DNA of 64,000 nucleotides from Blastococcus sp. URHD0036 (GTDB lineage Bacteria > Actinomycetota > Actinomycetes > Mycobacteriales > Geodermatophilaceae). The notes under the pieces are model-generated. The model was given only the letters and a program-made list of their open reading frames with translations. It was not told the DNA's origin and searched no databases. The DNA lies in assembly GCF_000701365.1 (NCBI RefSeq), contig NZ_JNIK01000017.1, forward strand, positions 186,001-250,000, read 5' to 3'. This document shows positions 1 to 64,000 of the stretch, in pieces. The stretch's first letter is position 1. Every line of letters begins with the position of its first letter. The position numbers and the translations under genes were made by a program.

Positions 1-2571
1 TCGCTGACCGCTTTCGGCGCCTGGGGCACCCGGCTCGGTGCCGCAGTCGACGCCGCACAGCGCCTCGAGGTGCTCCGCGAGGCCACCGACCTCAAGACCG
101 GCTACGGACAGGCGAAGAACTGGGGCGGAAAGCCGGCGCTGGACGGCATCAAGGACGGCTGCAAGCAGCTCGTTGCTGACGCCGAGGCCGTCGTCAAGGG
201 CGTGCTGGAGACGACGCTGCGGCTGCTCAGCCGGTGGATCGCCGCGCGGGTGCTCGAGGCAGCCGAGCAGCGCCGGACCGCGGGCCGGCTGGAGTTCCAT
301 GACCTGCTGGTGCTCTCCCGCGATCTGCTCCGACACGACGCCTCCGTGCGAGCGGCCTTGCAAGCGAAGTATCCGCGACTGTTGCTCGACGAGTTCCAGG
401 ACACCGATCCGATCCAGATCGAGTTGGCGGTGCGGATCGCCGGGGGCGCGGCGGCGTCCCAGGAGCGATGGGAGGACGTCGTCGTCCCCCCAGGATCGCT
501 GTTCGTTGTCGGCGACCCCAAGCAGTCGATCTACCGGTTCCGCCGGGCGGACATCGCCATGTACCTGCGCTCGCAGCGCGTACTCGGCGGCGAGGTCAGC
601 CTGACGTCGAATTTCCGCACCACCGAGCCGATCGTCTCGTGGGTGAACGACGTCTTCAGTCGGCTGATCGTGGAAGAGAAGGACCGACAGCCGAGGTACC
701 GCTCACTGGACGCCGTCCGGCGCCCGCTGGGCGACTCGCCGTCGGTCGTGGTCCTCGGCGCGGAGGCGCACCCCGGCAAGCTGACGGCGGCCGACATGCG
801 CGAGCTCGAGGCTGCCGATGTCGCGGGGATCGTGCGCCGCGCCATCGCCGAGGGCTGGCAGGTGTGCGACGACGCGACGGGCGACTGGCGTCCGGCGCAG
901 CTGGACGACGTCGCCATCCTGCTCCCCGCCCGCACGTCACTTCCCTTCCTCGAGGAAGCGCTCGACGCCGCCGGCATCCCCTACCGGGCCGAGGCCAGCT
1001 CGCTGGTCTACGAGGCCCAAGAGGTGCGTGACCTCCTGGCCGCCGTGCGGGCGCTCGCCGATCCGAGTGACGGGCTGGCGCTCGTCACCGCGCTGCGCTC
1101 GCCGCTTTTCGCGTGCGGGGACGACGACCTGTGGACCTGGAAGCGCGACGGCGGGGTGCTCAACCTGCTCGCGCCGGTGGCCGACGACCGCCGCGACCAT
1201 CCGGTGGCTGTGGCGCTGATGTACCTGCGGGGGCTGCACAACGAGTCGCGGTGGATGTCGCCGGCGGAGGTACTGGCAGCGCTGGTCAGCGGCCGGCGGA
1301 TGCTCGAGGTCGCGGCCGGTAGCGATCAGGCGCGGGACCAGTGGCGGCGGCTGCGGTTCGTCGTCGACCAGGCGCGGGCGTGGTCGGAGTCCGAGCACGG
1401 CGGGCTGCGTGCGTACCTGGCCTGGGCAGAGCGCCAGAGTCAGGAGAGCTCGCGGGTGGTCGAGGCGTCGCTGCCGGAGACCGACACGAGCGCGGTGCGG
1501 ATCATGACGGTCCACGCAGCGAAGGGGCTGGAGTTCCCGATCGTCGTGATGAGCGGCCTGACCGGGGCGCCGAACAACGCGCGCGGTGTGCAGGTGCTGT
1601 GGCCGGCGTCCGGCGGCTACGAGGTCGCGCTGCGCAAGGGCGTGACGACGGGTGACTTCGACATCGCACAGCCGGTCGACGAGCAGATGGACGAGCGCGA
1701 GCGCCGCCGGCTGCTGTACGTCGCGGCGACCCGTGCCCGGGACCACCTGGTGGTGTCGCTGCACCGGTGGGCAGACAAAGCAACGAGAACAGCGTCCAAG
1801 CTGCTGGCCGACGAGGGATTGGCCGCTTTGGGTGCTGAGTCATGGTCAGTCGGAGACGCGTCGGGCGTGGTCGAGGTGGAATTGCCGGTCGCCACCCCGC
1901 GGGTGACAGGTGACTGGGACGACTGGCTCGCCGAGTTGACCGCTGTGCGGTCGGCCAGTGCGCTGGCCTCCGCGCAATCGGCGTCGGGCTTGGAGGGCAC
2001 CGAACCAGCGGTCGCCCTCGGCGGCGCGGACTCCGGTGCGGCCAAGGGCGGGCTGAACGTCGAGCTGCCGGCCTGGTCGAAGGGTCGCTATGGAACGGCA
2101 ATCGGCCGGGCCGTGCATGGCGTGCTGCAGCAGGTCGACCTCGCCACAGGCGCCGGCCTTGAGAGCGCGGTGGCGTCGCAGTGCGTCTCGGAGGGCGTCG
2201 AGAACCATGCCGAGGTGGTGACCGCGTTGGTGCGCTCGGCGCTGGAGTCAGACGTCGTGCGCCGCGCGGCCGCGCGGGAGCACTGGCGCGAGATGTACGT
2301 GGGCGCGGTGCAGGAGGACGGCACGGTTCTGGAGGGCTACGTCGACCTCGTCTACCGAGAGGACGACGGCTCGCTGGTGGTCGTCGACTACAAGACCGAT
2401 GCCATCCCGGCTGAGGCCGTGCCGGCGCGGGTGCAGTACTACGCGCCTCAACTGCGCTCCTACGCCCACATGCTGGACGCTGCTGACAACTCCACGGCGG
2501 CTGATTCGCTCATTGCGTTCCTGACACCGTCAGGGGCTGTCCTAGCGCCCGTGTCCGCCGGCGGCCAGTGA
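1..2571 (+). CDS. AddA/RecB-type UvrD helicase-nuclease, 3' part (5' end outside window)
   Basis: The frame is open from base 1, so the N-terminus with the Walker A motif lies upstream of the window. Visible superfamily 1 motifs in order are LLLDEFQDTD (motif II), VGDPKQSIYRFRRAD (III), SNFRTTEP (IV), MTVHAAKGLEFP (V) and LYVAATRARDHL (VI). A C-terminal RecB-family nuclease follows, with GYVDLVY and VVVDYKTD supplying the D and DxK catalytic residues. Proteins of this build unwind double-strand ends and degrade or process them for recombination, usually with an AddB-like partner, which would be expected upstream. The gene overlaps the next one by one base, so the two are probably co-translated. 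AddA-like identity is secure at superfamily level. Whether it is the housekeeping enzyme or an island-specific one cannot be told from this part. Confidence 0.9.
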   Translation, partial: SLTAFGAWGTRLGAAVDAAQRLEVLREATDLKTGYGQAKNWGGKPALDGIKDGCKQLVADAEAVVKGVLETTLRLLSRWIAARVLEAAEQRRTAGRLEFHDLLVLSRDLLRHDASVRAALQAKYPRLLLDEFQDTDPIQIELAVRIAGGAAASQERWEDVVVPPGSLFVVGDPKQSIYRFRRADIAMYLRSQRVLGGEVSLTSNFRTTEPIVSWVNDVFSRLIVEEKDRQPRYRSLDAVRRPLGDSPSVVVLGAEAHPGKLTAADMRELEAADVAGIVRRAIAEGWQVCDDATGDWRPAQLDDVAILLPARTSLPFLEEALDAAGIPYRAEASSLVYEAQEVRDLLAAVRALADPSDGLALVTALRSPLFACGDDDLWTWKRDGGVLNLLAPVADDRRDHPVAVALMYLRGLHNESRWMSPAEVLAALVSGRRMLEVAAGSDQARDQWRRLRFVVDQARAWSESEHGGLRAYLAWAERQSQESSRVVEASLPETDTSAVRIMTVHAAKGLEFPIVVMSGLTGAPNNARGVQVLWPASGGYEVALRKGVTTGDFDIAQPVDEQMDERERRRLLYVAATRARDHLVVSLHRWADKATRTASKLLADEGLAALGAESWSVGDASGVVEVELPVATPRVTGDWDDWLAELTAVRSASALASAQSASGLEGTEPAVALGGADSGAAKGGLNVELPAWSKGRYGTAIGRAVHGVLQQVDLATGAGLESAVASQCVSEGVENHAEVVTALVRSALESDVVRRAAAREHWREMYVGAVQEDGTVLEGYVDLVYREDDGSLVVVDYKTDAIPAEAVPARVQYYAPQLRSYAHMLDAADNSTAADSLIAFLTPSGAVLAPVSAGGQ

Positions 2572-3290
2572 TGGGCGGACGCCGTCGTGCCGCTCGGGAG
2601 GCCGTGTCGGGCGCGAGCATCGCTGGTCTGTCCGCTTGTGCCGCTGCACATCTCGACTGCTACACGCAACAAGACAGCATGTACGCCTTTTACTCGTACG
2701 ACCGGATGGGCAGTCCCGATGTCATCTCCCCCACCGACTGCCTGGCCCCCGTCTTGCTCAATGTTCGAATGAGCTACGCCCACGTCCTCCCGCTCTTCCA
2801 CAGCGCGGGCCCTGGGGCGAACCTCCTGTCCTGCATGCGCCAAGTCCTCGAGACGGACTCCGAGCAACTCATCGACTTCATAGAGCTGGATCTGCACGAC
2901 CCTGACGGGCCCTGGCAGGTCGTTGACCGGGCCATCTCCACCAGCGGAGCGGTGAAGCACCTGAAGGCGGTGGCAGTCACGAAGATGCTTCACCGGAAGC
3001 GACCGTCGTTCGTTCCCATCTTCGATCGCGAGATCTACCGCTTCTACTTCGGCTACTACCCGATGCGTGGCTCCTACGCAGCGGAACCACGAAGCTTGTG
3101 GCCTGTGCTACAGGCGGATCTGCGGCTTAATCGTTCATGGCTCACCGAGTTGATCAGAGGCCGAGAGACGCCCGACGGGCGCGAACTCAGCCTGCTCCGC
3201 GCGGCTGACATCGTTGTGTGGATGCACATGGTCACTGGATGCGGCCGGGCCGTGGCCACCAATGATTCTCCAGAGCTCACCACTTTGTAG
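2571..3290 (+). CDS. DUF6308-like protein
   Basis: A protein of 239 residues starting at ATG 2571; the A of the ATG is the last base of the preceding TGA, and an in-frame GTG sits one codon earlier. The central stretch HLKAVAVTKMLHRKRPSFVP followed by IFDREIY resembles the helix-hairpin-helix-like part of DUF6308, where small actinobacterial proteins carry a similar KLLxRKRPxLxPIxD motif. That assignment is from memory of the family. No catalytic motif, signal peptide or membrane segment is visible. Overlap with the helicase-nuclease gene suggests a linked role in DNA processing, but function is unknown. Its codon use is slightly less GC-biased than that of the helicase, in keeping with an accessory gene. 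Confidence 0.6.
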   Translation: MGGRRRAAREAVSGASIAGLSACAAAHLDCYTQQDSMYAFYSYDRMGSPDVISPTDCLAPVLLNVRMSYAHVLPLFHSAGPGANLLSCMRQVLETDSEQLIDFIELDLHDPDGPWQVVDRAISTSGAVKHLKAVAVTKMLHRKRPSFVPIFDREIYRFYFGYYPMRGSYAAEPRSLWPVLQADLRLNRSWLTELIRGRETPDGRELSLLRAADIVVWMHMVTGCGRAVATNDSPELTTL

Positions 3291-3388
3291 ATCCGCCCGC
3301 CCCGGCGAGAAAGTGGCTACGGCGCTGGCGTGTGTTGACGTTGGGGCCGACCGCGCCCCGGGAGCAAACTCCGACGGGACGTGGTGGC

Positions 3389-5407
3389 TCACTGATCGAG
3401 ACGTTCGGCGGGAGCGCGCCGCAGTTCATCCGGCAGAGTCTTCGAATGCACGACAACTAGAGAGCGATTAGCTCGCGTCAGGCTCGTGTACAGCTGCCCG
3501 TGTCGCCCGAGGTTCTTCGGGAAGTCGCTCGGCTCGACGACGACGACAGCATCGAACTCAAGCCCCCGCGCATCGTTTGCGGCGAGCACTCGCACGGTCA
3601 CCTCACCGTTCGAGTACTCATCAGCTCCAGCTGCACGGGCCCGCCAGCCGTGGCTGGCGAAGGCCCCGCGGAGCGACGACGCCTCAACACTGATGACGGC
3701 TGTGGTCCCCCCGGAATGGTCGCGGGCCAACTTGCCCCCCGCAGTCACGACCGCGGTGGGCAGGTCCGCCGAGCGAACCTTCCATGTGATCGGACGACTG
3801 CCCTCCTCTTGCACCGTCAAGCCGGTGCGCTCGGGCCTCGGTAGCAGCTGACCGGCGAATCGGTGGATTGCCGTCGTTGATCGGAAGACGCTCTGGTACT
3901 GCTCGACGTGCGAGTCCGCGGACAGATCGAGGAACTCGAGACTCTGCTGCCAGGACATGCTGCTGTGATCGGAGCGGCGCTGATTCATGTCGCCGACGAG
4001 GGTCCAGCCCGCATCCGGACGAACCAGTAGCCGGAGGATGCGCCATTCGATCGGGCGTACGTCCTGGGCCTCGTCCACGATGACGTGTCCGGGGGACTCG
4101 AAGCGGTGTTTCCCCGACGCGAGCCCGCAGTACGCAACAAGGGGCGCTAAGCGTTCGGAGCGCACAGCGACGTCCCAGGGTGGGAGTGCGCGCAAGTAGG
4201 GCACCCAGTCCGGCGGCCCGAAACCCGCCTTCGCGCTCAGCTCCTGATAGATGATGCGCGCCGCCTCGGTTCTCGTGCTGGTCCCCTCGAGGGCGCCGCG
4301 CCGGCGCACCAGCTCGGCGGCCGAATCGACCAAGGTGCAGAGCCCCCGGTCGAAGTCTTGATAGGTCTCAGGCTGACTGTCTCCTACATCTGACTTGGTG
4401 CTCAACTCAGGGATGATCTTGCGGAACACCTCTCCGAGACTGCGGACGATGACTCCGCCTTCGGGCACCAGGTCCTGCACGGCGCGCGTGGTGTGCTTCA
4501 CGTAGTTGTCGGTGGGTCCGAGCAGGAGTACTTGGCCGTCGACGGGTCCGCCGTCCCGCTCCGGGTGCACGAGGTAGGCCGCGCGGTGAACCGCGACGAT
4601 CGTCTTGCCAGCCCCAGGATGACCTTGAACCACCAGCGGCACGGCCGGATCCCATTTGACGAGGTCGTGCTGCCGCGGCTGCAGAGTCGCGAGCACCTGA
4701 CGGAGCGCCGTGCGCCGCGGGGCGGCCAAGGTTCGGAGCAGCGCCGCCTTGTGGCGGAGCACCGTCGCGTCGGGGGTAGCGACCTGACGTGGGCGCGAGC
4801 CAACGACCGGGCCACGCCGAGCCGGCCCGTCCGCTGGTCCCGATCGATCACGCACCCGCGGGCTTGAGTCTGACGGCACCGGAGGCACTGCCGTGCGGTG
4901 GCCGCCTGAGGGACCCGGCGGAGGCAGACGACGCGTCGGCGGCGCGGGCACTGCCAGCGCCACCTTGCGATCGAAGGCCGTCGCGCCACCTCCGAGATCT
5001 CGGCGCTCATCGTCATATCCAACGATGTCGTCACCGCGGGACGTGAAGGCGCGCGTGATCTGAACATCGCCGATCAGGTCCACCCCAGGACCATGTCCGT
5101 AGAACGCGTCCGCCGCTGGTGCGGCCCAGCTGATGACCACGAAATCGCGCTCGCGTGTGTACCACTGACCGATGTAGACGTCGTCCGTCCGCAGTAGCGG
5201 ATCTGCCGCCGCCAGACCCATCCGCCCGACGAACGGTTGCGGAACTGGACGTTCGAGGTCCCTCACCCCTTGCCTCCTCCGGTGGGGCTCGGGCGCGCGG
5301 GACTTGGCGATGCGGACAACTCTCTTGGCCTTGTCCGACAGGGTCTGCACGTACCGCTTGTTCCGTGCCCTCTCGTCAGCCAGAACGGAAGGATCCTGCG
5401 GGCTCAC
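3389..5407 (-). CDS. HelD-like superfamily 1 helicase
   Basis: A protein of 672 residues. Residues 78-104 (VYIGQWYTRERDF, VISWAAPAADAFYG) match the HelD-specific region before the ATPase core, where classical members have an IDWRAP..FY motif. The core has Walker A GHPGAGKT at 262-269, HVIVDEAQDVRPIEW (motif II), LVGDMNQ (III) and a C-terminal RGLEFDAVVVV..YTSLTRA block (V/VI). HelD proteins bind RNA polymerase and use ATP to dislodge it from nucleic acid. The segment before the YIG motif is only about 77 residues, shorter than the N-terminal coiled coil classical HelD inserts into the polymerase channel, so RNAP binding is uncertain. A low-complexity Pro/Arg linker (155-210) precedes the ATPase. 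Its ATG overlaps the stop of the upstream SNF2 gene by four bases (ATGA), giving a tight two-gene operon. Confidence 0.82.
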   Translation of the reverse strand: MSPQDPSVLADERARNKRYVQTLSDKAKRVVRIAKSRAPEPHRRRQGVRDLERPVPQPFVGRMGLAAADPLLRTDDVYIGQWYTRERDFVVISWAAPAADAFYGHGPGVDLIGDVQITRAFTSRGDDIVGYDDERRDLGGGATAFDRKVALAVPAPPTRRLPPPGPSGGHRTAVPPVPSDSSPRVRDRSGPADGPARRGPVVGSRPRQVATPDATVLRHKAALLRTLAAPRRTALRQVLATLQPRQHDLVKWDPAVPLVVQGHPGAGKTIVAVHRAAYLVHPERDGGPVDGQVLLLGPTDNYVKHTTRAVQDLVPEGGVIVRSLGEVFRKIIPELSTKSDVGDSQPETYQDFDRGLCTLVDSAAELVRRRGALEGTSTRTEAARIIYQELSAKAGFGPPDWVPYLRALPPWDVAVRSERLAPLVAYCGLASGKHRFESPGHVIVDEAQDVRPIEWRILRLLVRPDAGWTLVGDMNQRRSDHSSMSWQQSLEFLDLSADSHVEQYQSVFRSTTAIHRFAGQLLPRPERTGLTVQEEGSRPITWKVRSADLPTAVVTAGGKLARDHSGGTTAVISVEASSLRGAFASHGWRARAAGADEYSNGEVTVRVLAANDARGLEFDAVVVVEPSDFPKNLGRHGQLYTSLTRANRSLVVVHSKTLPDELRRAPAERLDQ

Positions 5408-8400
5408 TCGGTGACCTCGAGCACGCAGACGGCGAGCGGCGACACCGTCACATCCGGCGCCCCGGTCTTGTCGAGGTCGCTCAGCGTCTGTCGGTGAGCC
5501 TCGTCGCGGCTCGCCAACTGACTGTCGAAGAGCTTCACGCCGCGACTTTTGCCGCGTTCAAGAGCCGTCCGTCGCCGTGCTCGGATCGAGGCACTCGCCC
5601 GCTTGTGCTGGTCCTCGAGGAGAACCCGGCGCGACTCGATGAGCGCAGCGATCTCGCTACGCCGGCGTTCGTTCTCAGACAGCATCCGGCCATCCATGAG
5701 TTCCTGCAGGACGTCTACACAGCCGGCCAACGACGCCGGAATCGGCTGCTGTCCTTCCTGGAGCTCACCCGTCGCCAGTCGAGAGAGGAGGACGTTCACG
5801 TAGGCGTCATCCACGAGGCGACCATCCGTCGTGACGGCCGTCCCCCAGATCTCCTGTCCGGCGCGTGGCGCCTCCCACCGGGCCACGGCCAGCTGAACGA
5901 CGAAGGTTCCCGGTGCCAGCTCTTCTCTGCCTGTCACACGTACGACAGCGAAGCGGGCACGACGATGCTCGGGCACATTCGCGGCAGCGAGGACGAGCGG
6001 ATGCCGCGCCGACAGCAGGTCCATGCTCTGACTCGTCCGCGCGGTCTCCTGGTCCAGCACGAGGTGCAGCTCGTCCTCATTCCGGAGCGCGCGTTCGTAA
6101 CGGCCCGCTTCGTCACGACTCAACCGTTCATCGACTACCAGGCGGTGGAGCCGGTCGGCCATGTCGCGGTTCCCCCGGAAGCGCAGACCCGCTCCCCCGT
6201 CGACCACCACGGGAGGCGGCGCCTGACACAGCGAAGCCCAGTCCTCGAGTACGTGTTGGAGCTCCGAAGCTCCGACGTACCGACCGGAGGCCACCAGGTC
6301 CTGTTCCAGGCCGGCGACGTCGGTGGTCGACGCGCCGAGCAGAAACGGTGTGGCGGTGGCGAGATCTTCGAGACTGCTCCGCTGCTCCTCGATGGCGGCT
6401 AGGGCATGGTCCGTCTTTGCCGCTCTCTGCTCATCGCTGAGATCGAAGTCGAAGACGACGTCCTGGAGCGCCTTCAGGTGGTCCGTCACGATCGGTTCCA
6501 GCGCCCCGATACTGCCCTCGAAGACGCCGATCCGAGTGAGGAGCCGCTGCTTGATGCGGTCGTCCAGGGCCGCAGGGCACCAGACGTTGAGGATCGAGAT
6601 CCTCTCCTCCGGCTGCCCGATCCGATCGATGCGCCCGATGCGCTGCTCCACTTCCATGGGGTTCCACGGCAAGTCGTAGTTCACGATCACCGAGCAGAAC
6701 TCGAAGTCCAACCCCTCGCTGGCCACCTTGTTGGCCAGCACGAGGTCATACCGACCGGCCCGGAAGTCAGCCATGACCTGGTTCCTGCGCTCGCGATCGA
6801 CGCCCCCATGGAGGACGGCCACCCGGCATTGATCCCGCAGGCGCTCATGGAGATAGGCGAGCGTCGGACGCGAGAAGGTGAAGAGCAACGCTCGACGCCC
6901 CGAGTTGACGACGTCGAGCAACTTCGGAGCGACGGCGTCGAACTTGCTGTCGACATCGGCAACCGCATCTGCCGCCTTCAAGAGGTCAGCATGGGGCCGG
7001 AGTATCGGCGGCTTCGACGTGGCCACCGGCACGGTCGAGTCCTCGTCGGCGACGACTTCGTCCTGGGCACTCCACCGCAGGACCGAGGCCCTCGCAGCCG
7101 GCAGACAAGCGGAAGCCAGGCGTAGAGGCATCTGCATCGCGAAGCCTGCTGGCTGGCCTGCGGCCGCAGCGCGGTTACGGCACCAGACGACGTACTCCTC
7201 GTAGAAGCGAGACTCCGCGGGGGTCCATGCGACTTGGGTGTCCATGGCATGTCGCACTGCCTTCTTCTCGTCCACCTCCACCCTCCTCGTGCGAGTGAAG
7301 ACCGAGGAGAGGACGTTGAGCTCCGAGAGGTGGCGCCGTGCCTGGACGATGTCTCGGGCACTCAGGTCATCACGGCCAACTATGTCTCGCAGTGACGCGA
7401 ATTCGCTCCGCCTGACCAGCGGGCGGCCCATCTGGAGAAGGCGCATGTCGTCCAGTGCTCGCAAGCGAGTCGCGCCATCGACACTCGCGGCAGCGAGGAG
7501 GCCGCCCACGCGGTTCAAGACGACATTCGGTTCTAACTGCAACTCCATGGACCCGGCGTCGCCGAAATCTCCCGGGGAGAGCAATTCCAGCAGGTTGTAC
7601 AAGTCCTCGTTGCGCAGGTTGATGGGGGTCGCCGTGAGCAGGACCAGCGCCTCAGCCCAGTCGCTCAGCAAAGCGCCAGCGTGATGGGACGCCGTGCTGG
7701 CGTTCCTCATGTTGTGGGCCTCATCGACGATGGCGAGACTCAACGGGCCAGCCAGACTCGCCAGCTCCTCCAATGACTCCCACATGCGGAACCGTTCGAG
7801 GCTGACGATGTAAGCGAACCGTCGCGGCAGGCGATTCTCCCGAGCCCGCTGCTCGAAGTCGCTGGCCGCGGCTCCTGACAGTTCGATCAACTGGAAGCCG
7901 AACCGGTCCTCCATCTCCCGACGCCATTTCGCGATCAGCGACGCGGGGCAGACGACGAGGACCCGATCGGCCGACTTCCGCGCCTCGAGCTCCGTCCATA
8001 CGAGACCGGCCTCGATGGTCTTGCCCAGCCCGACCTCGTCGGCGATGAGGATGCGGGACTTGCCTGACTCGAGCATGCGAATAACCGGCCTAAACTGATA
8101 GGCGCGGAAGATCGTCCGCGTTGCACGGAATGAGAACAGCGTGTCGGTGAAGGCGCCGGCAAGCTTCTCCCGCGTCAGCGTCGCGCTCAGCCGCCGTGCA
8201 GTGTCGGGAGGCTGCTGGATCCAGTCATGAACCGTGTCGCTCGACTGCAGCCCCGTCAGCATGTCCTCGCCGTAGGTGACCTGCCGCCCGTCCACACGGA
8301 GTTCGTAGAGCCATCTCCCGGCACTGAATCGACGAGCTCTCACGGGGTGGTCACGGCCGGTACTGACCACTACGACATCGTCGTTGATTCGGAACTTCGG

Positions 8401-8763
8401 GGCGGGAACTGCGACGCCTAGCGGCCACATGTGGTCCAGCCACGCCTCGGCGTCGCGCAAGCCGTGGGCATCCGGGAGTGCATCCGTCTCGACACGCTCG
8501 CTCATGCCAGCTGGCGCGCCACGGGAGACGACCATGATCCGAGTCTCCGAGGGGCGCGAGAACCAGTACAAGCCTTCAGGGAGCTCGACTTCAGGCTGAC
8601 CCAGGTGGCGGACCTCCTCGAAGAGGTCGCGGTGTTCTAACCGAGGCGGTCCGACGAACAGAGCGTCGACACCATCGACGACCCCGGCAAGATCAGACGC
8701 GTCGTGCGCTTCGGGGTGATACCCGTAGCTTGTCCTGACCTGCTCCGCTGTGTACCCGAACAA
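5404..8763 (-). CDS. RapA/HepA-type SNF2 ATPase
   Basis: A protein of 1119 residues with a full SNF2 ATPase: Walker A DEVGLGKTIEAG near residue 243, VCPASLIAKWRREM (Ia), IVDEAHNMRN (DEAH, near 345), LLTATPINL (III), LANKVASEGLDFEF (V) and EQRIGRIDRIGQ (VI). The order and the helical C-terminal part resemble RapA/HepA, which recycles RNA polymerase, and the SNF2 proteins of DISARM-type systems. The N-terminal 200 residues are not assigned. Translation probably starts at TTG 8763, because GGGGAG lies about eight bases upstream on that strand. The gene is the first of a two-gene leftward operon with the HelD-like gene and diverges from the PLD-helicase gene across a 401-base control region. Nuclease motifs were not seen. 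Confidence 0.85.
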   Translation of the reverse strand: MFGYTAEQVRTSYGYHPEAHDASDLAGVVDGVDALFVGPPRLEHRDLFEEVRHLGQPEVELPEGLYWFSRPSETRIMVVSRGAPAGMSERVETDALPDAHGLRDAEAWLDHMWPLGVAVPAPKFRINDDVVVVSTGRDHPVRARRFSAGRWLYELRVDGRQVTYGEDMLTGLQSSDTVHDWIQQPPDTARRLSATLTREKLAGAFTDTLFSFRATRTIFRAYQFRPVIRMLESGKSRILIADEVGLGKTIEAGLVWTELEARKSADRVLVVCPASLIAKWRREMEDRFGFQLIELSGAAASDFEQRARENRLPRRFAYIVSLERFRMWESLEELASLAGPLSLAIVDEAHNMRNASTASHHAGALLSDWAEALVLLTATPINLRNEDLYNLLELLSPGDFGDAGSMELQLEPNVVLNRVGGLLAAASVDGATRLRALDDMRLLQMGRPLVRRSEFASLRDIVGRDDLSARDIVQARRHLSELNVLSSVFTRTRRVEVDEKKAVRHAMDTQVAWTPAESRFYEEYVVWCRNRAAAAGQPAGFAMQMPLRLASACLPAARASVLRWSAQDEVVADEDSTVPVATSKPPILRPHADLLKAADAVADVDSKFDAVAPKLLDVVNSGRRALLFTFSRPTLAYLHERLRDQCRVAVLHGGVDRERRNQVMADFRAGRYDLVLANKVASEGLDFEFCSVIVNYDLPWNPMEVEQRIGRIDRIGQPEERISILNVWCPAALDDRIKQRLLTRIGVFEGSIGALEPIVTDHLKALQDVVFDFDLSDEQRAAKTDHALAAIEEQRSSLEDLATATPFLLGASTTDVAGLEQDLVASGRYVGASELQHVLEDWASLCQAPPPVVVDGGAGLRFRGNRDMADRLHRLVVDERLSRDEAGRYERALRNEDELHLVLDQETARTSQSMDLLSARHPLVLAAANVPEHRRARFAVVRVTGREELAPGTFVVQLAVARWEAPRAGQEIWGTAVTTDGRLVDDAYVNVLLSRLATGELQEGQQPIPASLAGCVDVLQELMDGRMLSENERRRSEIAALIESRRVLLEDQHKRASASIRARRRTALERGKSRGVKLFDSQLASRDEAHRQTLSDLDKTGAPDVTVSPLAVCVLEVTE

Positions 8764-9164
8764 GCGCTCACTCCCCGATGCTGACTAACGCCAGCAGAAC
8801 ACGGACAGCGACCAAGGTCACTCACCTCGCTTGGTGAGTCACCAAGATGAGTCACTGTCGGCACCTCGAGAAACAAATACCCGCTGATCACTGCCGATGC
8901 TTGAGGTGCTGCACCAGCGTGGGGTGCACGCGCCTTTCACCATTTACCCCTTTGAAGGGGGCCATCGACCGGCCATCCGTGGACACGGCGCTGTCGTTCC
9001 GCCGGCCGTGACCGCGTCCACTCCCTGTTGCTACTAGGTAGCTCAACTGGGCAGGCTTCTTGTGTCGGTTGGCCTTCAGGTCGGGTCTCTCCTGCTCCGG
9101 CCAACAGCTGCCGAGAACGAGTCGGAACACAACCCGACGTTGCTGCCCCGTTACGTTTCACTCT
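8764..9164. promoter_or_regulatory. Divergent control region with palindromic operator candidate
   Basis: A 401-base gap between divergently read helicase genes, with no convincing gene. At 8831-8845 lies a perfect odd palindrome, TTGGTGAGTCACCAA. It is nested in a larger imperfect inverted repeat (8817-8842) and flanked by a second direct copy of TGAGTCAC (8835-8842 and 8848-8855, 13 bases apart). This looks like a binding site for a dimeric regulator controlling the leftward operon, whose start is only about 70 bases away. The remainder towards 9164 is less GC-rich than the coding sequence around it and should hold the rightward promoter, but I could not fix a -35/-10 pair. Confidence 0.5.
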
Positions 9165-12100
9165 ATGGGGGACGTTCCTGCTGGCCTGTACGAAGACCTC
9201 GTCACGGAGCGGCTCCACGCCGACTTGGGTGACCTTCCCGCTGAGCTGGCTCAATACGGCGAGCTCGACCCGTCGGATGCTCATGAAGCGCTGACGCGGC
9301 ACGTCGCCCAGTCCGCAGGTAGGGCGCTACGGCTCGCTGGCGGCAGCGATGGCCAGGCCGTCGGACGGCAGGTCGAGCTGGCGAACCGCATCCTCGCGGC
9401 GATCAGCGAGCTCGCCGCGGACGCAACCACCGTCGACCAGCAGATCGTCACGCCACCACGGACCCTCTTAGGGGTCTCGGCACCGACCGTCGTCCCCGGG
9501 CCGCCCACCTTCCCGGCCCGCCCAGACATCCCGCTGAGCACCAGCGCCCTGCTCGTCAACGGACCCAACGAGCCGCGAATCGGCCGGGAGGTGCAGCGTG
9601 AGTTCCCTTCGGCCGACCACGTCGATCTCCTGTGCGCCTTCATCAAGTGGCGCGGGCTGCTGCTCATCGAGGACGCCGTCCGTCGCCTCGTCGCCCGTGG
9701 CGGCCGGCTCCGCGTCATCACGACGACGTACATGGGCGCCACCGACCAGCGCGCCCTCGATCGCCTGGTGGAGCTCGGCGCCGAGGTGAAGGTCTCCTAC
9801 GAGACGCGGACGACCCGACTACACGCCAAGGCCTGGCTCTTCCACCGCTCGACCGGTCTGTCGACCGCGTACGTCGGCTCGTCGAACCTCTCGCACACCG
9901 CAATGCACGACGGCCTGGAGTGGAACGTCCGCCTCTCGTCCGTCGAGCAGGCACACCTGCTGGCCACGTTCGAGGAGACCTTCGCGAGCTACTGGGCCGA
10001 CCCGTCGTTCGAGACGTACCAGCCCGCTCGGGACGGTGATCGGCTCCGGCAGGCGCTGAACGCCGAGAAGGGCGGGCCATCCGACCTGCCGATCGAGATC
10101 ACCGCCTTGGATGTGCGGCCCTTCGGGTACCAGCAGGAGATCCTCGACAAGCTCGATGCCGAGCGCCGGGTGCACGACCGTTGGCGGAATCTCGTCGTGA
10201 TGGCTACGGGGACCGGAAAGACGGTCGTGTCCGCGCTGGACTACCGGCGGCTGCGGGCCGCGGACTCGGTCGACACCGTGCTGTTCATCGCCCACCGCGA
10301 GGAGCTCCTGGCCCAGAGCTTGTCCACGTTCCGTCACGTGCTGCGGCAGGGCGACTTCGGCGAGCTGTTCGTCGGCGGGCAGCGCCCGAGGGAGTGGACG
10401 CACGTGTTCGCCTCCGTTCAGTCCCTCAGCCACCTGTCCCTCGACGAGCTGGACCCGAGGCGCTTCGACCTCGTCGTGGTCGATGAGTTCCACCACGCCG
10501 AGGCGGCCACCTATCGCCGCCTGCTCGAGCACCTGAAGCCGAAGGTTCTGGTCGGGCTCACTGCCACCCCCGAGCGCACCGACGGTGCCGACGTCCGATC
10601 GTGGTTCGACGGACGGACAGCCGTGGAGCTGCGCCTGTGGGAGGCGCTCGAGCAAGGGCTGTTGGCCCCGTTCCAGTACTTCGGAATCCACGACGATGTC
10701 GCGCTCGATCAGCTGCGGTGGCGTCGCGGCAAGGGATACGACGTCGCCGAGCTGACAAACGTCTACACGGGCAACGACCACCGCGTCCGGCTGGTGCTGC
10801 AAGCAGTGCAGGACAAGGTCGAGGACCCGCGCCGCATGCGCGGGCTCGGGTTCTGCGTCAGCGTGCAGCACGCGATCTACATGGCTGAGAAGTTCACGGC
10901 GGCCGGAATCCCGAGCCGGGCGGTCACGGCGACCTCCTCCCGCGAGGACCGCAAGGCAGCGCTCGACGCGCTGCGGGACCGGACGGTCAACGTCCTCTTC
11001 GCTGTGGATCTCTTCAATGAGGGCTTGGACATCCCGGCCGTTGACACTGTGCTGTTTCTCCGGCCGACGGAGAGCGCCACGGTGTTCCTCCAGCAGCTGG
11101 GCCGAGGCCTCCGACTCGCGGAGGACAAGCCCTGTCTGACCGTTCTCGACTTCATCGGCGCTCAGCACAAGGAGTTTCGCTTTGATCTGCGATTCCGGGC
11201 CCTCACGGGCAGTTCTCGGCGCGGCTTGCAGCGCGATGTCGAACAAGGCTTTCCGCGGCTGCCAGCCGGCTGTCACATCCAGCTGGACCGAGTCGCCGAG
11301 CGGGTCGTCCTGGACAACATCAAGCAGTCGCTGTCCGTCTCGTGGAAGGGTCTGGTCAGCGAGGCACGTCAGACCCAGCGGCCGTCCCTTACCGAATTCC
11401 TCGACGAGACGGGCGTGGAACTCGAGGACCTGTACCGAGGCAACGGGCGCAGCTGGCTTGACCTGAAGCGTGCAGCCGGCTGGGACGAGGCCTCAGGCGG
11501 ACCCGACGACGCAGCTCTCGGCGCCGCCTTCGGTCGCATGCTGCACGTGGACGACGACGAGCGTCTGCACTTCCTCCGAGCCGCCTCCACGGCCGCGGCG
11601 ACGGGCGACGACGAACGAATCAGCCGATTGGCCGCGATGCTGCACTTCTCCCTCTTCGGGGCGCGCACGCCATTCAGCAGCATGGAGGCCACGCTGGCTC
11701 GGTTGCTGGAGAACCGCGCCCGAGCCGATGAGTTAAGCGAGCTGACCGGTGCCCTCCACGACCGCATCGAGCGGGTGACGCCCGCCCTGGAGATCGCCGG
11801 CCCTCGACCGTTGCACATTCACGCGCGCTATAGCCGCGACGAGGTGCTGGCCGCCTTCGGCATGCGCGACCTCAATGGAACCTGGGGCTCAGGGGTGCGC
11901 TGGGTGCCCGGCGACCAGGCCGACGTCTTCTTCGTGACGTTGCTGAAGACGGAGGCGCACTTCTCCCCCACGACGATGTACGCCGACCGAGCCATCTCGC
12001 CGTCGCTCTTCCAGTGGGAATCCCAGAGCACGACGGCCGAACGCTCGCCGACGGGCCAGCGCTATATCAACCACTGGGAGATGGGAACGACAGTCCACCT

Positions 12101-12269
12101 GTTCATCCGCGAGTCGAAGACCGCGGACGGAACCCTCGGCACGCCGCCCTACCTCTACGCCGGGCCGATGACATACCTCTCGCATACCGGCGAGCGCCCG
12201 ATGCGCATCATGTGGCAGTTGAAGCACGCCCTGCCCGCTGACGTCTTCCACGCCGCCAAGGTGGCGTAG
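9165..12269 (+). CDS. PLD nuclease-DEAD/DEAH helicase-DUF3427 fusion
   Basis: A protein of 1034 residues from ATG 9165; longer in-frame starts exist, but the segment MGDVPAGLYEDLVTERL fits the usual family N-terminus. Order of domains: helical N-terminus (1-140), a phospholipase D-type nuclease module with H220-A-K222 in HAKAWL and the AYVGSSNLS loop, a superfamily 2 helicase with MATGTGKT near 346, VVVDEFHHAEA near 440, GLTATPERTDG, LFAVDLFNEGLDIP and QQLGRGLRL, and a long C-terminal DUF3427-type region (about 770-1034) with ALDITPLH-like and NHWEMG stretches. Relatives are common in defence islands and are presumed to translocate on and cut DNA. DISARM has a separate small PLD protein (DrmC); here PLD and helicase are fused. 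The gene reads in the same direction as the large operon but is separated from it by 506 bases. Confidence 0.85.
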   Translation: MGDVPAGLYEDLVTERLHADLGDLPAELAQYGELDPSDAHEALTRHVAQSAGRALRLAGGSDGQAVGRQVELANRILAAISELAADATTVDQQIVTPPRTLLGVSAPTVVPGPPTFPARPDIPLSTSALLVNGPNEPRIGREVQREFPSADHVDLLCAFIKWRGLLLIEDAVRRLVARGGRLRVITTTYMGATDQRALDRLVELGAEVKVSYETRTTRLHAKAWLFHRSTGLSTAYVGSSNLSHTAMHDGLEWNVRLSSVEQAHLLATFEETFASYWADPSFETYQPARDGDRLRQALNAEKGGPSDLPIEITALDVRPFGYQQEILDKLDAERRVHDRWRNLVVMATGTGKTVVSALDYRRLRAADSVDTVLFIAHREELLAQSLSTFRHVLRQGDFGELFVGGQRPREWTHVFASVQSLSHLSLDELDPRRFDLVVVDEFHHAEAATYRRLLEHLKPKVLVGLTATPERTDGADVRSWFDGRTAVELRLWEALEQGLLAPFQYFGIHDDVALDQLRWRRGKGYDVAELTNVYTGNDHRVRLVLQAVQDKVEDPRRMRGLGFCVSVQHAIYMAEKFTAAGIPSRAVTATSSREDRKAALDALRDRTVNVLFAVDLFNEGLDIPAVDTVLFLRPTESATVFLQQLGRGLRLAEDKPCLTVLDFIGAQHKEFRFDLRFRALTGSSRRGLQRDVEQGFPRLPAGCHIQLDRVAERVVLDNIKQSLSVSWKGLVSEARQTQRPSLTEFLDETGVELEDLYRGNGRSWLDLKRAAGWDEASGGPDDAALGAAFGRMLHVDDDERLHFLRAASTAAATGDDERISRLAAMLHFSLFGARTPFSSMEATLARLLENRARADELSELTGALHDRIERVTPALEIAGPRPLHIHARYSRDEVLAAFGMRDLNGTWGSGVRWVPGDQADVFFVTLLKTEAHFSPTTMYADRAISPSLFQWESQSTTAERSPTGQRYINHWEMGTTVHLFIRESKTADGTLGTPPYLYAGPMTYLSHTGERPMRIMWQLKHALPADVFHAAKVA

Positions 12270-12775
12270 ACGCGACGGCGCTGCTGCGACGAGTCCTGAC
12301 GTCAGGGGTTGGACAGATCGGCGTCGACAGAAGGGCTCCCCTCGAGGACGAATTCGCGTACTCGCTGCGTCGCTTGACGGGGAGCCGACTTCTTAGACGC
12401 CGCCTTGCGTGGTCCGCTGTCCCACCGCGGGAGGTGACCCTCGTCGAACTCGAGACCCGTGGGACGAAGGGCTCACTCATCCCGCGGTCCTCATGCTCCA
12501 CGACCCGTGCGCGTACTGGGCGAGCCCCGTCACGACCGTCGTGAACGCGCTACGGCCCATGAGCTCTCGATCTGAGTGACATTCGGCGGCGGCGCGCCGA
12601 AGACGGGGCCTAAGTTGCCCCTCCGGCCCTGGACGCCCACTGCCCTGGATCCGCAGCGCACACCCGCCCCATGCATCCCACGTGCCACGGGGCCCTCTAA
12701 GGGGTTGCGATAGCTGCCTGTAGCCGCGGGGGCACTCTATGGTTCGACGGGGAACCGATACGGGGATGGGTAGTT
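12270..12775. other. Long non-coding leader of the six-gene operon
   Basis: 506 bases between the PLD-helicase stop and the TTG start of the DUF1998-type helicase. No frame in it looks protein-coding: the best are short, Arg/Ser-rich and without a ribosome site. Just before the start codon is a short hairpin, GGTTC (12741-12745) pairing with GAACC (12752-12756), placed to affect access to the start region. The sequence has several G/C-rich tracts and an abrupt change of texture relative to its neighbours. It is the only space where a promoter for the 20-kb operon can lie, yet I found no clear sigma-70 pair. Confidence 0.45.
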
Positions 12776-15700
12776 TTGGACGTCTTCAAGATCCACGAGC
12801 AGGTCATTGCCGACTACCGCGACTTCACGTCCGGATTCGTTCGGGTCCGCGACGAGCGGATCTCCGCTTTCGTGGATGAACAGTTCGCCGAGGGCGTCCA
12901 GTGGCCCGACCCCTGGCTGAGCCTGAATCCCTCCTTCGCGTCCGGGGGCTCCGTGCCTGAGCTCGTCGGCGAAGGGCTCCTGCACCCAGAGTGTGAGCGG
13001 ATCTTCCGCCGCAAGTCCGACATGACAGATGCCGGTCGCGACCCGATCGTGCTGCATCGTCACCAGCGCGAAGCCGTCGAAGTCGCCCGGTCCGGCAAGA
13101 GCTACGTCCTGACGACGGGCACGGGGTCGGGCAAGTCGCTGGCCTACATCATCCCGATCGTTAACGCCGTCCTGCGCGACCGCGACGCCAACGGCGGACG
13201 ACGCCAGCCCGGCGTCAAGGCGATCGTCGTCTACCCGATGAACGCCCTCGCCAACTCCCAGGTCGGCGAGCTGGAGAAGTTCCTGCGGTTCGGCTACCCC
13301 GAGGGCGGCGAGCCGGTCACCTTCGCTCGGTACACGGGCCAGGAGAGCCCGGACGAGCGGCGTCGCATCCTCGCGGAGCCGCCGGACATCCTGCTCACCA
13401 ACTACGTGATGCTGGAGCTGGTCCTCACCCGGCCCGACGAGCGCAAGCACCTCGTCCGGGCGGCGCAGGGCCTTCGTTTCCTGGCGCTCGACGAGCTGCA
13501 TACGTACCGCGGCCGTCAGGGCGCGGACGTCGCCATGCTGATCCGTCGCCTCCGCGACCAGTGCGCAGCTGATGACCTCCAGATCGTCGGAACCAGCGCC
13601 ACCATGGCCAGCGCCGGGACGACGGCCGAGCGCAACGCGATCGTCGCCGACGTCGCGACGCGGCTGTTCGGCTCCGAGGTCACGCCGGAGCGGGTCATCG
13701 GCGAGACCCTCACCCGCGCCACCACCGCCACCGCCCCGACGGCAGAGCGACTCCACGCGGCCGTTGTCGCCTCGCAAGGCTCCGAGCAGACGCGCGACCA
13801 CGCCGACTTCATCGACGACCCACTGGCCGGCTGGATCGAGACGACCTTCGGTCTCGACCACGAGCCAGGCACGGGTCGACTGGTCCGCCGAGCCCCCACC
13901 ACCCTCCCCGAGGCTGCCAGCGCCCTGGCGGCGCTGACCGGACACGCTGAGGAGGCTTGCCGGACGGCGCTGCGGCGAGTCCTGGAAGAGGGATCGCGCG
14001 TTCGACAGCCGGTCATCGACCGGCCGGTCTTCGCCTTCCGGCTCCACCAGTTCCTCTCCAAGGGCGACACCGTCTACGTCTCCCTCGAGCCCGAGGATGC
14101 TCGCCACATCACCGGCTCGTACCAGGTCAGCGTCCCCGGCGAGCCGGAGAAAGCGCTGCTGCCGCTCGGGTTCTGCCGCGAGTGCGGCCAGGAGTACCTG
14201 GTGGTCGCCAAGGTGAAGCAGGGCAACGGCAGCGCCCTGGTCTCCCGCCGGGACGTCGACGCCAGCGGCGGCGACAGCATCACCGGCTACCTGTACGTCT
14301 CGTCCGACCTGCCCTGGCCCAACGATCCCCTCGCGAGCGGTCGGGTGCCCGAGTCGTGGTTGGTCACCGACGCGGACACAGACCGGGTCGAAATCCTCGA
14401 CAGCAAGCGGAAGTACCTTCCCGAGAAGGTCTCCGTGCGGCCCGACGGCTCTCTGGACAACAGCGGTCTCGGCCTCCCCGCGTGGTTCGTGTCCACGCCG
14501 TTCGCCTTCTGCATGCGCTGCGGGGTGTCCTACGAGCAGGTCCGCGGACAGGACTTCGGCAAGCTCGCCACGCTGGATTCCGAGGGGCGATCCAGCGCGG
14601 TCACGCTGCTCAGCGCATCCATCGTCCGGCATCTTCGCTCGGTGCCCCTCGAGGACCTCGATTCGGACGCACGCAAGCTGCTGACATTCGTGGACAACCG
14701 GCAGGACGCCAGTCTCCAGGCCGGCCACTTCAACGACTTCGTTCAGGTCAGCCAACTGCGCGCAGCACTCCATGCTGCCCTGGAGAAAGCTGGGCCCGAG
14801 GGGCTGGCTCACGACACGATCGCCGGCGCGGTCACCGAGGCGCTCGGCCTGCAGACGGTGGACTTCTCCGCCAACCCGCAGGCGAAGTTCAGCGCCAAGG
14901 CCGCCGCCGAACGAGCGCTGCGTGCAGTCGTCGAGTACCAGCTGTACGTCGACCTGCAGCGGGGTTGGCGGGTCACGATGCCGAACCTCGAGCAGACCGG
15001 TCTCCTGCGGGTCGACTACCGCGACCTGAAAGAGCTGGCGGCTGACGACGAGTCCTGGGCCGGCACGTACCTGCTCAACCAGATCTCCGCGGCGCATCGC
15101 GAGGAGCTAGGCCGGATCCTCCTCGACGAGCTGCGGCGCGTCCGCGCCATCGACGTCGACTGCCTCGCGGAGGAGGGGTTCGAGCGGCTGCGGAAGGAGT
15201 CCCGCCAGCAGCTCATCGAGCCGTGGGCCATGTCGGAGGACGAGCGGTTGGTCGAGGTCGGGCACGCCGCTCCCCGCCCGTCCAAGCCCGGCGGGCCGCG
15301 CGGCCGGCTTGCACTGACCGGACGCGGCGCGTTCGGTCGCTACCTCCGGACGGACGCAGCCGGGCTCCCCGGCGTGGTCAAGACCGATGACGCGAGCAAG
15401 GTGATCGTCGACCTGCTCAACGTCCTGACCGAGGCAGGCCTGCTGGCCCGGTCAGACGGTCCGGAAGGGGCAGAGTACAGGCTGCGCGCAGCCGCACTTC
15501 GCTGGCTGGCAGGAGACGGAAAGGAGGGCGCACCCGACCCCCTCCGGCGGAAGTTCAAGGGCGAGGCGACGGCACGGGTCAACCCGTTCTTCCAGGATCT
15601 CTACAAGGACCTGGCTGCTGGCTTCGGCGGCATGCACGCCAGCGAGCACACCGCTCAGGTCCCGCAGCAGATGCGGTTGGACCGGGAGGACTCGTTCCGC

Positions 15701-17998
15701 AAGGGAGACCTGCCCCTCCTGTACTGCTCCCCCACCATGGAACTCGGCGTCGACATCTCCAGCCTGAACGCCGTCGCTCTGCGCAACGTGCCGCCCACCC
15801 CGGCGAACTACGCCCAGCGGTCTGGGCGGGCGGGTCGCAGCGGGCAGCCCGCGCTCGTCCTCACCTACTGCTCCACCGGCAACGCGCACGACAGCTACTG
15901 GTTCCGCCGGTCCCGCGACATGGTGGCCGGCTCGGTCGTGGCGCCGCGATTGGACCTCACCAACGAGGACCTCATCCGCTCGCACGTGCACGCCATCTGG
16001 CTGGCAGAGACCGATCAGTCGATGCACTCGTCCATCACTGATCTGCTCGAGGCGGATGGCGACACACCAACCCTGCGGTTGCTGCCGAACCTGTGGCAGG
16101 CGCTGTCCGACGCCGAAGTCACCCTGCGCGCGGAGCGCACTGCCCAGCGAGTGATGGCTGACCTGCGTCGGACCTGGCAAGCCACCGGCGGGGAGCCCCC
16201 GTGGTGGAGCGACACCTGGGTGCACGACCAGGTGAAGCACGCCGCCCGGTTGCTGGACGAGTCGTTCGACCGCTGGCGTCAGCTCTTCCTCGCCGCCCTG
16301 ACCGAGTACCACGAGCAGCACAAGCTCGCGATCAACGTGAGATCGAGCCGGCGGGACCGGCAGCAGGCCGAGCGCCGTCGGGCGGATGCGCGCAACCAGC
16401 TCATCCTGCTGCGTAACGAGGACCGGGAAGTCGGCGCCACCGACTTCTATTCGTACCGCTATCTGGCCAGCGAAGGCTTCCTGCCCGGCTACTCGTTCCC
16501 CCGGCTGCCGCTGGCCGCCTACATCCCGGCACGGCGTGGGGTGAAGGTCGACGGCGACTTCATCCAGCGCCCTCGTTTCCTGGCTATTAGCGAGTTCGGG
16601 CCCGGCGCGCTCATCTACCACGAAGGGGCTCGGTACGAGGTCACTCGCATCCAGCTCCCCCGCGACCCGGGCGAGACCAACAGCAGTGGGGCGGTCACCG
16701 AGACCGCCAAGCGGTGCGAACACTGCGGCTACCACCACCCGGTCGTCGTCGGCACCGACACGTGCGAGCACTGCGGCGCCCAGCTAGGCGTCTCCCAGTA
16801 CGGCCTGCTGCGTCTGCAGACCGTGTTCACCCGGCGGCGCGAGCGCATCAGCAGCGACGAGGAGGAACGCCGCCGGTCCGGGTTCGATCTGGAGGTCTCC
16901 TTCCGCTTCCCCGACCGCGGTGGACGTCCCGGCTACACCAACGCCGAGGCCGTCGTTGAAGGCCAGCCCGTGCTCGAGCTCGTGCACGCCGACGCTGCCG
17001 TGATGCGCATCGCGAGCGTCGGTCGCCGTCGCCGGAAGAACCCGAGCGATCGCGGCTTCTGGCTCGATCTGCGGGAGGGCCGATGGCTCTCGGAGACCAA
17101 GGCAGCAGACAAGACGGTCGACACCGAGAGCCTCGACGCGGCAGAGGACGTCGCTGCGAAGGAGAAAGTCACGCCCTACGTCGAGGACCGGCGCAACGTC
17201 CTGGTCATCCGGCTGTCCGAACCTGCCTCGGAGACCGTCACCGTGACCCTGCGCGCCGCCCTCGAGCGTGCCGCCGAGGCCACGTTCCAGCTGGAGGACT
17301 CGGAGTTGGACAGCGTTGAGCTCCCTGATGCTGCAGAACGCGGACGGATGCTGCTCAACGAGTCCGCCGAAGGTGGCGCCGGCGTGTTGAGCCGCCTGCT
17401 CGAAGAACCACGAAAGCTGGCGGACGTCGCACGTAAGGCGCTCGAGCTCATCCACTACGACCCCGACAGCGGAGCCGATCTCGGTCAGGCGCCGGGCGCG
17501 CGGGAGCGGTGTGAGAAGGGCTGTTATGACTGCCTGCTCTCTTACGGCAACCAGTACGACCACAGTTCCATTGACCGGCACGAGATCGTCCCGCTGCTGC
17601 GCGAGTTGCTGAGGGCCGAGGTCACAACCGGCGCTGGGGAGCGCGACCGAGCCGAGCAACAGGATTGGCTCAACGCTCTGTCGGACTCCGGCCTGGAGCG
17701 CCGGTTCGTCGATTGGCTGCAGGAGAACGGCCACCGCCTGCCGGACGACGCCCAGCAAACGGTCAGCGCCGCCAATGCCCGGCCCGACCTCGTCTACAAC
17801 CTGCACGGCAACCCGGTCGCCGTGTTCGTCGATGGTCCTCACCACGACGACGCGGTGCAGCGACTGCGCGATGCGCAGGCGGCTGAGCGGCTCGAGGACC
17901 TCGGCTGGTCAGTGGTCCGCGTGCATCACAGCGAGGACTGGGCGGCACTCGTCGGCCGCCACTCATGGATCTTCGGACCTGGAAGGACTGCACGTTGA
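12776..17998 (+). CDS. DUF1998-type helicase with C-terminal Vsr/DUF559-like nuclease fold (DrmA/B- or DruE-like)
   Basis: A protein of 1740 residues from TTG 12776. Superfamily 2 motifs are TTGTGSGKS (113-121), YPMNALANSQ (153-162), DELH (239-242), GTSATMA (near 273) and, far downstream, SPTMELGVDI and QRSGRAGRSG (about 980-1021). The long gap between the ATPase lobes holds two Cys pairs (CRECG near 467, CMRCG near 580). A further four-Cys ribbon (CEHCG..CEHCG) lies near 1314, and the MrfA/DUF1998 zinc signature CEKGCYDCLLSYGNQYDH near 1580. Residues 1640-1740 look like a Vsr/DUF559-type endonuclease: LERRF, RPDLVY (D1671), VFVDGPHH (D1686, H1689, H1690), then an RD..AERLEDLGWSVVRV tail. DISARM splits this between DrmA (helicase) and DrmB (DUF1998); Druantia DruE joins helicase and DUF1998. 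It is the first gene of a six-gene operon; its stop overlaps the next start (TTGA). Confidence 0.85.
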   Translation: MDVFKIHEQVIADYRDFTSGFVRVRDERISAFVDEQFAEGVQWPDPWLSLNPSFASGGSVPELVGEGLLHPECERIFRRKSDMTDAGRDPIVLHRHQREAVEVARSGKSYVLTTGTGSGKSLAYIIPIVNAVLRDRDANGGRRQPGVKAIVVYPMNALANSQVGELEKFLRFGYPEGGEPVTFARYTGQESPDERRRILAEPPDILLTNYVMLELVLTRPDERKHLVRAAQGLRFLALDELHTYRGRQGADVAMLIRRLRDQCAADDLQIVGTSATMASAGTTAERNAIVADVATRLFGSEVTPERVIGETLTRATTATAPTAERLHAAVVASQGSEQTRDHADFIDDPLAGWIETTFGLDHEPGTGRLVRRAPTTLPEAASALAALTGHAEEACRTALRRVLEEGSRVRQPVIDRPVFAFRLHQFLSKGDTVYVSLEPEDARHITGSYQVSVPGEPEKALLPLGFCRECGQEYLVVAKVKQGNGSALVSRRDVDASGGDSITGYLYVSSDLPWPNDPLASGRVPESWLVTDADTDRVEILDSKRKYLPEKVSVRPDGSLDNSGLGLPAWFVSTPFAFCMRCGVSYEQVRGQDFGKLATLDSEGRSSAVTLLSASIVRHLRSVPLEDLDSDARKLLTFVDNRQDASLQAGHFNDFVQVSQLRAALHAALEKAGPEGLAHDTIAGAVTEALGLQTVDFSANPQAKFSAKAAAERALRAVVEYQLYVDLQRGWRVTMPNLEQTGLLRVDYRDLKELAADDESWAGTYLLNQISAAHREELGRILLDELRRVRAIDVDCLAEEGFERLRKESRQQLIEPWAMSEDERLVEVGHAAPRPSKPGGPRGRLALTGRGAFGRYLRTDAAGLPGVVKTDDASKVIVDLLNVLTEAGLLARSDGPEGAEYRLRAAALRWLAGDGKEGAPDPLRRKFKGEATARVNPFFQDLYKDLAAGFGGMHASEHTAQVPQQMRLDREDSFRKGDLPLLYCSPTMELGVDISSLNAVALRNVPPTPANYAQRSGRAGRSGQPALVLTYCSTGNAHDSYWFRRSRDMVAGSVVAPRLDLTNEDLIRSHVHAIWLAETDQSMHSSITDLLEADGDTPTLRLLPNLWQALSDAEVTLRAERTAQRVMADLRRTWQATGGEPPWWSDTWVHDQVKHAARLLDESFDRWRQLFLAALTEYHEQHKLAINVRSSRRDRQQAERRRADARNQLILLRNEDREVGATDFYSYRYLASEGFLPGYSFPRLPLAAYIPARRGVKVDGDFIQRPRFLAISEFGPGALIYHEGARYEVTRIQLPRDPGETNSSGAVTETAKRCEHCGYHHPVVVGTDTCEHCGAQLGVSQYGLLRLQTVFTRRRERISSDEEERRRSGFDLEVSFRFPDRGGRPGYTNAEAVVEGQPVLELVHADAAVMRIASVGRRRRKNPSDRGFWLDLREGRWLSETKAADKTVDTESLDAAEDVAAKEKVTPYVEDRRNVLVIRLSEPASETVTVTLRAALERAAEATFQLEDSELDSVELPDAAERGRMLLNESAEGGAGVLSRLLEEPRKLADVARKALELIHYDPDSGADLGQAPGARERCEKGCYDCLLSYGNQYDHSSIDRHEIVPLLRELLRAEVTTGAGERDRAEQQDWLNALSDSGLERRFVDWLQENGHRLPDDAQQTVSAANARPDLVYNLHGNPVAVFVDGPHHDDAVQRLRDAQAAERLEDLGWSVVRVHHSEDWAALVGRHSWIFGPGRTAR

Positions 17999-20865
17999 GC
18001 ATCACCGAGAAAACCGCCGATTTCGCCGTCGGGGGGCTCGTTCGCGCCCGCGGACGTGAGTGGGTGGTGCTCCCCGACACGACCCCCGACTTCCTGCTCC
18101 TCCAGCCACTCGGCGGTGGGCCGGACGACGTCGTCGGCGTGTTCCCCGACGAAGGGGTGGAGCCGGCGACCTTCCCCGTCCCCGCAGCCGACGACCTGGG
18201 CGACGCCGCCTCTACCGAGCTGCTCCGCACGGCGCTGCGAGTCGGCTTCCAGTCCTCAGCCGGGCCCTTCCGATCGTTGGCCGGGATCAGCGTCAGTCCG
18301 CGGAATTACCAGTACGTGCCCTTGATGATGGCTCTGCGTCAGGACACGGTCCGGCTGGTAATTGCCGACGACGTGGGCATCGGGAAGACCATCGAGGCCG
18401 GCCTGATCGCCGCCGAGCTTCTCGCCCAGGGCACCGTCAAGCGCATGGCGGTGCTGTGCTCGCCGGCCTTGGCAGAGCAGTGGCAGCGCGAACTGCGGGA
18501 AAAGTTCGGAATCGATGCCGCCTTGGTCCTGACCAGCACGGTCAAGACCCTGGAACGCGGGCTCATGCTCAACGAGTCGCTGTTCGACCGCTATCCGCAC
18601 GTCATCGTCTCGACCGACTTCATCAAGTCCGACCGGCGCCGTCACGAGTTCGTGCTCCGGTGCCCTGAGTTGGTGATCGTGGACGAGGCGCACAACTCCG
18701 TCGCGGGCAGCGCCGCCGGCCAGCAGTCCCGCCACCAGCGGTACGAGCTGCTCAAGTCGCTGGCCGCCGACGAGAGCCGCCACCTCATCCTCACCACCGC
18801 GACGCCGCACTCCGGCGACGAGACCGCGTTCGCCAACCTGGTCGGCCTCTGCCACCCGGACCTGGCCGCGGTTGACCTCGGCAGCGCGGCCGGGCGGACG
18901 ATGCTGGCCCGCCACTTCGTGCAGCGTCGGCGTGCCGACATCCGCCACTACCTGGACGAGGACACACCCTTTCCCCGAGACAGGGAGACGAGGGACGTCC
19001 CTTACACGCTGAGCCCCGCATACAAGGACCTCTTCGAGGACGTTCTGGCCTACGCGCGCGAGCAGGTCCGCGACAGCGTCTCGGGTGCGCGTAGCCGCGT
19101 CCGGTGGTGGTCGGCGCTGGCGCTCCTGCGTGCCATGGCATCAAGCCCGCGCGCGGCCGTCGCCACGCTGGGCACGCGCGCATCGAACGCGGATGTCACG
19201 AACGCGGCGGAGGTCGATGCCCTCGGGCGCGCGGGCGTGCTCGACAGCGCGGACGACGAGACGCTGGAAGGGCTGGACATGACACCCGGCGCGCTCGTGC
19301 ACCAGCCGGAGGAGCTCGAGGCCACGAGCGGTGAAGCGGAGCGCCGGCGTTTGTCCGCCTTCGCGCGTAGAGCCGCGGAGCTCGAGGGCACCGACCAGGA
19401 TCGCAAACTGGCCCTGGTCATCGGCCAGGTCAAGCAGCTGCTCGCCGACGGCTTCGCGCCGATCGTCTTCTGCCGGTTCATCCACACCGCCGAGTACATC
19501 GGCGAGCACCTCGCCACCGCCCTGAGCGGCAAGCGCGGCGCCGACGTCAACGTCGGCGTCGTCACCGGCCTGCTGCCGCCCGCGGAGCGGGCGCGCCGAG
19601 TGCAAGAACTGGTTGACCGGCCGGGCCGACACGTCCTGGTGGCGACCGACTGCCTCTCCGAGGGCGTCAACCTGCAGGAGGCCTTCTCCGCCGTCCTCCA
19701 CTACGACCTCGCCTGGAATCCGACTCGCCACGAGCAGCGCGAAGGCCGCGTCGACCGCTTCGGCCAGCGCAAGGACGTCGTTCGCGCGCTGACGCTCTAC
19801 GGCGAGGACAACGGCATCGACGAGATCGTCCTCGAGGTGCTCATCCGCAAGCACCGCGCGATCGCCAAGGCCACCGGTGTCGCCGTTCCCGTGCCCGGCA
19901 ACGGCGACGGTCTGATCGATGCGCTGGCCGAGGGACTGCTCCTGCGCAACCGCCACGCCGAGCAGCTGACGATCGACCTCGACTTGGATCAGCGCACCAT
20001 CGACTTCGACGCCGCCTGGCAGTCCGCCGCCGAGAAGGAGAAGGCGTCCCGCACCCGGTTCGCGCAACACACGATCAAGCCGGACGAGGTCGTCACGGAG
20101 GTCACCGAGATCCGTGAGGCACTGGGCGCCCACGGGGACCTCGAGCAGTTCCTGGTCCACACCTTGCGGGCCCTTGGCTCCACGGTTACTCAGGTCGACG
20201 ACGGCTTCACTGCGGTCCTCGGCACTCTGCCACTCGGGCTGCGGCACAGCCTGCCCGTCGGGGTGCATGACCCCCTGCTGTTCCGCGCCGAGCCGCCCGC
20301 TGGTCGCGGGGAGGCGGTGATCGCCCGTACCGACCCCACGGTGCAAGCCATCGGTCGTTACGTCTTGGAGAGCGCGCTCGACCGCGCGGTGCCCGAGCGC
20401 GACCGCCCGGCCCGGCGAGCCGGCGTCATGCGCAGCAATGCGGTGCAGACCCGCACGACCTTGCTGCTCGTTCGCTTCCGCTTCCAGCTCGCGCTGCCGA
20501 CCCCGGACGGCGTGCATTCGCAGGTCGCCGAGGACGCCCGCGTCCTCGCTTTCGAAGGGGCGCCAGGAAACGCGGTATGGCTCACCGACGAGCGAGCCGA
20601 GGTGCTCCTCAGCGCAAACCCGTCCGGCAACGTCCCCGCCGATGCCGCGCGACTCGCCGCGGAGCGAGTGCTCGATGGGCTGCCCGAATTGACCCCGTAC
20701 CTGGAGCAGGTCGCCGACGAGCACGCCGACCGGCTGCTCGGCGCCCACCGCCGGGCCCGCCTCGGAGCCGGCGCCGTGCGCCGCGGGCTGTCGGTGACCG
20801 CCCAACGCCCCGTCGACGTCCTGAGCCTGCAGGTGCTCCTGCCGGCTGTTGGGAGCAACGCGTGA
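17995..20865 (+). CDS. DrmD-like SNF2 ATPase
   Basis: A protein of 956 residues if started at TTG 17995, which overlaps the upstream stop as TTGA and gives an N-terminus MSITEKTADFAVGGLVRARG; an upstream ATG (17965) lies inside the previous gene. The stretch VGGLVRARGREWVVLP is the small beta-rich leader usual in the SNF2 proteins of DISARM-type loci. SNF2 motifs: DDVGIGKTIEAG (Walker A, 125-132), LCSPALAEQW, LVIVDEAHNSV (231-234), LTTATPHSGDE, FCRFIHTAEY, VATDCLSEGVNLQE and EQREGRVDRFGQ. The C-terminal third is helical and unassigned. Such ATPases probably move along duplex DNA to test or present it to nucleases. It ends in a GTGA overlap with the first methylase. Confidence 0.85.
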   Translation: MSITEKTADFAVGGLVRARGREWVVLPDTTPDFLLLQPLGGGPDDVVGVFPDEGVEPATFPVPAADDLGDAASTELLRTALRVGFQSSAGPFRSLAGISVSPRNYQYVPLMMALRQDTVRLVIADDVGIGKTIEAGLIAAELLAQGTVKRMAVLCSPALAEQWQRELREKFGIDAALVLTSTVKTLERGLMLNESLFDRYPHVIVSTDFIKSDRRRHEFVLRCPELVIVDEAHNSVAGSAAGQQSRHQRYELLKSLAADESRHLILTTATPHSGDETAFANLVGLCHPDLAAVDLGSAAGRTMLARHFVQRRRADIRHYLDEDTPFPRDRETRDVPYTLSPAYKDLFEDVLAYAREQVRDSVSGARSRVRWWSALALLRAMASSPRAAVATLGTRASNADVTNAAEVDALGRAGVLDSADDETLEGLDMTPGALVHQPEELEATSGEAERRRLSAFARRAAELEGTDQDRKLALVIGQVKQLLADGFAPIVFCRFIHTAEYIGEHLATALSGKRGADVNVGVVTGLLPPAERARRVQELVDRPGRHVLVATDCLSEGVNLQEAFSAVLHYDLAWNPTRHEQREGRVDRFGQRKDVVRALTLYGEDNGIDEIVLEVLIRKHRAIAKATGVAVPVPGNGDGLIDALAEGLLLRNRHAEQLTIDLDLDQRTIDFDAAWQSAAEKEKASRTRFAQHTIKPDEVVTEVTEIREALGAHGDLEQFLVHTLRALGSTVTQVDDGFTAVLGTLPLGLRHSLPVGVHDPLLFRAEPPAGRGEAVIARTDPTVQAIGRYVLESALDRAVPERDRPARRAGVMRSNAVQTRTTLLLVRFRFQLALPTPDGVHSQVAEDARVLAFEGAPGNAVWLTDERAEVLLSANPSGNVPADAARLAAERVLDGLPELTPYLEQVADEHADRLLGAHRRARLGAGAVRRGLSVTAQRPVDVLSLQVLLPAVGSNA

Positions 20866-23800
20866 CTGGCTCGTTCATCTCCGTGCGCGTGGGCGGAGGT
20901 CTCCTTCCGTCTGACGTGCTGTCCGCGGTGCTGGGCGGCAACCTCGAAGGGCTGCGCTCCACCGACTATCACCTGGCCGGGGAGAACCCGCGGGAAGCCT
21001 CCGCACGGGTGTGGACGCACCTGCTGGGCGCCTATCGCCGGTTCCGTGACGACCTTGCTCGGCTGCCCGAGGGCGATCCGGCGGTCGGGTTGACCCGCGA
21101 GCGCTGGCTGACGGTGGTGCTCAGCGAGCTGGGCTACGGACGGGTGCCCGTCACCGGCTCCGGCGGGCTGACCGCAGGAGACAGGCAATACCCCGTTAGC
21201 CACCGGTGGGGCGCGACCCCCATTCACCTCCTGGGCTGGGGTGTGCCGCTGGACAAGCGCACGCCGGGTGTGCCGGGTGCGGCGCAGCGGGCCCCACACG
21301 CGATGGTGCAGGAGCTGCTCAACCGCACCGATGACTACCTGTGGGCGATCGTGTCCAACGGGCGGGTCCTCCGACTGCTGCGAGACTCGACCACCCTCAC
21401 CGGGCAGGCCTACGTCGAGTTCGACCTGGAGGCGATGTTCGACGGTGAGCTGTTCGCCGAGTTCGCCCTGCTCTACCTGCTGGCCCACCAGTCCCGGGTC
21501 GAGCTGCCGGCCGACGGGGTGCTCGCCGATTGCTGGCTGGAGCGCTGGCGGACGACGGCGATCAGCCAGGGCGTGCGCGCCCTGAACCTGCTGCGCGACG
21601 GGGTGCAGGACGCCCTGGAGACGCTGGGCACTGGCTTCCTGCAGCACCCCGCCAACGCCGCACTGCGCGAAGACCTCGCCAGCGGAGCCATCCGGCTGGA
21701 GGACCTGCACGCCGCGCTCCTGCGCACCGTCTACCGGCTGCTGTTCTGGGCCGTCGCCGAAGATCGCGACGCCCTCCACGCCCCGGACGCCCCCCGCGAG
21801 GCGCGCGACCGCTACGCCCAGCATTTCTCCTCCGCCCGCCTGCGTCGGCTGGCTGTCCGCCGGCAGGGCAGCGCCCATGACGACCTGTGGCAGTCCGTCA
21901 ACCTGGTACTCACGGCCCTTGGCCAGCCGGACGGCGAACCCCGTCTCGGGCTTCCGGGGCTCGGTGGCCTCTTCACCACCACCCAGGCTGACGTCCTGGC
22001 CGGCGCGAGGCTCGGCAACCAGCCGCTGCTGGCGGTCATCCGCTCCCTATCGGTGGTGCAGCCCAAGGGCCAGCCACGCCGGCTGGTCGACTTCCGCCAC
22101 CTCGGCGCCGAGGAGCTCGGCTCGATCTATGAGTCCCTGCTCGAGCTGATTCCTCGCCATGACCCTGTTCGGCAGGTCTTCACCCTGGAGACCCTCGCCG
22201 GCAATGACCGCAAGACCACCGGCAGCTACTACACCCCCAGCGACCTGGTCGACCTCGTTCTCGACACCGCCCTGGACCCGGTCCTCGATGACGCGGAGAA
22301 GCAAACCGACCCGGAGCAGGCGTTACTGGCCGTGACTGTCTGCGACCCGGCCATCGGCAGCGGCCACTTCATGGTCGCCGCCGCCCGCCGTATCGCCAAC
22401 CGGCTGGCCATGGTCCGAACCGGCGAGGTGGACCCCACCCCCGGTGACGCCCAGCAGGCCATGCACGACGTGGTCGCTCGCTGCATCTACGGCGTCGACC
22501 TCAACCCCATGGCCGCCGACCTCGCCAAGGTCAGCCTCTGGCTGGAAGCCATGGCACCGGGCCAGCCGCTGTCGTTCCTTGACCACCACATCAAGGTTGG
22601 CAATGCACTATTGGGCACGACTCCCAAACTTCTCGCCGACGGTATCCCCGACTCCGCCTACGTCGCCCTCAGCGACGACGACAAGAAGATCGTCACCACT
22701 TGGAAGAACCACAACAAGAAGCTCCGCGACGGACAATTGCAGCTGCTGTCCGATGCGGGCATCCCGGTCGGCAACGAGGGCCTCCGAATTGCCGCCGAAG
22801 AGATCGCCGAACGGGCTACGACCGGGCACACACTCGCCGACATCGCCTGGGCCGCCCAGCGCTACACGGCCGGTCAGTCCTCCGAAGCGGCCATCCGAGC
22901 GCGGCGCACCGCCGACGCTTGGTGCGCGGCGTTCTTAGGCCGTAAAACCACCGACGATGAACCGATCACCCATGCCACCCTGGAAGGGCTCAGCGGTGGT
23001 ACCGCGCCCCCACACGTCATCAACACGATCGACGCGGTCGCCGCACAACACCGACTCTTCCATTGGCACATCGAGTTCCCCGAGATCTTCCGCGTACCCG
23101 GCGACGAACCTGCCAATACGCCCACTGGCTGGACCGGCGGATTCTCGGCCGTCCTCGGCAACCCACCATGGGAACGCCTCAAGCTCCAGGAGCAAGAGTT
23201 TTTCGCGTCGCGCGAACCCAGTATCGCGGATGCCAAGAACGCCGCCGCTCGCAAGCGGGCCATCGCCGCGCTAGCAGAGTCTCAGCCGGGCCTGCTTCGT
23301 GAGTTCAACGAGACAAAGCGAATCTCGGATGCGGAAATCCACTTCATTCGATCGAGCGAACGCTACCCTCTCTGTGGCGTCGGAGACATCAACACCTACA
23401 GCGTCTTTGCGGAGCATTTTCGAGCATCTATCGGACCGGCCGGTCGAGCTGGCATTGTCACGCCAACCGGCCTGGCCACCGACGCAACGACGTCTGCATT
23501 TTTTGCGGACACACTTCAGAGCGGTCGACTCGCGGCCTTCTATGACTTTGAGAACGAAGCCAAGATATTCGCCGGAGTGCATAACCAGTTTCGCTTTGCC
23601 ATAACCTCTATCACTGGCGGCGAAGTTGCGCAAAACGTGCGTCTTGCATTCTACACGCGGCACATCGCGGACGTCCCCACTCGACGCTTCAACCTATCAA
23701 GTGACGAGATTCTTCTACTGAACCCGAATACAGGAACATTGCCCGTATTTCGGACTCGTCGTGATGCCGAGATCACTCTCTCCTGCTACCAGCGCCACGA

Positions 23801-24839
23801 GATCCTGTACCGCGATAAGGCGACAGAAGGAAACCCCTGGGGCATTCGGTTCAATGCAATGTTCCACATGGCGAATGATTCAGGAAGCTTCCTCTCTGGC
23901 GATGACCTGGCTACGCGAGGCGCCTCTTTCGACGGTTGGGCTTGGACGGCCGGCGCCCAGCAATGGCTACCCCTGTATGAAGCCAAGATGCTCAGTCACT
24001 GGAATCACCGATACGCGACATACGCCGACGCAACTCAGGCTCAGCTGAACAAGGGCACCCTGCCGCGGATCGAGATCGACCAACTAAACGACCCGGAGGT
24101 AGAACCTTTGGCTCGCTACTGGGTCGCCGAAAAGACAGTGAACGACGCCACCGGGCAGGATTGGAACACGGAGTGGTTCCTCGGCTGGCGATCCATCGCG
24201 CGAGCGAGCGACATGCGAACATTCGTGCCGTCCATTGCTCCGCGAACGGCACTAAGCGGCAAGTTCCCGATCGCCCTTCCGAGCTCCCCGCGGAATGCAC
24301 TGCTTCTTCAGGCGACATGGTCGTCTCTGATTTTCGACTACATTGCTAGACAAAAACAAAGCGGCGCGGACATGCCCTATTTTATCGTGAAGCAGCTACC
24401 ATGCCCTCGTCCGGAGGATTTTGAGCGACAACCAAATTGGTCCGATGAAGCGTTGAACACATTTCTGCTGACGCGGTCTCTCGAACTTAACTACACCTCG
24501 TTCAGAATGCAGCCCCTCGCTAGGGATCTGCTCGGACACGATCCTGGAGTTCCATTTCAATGGACCTTGGAACGCCGCGAACAGCTGCGCAGTGAGATCG
24601 ATGCCGCCATGCTCCACCTTTACGGACTTGATCGCGACGATGCCGAGCACGTAGTGGACTCATTCTTCGTGGTCCGGAAATACGAGGAGCGCGACCACGG
24701 CGAGTTCCGCACCAAGCGCCTGGTACTGGAGGCCTACGACGCCATGTCCGAGGCTGCCCGGACCGGCGTGCCGTTCGTTAGTCCGCTCGACCCGCTGCCC
24801 GGCCACGGGCCACGACACAACGAGCGGACTGCCGCATGA
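20862..24839 (+). CDS. Eco57I-type N6-adenine DNA methyltransferase, copy 1
   Basis: A protein of 1325 residues from GTG 20862 (GTGA overlap with the SNF2 gene); the start is confirmed because MTGSFISVR is also the N-terminus of copy 2. The SAM-binding motif I is DPAIGSGHF (495-503), the TGSYYTP lead-in precedes it, and the catalytic motif IV is NPPW (767-770), the gamma-class N6-adenine methylase signature. The 450-residue N-terminal region resembles that of type IIG and DrmMI/PglX-like proteins, but I found no PD-(D/E)xK nuclease triad in it, so it is likely a pure methylase. Residues after about 780 form the target-recognition part. The DNA there (about 23,200-24,650) is distinctly richer in A/T than the first 2.3 kb. 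Expected role: marks host DNA so the helicase/nuclease partners spare it. Followed by copy 2 with an ATGA overlap. Confidence 0.88.
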   Translation: MTGSFISVRVGGGLLPSDVLSAVLGGNLEGLRSTDYHLAGENPREASARVWTHLLGAYRRFRDDLARLPEGDPAVGLTRERWLTVVLSELGYGRVPVTGSGGLTAGDRQYPVSHRWGATPIHLLGWGVPLDKRTPGVPGAAQRAPHAMVQELLNRTDDYLWAIVSNGRVLRLLRDSTTLTGQAYVEFDLEAMFDGELFAEFALLYLLAHQSRVELPADGVLADCWLERWRTTAISQGVRALNLLRDGVQDALETLGTGFLQHPANAALREDLASGAIRLEDLHAALLRTVYRLLFWAVAEDRDALHAPDAPREARDRYAQHFSSARLRRLAVRRQGSAHDDLWQSVNLVLTALGQPDGEPRLGLPGLGGLFTTTQADVLAGARLGNQPLLAVIRSLSVVQPKGQPRRLVDFRHLGAEELGSIYESLLELIPRHDPVRQVFTLETLAGNDRKTTGSYYTPSDLVDLVLDTALDPVLDDAEKQTDPEQALLAVTVCDPAIGSGHFMVAAARRIANRLAMVRTGEVDPTPGDAQQAMHDVVARCIYGVDLNPMAADLAKVSLWLEAMAPGQPLSFLDHHIKVGNALLGTTPKLLADGIPDSAYVALSDDDKKIVTTWKNHNKKLRDGQLQLLSDAGIPVGNEGLRIAAEEIAERATTGHTLADIAWAAQRYTAGQSSEAAIRARRTADAWCAAFLGRKTTDDEPITHATLEGLSGGTAPPHVINTIDAVAAQHRLFHWHIEFPEIFRVPGDEPANTPTGWTGGFSAVLGNPPWERLKLQEQEFFASREPSIADAKNAAARKRAIAALAESQPGLLREFNETKRISDAEIHFIRSSERYPLCGVGDINTYSVFAEHFRASIGPAGRAGIVTPTGLATDATTSAFFADTLQSGRLAAFYDFENEAKIFAGVHNQFRFAITSITGGEVAQNVRLAFYTRHIADVPTRRFNLSSDEILLLNPNTGTLPVFRTRRDAEITLSCYQRHEILYRDKATEGNPWGIRFNAMFHMANDSGSFLSGDDLATRGASFDGWAWTAGAQQWLPLYEAKMLSHWNHRYATYADATQAQLNKGTLPRIEIDQLNDPEVEPLARYWVAEKTVNDATGQDWNTEWFLGWRSIARASDMRTFVPSIAPRTALSGKFPIALPSSPRNALLLQATWSSLIFDYIARQKQSGADMPYFIVKQLPCPRPEDFERQPNWSDEALNTFLLTRSLELNYTSFRMQPLARDLLGHDPGVPFQWTLERREQLRSEIDAAMLHLYGLDRDDAEHVVDSFFVVRKYEERDHGEFRTKRLVLEAYDAMSEAARTGVPFVSPLDPLPGHGPRHNERTAA

Positions 24840-27800
24840 CCGGTTCATTCATCTCCGTCCGTGTGGGCGGAGGTCTGCTTCCGTCGGATGTGTTGTCGGC
24901 GGTGTTGGCCGGGAGCCTGGATGGGCTGCGCTCCACCGACTATCACCTGGCTGGGGAGAACCCGCGGGAGGCCTCGGCCCGGGTGTGGACGCACTTGCTG
25001 GGTGTGTACCGCCGGTTCCGCGATGACCTAGCTCGGCTACCCGAGGGGGATCCGGCGGTCGGGTTGACGCGCGAGCGGTGGCTGACGGTCGTGCTGAGCG
25101 AGCTGGGCTATGGCCGAGTGCCGGGGACCGGCACCGGCGGGTTGACGGCCGGAGACAAGCAGTACCCGGTCAGCCACCTGTGGGGGGCCACCCCAGTCCA
25201 CCTGCTGGGCTGGGGTGTGCCGCTGGACAAGCGCACGCCGGGTGTGCCGGGAGCAGCGCAGCGGGCTCCGCACGCAATGGTGCAGGAGCTGCTCAACCGG
25301 ACCGATGATTACCTGTGGGCACTCGTGTCCAACGGAAGAGTTCTCCGCCTGTTGCGGGACTCGACCACCCTGACGGGGCAGGCCTTCGTCGAGTTCGATC
25401 TGGAGGCGATGTTCGACGGCGAGCTGTTCGCCGAGTTCGCCCTGCTCTACCTGCTGGCCCACCAGTCCCGGGTCGAGGTCCCGGCCGACGGGGTGTTGTC
25501 GGACTGCTGGCTGGAGCGCTGGCGCGCCACCGCAATCAGCCAGGGCGTGCGCGCCCTGAATCTGCTGCGCGACGGGGTGCAGGACGCCCTAGAGACGCTG
25601 GGCACCGGCTTCCTGCAGCACCCGGCCAATGTTCGGCTCCGCGAGGACCTCGCCAACGGAGCCATTCGGCTTGAGGACCTGCACGCCGCGCTGCTGCGCA
25701 CCGTGTACCGGCTACTGTTCTGGGCCGTCGCCGAGGACCGCGACGCCCTCCAAGGCCCGGACGTCCCCCGCGACGTACGCGACCGCTACGCGCAGCACTT
25801 CTCCTCCGGGCGGCTGCGTCGGCTGGCCGTCCGGCGGCAGGGCAGCGCCCACGACGATCTGTGGCAGGCCGTCGACCTGGTGGTGACCGCGCTCGGTCGA
25901 CAGGGCGGCGAGCCCCGCCTCGGCCTGCCCGGCCTCGGCGGGCTGTTCACGACCACCCACGCCGACGTGCTGGCCGGCGCCCGACTGGGCAACCAGCCCC
26001 TGCTCGCGGTGATCCGCTCGCTGTCAGTGGTTCAGCCCAAGGGCCAGCCGCGCCGGCTGGTCGACTTCCGCCACCTCGGCGCCGAGGAACTCGGCTCGAT
26101 CTATGAGTCCCTGCTCGAGCTGGTCCCACGGCACGACCCCACCCGGCAGGTCTTCACCCTCGAGACCCTCACGGGCAACGACCGCAAGACCACCGGCAGC
26201 TACTACACCCCCAGCGACCTGGTCGACCTTGTTCTCGACACGGCCCTGGACCCGGTTCTTGACGACGCGGAAAAGCAGCCCGACCGCGAGCAGGCGTTGC
26301 TCGCCGTCACCGTGTGCGACCCGGCGATCGGCAGCGGCCACTTCATGGTCGCCGCAGCACGGCGCATCGCCAACCGGCTGGCCATGGTCCGCACCGAAGA
26401 GGTCGACCCCAGCCCCGCCGACCTTCAGCAGGCCATGCACGACGTCGTCGCCCGGTGCATCTACGGCGTCGACCTCAACCCCATGGCCGCCGATCTCGCC
26501 AAAGTCAGCCTGTGGCTGGAAGCCATGACCCCCGGGCAACCGCTGTCCTTCCTCGACCACCACATCAAGGTCGGCAACGCCCTCCTCGGCACCACCCCCG
26601 CCCTGCTTCACGCCGGCATCCCCGACACCGCCTACACAGCCCTCGGCGACGACGACAAGAAGACCGTCACCGCCTGGAAGAACCACAACAAGAAGCTCCG
26701 CGACGGGCAACTACAACTGCTCCCCGAAGCGGGCATCCCGGTCGGCAATGAAGGACTACGGATCGCCGCCCAGGAGATCTCCGAGCGTGCCACGACCGGG
26801 CACACCCTCGCCGACATCGCCTGGGCCGCTCAGCGCTACACAACCGCCCAGGCATCCGACGCCGCCGTCCGAGCCCGACGCACCGCCGACGCCTGGTGCG
26901 CAGCCTTCCTCAGCCGGAAGACCGCCGAAGATCAGCCGATCACCCACGCCACCCTAGAAGCGCTGAGCGGAGGCACCGCGCCAGCGCACCTCCTCGACTC
27001 GGTGGACGCTCTGGCAGTTCAGTACCGGCTTTTCCACTGGCATCTGGAGTTTCCTGAGATCTTCCGCGTGCCCGGCGACGAGCCCGCTAACACGACTGCC
27101 GGTTGGACCGGCGGATTCTCAGCCGTCTTGGGCAACCCACCGTGGGAACGCATCAAGCTCCAAGAACAAGAGTTCTTCGCTTCCCGAGAGGTCACCATCG
27201 CCGCCGCGAAGAATGCGGCCGCCCGCAAGAAAGCCATCGCCGCTCTGGCTCAGTCGCACCCCGAGCTGCTGAACGAGTTTAGCGATGCCAAGCGGCAGGC
27301 TGAAGCCGCCAGCCACTTCCTTCGAACTTCAGGTCGCTTTCCCCTCTGCGGGGTTGGGGACGTAAACACGTACAGCGTCTTCGCTGAACATTTCCGCTCC
27401 ACCATCGCACCGACCGGCCGTTCGGGAATCATTACCCCAACCGGGCTTGCGACCGACGCAAGCACCGCTGCGTTCTTCGCCGACACGCTAAAGTCGGCCC
27501 GCCTGGCCGCATTCTATGACTTTGAGAACAACGCTCCACTCTTCGAAGGAGTGCACCGGAGCTTTCGATTTGCTGCATCATCCATGACCGGCGGGGAGCC
27601 CGTCGCCGAGGTGCGGCTAGCTTTCTCGCAGAAGTATCCCGCTGACGTGCCAACGTCGACCTTCACTCTCGAGGCCGAAGAGATCCTCCTCCTGAACCCC
27701 AACTCGGGGACCCTGCCGGTTTTCAGGACTCGTCGCGACGCCGAGATTGCCCTTGCATGCCACCGTAGGCACCCCGTCCTGCTGCGCGACGCCAGCCCAC

Positions 27801-28798
27801 ATGGCAACCCCTGGAATCTTCGCTTTGGAACGCTGTTTCATATGGCCAACGACTCGGGCAAATTCATATCAGCCCAAGAGCTGGAGCAGGGGGGTGCCGT
27901 CTACGACGGGTGGGCGTGGCTCGATGGATACGATCGCTGGCTCCCGCTCTACGAAGCAAAGATGCTCAGTCACTGGAATCACCGATTTGCGACGTACGAC
28001 GGCGTTGCACCAGGAAGCACGTCGCTGCCTACCCTCACTGATGACGAGCTAGATGAACCCCGACTCGAACCGCTCGCACGCTACTGGGTCGCGGCCACCG
28101 AAGTAAGAGACGCCCAACCGGCAAACTGGGATCGTGACTGGTTCCTCGGTTGGAGAAATATCACGAATGCCGGCAACGAGCGAACCTTCGTTCCATCCAT
28201 CCTGCCGCGCTCCGCAGTGAATCACGCATTCCATATTGCGACGCTAGCCCACCCCGAGGCCGCACCGAACCTACAAGCGGTTTGGTCATCTTTCGTGTTC
28301 GATTACTTGAGCCGGCAAAAGCTGAGCGGGTCGAATATGACTTACATGGTTACAAAGCAGCTTGCCTGCCCGGTGCCAGCCGAATTCGACAGGTTTCCAA
28401 CCTGGACAGATCGGACTCTCGGCGACTTCGTGCACCCTCGAGTTCTTGAACTAAACTACACTTCCCACCTGCTTCACCCGTACGCGGAGGATATTGCGGA
28501 AGAGGATCAGCCCGCTCCGTTCCGGTGGGTTCCAGGCCGTAGGGCACAGATTCAGGCCGAGCTCGATGCGGCACTCCTGCATGTCTACGAGCTTGAGCGT
28601 GTCGACGTGGAGCATGTCTTGGACTCATTCTTAGTCTTGCGCAAGTACGAATTGCGTGATCACGGCGAATTCCGAACCAAGCGCCTCGTTCTCGCGGCGT
28701 ACGACGCCATGATGGAGGCGGCACGCACGGGGGTGCCATTCGTCAGCCCACTCGACCCGCCCCCCGGGCATGGCCCACGCCACAAGGAGCAAATGTGA
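24836..28798 (+). CDS. Eco57I-type N6-adenine DNA methyltransferase, copy 2
   Basis: A protein of 1320 residues, a tandem paralogue of the preceding gene. DPAIGSGHF is again at residue 495 and NPPW at 767, so no net insertion or deletion separates the copies up to the catalytic motif, and the two are near-identical there. After residue about 780 they diverge strongly, keeping islands such as [50 protein letters not shown] and VPFVSPLDP. Different recognition domains on a shared catalytic half suggest that the two enzymes methylate different sites or different strands of an asymmetric site. The recognition part is A/T-richer (about 27,180-28,650). The gene overlaps its neighbours by four bases at both ends (ATGA, GTGA). 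Confidence 0.88.
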
Positions 28799-31473
28799 CA
28801 GCGGAAGCTCTTGAGCCGCCGGTGCTTTTCGAGTCTGGACAACCGGTTCAGGACTCCGGATGGGTGCTGCGCTGCCGCACGCGGCTGCGCGCCGCGCTGG
28901 AGGTCTTGGCTGAGCAGGACCAGCCGCTGAAGTACACCGAGCTTCAGGACCTAACTGCGCAACGGGTGCCGCTCAACGCCTACGACGCGTCCGTGACCAA
29001 GAGCGGGTCGGTACGTGCGTGGACCAACCTCGGGTGGAACCTGACCACCACCTACGAACACGCTGGCTGGTTGCACGCCACGTCGGATGGCGGCTTCCGT
29101 CTGACCCGTGAAGGCCGCGCGGCGCTTACGAGGTACCGGGACCCCCTGGAGCTGTTTGACGTAGCCGGCAAGGCATACGACGACTGGGATGCGGCGCGCA
29201 GCGAGGCCCTGCCCGAATTGCAGCTCTCCGCCGCCGCTGACGTCCTCCACGGGGGTTCGGGGACCGCGCACGCGCTGCGAGCCGTGGAGCCGGTGCTCGA
29301 GGCATGGCGGACCGGTGCGTCAGCCTTCCTAGCCGACGTGTCCGTCTGGAATCCGGCCACCACGACGGGACTGTTGGAGTACCTCGAGTCGGCGCCACAG
29401 CCCACGCCGGCCACCCTCCCCGGATTGGACGGGCTTGCGCCCCGGACGTTGGCTGCGGAAGCCCTCGTTCTGCTGGTCGGACCGCTCAGCGACATGATCG
29501 GCAGCACCAAGCGAAGCCGGGTCCGCAATCCGCTCATCCCCGTCGAGGATCCGCCCGGCCTGCCCATCCAGCTGTCCGCCGACCTTGAACACGGGTTCGT
29601 CCACGGCGGGAAGGCCTTGATCGCCAGTCCCGTGGCGATGCTGACTTCGTGCGTTCGCATCTTGGCCCACTGGTGGCAACAGCCCCAGGAGTCCCGTGAC
29701 GCGGCGTGGTCCGATCCCTGGGCCTTCCGCGATCTCGTCAACGGCGTACCAGCCGCCGACGATCGGGTCGCCTCGCTGCTGTGTCTGCTCACGCATCCCG
29801 GATCGTTCACCACTCTGCTGCGCCGGGCCGACCGCGAAAAGGTCGTCGACGTCTTCGGCACTCGCCTTGACGCCCCTAGTGGTGACCTCGAGCATGACCT
29901 GAAGACCATCACGCTGGAGCTTCAGGCGGAGCAGGGCGGCAAGCCCGTCCGATTCGACACCGCGCCCCTGCTCCAGCAGTGGAGCCAGGACGTGGAGGGA
30001 GGCCGAGCCTGGCTCGTCCGGGGCGAACTCGACCAGCAGAACCGGGTACCGGCCTGGGTCAGCCAGGGGCGGGTGACCCTCACCGTCGGACGGTTGACCA
30101 ACCTGCCGGCAACCCTCACCCAGGACGCGGTGAGCACCCTGGTCGACCAGCGGTACTCCGACTGGCAGGTGGTTAAGCGCGAGGCCAAGAAGCGCGACGT
30201 CTTGGCCTTCGTGCTGGGGATGCAGCCTGGTGACCTGGTGGCGACCGTTGACGGGGAGCAACTCCGCCTGGGACGCCTGGAGGACAGTCCTGCGGCCTTG
30301 CAAGAAATTGGCGGCTCGATGCTTCTCACGCGCCCGGTCGCGTGGAGCGCCGACTCGACCCCGTCCGTCAAGGGCCTGCCCGGATCTGTCCGCACTCGAA
30401 TGCGATTCAAGGGCGAAGACGTCCTCGACCTCACCGAGATCAACGCCGCCCTTGAAGCGTTGGCCGAAGTGGATGAAGCGCTGACGGGCGAAGTCGACCT
30501 CGAGGACACGGACCTCCCAGTCGATCCCGAGGTCGTGGTACCCGAGAACCAGCCGCCTGCGCCGGCCGTACTCGAGTGCGACATCGACGCGCTGGCGAAG
30601 TCCCTGCACCACGCCGATGGCAGTTGGCTGACGGAGATGCTGATCAGCCTCAACGAGCGCAAGCAGGTCGTGCTCGAAGGCCCCCCAGGTACCGGAAAGA
30701 CGTTCTTGGTCCAGCGTCTGCTGGAGGCATGCGGTGTCGTCGAGGGCCAGTCCGCACTGGTGCAGTTCCACCCCACCTACTCTTATGAGGACTTCGTCGA
30801 GGGGTTCCGCCCGGTGGCCACTACCGACGGCTCCGGAGCAGCTCTAACCGTGCAGCCTGGGCCGCTCAAGCGGATCGCCGACGAGGCCAGCAAGGCGCCG
30901 AACAAGCCATTCGTCCTGGTGATCGACGAGATCAACCGGGCGAACATCGCGAAGGTGTTCGGGGAGCTCTACTTCCTCCTCGAGTACCGCCAGCAGGAGA
31001 TCGAGCTGCTGTACAGCGCCGGGGAACGCTTCAGCCTCCCGGACAACCTGTTCATCATCGGCACGATGAACACGGCGGACCGCTCCATCGCGCTGCTGGA
31101 CGCCGCGATGCGGCGGCGGTTCGTCTTCCTGTCGATGGACACGTCCGAGCCGGCACTTAGCGGAGTGCTCCGACGCTGGTGCGAGGCCAAGGAGCAGCCG
31201 ACGGTCGTCGCCGATCTCCTGGACCGCCTTAACAAGCGGATGGTGGAGCGGGGACTCGACCCGTCCCTGGCCTTCGGACCGTCGTACTTCATGCGACCCA
31301 ACGCCGGGGACCCCGCGGCGCTCGACCGCCTCTGGCGACGAGAGCTCCTGCCGATGCTGAAGGAGCATCACTACGACGCCCAGGATCAGCTGGGGAGCTG
31401 GTATCCGTTCGCAAAGTGGATAACCGAGCTGGGCCTCGCCGCCGCGCCACAGCCTGAGGGCGCCGAGGGTTGA
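28795..31473 (+). CDS. McrB-like AAA+ GTPase with winged-helix N-terminus
   Basis: A protein of 892 residues from GTG 28795, with AAGGAG about eight bases upstream and a GTGA overlap with methylase 2. Residues about 25-112 read like an Mrr-N-type winged helix (LEVLAEQDQPLKYTEL through LTREGRAALTRY). The C-terminal AAA+ module is McrB-like: Walker A GPPGTGKT (629-636), Walker B VLVIDEINRANIAKVFGEL (D711, E712), and IIGTMNTADRSIALLD followed by AAMRRRF. In McrBC the GTPase forms hexamers that read modified or foreign DNA through the N-terminal domain, translocate, and activate McrC. The 500-residue central region here is unlike the short DUF3578-type reader of Escherichia coli McrB, so the recognised feature is unknown. 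It ends in a TTGA overlap with the McrC-like gene. Confidence 0.85.
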   Translation: MTAEALEPPVLFESGQPVQDSGWVLRCRTRLRAALEVLAEQDQPLKYTELQDLTAQRVPLNAYDASVTKSGSVRAWTNLGWNLTTTYEHAGWLHATSDGGFRLTREGRAALTRYRDPLELFDVAGKAYDDWDAARSEALPELQLSAAADVLHGGSGTAHALRAVEPVLEAWRTGASAFLADVSVWNPATTTGLLEYLESAPQPTPATLPGLDGLAPRTLAAEALVLLVGPLSDMIGSTKRSRVRNPLIPVEDPPGLPIQLSADLEHGFVHGGKALIASPVAMLTSCVRILAHWWQQPQESRDAAWSDPWAFRDLVNGVPAADDRVASLLCLLTHPGSFTTLLRRADREKVVDVFGTRLDAPSGDLEHDLKTITLELQAEQGGKPVRFDTAPLLQQWSQDVEGGRAWLVRGELDQQNRVPAWVSQGRVTLTVGRLTNLPATLTQDAVSTLVDQRYSDWQVVKREAKKRDVLAFVLGMQPGDLVATVDGEQLRLGRLEDSPAALQEIGGSMLLTRPVAWSADSTPSVKGLPGSVRTRMRFKGEDVLDLTEINAALEALAEVDEALTGEVDLEDTDLPVDPEVVVPENQPPAPAVLECDIDALAKSLHHADGSWLTEMLISLNERKQVVLEGPPGTGKTFLVQRLLEACGVVEGQSALVQFHPTYSYEDFVEGFRPVATTDGSGAALTVQPGPLKRIADEASKAPNKPFVLVIDEINRANIAKVFGELYFLLEYRQQEIELLYSAGERFSLPDNLFIIGTMNTADRSIALLDAAMRRRFVFLSMDTSEPALSGVLRRWCEAKEQPTVVADLLDRLNKRMVERGLDPSLAFGPSYFMRPNAGDPAALDRLWRRELLPMLKEHHYDAQDQLGSWYPFAKWITELGLAAAPQPEGAEG

Positions 31474-32684
31474 GCCGGGGAGCGCTGCAGCACCTGTCCG
31501 AGGGCCAGGTGCTCGCCGGAGTCGACCTCACCCGAGCCGAGGCGGTGGCACTGAGCGGCACGAAGCTCGTCACCGCAACGCCCGAGGGAGACGGGTGGAA
31601 GGTCGCGGCCGGCCAGTGGGTCGGGGCGGTTCGCTGCGGTGACCTCGAGGTGCGGGTGACGCCCAAGGTTGGCGCCGTCAAGGTCCTTCAACTCCTGGCC
31701 AGGGCTCAGGGCGTCCGGAATCTGCACGTCGACGTGGAACGGCTGGGCCTCGCTGACGAAGCTGATCTGAGCACGGTGCTCGCGGTTCTCTTTGAGCAAG
31801 AGGCGCAGACGGCGTTGGCGCAACGGCCGCAGCGGGGCTACCGGACTGAGGACCAGTCACTGCCCGTCGTTCGGGGGCGAATTCGCCTCGTCGACCAGGC
31901 GCTTCGCCGATTCGGCGTCGTGACGCCGATCGAGGTGACCGTCGATGAGTGGACGCTCGACACGGACGAGAACCGGCGCCTGCGTGCCGCGACGCGGGTC
32001 CTGCTCAGCCTGCCAGGAGTTCCCAAAGCGGCGCTCGGCGGCCTCCGCCGAGTCGACCGCATGCTGGCGGAGGTCACGCTCCTCCCTCGAGGAGCCCGCC
32101 TGCCGCCGTGGACGCCCACGAGACTCAACAGGCACCTTCACCGCCTGCTCCATCTGGCGGATCTAGCGCTCGGCGGCGGGAGTGTCGAACACCGCGCCGG
32201 GGACGTCGTTGCCCATGGCTTCGCGCTCAACATGGCTTGGGTCTTCGAGGCGCTCGTCGCGCAGATCCTCGAAGAGGAGTGCCTCCGCGTCGGATCCGGC
32301 CGCCTTATGGTGCAGCGGACCTACCAACTGGATGAAGACGACCGCATCACGATCAAGCCGGATCTGGTCGTTTCTGCCGGTTCCGACGTTCTGGCTGTCG
32401 CGGACACCAAGTACAAGCTGCTCGAGGACGACGGTGGCTTTCCGAACGCCGACGTCTACCAGCTGATCACCTACTGCCTTCGGCTCGGTCAGCGAGATGG
32501 TCACCTTATCTACGCGGGCGAGACATTGCCCCAGCCCGACGTCTACGCCATTCGCAATGCAGATGTCTCGCTGCACGTCCACGCCATCGACCTCACTCAG
32601 GACTTGACCGGCATTGAGCAGCAGGTATCGAGACTTCACCAGCTGATCTCCGAGCTTTCTACGTGCCGTGCGGCGACCGCCTAA
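31470..32684 (+). CDS. McrC-like PD-(D/E)xK nuclease subunit
   Basis: A protein of 404 residues from TTG 31470 (TTGA overlap). The N-terminal half has the McrC pattern LEVRVTPKVGAVKVLQLLA. The C-terminal part holds the nuclease signature IKPDLVV with D298 and VADTKYKL with D312 and K314, after a conserved VEHRAGDVVAHGFALNMAWV helix block. It should be the cutting subunit recruited by the adjacent McrB-like motor. It closes the run of six overlapping genes. A start slightly downstream cannot be excluded, because TTG starts are weak, but the first residues LQHLSEGQVLAGVDLT fit the family. Confidence 0.85.
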   Translation: MSRGALQHLSEGQVLAGVDLTRAEAVALSGTKLVTATPEGDGWKVAAGQWVGAVRCGDLEVRVTPKVGAVKVLQLLARAQGVRNLHVDVERLGLADEADLSTVLAVLFEQEAQTALAQRPQRGYRTEDQSLPVVRGRIRLVDQALRRFGVVTPIEVTVDEWTLDTDENRRLRAATRVLLSLPGVPKAALGGLRRVDRMLAEVTLLPRGARLPPWTPTRLNRHLHRLLHLADLALGGGSVEHRAGDVVAHGFALNMAWVFEALVAQILEEECLRVGSGRLMVQRTYQLDEDDRITIKPDLVVSAGSDVLAVADTKYKLLEDDGGFPNADVYQLITYCLRLGQRDGHLIYAGETLPQPDVYAIRNADVSLHVHAIDLTQDLTGIEQQVSRLHQLISELSTCRAATA

Positions 32685-32822
32685 GTCCAGCCCCGGAGGC
32701 ACCACCCCACCGCGCTCGGGGTAGCGCAGAACCACATCGCTCAAGTCCCCAGGCTCGTAAGCCGATCGTGCTCATAGACGCCGGACTCGAGCAATTCCGG
32801 CCGAGTTGGCAAGGGGACTCGA

Positions 32823-33908
32823 ATGCTCTGGTTCGTCGTCGCAATCTCGGCGCTGGTATTCGCCGGTGTCGCAGGCACCTGCTATCGACTGACTCGCAAG
32901 TCAGCAATCGGCGAAGTGATTCCAGGTCGGTTCGCCGCGCTGGCGAAAGCAGCACTCGCCCCTCCGCCCGCACTCATGGAGGAGATCTCGGGAGCCGGGT
33001 CCTCACCGACGGACCCCGGAGACAACAGCGCTCCCGGATCCCGACTCGCCACGGGCGCACCGCAGAAATTGTGGTCCATCGGGCGACGCTCGGCGCTCGG
33101 CGACGCATTGGTCCCCGGCGCGATCGCCGGCGCAGTCGGCGCCCACACCTGGCTGGCTTCTCCGCAGAGCGTCCTCGACGCTATGCACGCGCTGACACAC
33201 GACCAGGTGTCCACCAGCCTGGATCTGTGGAACGGCGTGCGGGAAAACGGCTACCAGCTGTGGTCCGGGCAGTCGATCATCAAGTGGCGAGGTCACGTCG
33301 GTGAGCAGCAGGTCATGGAGCAACTCACGCCATGGCTAGGCGATCGCGCCCAGCTCGAGCCGCTCAGCAACAACCCCGGGTCCGACCTCTCGATCGACGG
33401 CCGCGACTTCAATGTCAAGCTGACGGAGAACTACGCGAATGTCGCCCCGTCCCACTTCGCCGACAATCCCGATGTCCCGATCATCATCAACTCCAACGCT
33501 GCCAACATCCCCTCAGACGCTCTACACGTCGATCTCTCCAAGCCCTTCGACGTCGCCATGCTGGACGGGCACCACGTGATCGTGGCTGACGGCCTGACTC
33601 TCTCCGGCGCAGAGGACGCCTTGATGGATGCCTTCGGTCCTGCGGCGGGAGGGATCCACGGCGCGGGAGACCTGGGTGATGCAGCGTCGTCGGCCCTGCA
33701 GGACACAGCTCTACCGGTCCTGGGTTCCGCAATCCGTGTCGTGCGAAGCGGCTTCCGGGAGGGTGCGCTCCTCAAGCACCACGGCGACACGGGACGCCTC
33801 GTCAAGAACATCACGACCGACGTCGCCGTCACCGGGGGTGGAGTTGCTGTTGGCGGCACGGTAGGCCACTCGTCGGGGGCGGGATCGACGTCCTCACCGG
33901 TGGTCTGA
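32823..33908 (+). CDS. Membrane-anchored protein with PD-(D/E)xK-like core
   Basis: A protein of 361 residues from ATG 32823, preceded by AAGGGGA. Residues 1-20 are a single hydrophobic segment (LWFVVAISALVFAGVAGT) followed by a positive patch (YRLTRK), so an N-terminal anchor is likely. A second weakly hydrophobic stretch, PGAIAGAVGAHTWLA, lies at 98-112. Residues 155-235 look like a restriction-nuclease fold: GHVGEQQVMEQL (E161), NNPGSDLSIDGRDFNVKL (D188, N197, K199), then PDVPIIINSNAANIP. The usual acidic residue before the lysine is Asn, a known type of variation, so activity is uncertain. The Gly-rich C-terminus is low complexity. It lies 138 bases after the McrC-like gene and two bases before the glycine-zipper gene. 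No family name came to mind with confidence. Confidence 0.65.
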   Translation: MLWFVVAISALVFAGVAGTCYRLTRKSAIGEVIPGRFAALAKAALAPPPALMEEISGAGSSPTDPGDNSAPGSRLATGAPQKLWSIGRRSALGDALVPGAIAGAVGAHTWLASPQSVLDAMHALTHDQVSTSLDLWNGVRENGYQLWSGQSIIKWRGHVGEQQVMEQLTPWLGDRAQLEPLSNNPGSDLSIDGRDFNVKLTENYANVAPSHFADNPDVPIIINSNAANIPSDALHVDLSKPFDVAMLDGHHVIVADGLTLSGAEDALMDAFGPAAGGIHGAGDLGDAASSALQDTALPVLGSAIRVVRSGFREGALLKHHGDTGRLVKNITTDVAVTGGGVAVGGTVGHSSGAGSTSSPVV

Positions 33909-33910
33909 CC

Positions 33911-34669
33911 ATGGGCGCAGGCACTCTGCTCGGCGGCATCGTGGGGTCGGCGCTCGGCGGCCTCTTCGGATCCAAGGCGGCCCAGAACATGCGACTAGCT
34001 CCGTTGCATGAAGCTCAGGCGTCCTCCCTGGCGAAGCTGGAGGCGTATTCGAGCAAGGTGACTGAAGTCGAGGAGCACACCAATCGCACATGGCACGACG
34101 AAGTCCTTCCTGATGCCCGGCGTCGTGCGGACGCCGCGGCGTCAAGCCTGAAGAAGACGACGGAGACCGCCCTCTCCGCGGCCCGCGCCGACCTACGAGC
34201 CGCCACGACGCTCGATCGAGGGAGTCGCCGACAGCTCCTCGACGCTGCCCGGCAACGAGTACAGCAAGCCCTCGACGAGGAACGGTCGGGCTTGGCCCGT
34301 CGTCGAGCGGCCTTGTGGATGTCCGCCGCCGACGCAGCGTGGGAGACCCCCGACGTCTTCGACGTCGTCCTGGCCTCACCCGAAGGCGAACGGGTCACGC
34401 GGGAGTGGCTCGAGGACGCATCCGCCCGCCAGGAGCTCGTCCTGGCGGCCGCCGCTGAGACGACACGCTTGATCGGGGCGGCCGCAGCCTTTACGCGAGC
34501 GGAACTGGCGGCCTACCTCGCGGACACACGAGCCGAGCTCTTCACGGAGGGGAAGCGGCAGCTCGAGGATCCTCTGCAAGACCTCGAGAAGGCGAATGAC
34601 GAGGTTCGGCGGGAATTGGTGACTACGGGACTCGTCGAGCCGGAGGACCTCGACGACGTGAAGCGATAG
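33911..34669 (+). CDS. Glycine-zipper membrane protein with long coiled coil
   Basis: A protein of 252 residues starting two bases after the previous stop. Residues 2-24 form a glycine zipper (GAGTLLGGIVGSALGGLFGS), a pattern that packs helices in membranes and occurs in pore-forming or membrane-disturbing proteins. The rest is nearly all helical and charged, with Ala/Glu/Arg-rich heptads at about 40-135 and 165-245, suggestive of oligomerisation. No enzymatic motif and no cysteine are present. The tight spacing implies that it works with the membrane-anchored nuclease-like protein, possibly as scaffold or membrane-damaging effector. That role is inference from layout only. Confidence 0.6.
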   Translation: MGAGTLLGGIVGSALGGLFGSKAAQNMRLAPLHEAQASSLAKLEAYSSKVTEVEEHTNRTWHDEVLPDARRRADAAASSLKKTTETALSAARADLRAATTLDRGSRRQLLDAARQRVQQALDEERSGLARRRAALWMSAADAAWETPDVFDVVLASPEGERVTREWLEDASARQELVLAAAAETTRLIGAAAAFTRAELAAYLADTRAELFTEGKRQLEDPLQDLEKANDEVRRELVTTGLVEPEDLDDVKR

Positions 34670-34705
34670 CCGCTGATTTCCTCAAGAGGGGTGGCGCTGC
34701 AGGCG

Positions 34706-35548
34706 TCACCTTTTCGCGACCGAGAACACGACGTCCCCGCGACCACTCACGCAGACCCCACAGCGGATGCAGGCCGAGCCCTTCTGGCTGATCAGTGGAA
34801 TCCGTCTTCCGTTCTCCGGACAGGGATAACGCTTTCCGGGAAGGCTCGAGAGGTCTTCCCGACCGGCGGCAAATGTCTCAGCCAGGTACGCCCAGTGGAC
34901 CCACGGATTCCGCTTTCTCGCCTCTCGCGCTACGGCCAAGTTGTCGGGATCAACAGACAGGTAAACGGTCAAGTTGGGCAGATAGGCCAGCGTCGGGAGG
35001 ACGTCGAGGGCCCTCGGATCGAAGCTGCGCGTGTACACCCAGAAGTGGATGTCCGAGCTGGAGCGGATGACATCCGCCCACGCCTCGGCGTAGGCCAGTG
35101 AGAAGAAGTCGCCGTCCCAGTGGATGCGGAAATCTCGAGGGACGACGGCGCCTCTTCGCTCTGCCCGCTCGCAGTCAACTCGGAAGCCGGCGATCATGTC
35201 GGTCAGCAATACAGCCATGCCATTCCGGTCGAGCCCCGTCAGAGCTGCCATATTGCCGACCAGGACCTCGCGCAGGCCCTTGTAGAGCTTCTCGAGCTTT
35301 CCCGCGTAGCAGACACGCTCGCAGGTGGCGGTAGCTCCGGGACAGGAGAATGCCCGCCCGGCCGGAAGCCCGAAGGTGTTAGCGAGCTTCGCCGTTCGCC
35401 CGTTGGGCGAGGGCAGGTTCGTGACCTTGCGATCCGCCGAACGCCGGAGCCTGCGCTGGGACCGGTCCGGGACATCGTTGCTCGGGCCCGGACTTGTGGG
35501 CTGAGTCGGGGAGGCGGCAGAAGGCGCAGCCTCCGCAGCCAGGACCAT
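34706..35548 (-). CDS. gp88-family cysteine-rich protein
   Basis: A protein of 280 residues convergent with the glycine-zipper gene. The pattern LPAGRAFSCPGATATCERVC (C69, C76, C80) followed by YAGK is that of mycobacteriophage gene product 88 relatives. A second cluster lies at the C-terminus (C243, C260, C263, C266; ACIRCGVCVSG), so seven cysteines in all could bind a metal or an iron-sulfur cluster. Between them lie RIHWDGDFFS and HFWVYTRSF stretches that look like an alpha/beta barrel, reminiscent of radical-type folds, though no CxxxCxxC radical SAM motif is present. Members occur in phages and on mobile islands; their function is not established. A start further in (after the Pro/Ser-rich first 25 residues) is possible. 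Confidence 0.65.
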   Translation of the reverse strand: MVLAAEAAPSAASPTQPTSPGPSNDVPDRSQRRLRRSADRKVTNLPSPNGRTAKLANTFGLPAGRAFSCPGATATCERVCYAGKLEKLYKGLREVLVGNMAALTGLDRNGMAVLLTDMIAGFRVDCERAERRGAVVPRDFRIHWDGDFFSLAYAEAWADVIRSSSDIHFWVYTRSFDPRALDVLPTLAYLPNLTVYLSVDPDNLAVAREARKRNPWVHWAYLAETFAAGREDLSSLPGKRYPCPENGRRIPLISQKGSACIRCGVCVSGRGDVVFSVAKR

Positions 35549-35858
35549 GGCCGGCCCTGGTCACACCGTCGGAGGGCTCGGACCTTCCTCTACACCGGCC
35601 TGGACCCTCGACTGCGAAGGTCCCAACGCCCGGGACATATTCCGTTCCGTGGTAAGCCGCCGACGTGGTGCGACCGCGACGGTCGGACCTGTTGCGTCGC
35701 TGTGAGTGCCGTCCATGGCTGTCCCCTCGGCTACGTGACGCCAAGGGTCCGCACGGTGATCGATCAAGGCAAGGTTCTCAGCCGCCCGGGAGGCCCATAG
35801 CTCGAACCGAGCACGTCATATCGCGCGGTGGTGACCCTGTGGAGGCAGGTCCTCGCGA
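35549..35858. other. Intergenic, no gene seen
   Basis: 310 bases between two leftward genes. Open frames here are short, Arg/Pro-rich and lack ribosome sites. It should hold the promoter of the gp88-family gene, but I could not identify it. Confidence 0.4.
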
Positions 35859-36449
35859 CTAGCAGTTCCAGGTTTGCAGGCCGACCATGCACATCAACAC
35901 CCTGTTGTATTCGGCAATCCGCTCGTCCGTCGTCATCTCCGGTTCCGTACCGACTCCGTCGGCGAAGCCGTCGGCGTAGCCCTCGTTGAGCCCGTCCGAG
36001 TAACCCTCCGCTGCCCCCGCGGCATAACCCTCGTTGTAGCCGGCACTGTGTCCGTCAGCGACACCGGACGGATAGGCGAACTCGGCTCCCGCGTTCCAGG
36101 CACTCAGGGTCGCGGCAGCGATCTGCTCGTCGAACTCTGCACGCAGTGAGGACTCGGCGGCGCTGCTTCCGGCCCGCCGTCCCTCCTCTACGCCCTCGGC
36201 ACGCTGAACTTCGGCATCCTGAGCCGCCTCCTCGAGGTCCACCTCTCGCAAGATGAAACCAAGGGCCGCCAGCCCTGACGTCATCAGGCAAGCGAGGCTC
36301 AGGAGCGCCAACGAAAGCCGAACACGACGACGCCTCGCCGGAGGGCGTGCCACGGCTGGTGATACTTCTTCCGCCACCTCGCCAGGTGACGGCTGTTCCT
36401 CGACTCCCACTGCATCAACGTCCACGGTCAGACGATTAGCACCTTCCAT
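35859..36449 (-). CDS. Single-pass membrane protein with Gly-Tyr repeat tail
   Basis: A protein of 196 residues. It has an acidic cytoplasmic N-terminus, an RRRRVR stop-transfer-like patch, one membrane segment (LSLALLSLACLMTSGLAAL) near 45-63, a charged helix, then an extracytoplasmic tail. The tail contains repeated GYxxGxxxG units: SGVADGHSAGYNEGYAAG, AEGYSDGLNEG and YADGFADG. Such periodic Gly/Tyr units resemble Yae1-like or pentapeptide-like helical repeats but match no named family with confidence. Two cysteines near the C-terminus (MCMVG, WNC) could pair. It is the last complete gene before the island-edge scar. Function unknown. Confidence 0.6.
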   Translation of the reverse strand: MEGANRLTVDVDAVGVEEQPSPGEVAEEVSPAVARPPARRRRVRLSLALLSLACLMTSGLAALGFILREVDLEEAAQDAEVQRAEGVEEGRRAGSSAAESSLRAEFDEQIAAATLSAWNAGAEFAYPSGVADGHSAGYNEGYAAGAAEGYSDGLNEGYADGFADGVGTEPEMTTDERIAEYNRVLMCMVGLQTWNC

Positions 36450-36583
36450 GTCCGCCGCGGCGCAAGCGAGACCGAGCGGCCCGGAATCGGTATCAAGCAG
36501 CGCCCTCGCCCGGCCGGAATGGACCCGGTAGGTACGTTCAGCGACTTCTACGCAGAGCGCTGGAGCGAGAACTATCTCCCCTG

Positions 36584-36973
36584 GTGGCCGCCTTCGGCGG
36601 CGAACCCGAGGTCCAGGAGTGGGAGATCGCCGTCCTGCACCGCGAGCACGCCCTGAGGGACGGCGGTGCTGCGCGGCTCACCTGGGCGCAGCTGGACGGT
36701 GCACCGGAGCAGTTCGTCGAGGCCTTCCGCACGAGGCTGATGCCGAAGCTGGAGGAGATGCCCGGCTTCTGCAGCGTGAGCCTGCTGACGAACCGCGACA
36801 TGGGCCGGGTGGTCGGCACCGTCTCCTTCGAGAGCCGCGAGGCCCTGGAGCGGACCCGCGAGCAGGCCCGGTCCCTGCGGGAGAATGTCACCGGCTCCAT
36901 GGGCGCCACGGTCACGGACGTCGCCGAGATGGACGTCGCCCTCGCCCACCTGCGGGTACCCGAGACGGTCTGA
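36584..36973 (+). pseudogene. 5'-truncated ABM-like gene
   Basis: The frame encodes about 129 residues homologous to the C-terminal part of the two intact proteins at 45,936 and 56,944 (shared EVQEWEIAVL, MPGFCSVSLL, and VALAHLRVPE at the end). The intact ones have about 206 residues and two antibiotic-biosynthesis-monooxygenase-like halves; here the first 75 or so are missing. Weak similarity (ALERELSPLVAAFG) continues about 30 bases upstream of the only start (GTG 36584), but that upstream frame has no start codon before a TAG at 36,437. I regard it as a remnant, although a short single-domain protein could still be made. Confidence 0.7.
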
Positions 36974-36982
36974 CCGCCGCCC

Positions 36983-37014
36983 GGCAGGGGCCGGCCCCGA
37001 GGCCGGCCCCTGCC
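36983..37014. terminator. Strong bidirectional hairpin
   Basis: A perfect 14-bp stem, GGCAGGGGCCGGCC (36983-36996) pairing with GGCCGGCCCCTGCC (37001-37014), with a CCGA loop. It sits between two convergent gene remnants. No U-tract follows, as is common in high-GC Actinobacteria. Confidence 0.8.
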
Positions 37015-37043
37015 ACGGCCGGCCACGGGCGTGGCGCCGCGCG

Positions 37044-37094
37044 TCAGGTGCCGATCTCGGTGCGGACCGCATAGAGCTCGGGGAAGAACGTCAG
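37044..37094 (-). pseudogene. kynA 3' tail remnant
   Basis: On the minus strand the last 16 codons before the TGA at 37,044 read [16 protein letters not shown], nearly identical to the C-terminus of the intact tryptophan 2,3-dioxygenase at 46,557 ([16 protein letters not shown]). DNA similarity stops at about 37,094. The fragment keeps the same convergent orientation to the ABM remnant as in the intact pair. Confidence 0.8.
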
Positions 37095-37135
37095 GCCATC
37101 GCGTCGGTAGGTCGGTGCACACGACTCGGGAGAGC

Positions 37136-38173
37136 TCAGCCGACGGTGACCGACCCGGTCGTGTTCGGTACGAGCTCGAGCCACGTCGGCCCGGGCGACA
37201 GCACCACCGGCCCACCCCCGGGCAGGGCGAGGACGACGGGCTCCCCCACCGACGCCTTCGACCACTCAGCCTCGAGGGTGTGCCCGCCGGTGGCTACCAG
37301 CGCCACCCCGTCACCCACCATCACCGTCTCCGGCACCGCGGTGCCGGCGCTGTCCGTGAACGCCGTGTCGACGACGTCCACGCGCAGCACCACGACGTTG
37401 GTCGCCCGCAGCCGTGCGCCGTCCGTTTCAAAGGCAGACTCCGCTCCCTCAGCCCGCAGCCACGCGCCGTCTCCGGCGCTCCAGGTCCACTGCGGCTCGG
37501 CGATCGCCGACAGCGCCAGGTCGAGGGAGCCCGTCCGGGCCCCGTCCGCCACGGCGGTCGGTTCCGCCCCGAACCAGAACTGCGCCGGCGGCGGAGCTCG
37601 ATGCCCGTCGTCGGCCTGGGCCAGCAGCGCGGCCGGATCGACATAGGTGTTGTGCGGCGCCACCCGGTCGCCGACCCGGGCGAAACCGGGCCCGGTCTCG
37701 GGCTGGACGACCTGCAGGCCGGCCGCGCGCGCCCCCTCGATGAAGGGCGCCTGCCCGCCGGAGAACGCCATGAGCCCGTGCAGCGGAGCAGCGATCGGTG
37801 CATCCATCGGGCGCACCGAGCGCACCGGCCCCACCGTCGGCGGCAACGTCGAGTGGTAGACGGCGACGAACCGGCTGATCCCGCCTTCCACCACCTGCTC
37901 CCACACCACGTCGGCGGCGTTCAATCCGGTCTGCGGGCGCGCGGCCGGAGAGTTCTCGACCTTCACCGCGAGCGCCGGCCGTGCCATGTCCGCCCCCGCC
38001 GCGTCCACCCCCGTCAACGGCCACGCGCCGGGCGCCGCTTCGGGGACCGACCCACCAGCGTCCGAGACGCAGCTGACCGCGACGCTGAGCAGGAAGCCGG
38101 TGGCTGCGGCCGTCGCCACGCGGAACAGTCCGCCGCCGACAGAACGGCGGGCGGGGACAGCACGGGACGGCAC
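37136..38173 (-). CDS. DUF3048 lipoprotein, copy 1
   Basis: A protein of 345 residues. I chose GTG 38173 because AGGAG lies about seven bases upstream; longer frames add only Arg/Gly-rich sequence. The N-terminus is a lipoprotein signal (GFLLSVAVSC) with the lipid-bearing cysteine in VSC. The mature part is DUF3048 (YerB-like): WPLTGVDAAG, RPALAVKVENS, RPQTGLNAADVVWEQVVEGG, VGPVRSVRPMD, MAFSGGQAPF. These surface proteins have no defined activity. A paralogue in the same orientation lies upstream (38,308-39,402). The segment VGEPVVLALPGGGPVVLSPG near the C-terminus is closely mirrored in the paralogue. Confidence 0.85.
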   Translation of the reverse strand: MPSRAVPARRSVGGGLFRVATAAATGFLLSVAVSCVSDAGGSVPEAAPGAWPLTGVDAAGADMARPALAVKVENSPAARPQTGLNAADVVWEQVVEGGISRFVAVYHSTLPPTVGPVRSVRPMDAPIAAPLHGLMAFSGGQAPFIEGARAAGLQVVQPETGPGFARVGDRVAPHNTYVDPAALLAQADDGHRAPPPAQFWFGAEPTAVADGARTGSLDLALSAIAEPQWTWSAGDGAWLRAEGAESAFETDGARLRATNVVVLRVDVVDTAFTDSAGTAVPETVMVGDGVALVATGGHTLEAEWSKASVGEPVVLALPGGGPVVLSPGPTWLELVPNTTGSVTVG

Positions 38174-38307
38174 GAACCAACTCCTGCTCGCGGACGGAGA
38201 CCGGCCACCGGAGTCGGCCGACCCGAGCACGCTAGGTCGGCGGCCTCCCGGAACAGGCCCGCCGCACCGGACGCCAGGTGTCGATCCCGCCACGACGCAG
38301 AGCCCGA

Positions 38308-39402
38308 TCAGCCGACCGCGACCGAGCCGGTCCTGTTGGGCACGAGCTCGACCCACGTCGACCCGGCTGCCAGCACCACCGGCGCGCCGTCGGGCAGCGT
38401 GAGGACGACGGGCTCCCCCACCGACGCCTTCGACCAGGTCGCCGCCACCGTCTTCCCGCCGGTCGCGACCAGCGCCTCTCCCCCGCCGACCATCACCGTC
38501 TCCGGCACGGGGTTGTTCGCGGGGTCGGTGAACGCGGTGTTGACCACGTCCACCCGCAGCACCACCACGTTCACGGCGCGCAGCGGCGCGCCATCAGAGG
38601 CCTCCACCGCCGGCGTCGTCCCCTCCGAGCGCAGCCAGGCACCATCCACGGCGCTCCAGGTCCACGACGGCTGGGCGAACCGCGACAGCGACAGGTCGAG
38701 CAGGCCCGTTGGCGCGCCGAGAGCCAGCGCGGTCGGTGCCGGCCCCACCACGAACTGCGCCGGCGGCGGAGCCCGGTGCGCGTCGTCGGCTTGGGCCAGC
38801 AGCGCGGCCGGGTCGACGTACGTGTTGTGCGGCGCCGACCGGTCGTTCACCCGGTAGAAGCCCGCGGAGCCCATGTCGGCCGACAGCACCTGCAGGCCGG
38901 CCGCGCGGGTCGCGCTGACGAACGGCGCCTGCCCCCCGGAGAAGGCGAAGAGGCCGTGCAGCGGAGCCGCGATCGCCGGGTCCATCGGCCGCACCGAGCG
39001 CACCGGCCCGAGAACTGGCGGCACCGTGGAGTGGTAGACCGCGACGTAGCGGCTGATTCCGCCCTCGACGACCTCCTCCCACACCATGTCCGCGGCGTTC
39101 AGCCCGGTCTGCGGACGCGCGTCGATCGAGTTCTCGATCTTGATCGCGAGCGCGGGCCGGTTGATCTCCGCCCCAGCACTGTCCACACCGGTCAGCGGCC
39201 AGAGCACGGGCGGCGGAGGTGGAGGCGGGGGCGTCGTCGGCGCGGCGGGCTCCGACGTGGCGGCCGGCATCTCGGCCCCCCGAAAGCCGTTCGACCCGCA
39301 GGCCGCCGTGACGCCGATCAGGAGCCCGATTCCGGTGACCGCCGCGATCCGGCGCAGGCGTCGTCCCGAGGCACGGCGGCGGAGAGCTGTCTCGACCTGC
39401 AT
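38308..39402 (-). CDS. DUF3048 lipoprotein, copy 2
   Basis: A protein of 364 residues from ATG 39402, with AGGGGTGA just upstream. The signal peptide ends in a lipobox, GVTAAC. A Thr/Pro linker with eight prolines in a row (about 56-67) leads into the DUF3048 domain: VLWPLTGVDSAGAEINRP, IKIENSIDARPQTGLN, MVWEEVVEGG, VRSVRPMD. It is a tandem paralogue of the gene at 37,136 and probably transcribed ahead of it; 134 bases separate them. Role at the cell surface unknown. Confidence 0.87.
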   Translation of the reverse strand: MQVETALRRRASGRRLRRIAAVTGIGLLIGVTAACGSNGFRGAEMPAATSEPAAPTTPPPPPPPPVLWPLTGVDSAGAEINRPALAIKIENSIDARPQTGLNAADMVWEEVVEGGISRYVAVYHSTVPPVLGPVRSVRPMDPAIAAPLHGLFAFSGGQAPFVSATRAAGLQVLSADMGSAGFYRVNDRSAPHNTYVDPAALLAQADDAHRAPPPAQFVVGPAPTALALGAPTGLLDLSLSRFAQPSWTWSAVDGAWLRSEGTTPAVEASDGAPLRAVNVVVLRVDVVNTAFTDPANNPVPETVMVGGGEALVATGGKTVAATWSKASVGEPVVLTLPDGAPVVLAAGSTWVELVPNRTGSVAVG

Positions 39403-39719
39403 GGCTCACCCCTGCCGCGAGACGACGACCGTCCGCCCCGGAGAGGGCTGACTTCCGCACGCTAAGCGCTGCCGCGGCCGAGACGGGGGCGCCACGGTGG
39501 ATGTCCACAGCGATATCCCCCACGCCGCAGGGGCAGCTCGGCACGGGCTCGGTCACGACCTGATGGACGCCCGACGGCAGCGGCCCGTCGCGCCCCACGC
39601 GTCTCACCCCTCGGGGTGTCACAGCTACGGAACTGTTCCGGCCGGATGGAAGGCTGCGGCGGCGCCGAACCTGGCGCAGCAACCGCCACGCATGCAGCTG
39701 CTCCGATGGAAGGCCCTCG
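39403..39719. promoter_or_regulatory. Divergent intergenic region
   Basis: 317 bases between divergent genes. No gene is apparent. A short palindrome, CACCCCTCGGGGTG (39605-39618), lies about 100 bases before the rightward start. Just before ATG 39720 there is GGAAGG at a usable distance. No -35/-10 pair could be fixed. Confidence 0.35.
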
Positions 39720-40391
39720 ATGTCGCACCCCGATCCGGACGCGTTCGCGTCCGCGCCGCTCGCTCCGAGCTCCGAGGGCGCGGTCGAGATCCCCGTCGAG
39801 GGCCATGGCTGGCAGCCGGTCCCGGAGTCGCCGGCGGTCCGGCGCCGGAACCGGGTGGTGCTCGCCCTCAGCGCGCTCGTCGTGGTGCTGCTGGCCGCGG
39901 GCGGCGTGCTGACCGCCCTGCTGGTGGACGCGCGCACCACAGCGTCCGACCTGGCTGCCGAGGAGGCGGCCGAGGAGCGTGCGCACGCCGACGCGCTGGC
40001 CGGCGTCGAGACGGAACGAGCCGACGTGCTGGCGGCTATCGCCGACGCCGAGGACGACGCAGCCGACGCCCAGGACCGGATCCAGGCCGCGCAGCAGGCC
40101 CAGGCCTCGGCCGAGGCGCAGGCCGCGGCGGTCGAGGAGTCGCAGGCCGCAGCCACCGCCCACGCGGAGTCGGCCTTCCTCGAGTCGATGCGCGACGTCT
40201 TCCCCGGCGCGTCCGACGCCACCCTGCTCGACCGTGGCTACGGCCTCTGCGAGCACCTCGACACGTTGTACGTCGCCACCGTCTACAACGCCTACGACCA
40301 CGCCACGGAGGTCTACGGCTACGAGTACGACGAAGCGCTGCTGATGGCCACGGCCGCCGTCGTCATGTTCTGCCCCGAGTACGACTACTGA
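39720..40391 (+). CDS. Membrane-anchored coiled-coil protein with DUF732-like tail, copy 1
   Basis: A protein of 223 residues. A Pro/acidic cytoplasmic leader is followed by one membrane helix (NRVVLALSALVVVLLAAG, about 44-68), then an Ala/Glu/Asp-rich coiled coil (about 75-150), and a C-terminal domain with GYGLCEHLDT and VMFCPEY. These two cysteines in that spacing are typical of DUF732, small extracytoplasmic domains common in mycobacteria and relatives. The domain should face outside. A paralogue of the same layout follows 29 bases downstream, so the two likely share a transcript. Confidence 0.75.
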   Translation: MSHPDPDAFASAPLAPSSEGAVEIPVEGHGWQPVPESPAVRRRNRVVLALSALVVVLLAAGGVLTALLVDARTTASDLAAEEAAEERAHADALAGVETERADVLAAIADAEDDAADAQDRIQAAQQAQASAEAQAAAVEESQAAATAHAESAFLESMRDVFPGASDATLLDRGYGLCEHLDTLYVATVYNAYDHATEVYGYEYDEALLMATAAVVMFCPEYDY

Positions 40392-40420
40392 GCTCCCCGG
40401 CCCCGCGAAACGGACCTCCC

Positions 40421-41068
40421 ATGACCTCCCCCGCTTCCGAGCTGCCCGCCCCGTCTCCCGAGCTGCCGGCTCCGCCCGCCGTCACGTGGCACATGGCGGC
40501 GGCCGTGCCGCCGCCCCCGCGGCAGCGCCGCTTCCGCCCCCTCACCGTCGTCCTGGCACTGGTCGCGGCGGTCCTGCTGATGCTCGTTTGCGTCCTCGGG
40601 GCGCTGGTGCTCGACGCGAGGAGCACGGCCGACGACCGGGCCGCCCGCGAGGCGGCCGAGGACGACGAGCAGGCCGCGGCCCTCAGCGGTGCCGAGCAGG
40701 AGCTCGCCGACGCCCGGGGCCAGCTGACCGCCGCCGAGGCCGGAGCAGCCGATGCCCTGGCCGCCGCCGAGCAGGCCGAGTCGCTCCAGCAGGTCGCCGA
40801 GCAGGCCGCGGCGCCGAGCGCCGAAGCGCAGGAGGAGTTCCTGGATCTCCTGCGCGACGACGACCCGGTCTTCTGGACGGCCACCGACGACGAACTCGTC
40901 GACCTGGGGACGCTCACCTGTCAGTACTTCGGCGAGTTCGGCAACGGCGACGAGGTCGTGGCGGAGCTCGGCAGCATCTACATCTCGTTCGGCCTCTCGT
41001 CGTCCCAGGCGGCGATGCTGACGTCCGCCTCGATCGTGGTCTTCTGCCCCCAGCACAGCCTGGAGTAG
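40421..41068 (+). CDS. Membrane-anchored coiled-coil protein with DUF732-like tail, copy 2
   Basis: A protein of 215 residues from ATG 40421. Same layout as the preceding gene: a Pro-rich leader, RQRRFRPL, a membrane helix (TVVLALVAAVLLMLVCVLGA), an Ala/Gln/Glu coiled coil, then a domain with LTCQYFGEFG and VVFCPQH cysteines. It is clearly a diverged tandem duplicate. Function unknown; an extracytoplasmic position is inferred from the single anchor. Confidence 0.75.
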   Translation: MTSPASELPAPSPELPAPPAVTWHMAAAVPPPPRQRRFRPLTVVLALVAAVLLMLVCVLGALVLDARSTADDRAAREAAEDDEQAAALSGAEQELADARGQLTAAEAGAADALAAAEQAESLQQVAEQAAAPSAEAQEEFLDLLRDDDPVFWTATDDELVDLGTLTCQYFGEFGNGDEVVAELGSIYISFGLSSSQAAMLTSASIVVFCPQHSLE

Positions 41069-41157
41069 GCCCGGCCGGGCTCAGCGGTCGCTTTCCGTCC
41101 ACAGGCCGGTGAGGGCCGGACCGCTCCTGTCGCAGCGTCGCCCTAGCTTCCGGCGGC

Positions 41158-42261
41158 ATGACCCCGAAGAAGCCCGAACCTGAACGCCCTCTCGACGACG
41201 TCTTCGCGCAGTTCCGGTCGAGCCTGCTCGACAGCCTGCGTCGCGCTGTCGACGCCCGCTCCCCCGGCCCGCTGCTCGGCGTGGCCTCCATGCTGCTGAA
41301 CTTCCTGAGCAGCACGGATGTCGAGCCCGCGGCGACGTCGACGGTCGTCCGTGCCCTCACGACACTGCACCGCATGGAGACCTCCGCGGGCGCACTCGCG
41401 GTGGCGATCCTCGCCGGGGATGCAGACCTGCGCCGGTGGGTGCGACGTGACCTCGCCGACCGCGGGTTCACCGTGCCGCGGTGGCTGGCCGATCTGCAGA
41501 ACTGCGCTCCGGTCGACCGCGCGGTCGAGGTCGCGGGCCCGTTCCGGGACGTCGACGAACTGGTCGTGGGCATCACGACTCCCAGCGGCCACGCCTTCAC
41601 CGCGATCGTCCGTGTCGACAACGAACTCGGTGCCCGCGATTCCGGCGGCGACCTGTACGAGCGTCCCCTCGACACCGTCCTGGCGGGGCTGCGCCTCCCC
41701 GATGGCGCCGACATCCACCTCCGGGACATCTCACCCGCCGACGCCCGCGCCCGCCTGGAAGCCGCGCTGTCCGGCATCGACCTCGACGCCGTCATGGGCA
41801 CCGGAACCGAGTGGCAGTACCAGCGCCCACTGCTCCGCTGGATGCTCGGATTTCTGCCGGCCGGAGGGGACGCGACCGTGCCGGGGAGCATCGACGACGT
41901 CGACCTCGACGCAGTCACCGCCGACTTCCTGGCCAGCCCGTGGGGCCGTCCCTGGACTCGCGGAGGTCTCCCACTGCTCGCCGAATCGGTCCTCGGAGAC
42001 GGGCTGGGCAACGGCATCGGCGATCCGCTGCTGTGGGCTCCTCACCACGTCCGGCGGCTGCTCAGCCCCGATCCCTCCTACGAGATCCTCGAGCACCTGG
42101 ACGCCGACCGCACGCCTGAACTGCTACGGGACGTGATCCGCTACGGCCACGCAAAGAGGGGCCTGCGCCCGGAGCTGACGGACCGCACCCTGGCCGCGGT
42201 CGACCGGTACGCCGGCGCGTTCCTCGATTCCGTCCGCGGATGGGACGCCGATGCGGGTTGA
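41158..42261 (+). CDS. Uncharacterised 367-residue protein, copy 1
   Basis: I do not recognise this family. The protein is soluble, acidic and rich in helices. It has a paralogue of almost equal length at 43,601-44,701; shared blocks include PGPLLG, AEPVDRAVEV/APVDRAVEV, PRWLADL, LLRWMLGFLPAGG/LIEWMVSLLPEGG, FLxSPxGxPW, NGIGDPL and RDxIRYGHxxRGLRxxLTD. The recurring NGIGDPLxW and FLxSPxGxPW blocks suggest a conserved fold with a ligand site, but no catalytic signature is seen. The pair brackets a short unknown gene and a toxin-antitoxin module. Confidence 0.65.
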   Translation: MTPKKPEPERPLDDVFAQFRSSLLDSLRRAVDARSPGPLLGVASMLLNFLSSTDVEPAATSTVVRALTTLHRMETSAGALAVAILAGDADLRRWVRRDLADRGFTVPRWLADLQNCAPVDRAVEVAGPFRDVDELVVGITTPSGHAFTAIVRVDNELGARDSGGDLYERPLDTVLAGLRLPDGADIHLRDISPADARARLEAALSGIDLDAVMGTGTEWQYQRPLLRWMLGFLPAGGDATVPGSIDDVDLDAVTADFLASPWGRPWTRGGLPLLAESVLGDGLGNGIGDPLLWAPHHVRRLLSPDPSYEILEHLDADRTPELLRDVIRYGHAKRGLRPELTDRTLAAVDRYAGAFLDSVRGWDADAG

Positions 42262-42332
42262 CCGTCTCCGCGCCCGGGGGTCCTGTGGACAACTCCGGAC
42301 GCCGTCCGCCGAATGGGCCAGAGTGCCGGGCC

Positions 42333-42773
42333 ATGTCGACCCGACCGCACCCCGACGTCCGCACCACCAACGACGCCGAGCTGACCGAGCGCTGGCGCGC
42401 GCTCCTGCAGCTCGACGGCCCTCCGGCCCGCCGCTCGCTGTGGCTGGCCTGGCTGCGCCGCGACGGCTCCATGGTCCCGATGCTGATGCCCATCGATGAA
42501 GTGCCGCTCGAGCCGGACCGCATGGTGCTCGGCAACCTCGCGCTCATGCACGACACCGTCGCCGAGACCGAGGACGTCGAGCCGAGCGAGCTGCACCTGG
42601 CCATGCTCTTGGAGCGCCGCGGCCCGGCCGGTCTGTCGCCCGACGACCACGCGTGGTCCTCAGCGATCGAGGCGGTCCTGCGCGACCGTGCCGGCGTGGA
42701 CTGCAGCCTGCACGTCGGGAACGGGCGGACCGCCGTCGCCGTCCTCCCGCGGTTGCGGTGGCCGACGCGGTGA
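42333..42773 (+). CDS. Uncharacterised 146-residue protein
   Basis: Starts at ATG 42333, 71 bases after the previous stop. A soluble protein with ELTERWRALLQL, RSLWLAWLRRDGSMVPMLMP and a C-terminal VDCSLHVGNGRTAVAVLPRL. The alternation of WRALL, SLWLAWL and a late beta strand suggests a small alpha/beta domain. It looks like one of the many actinobacterial lineage-specific proteins. No function can be given. Confidence 0.6.
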   Translation: MSTRPHPDVRTTNDAELTERWRALLQLDGPPARRSLWLAWLRRDGSMVPMLMPIDEVPLEPDRMVLGNLALMHDTVAETEDVEPSELHLAMLLERRGPAGLSPDDHAWSSAIEAVLRDRAGVDCSLHVGNGRTAVAVLPRLRWPTR

Positions 42774-42842
42774 GTCCCTCAGGACCTGCCTCGGGCAAGA
42801 GCGGGGATGACGTGCCCGTCAGACAGTCTCGGGGCGATTGGG

Positions 42843-42882
42843 TTGTGGCTACAGTTGAGAGAAGAATTGTGGCCACAGGAGG
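42843..42882 (+). promoter_or_regulatory. Probable autoregulatory operator and ribosome site of the Phd-VapC pair
   Basis: Two near-identical 11-base boxes, TTGTGGCTACA (42843-42853) and TTGTGGCCACA (42867-42877), lie 24 bases apart on the same face. The second contains the palindrome TGTGGCCACA. An ideal AGGAGG (42877-42882) follows immediately before ATG 42887. Phd-type antitoxins bind such paired palindromes to repress their own operon. Confidence 0.6.
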
Positions 42883-42886
42883 TGGG

Positions 42887-43144
42887 ATGACCAGCATCGG
42901 GATCCGCGAGCTGCGCGACAACCTCAGCAAGCACATCGCTGCGGTGGCAGGTGGCGCCACGATCACCGTCACCGATCACGGACGGCCGGTCGCCCGCATC
43001 AGCCCGATCGACGTGCCGTCCCAGTTGGACCAGCTGGTCGCCGAGGGGATCGTCACGGTGCCGCGAGGTCCCAAGCGCACCGCCCCGGACCCGATCGTCG
43101 CCGATGTCGCGCTGTCGAAGATCGTGCGCGCCGACCGAGCGTGA
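42887..43144 (+). CDS. Phd/YefM-family antitoxin
   Basis: A protein of 85 residues. The N-terminus IGIRELRDNLSKHIAAV followed by ITVTDHGRPVARISP is the Phd/YefM DNA-binding fold, which dimerises and binds the operator. The C-terminal half (IVADVALSKIVRADRA) should wrap and inhibit the toxin. The stop overlaps the toxin start (GTGA), the usual way to keep antitoxin in excess. Its own operator candidate lies just upstream. Confidence 0.9.
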   Translation: MTSIGIRELRDNLSKHIAAVAGGATITVTDHGRPVARISPIDVPSQLDQLVAEGIVTVPRGPKRTAPDPIVADVALSKIVRADRA

Positions 43145-43566
43145 ACCTCTACCTCGATACGTCGGCTCTGGTGCCGCTGCTGGTGAGCGAGGCGTCGTCC
43201 GCGCGCTGCCGGCAGCTGTGGAATGCCGCGGACGTCGTGCTCTGCTGCGCCATCGGACACGTCGAGGCGTCCGCAGCGCTGGCCCGGGCCGGTCGCGGCG
43301 GCCAACTCCCCGAGGCCGCCGTCCGACGAGCCGCCGCGCTCCTGGACGAGCTGTGGAGCGACATCGCGGTGATCCCGGCCGACCGGGAGCGCCTGACCGC
43401 CGCTTCGGCCGCCGCCCACCGCCACGGCCTCAGGGGGTACGACGCCGTCCACTGCGCCGCCGCTCTCGCCATCGCCGGGGACGACGTCGTGGCCGCCACC
43501 GGCGACCGGGAACTCCTGGCCGCGTGGCGGGCGGACGGTCTCGCTGTCGTCGACGCGAACGCCTGA
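43141..43566 (+). CDS. VapC-type PIN-domain toxin
   Basis: A protein of 141 residues from GTG 43141. The four acidic PIN residues are in place: D6 (YLDTSAL), E42 (HVEASAAL), D101 (GYDAVHC) and D122 (ATGDREL). Such toxins cut tRNA or rRNA in a Mg-dependent way when released from the antitoxin. The partner here is of the Phd type rather than the AbrB or ribbon-helix-helix VapB type, a common pairing in Actinobacteria. No defect is visible, so the module should be active. Confidence 0.9.
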   Translation: MNLYLDTSALVPLLVSEASSARCRQLWNAADVVLCCAIGHVEASAALARAGRGGQLPEAAVRRAAALLDELWSDIAVIPADRERLTAASAAAHRHGLRGYDAVHCAAALAIAGDDVVAATGDRELLAAWRADGLAVVDANA

Positions 43567-43600
43567 CTTCCTCCGCCAGGCCTCGGTAGCGTCTCGGGCG

Positions 43601-44701
43601 ATGCCGAAGAGCAAGAAGCGGAAGCCTCCACGGCCGAGGCAGCGACGGACCAGCCCCGAGACGGAGCTGATGGATGGGCTGCGCGCCGGGCTCGACGCCC
43701 CGACTCCGGGGCCCTTGCTCGGCCTCGTCGGGATGCTGCTCAGCGTCGCCGCCTCCGACGATGACCCGGCGACCGCGCTCGCCTCCATCGTCCGCGCCCT
43801 CTCCGATGCCGACCGCGAGGAGGCGTCGGCAGCGCTGCTGGCTGTCGCCACGATGACGGTCGAGCCCGAGCTGCGGCGCCGGGTGCGACGGGAGCTCGCC
43901 GAGCGCGGTCACGTCCTCCCCCGCTGGCTCGCCGACCTGCACCGCGCAGAACCGGTCGACCGCGCCGTCGAGGTCAGCACGGTGTTCCGCGACACCGACG
44001 AGCTGTACGTCAGCGTGTCCGTGCCGGGCGGTCACGTCCTCACCGCGATGGTGCTCGTCCACAACGAGATCGGGGCCGTCGCCGTCGACGCGTCGGTCGT
44101 GGAGCTACCGCTCGAGGAGGTCCTCGCGCTCGTGACCGAGGACGACGACCCGGACCTCCGCGTGCGCGACGTTCGCCCGGCAGACGCTGCTGCGCGCGTC
44201 CACGGTGCCCTCGCCGCACTGGACAGCTGGCCCCACGACGGACTCGGATCGCCGACGCTGGTCGAGTCGCGCGGGCTGATCGAGTGGATGGTCTCGCTCC
44301 TGCCCGAGGGCGGCCGGGACGACGTGCTCCAGGAGCTGTCGGACGACGAGCTCGACCTGCTGGCCGAGGGCTTCCTGACCAGCCCCTTCGGCACGCCGTG
44401 GTCGGATGCGGGTCTCCGGCCGCTCGTCGACGAAGTGCTCGCGGCCGGTAGCTCCAACGGCATCGGGGATCCGCTGGTCTGGAGCACGCACAACGTCGAG
44501 GCGGTGCTCGACCCCGACGGCCGGCACTTCGGCCGCCGGACGCCCGGTGCCGAACGGGCACCCGATGTGCTCCGCGACCTCATCCGGTACGGACACACCG
44601 AGCGTGGCCTGCGGACGGCTCTCACCGATCAAGCGCTCACCGCGATCGACGCAGGTGCCGACGCGTTCCGGCGGGCCGTCGCCGCTCCGGGAGGACGCTG
44701 A
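43601..44701 (+). CDS. Uncharacterised 366-residue protein, copy 2
   Basis: Paralogue of the 367-residue protein at 41,158, with the same order of shared blocks and the same length. Its N-terminus is lysine/arginine-rich (PKSKKRKPPRPRQRR), unlike the shorter KKPEPERP of copy 1, which might bind nucleic acid. The rest is acidic and helical. Blocks SNGIGDPLVW and FLTSPFGTPW are well conserved. The two copies flank the toxin-antitoxin pair. Function unknown. Confidence 0.65.
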   Translation: MPKSKKRKPPRPRQRRTSPETELMDGLRAGLDAPTPGPLLGLVGMLLSVAASDDDPATALASIVRALSDADREEASAALLAVATMTVEPELRRRVRRELAERGHVLPRWLADLHRAEPVDRAVEVSTVFRDTDELYVSVSVPGGHVLTAMVLVHNEIGAVAVDASVVELPLEEVLALVTEDDDPDLRVRDVRPADAAARVHGALAALDSWPHDGLGSPTLVESRGLIEWMVSLLPEGGRDDVLQELSDDELDLLAEGFLTSPFGTPWSDAGLRPLVDEVLAAGSSNGIGDPLVWSTHNVEAVLDPDGRHFGRRTPGAERAPDVLRDLIRYGHTERGLRTALTDQALTAIDAGADAFRRAVAAPGGR

Positions 44702-44704
44702 CCT

Positions 44705-44732
44705 GCCCCGGCCCTCTGGCGGCAGCCGGGGC
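44705..44732. terminator. Hairpin between convergent genes
   Basis: GCCCCGGC (44705-44712) pairs with GCCGGGGC (44725-44732) across a 12-base loop. It lies between the rightward 366-residue gene and the leftward aldo/keto reductase and may serve both. Confidence 0.55.
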
Positions 44733-44749
44733 GACGTCCGCCTCCTCCG

Positions 44750-45787
44750 TCAGCGGCGGCGCAGCGCGGCGTTCCCGATCCACGGCGGCACGTAGCCGGC
44801 GTCGTCCGCCCGGATGTTGGTGCCCGGGGGGACGATCTCGTCGATTGCGTCCAGGACGTCGTCCGACAGCACGAGGTCGGCGGCGGGCAACTGCGACGTC
44901 AGCTGGTCCATCGTGCGCGGGCCGATGATCGCCGAGGTCACACCGGGGTGCCGGATCGTCCAGGCGATGGCCATCTGCACCAGCGTCATGTCGTTCTTCT
45001 CGGCGAGCTCGGCCAGGGCATCGGCCGCGTCGAGCTTGCGCTGGTTCACCGGGTCGGAGAGGTCGTAGCGGCTGGCCATCGCGCCGCCGAACGCCGTCGC
45101 CCGGCTCGTCTCCGGCGCGTCCGCGCCCTTGCGCCACTTGCCCGACAGCCAGCCACCGCCCAGCGGGCTCCACACCAGCGTGCCCATGCCGTACTGCTGA
45201 CAGACCGGCAGCACCTCGCGCTCGATGCCGCGGGCCAGCATCGAGTACGGCGGCTGCTCGGTGACGAACCGGCCGCTGTGTCGCCGCTCGGCCGCCCACT
45301 GCGCCTGCACGATCTGCGACGGCAGGTACGTCGACGAGCCGAAGTAGAGGATCTTGCCGGCCCGCTGGAGGTCGGTCAGCGCGTCGAGGGTCTCCTCCAC
45401 ATCGGTGTCCGTCGACGGGCGGTGGATCTGGTAGAGGTCGATGTGGTCGGTGCCCAGCCGGCGCAGGCTGTCCTCGACGGCCCGCACCAGCCACCGGCGG
45501 CTCCCGCCGCGCTGGTTCGGGTCGCGGCCCATCGGGCTGAACGCCTTCGTCGCGAGGACGACGTTCTCGCGCCGCGCACCGGCCAGCGCCTTGCCGACGA
45601 TCTCCTCCGACTCCCCGGCCGAGTAGACGTCGGCGGTGTCGACGAAGTTGATCCCCGCGTCCAGCGCCGCGTGGATGATCCGGACCGAGTCGTCGTGGTC
45701 GGCGTTCCCCCACTCGCCGAACATCATCGCGCCGAGGCAGAGCGGGCTGACCTTGACGCCGGTACGACCGAGCGTGCGCATCTCCAT
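44750..45787 (-). CDS. Aldo/keto reductase
   Basis: A protein of about 345 residues. I place the start at ATG 45787 (MEMRTLGRTG); the next ATG two codons on is equally possible. The catalytic tetrad is present: D50 and Y55 (FVDTADVYSAG), K81 (LATKAF), H122 (YQIHRPS). The C-terminal NADPH-binding part has SAIIGPRTMDQL. Members reduce aldehydes and ketones with NADPH in the cytoplasm; the substrate cannot be read from sequence. Its closest relatives by pattern are YajO/YrpG-type general reductases. It diverges from the ABM-like gene across 148 bases. Confidence 0.9.
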   Translation of the reverse strand: MEMRTLGRTGVKVSPLCLGAMMFGEWGNADHDDSVRIIHAALDAGINFVDTADVYSAGESEEIVGKALAGARRENVVLATKAFSPMGRDPNQRGGSRRWLVRAVEDSLRRLGTDHIDLYQIHRPSTDTDVEETLDALTDLQRAGKILYFGSSTYLPSQIVQAQWAAERRHSGRFVTEQPPYSMLARGIEREVLPVCQQYGMGTLVWSPLGGGWLSGKWRKGADAPETSRATAFGGAMASRYDLSDPVNQRKLDAADALAELAEKNDMTLVQMAIAWTIRHPGVTSAIIGPRTMDQLTSQLPAADLVLSDDVLDAIDEIVPPGTNIRADDAGYVPPWIGNAALRRR

Positions 45788-45935
45788 GACCCCACCGTTG
45801 CCCTCGCCAACCATCCCGGCAACCCCGGACACGACCTCATCCCCTGCGGTCGATGCCGGCCGGGCGCGAGGGCGACACAGTGGTGGATCGAGGCGTTGCC
45901 GCCCGGGCGCCGCCCCACCGGAGGGGAGCGGCAGC

Positions 45936-46553
45936 ATGCACGCACGGTCCACCACCATCCACGGCGATCCTGCCTGCATCGACGACGCCGTCGCCTACCT
46001 GCAGAACAAGATGCTGCCGGAACTCATCCAGCACGAGGGCTGCCTCGGGCTGTCGGCCCTGACCGACCGGGAGACCGGCCGCTGCATCGTGACGACGGCG
46101 TGGACCGACCAGGCGCTGATGCGCGCCACGGCCGAGGGCATCCGCCCGTGGCGGCACAGCGTCGAGCACATGCTCGGCAGCCAGCACTCCGACGTCCAGG
46201 AGTGGGAGATCGCCGTCCTGCACCGCGACCGCCCGGCCGGCGACGGCGCCGCCGCGCAGGTCACCTGGGCCCGCACCGCACCGGAGGACGTCGACGGGCT
46301 GCTCGGCGCCTACCGGACCGACCTGCTGCCGCGACTGCAGCAACTGCCCGGGTTCTGCAGCGTCAGCGTGCTGGTCGACCGGCGCGCCGGCCGCACGGTC
46401 GCCGTCACCAGCTTCCAGAGCGAGGAAGCGCGGTCCCGCGACCGCGCCCGGCAGTCGCACGCGCAGTTCGCTCAGGGGAAGGGCTCGACGATCATCGACG
46501 TCCACGACATGGAGCTGGCGCTCGCGCACCTGCGGGTGCCCGAGCTGGTCTGA
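45936..46553 (+). CDS. ABM-like two-domain protein, linked to kynA
   Basis: A protein of 205 residues from ATG 45936, with GAGGGGAG upstream. It has two halves, each with the pattern of a dimeric alpha/beta barrel of the antibiotic-biosynthesis-monooxygenase type: a strand, LPxLxxxxGCxGLSxLxDRxTGR, and a strand ending in W or SFQSEE. The halves are near residues 1-100 and 101-205. It converges on kynA, with only three bases between the stops. Two relatives exist in this window: an intact one at 56,944 and a truncated one at 36,584. Such folds act as small oxygenases or as heme- or ligand-binding proteins; the catalytic residues are not defined here. Confidence 0.75.
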   Translation: MHARSTTIHGDPACIDDAVAYLQNKMLPELIQHEGCLGLSALTDRETGRCIVTTAWTDQALMRATAEGIRPWRHSVEHMLGSQHSDVQEWEIAVLHRDRPAGDGAAAQVTWARTAPEDVDGLLGAYRTDLLPRLQQLPGFCSVSVLVDRRAGRTVAVTSFQSEEARSRDRARQSHAQFAQGKGSTIIDVHDMELALAHLRVPELV

Positions 46554-46556
46554 GCC

Positions 46557-47420
46557 TCAGGCGCCGATCTCGGTGCGGACGGCGTAGAGCTCGGGGAAGA
46601 ACGTGAGGTCCAGCGCCCGCTGCAGGAAGTTCAGGCCCGACGACCCACCGGTGCCGGTCTTCCCGCCGATGGTCCGGCGGACGGTCAGCAGGTGCCGGAA
46701 CCGCCAGAGCTGGAAGTTGTCCTCGACGTCCACGAGGCTCTCGCAGGCCTCGTAGACCCGCCACGGGGTGTCCTCGGACTCGTAGATCCGCCGGAAGACC
46801 GGCACGAGCTCCGGCTGGAACGCCCACGGCTCGCGCTTGTCCCGCTCCAGGACGTGCGCCGGGACGGCGAAGCCGAGCCGGGCCAGCAGGGCGAGGAACT
46901 CGTCGTAGAGGGTCGGCGAGTCCAGGAGCTCGGCGAGCACCGCCTGCGCCTCTGGCTCGCTGTCGAAGACCTTGAGCATGGCGGCGTTCTTGTTGCCGAG
47001 GATGAACTCCACGGCCCGGTACTGGGCGGACTGGAAGCCCGACGCGCTGCCGAGCGAGCCGCGGAACTGGGCGTACTCCCGCGGGGTCAGCGTGGCCAGC
47101 ACCGACCACTGCTCGGTCAGCGTCCGCTGGATGTTCTTGACCCGGGCCAGCGACTTCAGCGCGGCTCCCACGGCGTCCGACGCCAGGTAGGCCCGGGCGG
47201 CCCGCAACTCGTGCAGCACCAGCTTCAGCCACAGCTCGCTGGTCTGGTGCTGGACGATGAAGAGCATCTCGTCGTGGTGCTCCGGGTTGCTGGCGGGGTG
47301 CTGGGCGCCGAGCAGCCGGTCGAGATCCAGGTAGCGGCCGTAGCTCATCCGGCCGGCGAGGTCGGTGGTCACCGACTCCTCGATCGGCCGCACCTGGCGA
47401 TCGGAGTGATCCCCGGCCAT
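46557..47420 (-). CDS. kynA: Tryptophan 2,3-dioxygenase
   Basis: A protein of 287 residues, a usual length for bacterial enzymes. It opens L-tryptophan with O2 to N-formylkynurenine, first step of the kynurenine route, using heme. Signature blocks are all present: [47 protein letters not shown], and near the C-terminus [20 protein letters not shown] with the heme-ligand histidine. The end is [16 protein letters not shown]. No kynureninase or formamidase gene lies beside it, so it stands alone apart from the convergent ABM-like gene. The last 16 codons recur at 37,044 as a fragment. Confidence 0.96.
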
Positions 47421-47510
47421 GACGCTCCCTCCCCTGCCTGGCGCCGCCGCCGGACGACGGCAGTCTCATCCTCCCGCGGTCAGACCAGGGATGTCCGGCG
47501 GACGACGACG

Positions 47511-47544
47511 GAGCCCGCCCCCTCCAGGAGGAGGGAGCGGGCTC
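47511..47544. terminator. Hairpin downstream of DUF4234 gene
   Basis: GAGCCCGC (47511-47518) pairs with GCGGGCTC (47537-47544), and the inner CCCCTCC/GGAGGG can extend the stem to about 14 pairs with a short loop. It ends the leftward DUF4234 gene. Confidence 0.65.
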
Positions 47545-47559
47545 GTGTCGGTACGGAGG

Positions 47560-48054
47560 TCAGCGGGCGCCGACGCTCCGCCAGTAGGCGTTGAGCGCCC
47601 CATTGGTCTTGATCATCCAGACCAGCGGGCCGACGAGGATGAGCGAACCGAAGATCACCCAGAGGCCGGTCGTGGCCGTCACGGGACGGGGGCGGCCCTG
47701 CCGGGCGTACAGGTGCCCGACCTCGTTGGGGAGGGCGAAGACCGTGACCAGACCGCCCGTGAAGATCGAGAGGACGAGGCCCAGCGCGCCGCCGAGGCCC
47801 TCGCCGGAGTGCTGCTTCATCTCCTCGAACGTGGCGTAGTAGTAGAAGAGGCCGTAGATGCCGAAGGTGATGATGCTCAGGCCGATGACGGCCCAGGTGC
47901 TGCGCACCTTGCCCACGGGCCCGAGCGGGCGGCCGGCCACGACCGGCATCTGCTGGCCGTAGGGCATGGGCGCCTGCTGGTACCCGTAGGGCGCCGGGGC
48001 GTACTGCGGCGCGGTTCCGTACGGCTGGGCAGGCGGCTGGTCCAGGGTGGACAT
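47560..48054 (-). CDS. DUF4234 membrane protein
   Basis: A protein of 164 residues from ATG 48054. A Pro/Gln/Tyr-rich cytoplasmic leader (1-45) precedes GKVRSTWAVIGLSIITFGIY and LFYYYATFEEMKQHSGEG, the hallmark of DUF4234. Two further membrane stretches follow (GLVLSIFTGGLVTVFALP and GLWVIFGSLILVGPLVWMI). Function of the family is unknown. It is a single gene with its own terminator. Confidence 0.85.
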   Translation of the reverse strand: MSTLDQPPAQPYGTAPQYAPAPYGYQQAPMPYGQQMPVVAGRPLGPVGKVRSTWAVIGLSIITFGIYGLFYYYATFEEMKQHSGEGLGGALGLVLSIFTGGLVTVFALPNEVGHLYARQGRPRPVTATTGLWVIFGSLILVGPLVWMIKTNGALNAYWRSVGAR

Positions 48055-48273
48055 CGAATTCCCCGTTCTCTCGCCGGACTGTCCGGCGGGTCGGCAGAAC
48101 GGTAGGAGCGCAGCCACCCCGGATGCGCGACTGCACAGTTCTGGATCCGCGCGTCGCGCGCCTCCTGTCCCAGCGGCATCGGGACGACGGAACTGTCGCA
48201 GCGCTCACAGTCCCGAACGCCCCACCCGTCGCAGCCGCGAGCGCGCCGTCCCCGGAACGGGGAGGATCGCGAC

Positions 48274-48642
48274 ATGGAACTGGCCGACTTCCTGATGTTC
48301 CGCATCGAGGAGGACGAGGGCTTCGCCCGAGACGCGGTCGACGCCGATCACGACTGGCGGGTCAAGGAGAGCACCATCCGGCTCTGGCCCGAGGACCGCG
48401 AGCCCGCCGACGGCCACCTGGCCTTCCCCCGCGAGGCCCACGCCCGCCACGCGACGATGTGGTCCCCGGCCCGCGTCCTGCAGGAGTGCGCCGCCAAGCG
48501 GTTCATCGTGGAGGACTACCGGGCCGCGCTGAACGCCCACCGCACCGGCTGGGACGTCCGCTCCCCTCGGGACTACCCGCTGCGCGCCCTCGCCGTCGCG
48601 TACGCCGACCACCCCGACTACGAGGAGGGCTGGCGGCTCTGA
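48274..48642 (+). CDS. DUF6221 protein
   Basis: A protein of 122 residues from ATG 48274. It has the DUF6221 pattern seen in actinobacterial genomes and phages: ELADFLMFRIEEDE at the start, a PARVLQECAAKRFIVEDY helix in the middle and LRALAVAYADHPDYEEGW at the end. No known activity. It stands alone, with 219 bases before it and no partner gene in the same direction. Confidence 0.8.
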   Translation: MELADFLMFRIEEDEGFARDAVDADHDWRVKESTIRLWPEDREPADGHLAFPREAHARHATMWSPARVLQECAAKRFIVEDYRAALNAHRTGWDVRSPRDYPLRALAVAYADHPDYEEGWRL

Positions 48643-48719
48643 CCGGACGTCAATCGGCCGCGTGGCGAGGAGCTCCCCGGACCACCGCGGAGCCCTGCCG
48701 ATAAAGCCCGTGGCGGCGG

Positions 48720-49502
48720 CTAGTAGCCATATCCAGATGCGGCAGCGAGGCCGATGGGGCACTCATCGCCGTAAAGATCGATCGAGAAAGATCCTGCGCC
48801 CCCGGCCGGGAGTTCGTCCTCTTCGGCGTAGGAGCGGGCGTAATCGATCAGGCTGCCGTCGAGCCCGAAACACATGACGTCGGCGCTGATGGGGCCACTC
48901 ACGGCGACGCTGTTCTCGTTCGTGACGGCTCCGATGATCTGGCTGCCGTTGTTGTTGATCTCGGTGACGGTGACCGGGAGGAAGTAGTCGTCGACGGAAT
49001 CCGCGTCGACGCTGAACTGAAACGTGGATCCCGGCGGGATCTCGGAGTCGAAGTACACGTACCCGTACGCGATCTCACCGGGTGCGACGACCTGTGGTTG
49101 GAATCCTTGGGACGAGCCGGACCCGACCAAGGCGCCGGCGGAGTCGCGCGCGGTCCCGGTGACCTCGATACGGCCGACTTCGTCGGAGGTGTTGTTCCGC
49201 ACGACCATGTTGACAGCGCCGCCACTGTCGGTGGTCTCACCGGCTACGACGATGCCCACCACCCCCGGATCGCCAGTCGGCAGCGACACGGCACTCAGGT
49301 CACCGAACCCGATGACGTACCGGGATGCGTCTGGCGCCGCCGGCCCGGTCGAGGTCGTCGGCGCCGCCGAGGTCGGCGGAGCGGTCTTCGTGCGGGCTGC
49401 GTCAGGTTCGTCCTGCGCGGCCGTGTCGCCGCCGCCAGCCGTTCCACACCCAGCCAAGACGAGGGCTGCACCGACGAAGAGAACCCACATCTGCCGCTTC
49501 AC
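48720..49502 (-). CDS. Secreted lipoprotein with C-terminal beta domain
   Basis: A protein of 260 residues. The signal peptide ends in ALVLAGCG, a clear lipobox. A Thr/Ala/Pro linker (about 35-60) is followed by a beta-rich region with VVRNNTSDEVGRIEVTGTAR and PGEIAYGYVYFDSEIPPG, the pattern of FxLYD/immunoglobulin-like domains that describe conserved transport or wall-associated lipoproteins. Two cysteines (MCFG, DECP) late in the domain may pair. The coding sequence is less GC-rich than its neighbours. Function unknown. Confidence 0.75.
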   Translation of the reverse strand: MKRQMWVLFVGAALVLAGCGTAGGGDTAAQDEPDAARTKTAPPTSAAPTTSTGPAAPDASRYVIGFGDLSAVSLPTGDPGVVGIVVAGETTDSGGAVNMVVRNNTSDEVGRIEVTGTARDSAGALVGSGSSQGFQPQVVAPGEIAYGYVYFDSEIPPGSTFQFSVDADSVDDYFLPVTVTEINNNGSQIIGAVTNENSVAVSGPISADVMCFGLDGSLIDYARSYAEEDELPAGGAGSFSIDLYGDECPIGLAAASGYGY

Positions 49503-49757
49503 GGGCGGACCCTACCCAGCCGTACCGGAACTCCTCGGGTTCTCGCCGGGCGCGTCGACCGCGTCACGCAGGCAGCGCCGGGGGCTCACGTCCGAGCCTC
49601 GCGCTCTGTGCGCGGACCAAATCGAGCACGGCTGCTGCACGAGCGAAAGGAGGCTCTCACCGCCGCCCTGCTCGCCGCTCTTGACCTGGAGGACCCGCCT
49701 CTCCTCGGCTGACAGCGGACCGCACTCGGCGCATAGGGGCCAGCCAGTGAACGCAGG
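49503..49757. other. Intergenic, no gene seen
   Basis: 255 bases between two leftward genes. I see no credible gene, repeat or hairpin. It should contain the promoter of the lipoprotein gene. Confidence 0.35.
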
Positions 49758-52700
49758 TCAACTGAACAGGCCTCGGATGTCGTCGGCCGTCAGCGGGCCG
49801 GTCAGCGCGCCGTCGTCGCCGTCCACCACCCGGGCGAACAGGTCGCGCTTGCGCTCCTGCAGCGCCAGCACCTTCTGCTCGATCGTGTCCGCGGCGACCA
49901 GCCGGTAGACCATCACCGTCTTGTCCTGGCCGATCCGGTGCGCCCGGTCGATCGCCTGCGCCTCCGCGGCCGGGTTCCACCACGGGTCGAGCACGAACAC
50001 GTAGTCGGCCTCGGTCAGGTTCAGCCCGAACCCGCCGGCCTTGAGGCTGATCAGGAAGACCGGCGCCCCGCCGTCCCGGAACGAGGAGACGGCCGCGTCG
50101 CGGTCCCGGGTCGACCCGTCCAGGTACGCGTACGGCAGCCCCTCGGCGTCCAGCCGTTCGCGGACCGTGCCCAGGAAGCCGGTGAACGAGCTGAACACCA
50201 GCGCCCGGTGCCCCTCGGCGACCACCTCCCGCAGGTGCTCCAGGAACGCGTCGGCCTTGCTCGACGGGATCCCGGCGTAGGCGTCGTCCACCAGCGAGGC
50301 GTCCAGCGCGAGCTGCCGCAGCAGCGTCAGCGACCGGAAGATCGTGAACCGGTTGCGGTCCAGGTCGTCGACCAGGCCGAGCACCTTGCGCCGCTCCCGC
50401 TGCAGGTGGGTGTCGTAGACCTTGCGGTGCTTGGGGTCGAGGACCACCTCCAGCACCTGCTCCTGCTTGGGCGGCAGCTCGGCGGCCACCTGCTCCTTGG
50501 TGCGGCGGCGCATCAGCGGCCGGATCCGCCGGCGCAGCGCGGCCAGCCGCTCGGGATCGCCGGTGCGCTCGATCGGGGTGCGGTACTGCTCGGTGAACCG
50601 CTTCGGGTGCGGGAACAGCCCCGGCGCGACGATGGAGAGCATCGACCACAGGTCCATCAGGTCGTTCTCCACCGGCGTGCCGGTGATCGCCAGCTTGAAC
50701 CGAGCCGGCAGCCGGCGCGCCGCGGCATAGGTCTTGGCCTGGTGGTTCTTCACGAACTGCGCCTCGTCGAGCACCAGCCCGCTCCACGGCAGGGCCCGGT
50801 ACTCCTCCTCCCCCAGCCGCAGCAGCGTGTACGAGGTGACCACCAGGTCCGCGTCGCCGACGACCGAGGCCAGGTCCGTGCCGCGCTTGCGGCCGGTCGC
50901 GGCGATCGTCCGGACGCGGAGCCCGGGCGCGAACCGCGCCGCCTCCCGCGCCCAGTTCGACACCACGCTCGTCGGCGCCACGACCAGCACCGGAGCGGTC
51001 AGCTCCCCCGCCTCCTGCGCCCGGCACAGCAGCGCCAGCGTCTGCAGCGTCTTGCCCAGCCCCATGTCGTCGGCCAGCACGCCGCCCAGCCCGAGGTCCC
51101 ACAGCGTCGACAGCCACTGGTAGCCCTCGAGCTGGTACGGGCGCAGCTCCGCGTCGAGCGAGGCAGGCGCGGCCGGGGGCGCCACCGACTCCACATCGAG
51201 CAGCCGGCCGACGTCGCGTTCCCACCGCTCGCTTTGCTCGTCGACCACGCCGAGCTCGACGAGCTCCTCCCACAGCCCCGCCTGGTAGCGGGTGATCCGC
51301 AGCCCCGGCCGGTCGGCGTCCTGCAGCGCCCGCGCCTCGTCGATCAGCGCGCGCAGCCGGTCGAACTCCGGACGGCGGACGTCGAACCACGTGCCGCTGG
51401 GCAGCAGCAGGAACTCCTCGTTCTGCGCCAGCGCCGCGAAGAGCAGGGCGAAGGGGATGTCCTCGTCGTCCACTGCGACGGCCACGCCGAGGTCGAACCA
51501 GTCGCCGTCCGAGGGGTCGGTCGCCGACAGCCGCACGACCGCCGCGGCGTCGGACCGGCGGTAGTCCGGCGCCTTCCCGGTCTGCTCGACCTCGACCCCG
51601 GCGGCGGCCAACCGCGGCAGGAACTCGGCGGTGAGGACGGCGGCGTCCATCCCGGTCACCTCCGCCGTGGGGATCGGCCGCGGCGGGGCGACGTGCCACA
51701 GTCGCAGCAACCGGTCCGGCGGCTGCGGGAGCGCCCGCAGCAGCCGGTCCTCGGCGGCGGCGTCCCGCCCCGCATCCGGGACGACGCCCGTGCCCCGGGC
51801 CAGCGGCACCCGCCGCACCTCCTCCCCCGACCGGTACAGCACCGACCAGGTCAGCCGGGCCCGATGGCCGGCCGCGTGCTCGACCAGCAGGTGCAGCCGC
51901 GGCGGCAGCACCTCCGGCAGCTCCACCGAGGCGTCCGGCGAGCGCACCGGCAGCGCTCGGCGCAGCGCGGGATAGAAGCCGGTCAGGAAGCGGGCCCGGT
52001 CGTCGGCCGGCACGCGGACGTCGCCCGCGGCCAGCAGCTTCTGCACGGTCCGCGGGATCCGCTGCAGCGGGACGAGCACCAGCCCGCTGCCCGCCTCCTC
52101 CGGCAACCTGTCGGCGCCGGGCACGAGCGCTGCGCCGTGCGGTGGGTTGCCGAGCAGCAGCAGCGACCCGGCCGGGACGCGGACGCCGTCGCCCAGTTCC
52201 GCGACCGCTTGCAGCCGCAGCCCGTCGCCGTCGGACCGCACGTCGACGACGAGCTCGCCGGGGTCGGTCAGCACACGCACGGGCTCGTTGCGCCTGGTCA
52301 GCAGGGTGACGCCGTCGTCGACGGCCTGTCGCAGCGCCGGCCACAGCCCGGGACCGGCGGCCTCCAGCAGCACCGGGGGTTCGGCGCCGTAGTAGTAGCC
52401 GGACGCCTCGGGCCCCCGCGCCGCCTGGTGGACCGCGAGGAGGGCGGCCACGTGCGCGGCGTCGCGGTTGGTGTGGTGTTCGTACGGGAGATTCCGCCAC
52501 GAGACGCCGGTGCGCACCCACCGGCTCCGCGCGCCCGGCACGACCGGCTGCAGCCGCACCGAGGCCGGGCGCCCCTGCTGCGGGTCGACCTGGAACTGCA
52601 GCCCCATCGCGACGACCCGGCCCGCGCGGGACGGCACGCCGTCCTGCACCAGGTCGGCCAGCGCCCGTTCCCACGCGGGCGGGCCGGCGACGGCCGGCGC

Positions 52701-53018
52701 AGAGGGGCCGACCAGGGCCACGATGCCGCTCTCCCGCGCGGCGACCAGCATCGCGGCGACGTGCTTGCAGTCCATCCCGATCGGACAGCTGCACGCGCCC
52801 CGCCAGCGGTGCTGGATCGCGTCGTACCGCGCCATCGGCCGGTAGAGGAGCCCACCGCTGCCGGCGACGTCGGCGCTCATCTCCCGGGTGGCGATCCGGA
52901 AGTCGATGTCCAGCACGCGCCCCTCGTCGGCATAGAGGGCGCCGCGCCGGAACGTGTCCTCACCGACCGACCGGTGGATCACCGAGTCGGCCAGCAGGTG
53001 GCGCAGCTCCTCCAGCAC
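49758..53018 (-). CDS. SWIM-domain SNF2 helicase
   Basis: A protein of 1086 residues. A SWIM zinc motif lies near residues 76-90 (CSCPIGMDCKHVAAML, pattern CxCx6CxH). The SNF2 ATPase occupies the C-terminal 45 percent: ADDMGLGKTLQTLALL (near 647), VVAPTSVVSNW, LVLDEAQFVKNH, ITGTPVENDL, VFSSFTGFL, LISLKAGGFGLNLTEAD and IDRAHRIGQDKTV. The middle part is unassigned. Such proteins are widely conserved in Actinobacteria and are thought to remodel nucleoprotein complexes. It lies outside the defence island and looks like core genome. The start at 53018 fits, with residues MLEELRHLLADSVIHRSVG typical. Confidence 0.88.
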   Translation of the reverse strand: MLEELRHLLADSVIHRSVGEDTFRRGALYADEGRVLDIDFRIATREMSADVAGSGGLLYRPMARYDAIQHRWRGACSCPIGMDCKHVAAMLVAARESGIVALVGPSAPAVAGPPAWERALADLVQDGVPSRAGRVVAMGLQFQVDPQQGRPASVRLQPVVPGARSRWVRTGVSWRNLPYEHHTNRDAAHVAALLAVHQAARGPEASGYYYGAEPPVLLEAAGPGLWPALRQAVDDGVTLLTRRNEPVRVLTDPGELVVDVRSDGDGLRLQAVAELGDGVRVPAGSLLLLGNPPHGAALVPGADRLPEEAGSGLVLVPLQRIPRTVQKLLAAGDVRVPADDRARFLTGFYPALRRALPVRSPDASVELPEVLPPRLHLLVEHAAGHRARLTWSVLYRSGEEVRRVPLARGTGVVPDAGRDAAAEDRLLRALPQPPDRLLRLWHVAPPRPIPTAEVTGMDAAVLTAEFLPRLAAAGVEVEQTGKAPDYRRSDAAAVVRLSATDPSDGDWFDLGVAVAVDDEDIPFALLFAALAQNEEFLLLPSGTWFDVRRPEFDRLRALIDEARALQDADRPGLRITRYQAGLWEELVELGVVDEQSERWERDVGRLLDVESVAPPAAPASLDAELRPYQLEGYQWLSTLWDLGLGGVLADDMGLGKTLQTLALLCRAQEAGELTAPVLVVAPTSVVSNWAREAARFAPGLRVRTIAATGRKRGTDLASVVGDADLVVTSYTLLRLGEEEYRALPWSGLVLDEAQFVKNHQAKTYAAARRLPARFKLAITGTPVENDLMDLWSMLSIVAPGLFPHPKRFTEQYRTPIERTGDPERLAALRRRIRPLMRRRTKEQVAAELPPKQEQVLEVVLDPKHRKVYDTHLQRERRKVLGLVDDLDRNRFTIFRSLTLLRQLALDASLVDDAYAGIPSSKADAFLEHLREVVAEGHRALVFSSFTGFLGTVRERLDAEGLPYAYLDGSTRDRDAAVSSFRDGGAPVFLISLKAGGFGLNLTEADYVFVLDPWWNPAAEAQAIDRAHRIGQDKTVMVYRLVAADTIEQKVLALQERKRDLFARVVDGDDGALTGPLTADDIRGLFS

Positions 53019-53147
53019 GGCCCGAGGCTAGGTGCGCCCGGCGACGGACGGCGCGGCCGTCCACAGATCCGCCGTCCTCGGCTCTGCGTCGGATGCGGCT
53101 GTGGACGACGAACTCGCGGATCGCGCCGAGCTGCCACGGTGCGCCAC

Positions 53148-53636
53148 ATGACGACGACTTCAGTTCCCCACGCGAACCGGCCGACCGACCAGCCGCCCCG
53201 GAGGAGACGTCCCGGAGGTCCGGTGCTCATGTTCGTCGGTGCAGTGGCCGCGCTGGGAGGCACGACGGCGCTCGCCCTCGTTGTCGGTGGAGTCGGGGAC
53301 CCGTCGCCACCGATGACTCCGCGAGCCGCCGTCGAGGCCTACTTCACGACCGTCCTCAGCGGAGACGGCGATGCCCACTGGGACCTGATGTGCCGCGACG
53401 AGCAGCACGCCGTGGGACCGCGCGAGGAGTACCTCCGGTCCGTCGACAGGATCGCGGCGGCGGACACCGACGATCTCTTCCACCCACACGTCACCGGCGT
53501 GCGCCCGGCCGACCCGGCGGAGCGCGAAGGCGTCGAGGTCGACCTCGTCATGCAGTCACCTGATGGCGGCGGATGGGCGGACTCGCTGCTCGTCGTCTGG
53601 GAGGACGGTGGCTTTCGCGTGTGCGGGACCGTGTGA
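53148..53636 (+). CDS. Membrane-anchored NTF2-like protein
   Basis: A protein of 162 residues from ATG 53148. An Arg/Pro-rich leader and one membrane helix (LMFVGAVAALGGTTALALVV, about 27-46) anchor it. The outer domain begins with TPRAAVEAYFTTVLSGDGDA, typical of SnoaL/NTF2-like or DUF4878 folds, and ends in VVWEDGGFRVCGTV. Role unknown. It converges on the DHFR-like gene with a strong hairpin in between. Confidence 0.65.
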   Translation: MTTTSVPHANRPTDQPPRRRRPGGPVLMFVGAVAALGGTTALALVVGGVGDPSPPMTPRAAVEAYFTTVLSGDGDAHWDLMCRDEQHAVGPREEYLRSVDRIAAADTDDLFHPHVTGVRPADPAEREGVEVDLVMQSPDGGGWADSLLVVWEDGGFRVCGTV

Positions 53637-53648
53637 TCCGCGCTCCGT

Positions 53649-53680
53649 CGTGCTCTGCCCACATATCTGGGCAGAGCACG
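53649..53680. terminator. Bidirectional terminator hairpin
   Basis: CGTGCTCTGCCCA (53649-53661) pairs perfectly with TGGGCAGAGCACG (53668-53680), a 13-bp stem with loop CATATC, between two convergent genes. Confidence 0.85.
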
Positions 53681-53717
53681 AGCATGGGGAGGGGAACCTG
53701 CTCGGCGGCCTGCGTTC

Positions 53718-54302
53718 TCAGCCGTGCAGGGTGGGCCGGTAGACGAGCTCCTGGATGCTGCCGTCGAGCGTCCGGCTCTCGAGCAGTTCGAGGTCGAAGT
53801 CGGCCGCTCCGCCGAAGATCGGGTCGGTCCCGGTCCGGCCGGTGATCACCGGGAAGATCGTCAGCTGCAGCCGGTCGACCAGGCCGGCGGCCATCAGCGA
53901 CCGGTTCATCGACAGGCTCCCGTGCGAGCGCAACGGCACCGCCGACTCCTCCTTCAGCCGGGCCACGACGTCGACGGCGTCCCCGCGGACCAGCGTCGCG
54001 TCCGGCCAGTCGAGGGGTTCCTGCAGGGTCGTCGACACGATCGTCGTCGGCATCGACTTCATGCGGTGGTTGATCGGGTCGTCGGCCTCGGAGATCCCGG
54101 GGCTCGAGCCGAGGAACTGCTGGAACTCCCGGAAGGTCTCCGCCCCGAGGACCAGCCGCTGCTCCGGCTGGTACTGGGCCAGCCGCCGGGCGAGGAACTC
54201 GGGCCCCTGCTTTCCCCAGTAGCCGCCCCAGTCGCCGTCCTCCCCGTACGAGCCGAAGCCGTCGAGGCTGCAGAAGACGTCCCAGGTGTAGGTCGCGGTC
54301 AA
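53718..54302 (-). CDS. RibD/DHFR-fold reductase-like protein
   Basis: A protein of 194 residues if started at TTG 54302, preceded by GGAGG at about ten bases; an upstream ATG would add a poorly conserved leader. The sequence WDVFCSLDGFGSYGEDGDWG, LVLGAETFREFQQFL, the RSHGSLSMNRSLMAAGLVD stretch and LTIFPVITGRTG are the pattern of the RibD C-terminal/DHFR-like family, NADPH-binding proteins with varied roles. It is unlikely to be the folate enzyme, which has other core motifs. Its substrate is unknown. Confidence 0.8.
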   Translation of the reverse strand: MTATYTWDVFCSLDGFGSYGEDGDWGGYWGKQGPEFLARRLAQYQPEQRLVLGAETFREFQQFLGSSPGISEADDPINHRMKSMPTTIVSTTLQEPLDWPDATLVRGDAVDVVARLKEESAVPLRSHGSLSMNRSLMAAGLVDRLQLTIFPVITGRTGTDPIFGGAADFDLELLESRTLDGSIQELVYRPTLHG

Positions 54303-54385
54303 TGAACTCGCCCTCCGGTGCGGTGGTCGGTGGCTGGAGTAGAGACCGGCCGCGGAGGTCGAGCTCATCGCACCGGAGCCACGGG

Positions 54386-54757
54386 TCAGCGCGAGACCAC
54401 CGCCAGTCGGGACGCGATCTCCTCGACATCGACGGAGCCGGCAGCCACGTCGACCACGAGGCTGAACGCAGCCTCGTCGTCGAGGTCAGGAGCGGCGCCG
54501 TTCAGGTCGAGGAACACCACCGTGGCCAGCCACCCGAGGCGCTTGTTGCCGTCGACCAGTGCGTGGTTGCCGACGAGGGAGTGCAGGAGCGCACCGGCCT
54601 TGAGAGCAAGGGTTCCGTAGGCGTCGAGACCAAAGGCCTGGGACCGGGGCCGAGCGGCCGCGGAGTCCAGCAGTCCGATGTCACGGACGGGGCCCGCACG
54701 CAGGCGGCGGACCAGACCGAGCAGATCCTCGAGATCCAGGTACTCGACCGCCGTCAC
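54386..54757 (-). CDS. Doc-type Fic-fold toxin
   Basis: A protein of 123 residues from GTG 54757, overlapping the antitoxin stop as GTGA. The Fic/Doc signature is H65-A-L-V-D69-G-N-K-R73, with Leu in place of the usual Phe. The N-terminus VEYLDLEDLLGLVRR and the FGLDAYGTLALKAGALLHSL helix fit Doc, the kinase toxin that phosphorylates EF-Tu. All residues expected for activity are present. It is the second gene of a two-gene leftward operon. Confidence 0.88.
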   Translation of the reverse strand: MTAVEYLDLEDLLGLVRRLRAGPVRDIGLLDSAAARPRSQAFGLDAYGTLALKAGALLHSLVGNHALVDGNKRLGWLATVVFLDLNGAAPDLDDEAAFSLVVDVAAGSVDVEEIASRLAVVSR

Positions 54758-54960
54758 GCGTCGCCGAGACGTCGCAGGACATCGCCCCACCTGTCAGCGA
54801 GGCGGCCGGCGCTCTCGTCGACCCGGGACACGTGACTGCTGCGCTCGTACCGCTCCAGCACGGCTCGACGCACGACCTCCTGGCGAGAGGCGCCCTCGGC
54901 CTCCGCGAGGGCGGACAGCGCCCGCTCCATCTCGTCGTCGACGCGCAAGGTCATCGCCAT
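54754..54960 (-). CDS. Ribbon-helix-helix antitoxin
   Basis: A protein of 68 residues from ATG 54960. The N-terminus MTLRVDDEMERALSALA with ASRQEVVRRAVLERYER is a ribbon-helix-helix fold binding DNA as a dimer. The C-terminal SAGRLADRWGDVLRRLGDA should bind and block Doc. It overlaps the toxin gene by four bases. Doc is more often paired with Phd; here the partner is ribbon-helix-helix. Confidence 0.88.
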   Translation of the reverse strand: MAMTLRVDDEMERALSALAEAEGASRQEVVRRAVLERYERSSHVSRVDESAGRLADRWGDVLRRLGDA

Positions 54961-54968
54961 GAGCGGGA

Positions 54969-54987
54969 TGATACCAATCTGATACCA
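54969..54987 (-). promoter_or_regulatory. Operator repeats at the antitoxin promoter
   Basis: On the plus strand TGATACCA occurs at 54969-54976 and again at 54980-54987, an 11-base period that is one helical turn, as expected for ribbon-helix-helix tetramers. The box TATCAT on the coding strand ends about nine bases before the ATG, so the transcript may be nearly leaderless. Confidence 0.55.
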
Positions 54988-55019
54988 GATCGGGCTGACG
55001 GGCAGAAGTGGGGCGTGGT

Positions 55020-55889
55020 TCAGTCCCACCACAGCGTCCACACCGGCTCGCCAACCAGGCAGCGCGCCAGCCCCTCCACCGTGCCGCCGGAGCGGTACCC
55101 GAAGGCCTCACCTGGCCCGTCCACGCGCAACGTGTCCCGGCAGAACGCGGCCACCTCCGCAGCGACCGGCAGAGCCTCCGACACGCTCGCCGGCGGATGG
55201 GGCAGGAGCAGGTCCATCGAGCCGCCGAGCAGGCCGGTGAGGACGACGCCGAACCGGTCCTCCCAGCTACGCAGCACCGCGGCCACCTCCGCGGTGCCGC
55301 AGTAGTTGCCGGCGCCGGTCCAGCCCAGAGCCGCCACGGCGTCCGCCGGCCGGTCGCAGCGCACGAGCCCGAGGCGCCGCAGGCCCCAGTCGCCGAGCAG
55401 TCCGGAGGTCGCCGATGCCGGATCGCCGTCCCGCACGAGCGGCGGCGCCAACCCGGGGAAGTGCGCGCCGTACGGAGTCAGGTGTTCGACGTACGGGTGC
55501 TCACCGATGGGCACGAGCCAGCCCGCCCACTGGTCGGCCAGGAACACCGCCGGGTCGACGGCGTCGACGTCGGCCGGCGGGACCGGGTCCGTCTCCCGCG
55601 AGCGCTCGAACGGCGTCGCCAGCAACGGCCAGAGCCCCGTCTCGGGGAACAGGTCGACCAGCCGCCGCCACACCTCGGCGGTGTCGGGCACGCGGTCGTC
55701 GGTGAGCCACAGCGCCGGGGCGGGCGTGCCCCCGACCGGCCGCCCCGATCCCAGCGAGACGTCCCCCAGCCGCAGCGGTCCGGCCGCCGGCAGGGAAGCC
55801 GAGGTAGGTCGCACAGGGCCCAGCACCGGCACGTCGATGTGCGCACCGAACGAGGGTTCGAAGATCCACGAGGAAGAGGAACGGGTCAT
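55020..55889 (-). CDS. DUF4253 protein
   Basis: A protein of 289 residues from ATG 55889. The C-terminal half carries the DUF4253 pattern: VAALGWTGAGNY, EVAAVLRSWEDRFGVVL, LPVAAEVAAFCRDTL and the terminal EPVWTLWWD. The first 120 residues are variable and Pro-rich. DUF4253 proteins are widespread in Actinobacteria and have no established function; some are considered immunity-like. Nothing else in the immediate neighbourhood points to its role. Confidence 0.85.
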   Translation of the reverse strand: MTRSSSSWIFEPSFGAHIDVPVLGPVRPTSASLPAAGPLRLGDVSLGSGRPVGGTPAPALWLTDDRVPDTAEVWRRLVDLFPETGLWPLLATPFERSRETDPVPPADVDAVDPAVFLADQWAGWLVPIGEHPYVEHLTPYGAHFPGLAPPLVRDGDPASATSGLLGDWGLRRLGLVRCDRPADAVAALGWTGAGNYCGTAEVAAVLRSWEDRFGVVLTGLLGGSMDLLLPHPPASVSEALPVAAEVAAFCRDTLRVDGPGEAFGYRSGGTVEGLARCLVGEPVWTLWWD

Positions 55890-55981
55890 GCCCCGACCCT
55901 CCGGCGCCCGAGACCCGAACGAGCCGCAGCCCGGCGACGTGTGGACGACGCTCCCGGCTGGGGACGGTCCCCGCCGAACTG

Positions 55982-56842
55982 TCAGACCCCGTCGACCTCG
56001 ACGCGGCCGTGCTTCAGCACCGTCTGCCCGCCCGACTCGGCCTCGAAGGCGAACGCCCGCCGGCCCTCGGCCGTGGTCCCCGCGTCGTACACCGACACCG
56101 TGATCTCGTCGCCGGGGAACGCGTACCGCGCGAAGCGCACCGCGATCCGCCGGATCCGGTCCGGCTCCCCGCCGGCCGCCAGCGCCACCAGCGCGCGGCT
56201 GGCGATACCGAGCGTGCACAGGCCCTGCAGGAACTTGCCGCGGTCCCCCGTCATCGGCCGGGCCGCCCGGTCGTCGACGTGGATCACCGCCCGGTCCCCG
56301 GACGCCCCGGCGTAGCGGAACGTCTGGTCCGCCGTCGTCGCCAGCACCATCGAACCGACCCGCCGCGACCGGGCCTCCTCCGGGAACGTGTGGTCGGCCA
56401 TCGGGCCGCCCTGGTCCCCTCCGGTCACCTCGCCCAGGTAGATCACCGACCAGAAGTGCTCGTAGACCAGCTCGCCGGCCTCGTCCACGCTGGCGACGCG
56501 GTTGAACAGGTTGAGCCCTCCGCGGTTGGTGACGGCCGAGCTGACCTCACCGGTCGTCCGCAGCACGGTCCCCGGCCGCAGCGGACGGTGGATGTAGAGG
56601 TCGGTCTCCCCGTGCCCCGCACCGAAGCCACCGGCCAGCGCCTCGGAGTCCGGCCGCAGCACCGACGACAGGAACGCCGGCAGTCCGGGCACCACGGCAT
56701 ACGTAGGCGGCACCGCACGGCCGTCGGCGTACAGCGGGTTGTCGTCGTTGATCGCCAGCCCGAACGCCGCGATCTCCCCCGCGTCGCTCGAGCTCTCCAC
56801 CGGCGCCGACGCCTGGCCGAACGGGATCTGCGTGGTGTCCAT
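55982..56842 (-). CDS. Double hot-dog MaoC-type enoyl-CoA hydratase
   Basis: A protein of 286 residues. Two hot-dog halves: the first (about 1-140) with FGLAINDDNPLYAD and a VPPTYAVVPGLPAF loop, the second with the active-site motif YAGASGDRAVIHVDDRAA, whose Asp and His are the hydratase catalytic pair. It should hydrate 2-enoyl-CoA to (R)-3-hydroxyacyl-CoA in beta-oxidation. It is separate from the 58-62-kb operon, which has its own split hydratase. The first-half DNP motif is degenerate, as usual for two-domain forms. Confidence 0.88.
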   Translation of the reverse strand: MDTTQIPFGQASAPVESSSDAGEIAAFGLAINDDNPLYADGRAVPPTYAVVPGLPAFLSSVLRPDSEALAGGFGAGHGETDLYIHRPLRPGTVLRTTGEVSSAVTNRGGLNLFNRVASVDEAGELVYEHFWSVIYLGEVTGGDQGGPMADHTFPEEARSRRVGSMVLATTADQTFRYAGASGDRAVIHVDDRAARPMTGDRGKFLQGLCTLGIASRALVALAAGGEPDRIRRIAVRFARYAFPGDEITVSVYDAGTTAEGRRAFAFEAESGGQTVLKHGRVEVDGV

Positions 56843-56943
56843 GCGCTCTTCCTAGCGGAGCCGCGGACCTCTGGTCCCCGGGCCCGGACGCGAGGACGCT
56901 GAGAGACCACGGCGGAGCGCCACCGCCGGGGAGGGGGAGCGAC

Positions 56944-57564
56944 ATGTACGCCCGATCCACCACCATCCGCGGCCTCACCGGGGCCATCGACGCCGGCATC
57001 GCCTACATCCGCGAAGAGGCCCTGCCCGCCGTCCGGGAGATGCCCGGATGCGTCGGCCTGTCGCTGCTCACCGACCGCGACACCGGCCGCTCCATCGCCA
57101 CCTCGGCCTGGCGGGACGAGGAGACGATGCGGGCCAGCGCCGAGCTCGTGCACCTCATGCGCGAGCGCCTCGTCGCTGCCTTCGGCGCCGAACTGGAGGT
57201 CGAGGAGTGGGAGATCGCGGTCCTGCAGCGGGCGCACACCATGCACGACCACGGCGCGGCGCGGGTGACCTGGCTCCAGGTCGACGACGGGCAGATGGAC
57301 CGGCTCCTCGACGCCTACCGCTCCGCGCTGATGCCGCGCCTCCAGGAGCTGCCGAACTTCTGCAGCCTGAGCCTCCTGGTCGACCGGGCCGCCGACCGCG
57401 CGGTCAGCACCGTGACCTTCCACAGCCGCGTCGCCCTCGAGGCGGTGCGCGACCGGGCGCGGGTGATGCGCGACGAGCTCACCGGGTCGGTCGGCGCACG
57501 CGTCCTGGACGTCGCCGAGACCGACGTCGTCCTCTCCCACCTGCGCGTTCCCGAGATGGTCTAG
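56944..57564 (+). CDS. ABM-like two-domain protein
   Basis: A protein of 206 residues, the third relative of this type in the window and complete. It keeps the pattern RSTTIRG, LPAVREMPGCVGLSLLTDRD and EVEEWEIAVLQRAH in the first half, and LMPRLQELPNFCSLSLLVDR and LSHLRVPEMV in the second. The start at ATG 56944 follows GGGGAG. It has no kynA copy beside it but ends in a strong hairpin. Function unknown, as for its relatives. Confidence 0.75.
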   Translation: MYARSTTIRGLTGAIDAGIAYIREEALPAVREMPGCVGLSLLTDRDTGRSIATSAWRDEETMRASAELVHLMRERLVAAFGAELEVEEWEIAVLQRAHTMHDHGAARVTWLQVDDGQMDRLLDAYRSALMPRLQELPNFCSLSLLVDRAADRAVSTVTFHSRVALEAVRDRARVMRDELTGSVGARVLDVAETDVVLSHLRVPEMV

Positions 57565-57578
57565 CCCCCGACACACAG

Positions 57579-57608
57579 CAGCCGCCCGGACCGAGGTCCG
57601 GGCGGCTG
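57579..57608. terminator. Strong terminator hairpin
   Basis: CAGCCGCCCGGAC (57579-57591) pairs with GTCCGGGCGGCTG (57596-57608), 13 bp with a CGAG loop, followed by TTGTTG-like bases. It serves the ABM-like gene and possibly the leftward gene opposite. Confidence 0.85.
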
Positions 57609-57654
57609 TTGTGGTGGTCAGGACCGCGACGCTGCGGCCCGGTCGGTCAGCTGA

Positions 57655-58179
57655 TCAGTGGGTGTGACCCTCGTGGCGCTCGTGGCCGAGCGCGGTGCGG
57701 GCGCCGTGCCAGTCGTCGTCACCCTCGGGCTCCTTGGCCAGCAGGCCGGCACCGACCGACCAGACGATGCCGCCGAGCAGCGCGATCCAGACGCCGATCT
57801 CCACCTCGACGTCGACGTCGCCCGAGGCGACACCCGTGGCGTCGAACAGGTTGCTCAGCGCCAGCAGCGTCGCGGCGATGCCCGCGGCCATGGTGACCAG
57901 GGTCAGGCCACGGTGCTGGCCGCCGCGGGCGCGGGTCATCGCGTAGAAGAGCGCGATGACCAGGCCGATGCCGAGGTAGGCGGTCAGCGGGTTGGCACCG
58001 TCGGCGTCGTAGCCCGAGATGTTCTCGTCCAGGGCGTCGGACGAGAACCAGTCGAGGAAGACGGCGATGGTGAAGATGACGACGCCAGCAGTAGCGACAT
58101 AGGCGCCGACGGGGTTCGCCTTGCGCTCACGGGTGAGCGGGCGGTCCGACGCGTATCCGGGGTTCTCTGCAGATGCCAT
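57655..58179 (-). CDS. Four-helix membrane protein
   Basis: A protein of 174 residues from ATG 58179. Four hydrophobic segments: AYVATAGVVIFTIAVF, LTAYLGIGLVIALFYAM, TLVTMAAGIAATLLAL and GVWIALLGGIVWSVGAGLL. An Asp-rich loop (SSDALDENISGYDADGAN) lies between the first two, and the C-terminus is His-rich (GHERHEGHTH). No family recognised. A metal-binding or sensing role for the His tail is only a thought. Confidence 0.7.
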   Translation of the reverse strand: MASAENPGYASDRPLTRERKANPVGAYVATAGVVIFTIAVFLDWFSSDALDENISGYDADGANPLTAYLGIGLVIALFYAMTRARGGQHRGLTLVTMAAGIAATLLALSNLFDATGVASGDVDVEVEIGVWIALLGGIVWSVGAGLLAKEPEGDDDWHGARTALGHERHEGHTH

Positions 58180-58255
58180 GTCCAGGGAGTTCCCAGGAAC
58201 GGCTGATTACAACCGGGCTGTTTCCGGAACGTCACCTGTTCGTGTCACGGGCGGC

Positions 58256-58660
58256 TCACGTCTCGAGTCGCGCCGAGGCCGTGCCGACGACGACGTCGCG
58301 GCCGTCCTGGTTCGTCGTCCGCACCGCGAGGTCGACCGAGTCGTCGTGCACGGCGGTCACCGTCAGCGTGGTGACCAGCGTGTCCCCGGGCCAGACCTGG
58401 CCGCGGAACTGCACGCCGTAGGACAGCAGCGCGTCCTCCCCCACCCAGTCGGTGAGCGCCCGCCCGGTCATGCCCATCGTGAGCATCCCGTGCGCGAACA
58501 CCCCCGGGAAACCGGCCACCTGCGTCGCGAACACCTCGTCGGAGTGCAGCGGGTTGTAGTCCCCCGACGCACCCGCGTACATGACGATCTGCGTCCGGGT
58601 CAGGTCGTCGACGACCGTCACCTCGCGCGCGTCCCCGACCGCGACCTCCCCGCGCCGCAT
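58256..58660 (-). CDS. MaoC-type hydratase subunit (C-terminal hot-dog)
   Basis: A protein of 134 residues from ATG 58660 (ATGA overlap with the preceding gene). It has a single hot-dog fold with the active-site motif YAGASGDYNPLHSDE, giving the catalytic Asp and His, and the FPGVFAHGMLTMGM and VQFRGQVWPGDTL blocks. With the upstream protein it should form a heteromeric enoyl-CoA hydratase of the ChsH1-ChsH2 kind, in which this is the catalytic part. It is the last gene of a five-gene operon. Confidence 0.88.
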   Translation of the reverse strand: MRRGEVAVGDAREVTVVDDLTRTQIVMYAGASGDYNPLHSDEVFATQVAGFPGVFAHGMLTMGMTGRALTDWVGEDALLSYGVQFRGQVWPGDTLVTTLTVTAVHDDSVDLAVRTTNQDGRDVVVGTASARLET

Positions 58661-59154
58661 CACGCCTCCCCGCCGTCGGACGCCGACGGCGGGCGACCCG
58701 TCGTCACCGCGACCGACCGCGCCGTCACCACCAGCTCGCCGCCGGCGTCCCGGTACTCGGTGACGTAGGAGGTGAACTGCAGCGATCCGCCGCGCTTGCC
58801 CTCCTTGGTCCACTCCTCGCCGGGCCGGCTGGTCGCGGTCAGCACGTCGCCGACCCGCACCGGCCGGTGGTAGGTGAAGTGCTGCTCGGCGTGCAGCGTC
58901 GACGCCGACCCGCCGGCCGGGTCCCCGCCCGGGACGCCACCCCCAGAGGTCGCCGTCCCCGAGGGTGTCCGGCCCGAGCCGAACCACGGCTCCCCGGGCG
59001 TCGGCCGCAGGGGGTGCGTCGGCGCGAACTGCGCGCCGGCCGACACGAACGTCGGCGGCGCGAGCCCCTCCGGCTCGAGGGTCGCCGCTTCGCCGATCGC
59101 CCGCCGGAACATCAGCACGTGCCCGGCCTCGACCGGGAAGCCCTGCTCAGTCAC
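58660..59154 (-). CDS. MaoC-N-type hydratase partner (FAS1-like dehydratase domain)
   Basis: A protein of 164 residues from GTG 59154. A hot-dog fold with FPVEAGHVLMFRRAIGE, GLAPPTFVSAGAQFAP and AEQHFTYHRPVRVGDVL, but lacking the catalytic Asp-His motif, so it is a structural or binding partner of the next protein. A Gly/Ser/Pro insertion (about 66-84) is low complexity. Overlaps the upstream acyl-CoA dehydrogenase by eight bases and the next gene by three. Confidence 0.85.
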   Translation of the reverse strand: MTEQGFPVEAGHVLMFRRAIGEAATLEPEGLAPPTFVSAGAQFAPTHPLRPTPGEPWFGSGRTPSGTATSGGGVPGGDPAGGSASTLHAEQHFTYHRPVRVGDVLTATSRPGEEWTKEGKRGGSLQFTSYVTEYRDAGGELVVTARSVAVTTGRPPSASDGGEA

Positions 59155-60244
59155 GCCCGGCCTCCAGGATCGTCATGAGCTCCTCCCGCTGCTCGGCCGG
59201 TGAGCCGAACAGCAACTGCGCGCTCTTCGCCCGCCGGTAGTACAGGTGCGCGGGGTGCTCCCAGGTGAAGCCGATCCCGCCGTGCACCTGGATGTTCGCC
59301 GCTGCCGCCGCGAAGTAGGCGTCCCCGCAGAACGACGACGCCACCCGCGCGGCCACCGGCAGGTCGGGCGCGCCGGCGTCCACCGCAGCCAGCGCCGCGG
59401 CGGCCGCCACCCGCATCCGCTCCACGTCGATCAGCATGTCCGCGCACCGGTGCTTGATCGCCTGGAACGAGCCGATCGCCCGGCCGAACTGGTACCGCGT
59501 CCGCGCGTACTCGACCGCCATCTCCAGCACCCGCTGCGCGCCGCCCAGCTGCTCGGCCGCCTGTGCTGCCCGCGCGCGGTCCAGCAGCGCCGCCGCGATC
59601 CGGTCGCCGTCCCCGGCCGACCCGATGAGCGTGGCCGGCGTCGCGTGCAGCCCCACCCGCGCCTGCCGGCGGGTCAGGTCCAGCGTGCGCAGCGGCGTCC
59701 GCGACAGCCCGGCGGCATCCGCGGGGACGGCGAACAGCGACGTCCCGCCCTCGCACGAGGCGAAGACCAACAGCAGGTCCGCGGTCGCGCCGTCGATCAC
59801 GCCCTCCGCGGTCCCGTCGATCAGCCAGCCCCGCGATCCGGTGACCGCCTCACACCTCGGCGTGCCGACCACGCCGCCGACGGTCACCCGCAGCTCACCC
59901 GAGGCGATGCCCGGCAGGTGGGCTGCCTGGGCCGACGCGTCCCCGGAGAGCAGCAGCGCCCCCGCCCCGAGGACGACGGTGGAGAGGAACGGCGACGGCA
60001 GCAGCACCCGCCCCATCTCCTCCAGGACGACGCCCAGCTCCGCGAACCCCGCCCCCGAGCCGCCGAACTCCTCGGGGACCACCAGCCCGGTCAGCCCCAG
60101 CTCGCCGGACAGCCGCCCCCACAGCGCGGCGTCGAACCCGGACGGCGAGTCCGCGATCCGCCGCACCTCCGGCTCGGCGGCGGTATCGGTGAGGAAGCCC
60201 CGCACCGAGGCGCGCAGGTCGTCGGCAACAGACGTCACGGTCAT
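59147..60244 (-). CDS. Acyl-CoA dehydrogenase, smaller subunit type
   Basis: A protein of 365 residues from ATG 60244, overlapping the short-chain dehydrogenase stop (ATGA). Family features: LTGLVVPEEFGGSGAG (N-terminal helical domain), an abbreviated beta-domain and a C-terminal helix block, RYQFGRAIGSFQAIKHRCAD, with VHGGIGFTWEHPAHLYYRRA. It is shorter than the companion at 61,161. In steroid side-chain degradation such pairs form alpha2-beta2 enzymes (ChsE1-ChsE2) with one FAD site per pair. A heteromeric enzyme is inferred from gene order, not shown. Confidence 0.88.
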   Translation of the reverse strand: MTVTSVADDLRASVRGFLTDTAAEPEVRRIADSPSGFDAALWGRLSGELGLTGLVVPEEFGGSGAGFAELGVVLEEMGRVLLPSPFLSTVVLGAGALLLSGDASAQAAHLPGIASGELRVTVGGVVGTPRCEAVTGSRGWLIDGTAEGVIDGATADLLLVFASCEGGTSLFAVPADAAGLSRTPLRTLDLTRRQARVGLHATPATLIGSAGDGDRIAAALLDRARAAQAAEQLGGAQRVLEMAVEYARTRYQFGRAIGSFQAIKHRCADMLIDVERMRVAAAAALAAVDAGAPDLPVAARVASSFCGDAYFAAAAANIQVHGGIGFTWEHPAHLYYRRAKSAQLLFGSPAEQREELMTILEAGRD

Positions 60245-61164
60245 CCCCAGTACGGCCGGTTCAGCTCGAACTCGACGGTCGCGAAGTGCGCCGCCTCCTT
60301 CTCCAGCTCGGCGATGGTCCAGCGCTCGTCCGGCTTGGTGATCGCGTCGACCACCGCCCACGGCTGGAACAGGTGCACCCCGCCGCCCTGCACGTAGAAG
60401 ACCCGGCCGGTGATCGGGCAGTCCTTCGTCGCGAGATAGCCGACGAACGGCGACACGTGGCCCGGGTCGTACGCCACGAACGACCCGTCGTCGGGCAGCG
60501 GCGGCGCCTCCATCGGCAGCTTCCCGTCGACCGGCGGCTGGATCAGCCGGGTCGCCGCTGCCGGCGCGATCGCGTTGACCCGCACGCCGTACCGGGCCAA
60601 CTCGTCCGCGGCGATCATCGCGAACGTGGCGATGCCGCTCTTCGCCGGGCCGTAGTTCGTCTGCCCGACCATCCCGAACAGCCCCGACACCGAGGTCGTG
60701 CAGACCACCGACGCCTCGGTCGGCTCGCCGGCCTTCGACTTGGCGCGCCAGTGCTGCGCCGCGGCCCGCGTGGGCAGGAAGTGCCCGGTCAGGTGCGTGC
60801 GGAGGACGGCGTCCCAGTCGGCGTCGACCATGTTCACGAGCATCCGGTCGCGCAGGATGCCGGCGTTGTTGACCAGCACGTGCAGGTCGCCGAACTCGCT
60901 CAGCGCCGTCTCGACCAGCCGCGCCGCGCCCTCGGCGTCCGCGACGTCGTCGGTGTTGACCACCGCCTCGCCGCCGGCCGCGCGGATCTCCTCGACCACC
61001 CGCTGCGCCACCGCGGGGTCGCTGCCCTCGCCGTGCGGGGAGGTCCCGAGGTCGTTGACCACGACCTTGGCGCCCTCCGCGGCGAACAGCAGCGCGTGCT
61101 GCCGGCCGATCCCCCGGCCCGCGCCGGTGACGATCGCGACCCGCCCCTCCAGCGCCCCGCTCAC
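60241..61164 (-). CDS. Short-chain dehydrogenase/reductase
   Basis: A protein of 307 residues from GTG 61164 (GTGA overlap). Rossmann motif TGAGRGIG near residues 12-19, NNAG, and catalytic Ser and Tyr-x3-Lys (TTSVSG, NYGPAKSG). The N-terminus GRVAIVTGAGRGIGRQHALL with VVVNDLG resembles the dehydrogenase part of multifunctional 17-beta-HSD type 4, suiting a 3-hydroxyacyl-CoA or hydroxysteroid substrate. Placed between two acyl-CoA dehydrogenase genes, it should do the step after hydration. Confidence 0.9.
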   Translation of the reverse strand: MSGALEGRVAIVTGAGRGIGRQHALLFAAEGAKVVVNDLGTSPHGEGSDPAVAQRVVEEIRAAGGEAVVNTDDVADAEGAARLVETALSEFGDLHVLVNNAGILRDRMLVNMVDADWDAVLRTHLTGHFLPTRAAAQHWRAKSKAGEPTEASVVCTTSVSGLFGMVGQTNYGPAKSGIATFAMIAADELARYGVRVNAIAPAAATRLIQPPVDGKLPMEAPPLPDDGSFVAYDPGHVSPFVGYLATKDCPITGRVFYVQGGGVHLFQPWAVVDAITKPDERWTIAELEKEAAHFATVEFELNRPYWG

Positions 61165-62378
61165 GACGTGCCCCCGCCCACGCGCAGCTCGCGGAACGGC
61201 ACGTCGCGGTCGACGGCGGGCTCTCTCGGCAGTCCCAGCACACGCTCTCCCAGGATGTTCTTCATGATCTCCGGCGTGCCGCCGGCGATGGCGTTGCCCG
61301 GTGCCCCGAGCAGGGACGTCGTCCAGCGCTCGGCGTCGGCGTCGTCGTCGGTCCACGCCGCCGTGCCCAGCACCTCGAGCCCGACCTCCGCCGCGTGCTT
61401 GGCCAGCTGCGCCCCGGCGAGCTTCGCGACCGAGCCCTGCGGCCCGGGGGTGCGGCCGGCCTTGGCGTCCTCGCGCATCCGCGACGACAGCAGCTCCAGC
61501 AGCCGCTCCTCCACGAACACCGACGCCAGCGACTGGCGCAGCACCGGGTCCGCCGTCGCGTCGCGCCGCCGGGCCAGGTCGGCCAGCGCCGCGTACTCGC
61601 CGCCACCCAGCCGCCGGCCCAGCCCGCCGCCGCCGGCCCCGATCGACACCCGCTCGTTCATCAGCGTGGTGACGGCCGCCTGCCAGCCGCGGCCGACCTC
61701 GCCGACCACGGCGTCGCCGGGGACGTGCACGTCGTCGAAGAAGACCTCGTTGAAGTTCGCGCCGCCCGTGATCTGCCGCAGCGGCCGGATCGTGACGCCC
61801 GGCGCGCGCATGTCGACGACGAACATGGTCAGCCCCAGGTGCTTGGGGACGTCGGGGTTCGTGCGGGCGAGCAGCAGCCCGTAGTCGGAGTAGTGGGCGC
61901 CCGAGGTCCACACCTTCTGCCCGTTGACCACCCAGTCGCTGCCGTCCTGCACGGCGCGGGTGCGCAGCCCGGCGACGTCGGACCCGGCGCCCGGCTCGCT
62001 GAACAGCTGGCACCACACCTCGTCGCCCCGCAGCATCCGCGCCAGGTGCCGGTCGCGCTGCTCCTGCGACCCGACCTCCTGCAGCGTCGGCGCGCACATG
62101 CCCAGCCCGATGAGCAGCGGCATCGTGGGGACGACGTAGGGCTCGGCCTCCTCGTTGAACGCCAGCTGGTGCGCCTGCGTCAGCCCCTGGCCGCCGTACT
62201 CCTCGGGCCAGGTCAGCCCGGCGAGGCCGGCGTCGAAGAGCGCGGACTGGAACCGGCGCGCGGCGTCGACGCCCTCCAGCGACTCCGCGGACCCGCCGGT
62301 CAGGTCGACGTGGGCGGCGAACCACTCGCGGACACGCACCCGGAACTCGGCGAGCGACTCGCTCGTGGTCTCCGTCAC
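61161..62378 (-). CDS. Acyl-CoA dehydrogenase, larger subunit type
   Basis: A protein of 405 residues, first gene of a five-gene leftward operon, from GTG 62378. Blocks: LTWPEEYGGQG, CQLFSEPGAGSDVAGL (FAD/acyl-CoA binding), WVVNGQKVWTSGAHYSDYGL, and C-terminal GGTPEIMKNILGERVLGLPR, all standard. It should oxidise an acyl-CoA to the enoyl-CoA with FAD. Its pairing with the smaller dehydrogenase, one short-chain dehydrogenase and a split hydratase suggests a bulky substrate such as a steroid or terpene side chain. This is an inference by analogy. Confidence 0.9.
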   Translation of the reverse strand: MTETTSESLAEFRVRVREWFAAHVDLTGGSAESLEGVDAARRFQSALFDAGLAGLTWPEEYGGQGLTQAHQLAFNEEAEPYVVPTMPLLIGLGMCAPTLQEVGSQEQRDRHLARMLRGDEVWCQLFSEPGAGSDVAGLRTRAVQDGSDWVVNGQKVWTSGAHYSDYGLLLARTNPDVPKHLGLTMFVVDMRAPGVTIRPLRQITGGANFNEVFFDDVHVPGDAVVGEVGRGWQAAVTTLMNERVSIGAGGGGLGRRLGGGEYAALADLARRRDATADPVLRQSLASVFVEERLLELLSSRMREDAKAGRTPGPQGSVAKLAGAQLAKHAAEVGLEVLGTAAWTDDDADAERWTTSLLGAPGNAIAGGTPEIMKNILGERVLGLPREPAVDRDVPFRELRVGGGTS

Positions 62379-62486
62379 ATCCGGAAGCTAGCGACGGTCC
62401 GCCGTCGTCGTCCAGCCGGGTCCTGCTGGAACCCCCGACAGCCGCTGCCACCCACCTGACACAACCGCGGCCTACTGTCCAAGACC
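62379..62486. promoter_or_regulatory. Divergent promoter region
   Basis: 108 bases between the leftward beta-oxidation operon and the rightward antiporter gene; both promoters must lie here. No operator repeat was seen, and no clear TetR-type palindrome. Confidence 0.35.
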
Positions 62487-64000
62487 GTGCTGCCGCTGGT
62501 CGTCATCGTCGTCTTCTGCCTCTGCGTCATCGTCGGCCAGACGATCGGCGCGCGGTACAGCGTCGCCCCGCCGGTGCTGCTCATCGTGTTCGGCGCGGCC
62601 CTCGGCCTGATCCCCGCGATCGGCGACGTGGAGCTCGAACCCGACGTCGTCCTGCTGCTGTTCCTCCCGGCGATCCTCTACTGGGAGAGCCTCAACGTCA
62701 GCATCCGCGAGATCCGCGCGAACTTCCGGGTGATCATCCTGTCCGCGGTCGTCCTGGTCATCGTGACCGCGGCGGCCGTCGCGGGGGTCGCGATGTCGCT
62801 GGGCATGGACCCGCACGCCGCCTGGGTGCTCGGCGCCGTGCTCGCCCCGACCGACGCCGCCGCCATCGCCGGCCTGGCCAAGAAGATGCCGCGCCGCACC
62901 CTCACCACGCTGCGCGCCGAGAGCCTCATCAACGACGGCACCGCGCTCGTGCTGTTCGCGGTGACCGTCTCCGTCGCGACCGGCGAGGCCGACCCGGGCC
63001 CGTGGGAGATCGGCTGGCGGTTCCTCGGCTCCTACGGCGGGGGCATCGCCGCGGGCGCGCTGGTCGGCTTCGCGGTGATCGGCGTGCGCCGCCGCCTCGA
63101 CGAGCCGCTGCGCGAGGGGGCGCTGAGCGTCGTCACCCCGTTCGCCGCCTTCCTGCTCGCCGAGCTCGTGCACGCCAGCGGCGTGGTCGCCGTCGTCACC
63201 GCCGGGCTGCTGCTGACCACCGCCGGACCGCGGGTGATCCGCGCGCGCTCGCGGGTGCAGGCCTACGCCTTCTGGGACCTGGCGACCTTCCTGATCAACG
63301 GCTCGCTGTTCGTGCTCGTCGGCGTGCAGGTCCCGGGCGTGGTCGACGACCTCGAGGACGGCCGCAAGATGCACGCCCTCTGGGTCGCCCTCGTGCTGAC
63401 CGCGGTCGTCGTCGGCACCCGGCTGATCTGGGTGCACGCCATGACCGGCGTCATCCGCACGCTCGACCGGCGGCCGTCCCAGCGACTGCGCCGGGCGACC
63501 TGGCGCGCCCGGACGGCGACCGGCTGGGCGGGCTTCCGCGGCGCCGTCTCGCTCGCCGCCGCACTGGCCGTCCCGGCGTCCGTGCCCGACCGCGACCTCA
63601 TCGTGTTCACCACGATCGTGGTCATCCTGCTCACGATCATCGTGCAGGGCACCACGCTGCCGGCCGTCGTCCGCTGGGCCCGGCTGCCCGAGGACACCGC
63701 CCGCGGCGAGGAGATCCGCCTGGCCCGGGTCGCCGCGTCCGAGGCGGCGCTCGACGCCCTCCCCCGCGTCGCCGAGCAGCTGGACATCGACGGCGACCTG
63801 CTGCAGCGCATCCGCGCCGAGTACGAGGACCACGCCCGCGACCTGAAGGCCGAGTACTCCGACGACGGCGACGGCGGAGCCGACCTGCGGGAGCAGGACC
63901 GGCAGCTCCGCCTCGGCCTGCTCGGCTACAAGCGGCAGGCGATCATCGCGCTGCGCGACGGCCGGCAGATCGACGACATCGTGCTCCGGGAGATCCAGTC
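62487..64000 (+). CDS. CPA1-type Na+/H+ antiporter, 3' end outside window
   Basis: The frame is open from GTG 62487 to the last base (504 codons seen). It has about twelve hydrophobic segments, with the NhaP/CPA1 signatures FLPAILYWESLNVS (second helix), LAPTDAAAIAGLA (the ion-binding Asp region) and LRAESLINDGTALVLFAVTVS. A charged cytoplasmic tail begins near residue 400 with RRATWRARTATGWAGFRGAV and continues with helical acidic sequence. It exchanges sodium (or potassium) for protons across the membrane. Translation was read directly, because the frame has no stop within the window. Confidence 0.9.
   Translation, partial: MLPLVVIVVFCLCVIVGQTIGARYSVAPPVLLIVFGAALGLIPAIGDVELEPDVVLLLFLPAILYWESLNVSIREIRANFRVIILSAVVLVIVTAAAVAGVAMSLGMDPHAAWVLGAVLAPTDAAAIAGLAKKMPRRTLTTLRAESLINDGTALVLFAVTVSVATGEADPGPWEIGWRFLGSYGGGIAAGALVGFAVIGVRRRLDEPLREGALSVVTPFAAFLLAELVHASGVVAVVTAGLLLTTAGPRVIRARSRVQAYAFWDLATFLINGSLFVLVGVQVPGVVDDLEDGRKMHALWVALVLTAVVVGTRLIWVHAMTGVIRTLDRRPSQRLRRATWRARTATGWAGFRGAVSLAAALAVPASVPDRDLIVFTTIVVILLTIIVQGTTLPAVVRWARLPEDTARGEEIRLARVAASEAALDALPRVAEQLDIDGDLLQRIRAEYEDHARDLKAEYSDDGDGGADLREQDRQLRLGLLGYKRQAIIALRDGRQIDDIVLREIQ

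Follow-up and report, generated by a model that had tools for sequence, protein, structure and literature searches.

The window, a 64,000-nt stretch of Blastococcus sp. URHD0036 (contig NZ_JNIK01000017.1, positions 186,001 to 250,000), contains at 12776-32684 six + strand open reading frames, all without internal stops, that encode in order a YprA/DruE-like helicase, a SNF2 ATPase, two PglX-like predicted m6A methylases, McrB, and McrC (Table 1). An earlier note made from the sequence described these genes as joined by five 4-base overlaps, and the junctions read as it claimed (TTGA, GTGA, ATGA, GTGA, and TTGA). Being co-directional as well, the six genes look like one operon, and the domain labels given to them are borne out by Pfam, with each gene showing the expected families. 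The program's ORF list starts gene 2 earlier, with an ATG (17965); a 4-base overlap results from a start at the TTG of 17995, and the annotation of Nocardioides sp. JS614 also has a 4-base overlap at its YprA-SNF2 junction. A promoter scan found none (shuffle mean of 0.8), and seven terminator-like sites were seen versus a shuffle mean of 8.1; both results are uninformative. The two genes 3' of McrC gave no match with PHROGs, Pfam, or PADLOC.

Table 1. Features of the six-gene operon (window coordinates).
Feature	Position	Strand	Remarks
YprA-family SF2 helicase (DruE-like), 1740 aa (gene 1)	12776..17998	+	C-terminal MZB/DUF1998 zinc domain, Vsr/MTES_1575-like tail
Vsr-like nuclease tail of gene 1	17723..17935	+	residues about 1650-1720, motif VFVDGPHHD at 1683
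SNF2/RapA (BrxHII/DrmD-like) ATPase (gene 2)	17995..20865	+	SNF2/Helicase_C (Pfam); motifs GKT, DEAH
Methylase A: PglX/MmeI-like predicted N6-adenine DNA methyltransferase (gene 3)	20862..24839	+	Eco57I, N6_Mtase (Pfam)
Variable target-recognition-like region, methylase A	23562..24581	+	residues 901-1240; 54% identity to methylase B there
Methylase B: paralogue of methylase A (gene 4)	24836..28798	+	Eco57I/N6_Mtase; same motifs as A
Variable target-recognition-like region, methylase B	27536..28546	+	aligns with residues 901-1240 of A
McrB-like GTPase (gene 5)	28795..31473	+	Mrr_N winged helix, residues 32-112; reader-like domain, about 400-556; AAA+ motor
McrB: conserved reader-like domain with a possible YTH/EVE fold	29992..30462	+	alignment, Foldseek, PDC-S02
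McrC nuclease (gene 6)	31470..32684	+	PF10117 McrBC, 203 bits; KPDL at 296, DTKY at 312

In gene 1, DEAD, Helicase_C, and MZB (=DUF1998) all exceed their Pfam cut-offs within a single protein. Its top PADLOC models are DruE1 to DruE4 (up to 321 bits), YprA (6znp) is among its PDB sequence matches, and it has CxxC pairs at 467 and 579, between its two helicase domains. The nuclease tail that had been assigned to it can be retained only tentatively: with the tail alone, the match to MTES_1575 reaches an E of 3.9e-6, but its 27.3 bits lie under the cut-off of 38.2. Among seven YprA tails that were tested, DUF559 exceeded its cut-off in two (L035 and L038), and Pfam gave no match at all in another two (L009 and L021). 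In a YprA tree, the window protein clusters with 45 further YprA proteins, all encoded at SNF2-linked loci, and lies apart from ArmC II, DruE III, and L138. However, those three sit on very long branches, and the tree took 49 of the 100 available sequences, without the published reference protein of ARMADA Type I (discussed below); consequently, the placement of gene 1 relative to ArmC and DruE is insecure. Gene 2 matches PADLOC model PDLC02853 (named DpdE) with 1043 bits across nearly its full length and DrmD with 256 bits. BrxH, DrmD, and RapA models all match it, but every NCBIfam match is under its equivalog cut-off (282 bits for DISARM_DrmD, with a cut-off of 610).

Both methylases are matched by the DrmMI and PglX models of PADLOC. 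Methylase A has the motifs DPAIGSG at 495 and NPPW at 767, and a model of its residues 440-1325 (mean pLDDT of 91) finds PglX (8c45) as its fold match at an E of 1e-13, followed by CamA, M.BseCI, and MmeI. Furthermore, methylases A and B are paralogues, 79% identical overall, a pairing absent from the earlier note. Their identity is 90% over residues 1-780 versus 54% over 901-1240. By block, it is 92% over residues 1-440, 87% over 441-780, 73% over 781-900, 61% over 901-1060, 48% over 1061-1240, and 77% over 1241-1322. The divergence is thus concentrated in residues 1061-1240, the expected recognition region, and the sequences suggest that A and B have different motifs.

The methylase alignment covered the window's two methylases and 45 of the 55 usable relatives. 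The closest relative of methylase B is the one methylase of Geodermatophilus telluris (L002), with 66% identity in the variable region, and in its recognition region A resembles genes from other lineages at least as closely as it resembles B. Over the shared half, the distance between A and B is about that of either from the G. telluris gene; as A and B are no more identical to each other there than to this gene, the idea that the two copies simply arose by a recent tandem duplication within this genome was rejected. Of the 99 loci whose methylase match is longer than 3 kb (the length taken as "full", a few being truncated by contig ends), one has tandem methylases, the window itself; some genome scans scored no more than the top two candidates of each genome and could have missed tandem copies. 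Extra methylases are found in three other genomes (G597, G995, and G1136), with 50-61% identity to the methylase of their own operon, but these lie 1-13 kb off the operon (in G597, near a contig end) and are not tandem, and they were rejected as the same phenomenon. In two relatives (L080 and L006), orphan C-terminal methylase pieces carrying the recognition region are present. Literature searches of article texts did not find a second, tandem methylase in such operons, and it is the unusual part of the operon described here.

The last two genes have the features of an McrBC pair: an McrB with an AAA+ motor and the NxxD signature (NTAD at 759) and an McrC with PF10117 (DUF2357) and PD-(D/E)xK motifs. 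In McrB, AAA_5 and Mrr_N exceed their Pfam cut-offs, and the sequence matches PDB McrB chains ("5-methylcytosine-specific restriction enzyme B") at an E of 6e-41. When the N-termini of the window McrB and 17 of the 22 listed relatives, all ARMADA-linked, were aligned, 10 of the 12 invariant columns fell within a reader-like domain common to all 18. One PDC-S02 model matches 15 of these 18 members, at 405-523 in the window protein. In a Foldseek search with the McrB N-terminal model (poor overall, with a pLDDT of 67, but 77-91 per block over residues 401-530), YTH domains of YTHDF2 make up seven of the top 50 matches, the first among them, with probabilities of 0.95-1.00 and E values of 0.013-0.2, and no match in this search has an E of 0.001 or better. 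The output does not give the aligned residues, and the placing of the YTHDF2-like match on the reader-like domain is our inference. Pfam searches with the reader domain alone (four proteins, E up to 10) returned no YTH or EVE family, the window's domain giving PDZ_6 at an E of 0.076, and a profile of the 18 N-termini found seven PDB sequences at an E of 0.15 or worse, none of them named YTH or EVE. The fold search is suggestive, no more, of a YTH-like domain in the linked McrBs, which would be an m6A-reader fold; if so, m6A writers and a methyl-reading nuclease may stand together in this operon. In D. radiodurans, according to the available text, three attempts at deleting mcrBC (MP1 plasmid) left it in place, and an earlier mcrB insertion gave no rise in transformation; that text contains nothing on the ARMADA part of this organism.

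Relatives of the operon were collected as 119 loci; the order counts omit L165, which has no SNF2 in its stretch. A set of 80 loci, the best of 101 obtained from exact peptide patterns, leans to close relatives, and one genome supplies two overlapping loci (L159 and L160). With the window counted, as it is in both the order and the tandem counts, 94 of the 102 loci with room for it have YprA on the strand of SNF2 and no more than 1 kb upstream of it; of the 113 loci having a downstream methylase match, 100 have it within 200 b. Since the YprA-SNF2-methylase order recurs over several phyla, the arrangement is not due to chance; the genes co-occur often, contrary to the rare co-occurrence that would have refuted the earlier note. 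On plasmid pNOCA01 of Nocardioides sp. JS614, the same gene set is present with one methylase. Within the family, the methylase match is sporadic (6 of 112 genomes, including Blastococcus sp. URHD0036).

Given all of these findings, the operon is probably an ARMADA Type I defence system accompanied, as is often the case in actinobacteria, by McrBC and carrying a second, tandem methylase. In this model, which draws on BREX PglX and on ARMADA Type II, the PglX-like methylases would place N6-methyladenine at their own motifs in host DNA. They would also serve as specificity subunits, aiding the YprA helicase-nuclease and the SNF2 ATPase in acting on unmarked DNA, which would serve phage defence. 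Methylases A and B, with the same body and different recognition regions, would provide two target motifs for one shared set of effectors. McrBC would be a second, modification-dependent arm, cutting DNA with bases that are read by the McrB N-terminal domains. In BREX, PglX sets the defence target, and two methylases differing mainly in the recognition region raise directly the question of whether the methylase does so here.

There is close to an even chance, however, that ARMADA Type I (genes 1-4) and a type IV McrBC (genes 5-6) are two independent systems with only their transcription in common. With the window excluded, McrB is absent downstream in the examined stretch from 22 of the 58 assessable Actinomycetota loci and from 17 of the 18 others, and so McrBC may be a separate, travelling system; in addition, in 18 loci the McrB motor starts 2.5-6.6 kb past the methylase, several with intervening ORFs. 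Yet a co-directional downstream McrB is kept in 36 of the 58 Actinomycetota loci (and in 1 of the 18 others), one conserved domain is common to all of the aligned linked McrB N-termini, and a 4-base overlap joins McrB to methylase B in the window and to the methylase in JS614. As for the second methylase, it is quite conceivable, at rather less than even chance, that it is a passing allele, duplicated or horizontally gained, that has no selected function and is heading for loss. Its presence in a single locus, the similar shared-half distances among A, B, and the G. telluris gene, and the orphan pieces of L080 and L006, which resemble possible remnants of such loss, would all be consistent with this. 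Nevertheless, A and B are full length with the motifs present and 4-base overlaps on both sides, and the combination of bodies that are 92-87% identical with a recognition region of A no closer to B than to other lineages is the pattern expected if specificity was selected. An extension of the preferred model, in which two m6A motifs, exchangeable specificity modules (the copies, and cassettes like those of L080 and L006), and a YTH-fold McrB reader form a write-and-read circuit, appears unlikely. If it were true, a single operon would write m6A and carry a nuclease that reads it. Such reading of methylated adenine would make it a puzzle why the nuclease spares its own host, and own and foreign marks would have to be told apart by the winged-helix domain or by the sequence context.

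The kinship with DISARM, Druantia, and McrBC that had been proposed for the operon holds. Druantia combines DruE with one of three partner sets: DruH, DruM/F/G, or DruA-D. That the operon is a Druantia system is very improbable: although gene 1 has its best PADLOC matches to DruE models, none of these partners, DruH, DruM, DruF, and DruG included, is among the matches listed for genes 2-6 (the best 25 for three of them), and membership was rejected on this lack of a partner gene. Furthermore, local matches of gene 1 to the ArmC protein from a Type II-like operon of E. coli (122 and 120 bits) are slightly better than those to DruE III (101 and 100 bits), and its neighbours are SNF2 and PglX-like genes in the style of ARMADA. 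A Class 1 DISARM system is scarcely credible, even though the SNF2 and methylase proteins match DrmD and DrmMI models. Neither a separate DrmA or DrmB nor a DrmC is among the matches listed for the six genes, a single protein contains both helicase and DUF1998, and the NCBIfam DrmD score of gene 2 is below its cut-off; the fused helicase and the missing DrmC led to rejection of membership. In JS614, moreover, annotated drmA and drmB adjoin the ARMADA genes as a separate gene set. The window methylases share with BREX PglX/BrxX the methylase fold and a recognition region that follows the methylase core, but their partners are others, and BREX was rejected, as it had been before, because no PglZ, BrxC, or BrxL model is among the full NCBIfam matches of the six proteins.

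The view that the locus fits no named defence system no longer holds, since its core is that of ARMADA, described and named in 2025 (Bell et al. 2025, preprint, PMC12458937). According to the available text of that preprint, Type I has YprA, then a BrxHII/RapA-like helicase, then a PglX-like methylase; its YprA has a BrxA-like domain after RecA1, a zinc-binding beta-barrel at the start of RecA2, and a C-terminal, predicted-active Vsr-type nuclease. Type I is the more widely distributed ARMADA type, and it is Type II for which functional tests are reported there. The window's operon agrees with Type I in its order of YprA, SNF2, and PglX-like methylase, in having no ArmD helicase, which belongs to Type II, and perhaps in its Vsr-like tail, but it has two tandem methylases where Type I has one. 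Within the available text, the preprint makes no mention of two methylases, and its main text has no word beginning with "duplicat".

A published system with the same gene order thus exists for the core, with McrBC as a reported associate. The introduction of the preprint mentions a YprA cassette associated with McrBC, and a 2024 McrB census (Bell et al., PMC11090510) places McrB beside a DISARM-like system, with a figure legend that names YprA, DUF1998, SWI2/SNF2, and PglX, the same neighbours that McrB has in the window. That census announces the DISARM-like cassette with McrBC as the subject of a later paper, and its available text gives no detail on the reader domain of the cassette or its number of methylases. 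As far as these two sources go, the Type I core and its McrBC link are known already (PMC12458937, PMC11090510), and what is new here is the second tandem methylase, which was not found in print. An ARMADA Type II-like operon on E. coli plasmid pYLPD7b (L179) encodes homologous YprA, SNF2, and methylase proteins, with 24-36% identity to those of the window over local stretches, but its order is SNF2-methylase-YprA followed by a fourth helicase gene, with no McrBC in the examined stretch. Finally, the McrB of Thermococcus gammatolerans has a YTH reader of 6mA DNA (PMC7680126, available text). The window McrB resembles it in its motor and perhaps, at a weak level, in the fold of an N-terminal domain, but differs in having an Mrr_N winged helix as well and in lying in an operon with predicted m6A methylases.

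The six genes of the operon (see the table) overlap by 4 bases at each of their five junctions (TTGA, GTGA, ATGA, GTGA and TTGA, in order), and each of the six proteins has the catalytic motifs searched for in it. The earlier note had described these genes correctly, from their number and the five overlaps to the domain identities. Its further claim, that they fit no named defence system, is outdated: by gene content and order the operon matches ARMADA Type I, which a recent preprint describes as beginning with YprA, a helicase whose tail is of the Vsr type, and continuing with a BrxHII/RapA-like helicase and a PglX-like methylase (Bell et al. 2025, PMC12458937). The weakly scoring Vsr-like tail and the helicase's tree placement are less clear signs of membership: in a tree built from 49 of 100 available sequences it clusters with 45 YprA proteins of other SNF2-linked loci and away from Type II ArmC, DruE III and L138, but the last three sit on very long branches. 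The preprint also states that a DISARM-like cassette containing YprA is often associated with canonical McrBC, an association already found in a 2024 McrBC census (PMC11090510).

Features of the window (upper rows) and of related loci (last four rows)
Feature	Position	Strand	Remarks
UvrD helicase with PD-(D/E)xK nuclease domain	70-2571	+	reading frame extends beyond the window's start
DUF6308 gene	2568-3290	+	follows the UvrD/nuclease gene
HelD/HelR-like UvrD helicase	3389-5407	-	overlapping pair with the next gene (3389-8763)
DrmD/RapA-like SNF2 ATPase	5404-8763	-	
Type IV methyl-directed restriction enzyme	9060-12269	+	PLD, ResIII helicase, DUF3427; PADLOC mREase_IV PDLC03659, 961 bits
Six-gene operon	12776-32684	+	gapless, co-directional
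Gene 1, YprA/DruE-like helicase		+	1740 aa; MZB (DUF1998); Vsr-like C-terminal tail scores weakly
Gene 2, SNF2/RapA ATPase		+	
Genes 3 and 4, methylases A and B		+	Eco57I/PglX kind; predicted product N6-methyladenine
Gene 5, McrB		+	motor plus Mrr_N winged helix
Gene 6, McrC		+	
GP88-family gene	34706-35548	-	PF17338; phrog_1392, 276 bits
C-terminal methylase piece, Kribbia dieselivorans (L080)	18218-19258		separate; downstream of main methylase, directly before McrB
C-terminal methylase piece, Pimelobacter MAG (L006)	11766-12542		separate; downstream of main methylase
ARMADA Type I-McrBC set, pNOCA01 (L176)	5685-31982		
ARMADA Type I-like set with McrBC, pMP1 (L177)	15004-33588		

The core of the operon is widely conserved. 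A scan with gene 2 of contigs from 84,980 species yielded 101 relatives, and gene order was counted in the best 80 of these 101, in 39 further stretches from genome searches and in the window. In 94 of the 102 loci with room for it, YprA precedes SNF2 on the same strand by no more than 1 kb, and a methylase starts at most 200 b downstream in 100 of the 113 with a methylase match (window counted in both). Among loci with at least 5 kb after a methylase match longer than 3 kb, the window excluded, McrB is found downstream on the same strand in 36/58 from Actinomycetota versus 1/18 others. Nocardioides sp. JS614 has the same gene set with a single methylase and overlaps of 4, 4, 4 and 14 bases; on its plasmid pNOCA01, the set adjoins separate annotated drmA/drmB. 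In Deinococcus radiodurans the methylase of the pMP1 set is broken into three pieces, among which an IS630-like transposase gene is annotated, and McrB and McrC are annotated as genes in a table that carries no pseudogene flags. Three attempts to delete mcrBC of D. radiodurans MP1 have been reported, none of them successful (PMC10085245).

Tandem methylases occur in the window alone among the 99 loci with a methylase match longer than 3 kb. Four genome searches gave any methylase match in 6/112 (the family Geodermatophilaceae), 23/396, 32/397 and 30/394 genomes, the window's own being counted in each and two candidates per genome being scored in the last three; nowhere but in the window did two full-length matches stand next to each other. 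The two other listed Blastococcus genomes had no related methylase. Such a pair, a variant of Type I, was not found in the main-text passages of the literature searched. In three genomes (G597, G995 and G1136; loci L159/L160 and L181-L184) a further ARMADA-like methylase lies 1-13 kb from an ARMADA operon and shares 50-61% identity with that operon's own copy.

The paralogues A and B are 79% identical overall, but unevenly so: in methylase A numbering, identity is 92.5% (1-440), 87.4% (441-780), 73.3% (781-900), 61.2% (901-1060), 48.3% (1061-1240) and 76.8% (1241-1322). Over residues 901-1240, B is nearest to the single methylase of Geodermatophilus telluris (66%) and A to a gene from another Geodermatophilaceae locus, L001 (58%). 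In the shared half, A and B are no more alike than either is to G. telluris; therefore, a fresh duplication is ruled out, and the sequences suggest either that the pair predates the G. telluris split or that one copy arrived by transfer.

Most of this divergence falls in the region expected to recognise the target. For residues 440-1325 of methylase A, a model built from 47 aligned sequences (mean pLDDT 91) has as its best PDB matches PglX/BrxX, CamA, M.BseCI and MmeI, all adenine methylases. In Salmonella PglX, residues 662-849, after the methylase core, are reported to align with target-recognition domains; PglX sets specificity in methylation as well as in defence, and pglX genes are described as commonly subject to phase variation (PMC11341690). 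The separate pieces in L080 and L006 cover methylase positions about 1030-1310, and both matches start near the same conserved LPLYEAKM motif; the main L006 methylase is itself split over two frames. They could be modules kept in reserve, or what is left of a second copy that was lost.

Although McrB N-termini differ in length, the 18 aligned have one domain in common, at about residues 400-556 of the operon's McrB, and 10 of the 12 invariant columns fall within it; one PADLOC model, PDC-S02, matches 15 of the 18. The McrB model is poor overall (pLDDT 67), although blocks within residues 401-530 reach 77-91. In a Foldseek search with it, YTHDF2 YTH domains took the first place and six more of the best 50 (probability 0.95-1.00, E 0.013-0.2), and the part matched is presumably the conserved domain, the output giving no aligned residues. 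Because no match reached E 0.001, the model is poor, and sequence searches with the domain and N-termini gave no YTH or EVE match, a YTH/EVE fold is only suggested. If true, it matters, since the YTH fold of an archaeal McrB targets 6mA DNA (PMC7680126; PMC7641849), whereas the methylases of this operon are predicted to produce m6A. Sensing of 6mA is also within the reach of winged-helix domains, and fusions of a winged helix to an NTPase, paired with McrC, have been noted as candidates only (PMC11037411); the Mrr_N domain here might be another.

G+C is 63-72% over about 2 to 36 kb of the window versus 70-75% in the next 28 kb, which fits an acquired island. The phage-related GP88-family gene sits near the right edge of this stretch. 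Directly upstream of the operon lies the Type IV restriction enzyme, and the SNF2 and HelD/HelR-like genes on the opposite strand are possibly another defence pair.

By analogy with BREX PglX and ARMADA Type II, the methylases would mark host sites, and they may also serve as specificity subunits. The attack on unmarked DNA would fall to SNF2 and the YprA helicase-nuclease, paired methylases would broaden the range of sites, and McrBC would attack DNA whose bases McrB reads. Because 22 of the 58 assessable Actinomycetota loci have no McrB downstream within the stretch covered, McrBC may cooperate with the ARMADA part or may merely travel with it. In L138, a locus from the window's family, the order is SNF2-methylase-YprA, and the 2.7 kb covered after YprA holds no long ORF for a fourth helicase; it is a Type I-like set in Type II-like order. 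ARMADA Type II itself, exemplified by E. coli plasmids, contrasts with the window's operon in gene order, and its protection is reported to be abolished by removing any one of its four genes (PMC12458937).
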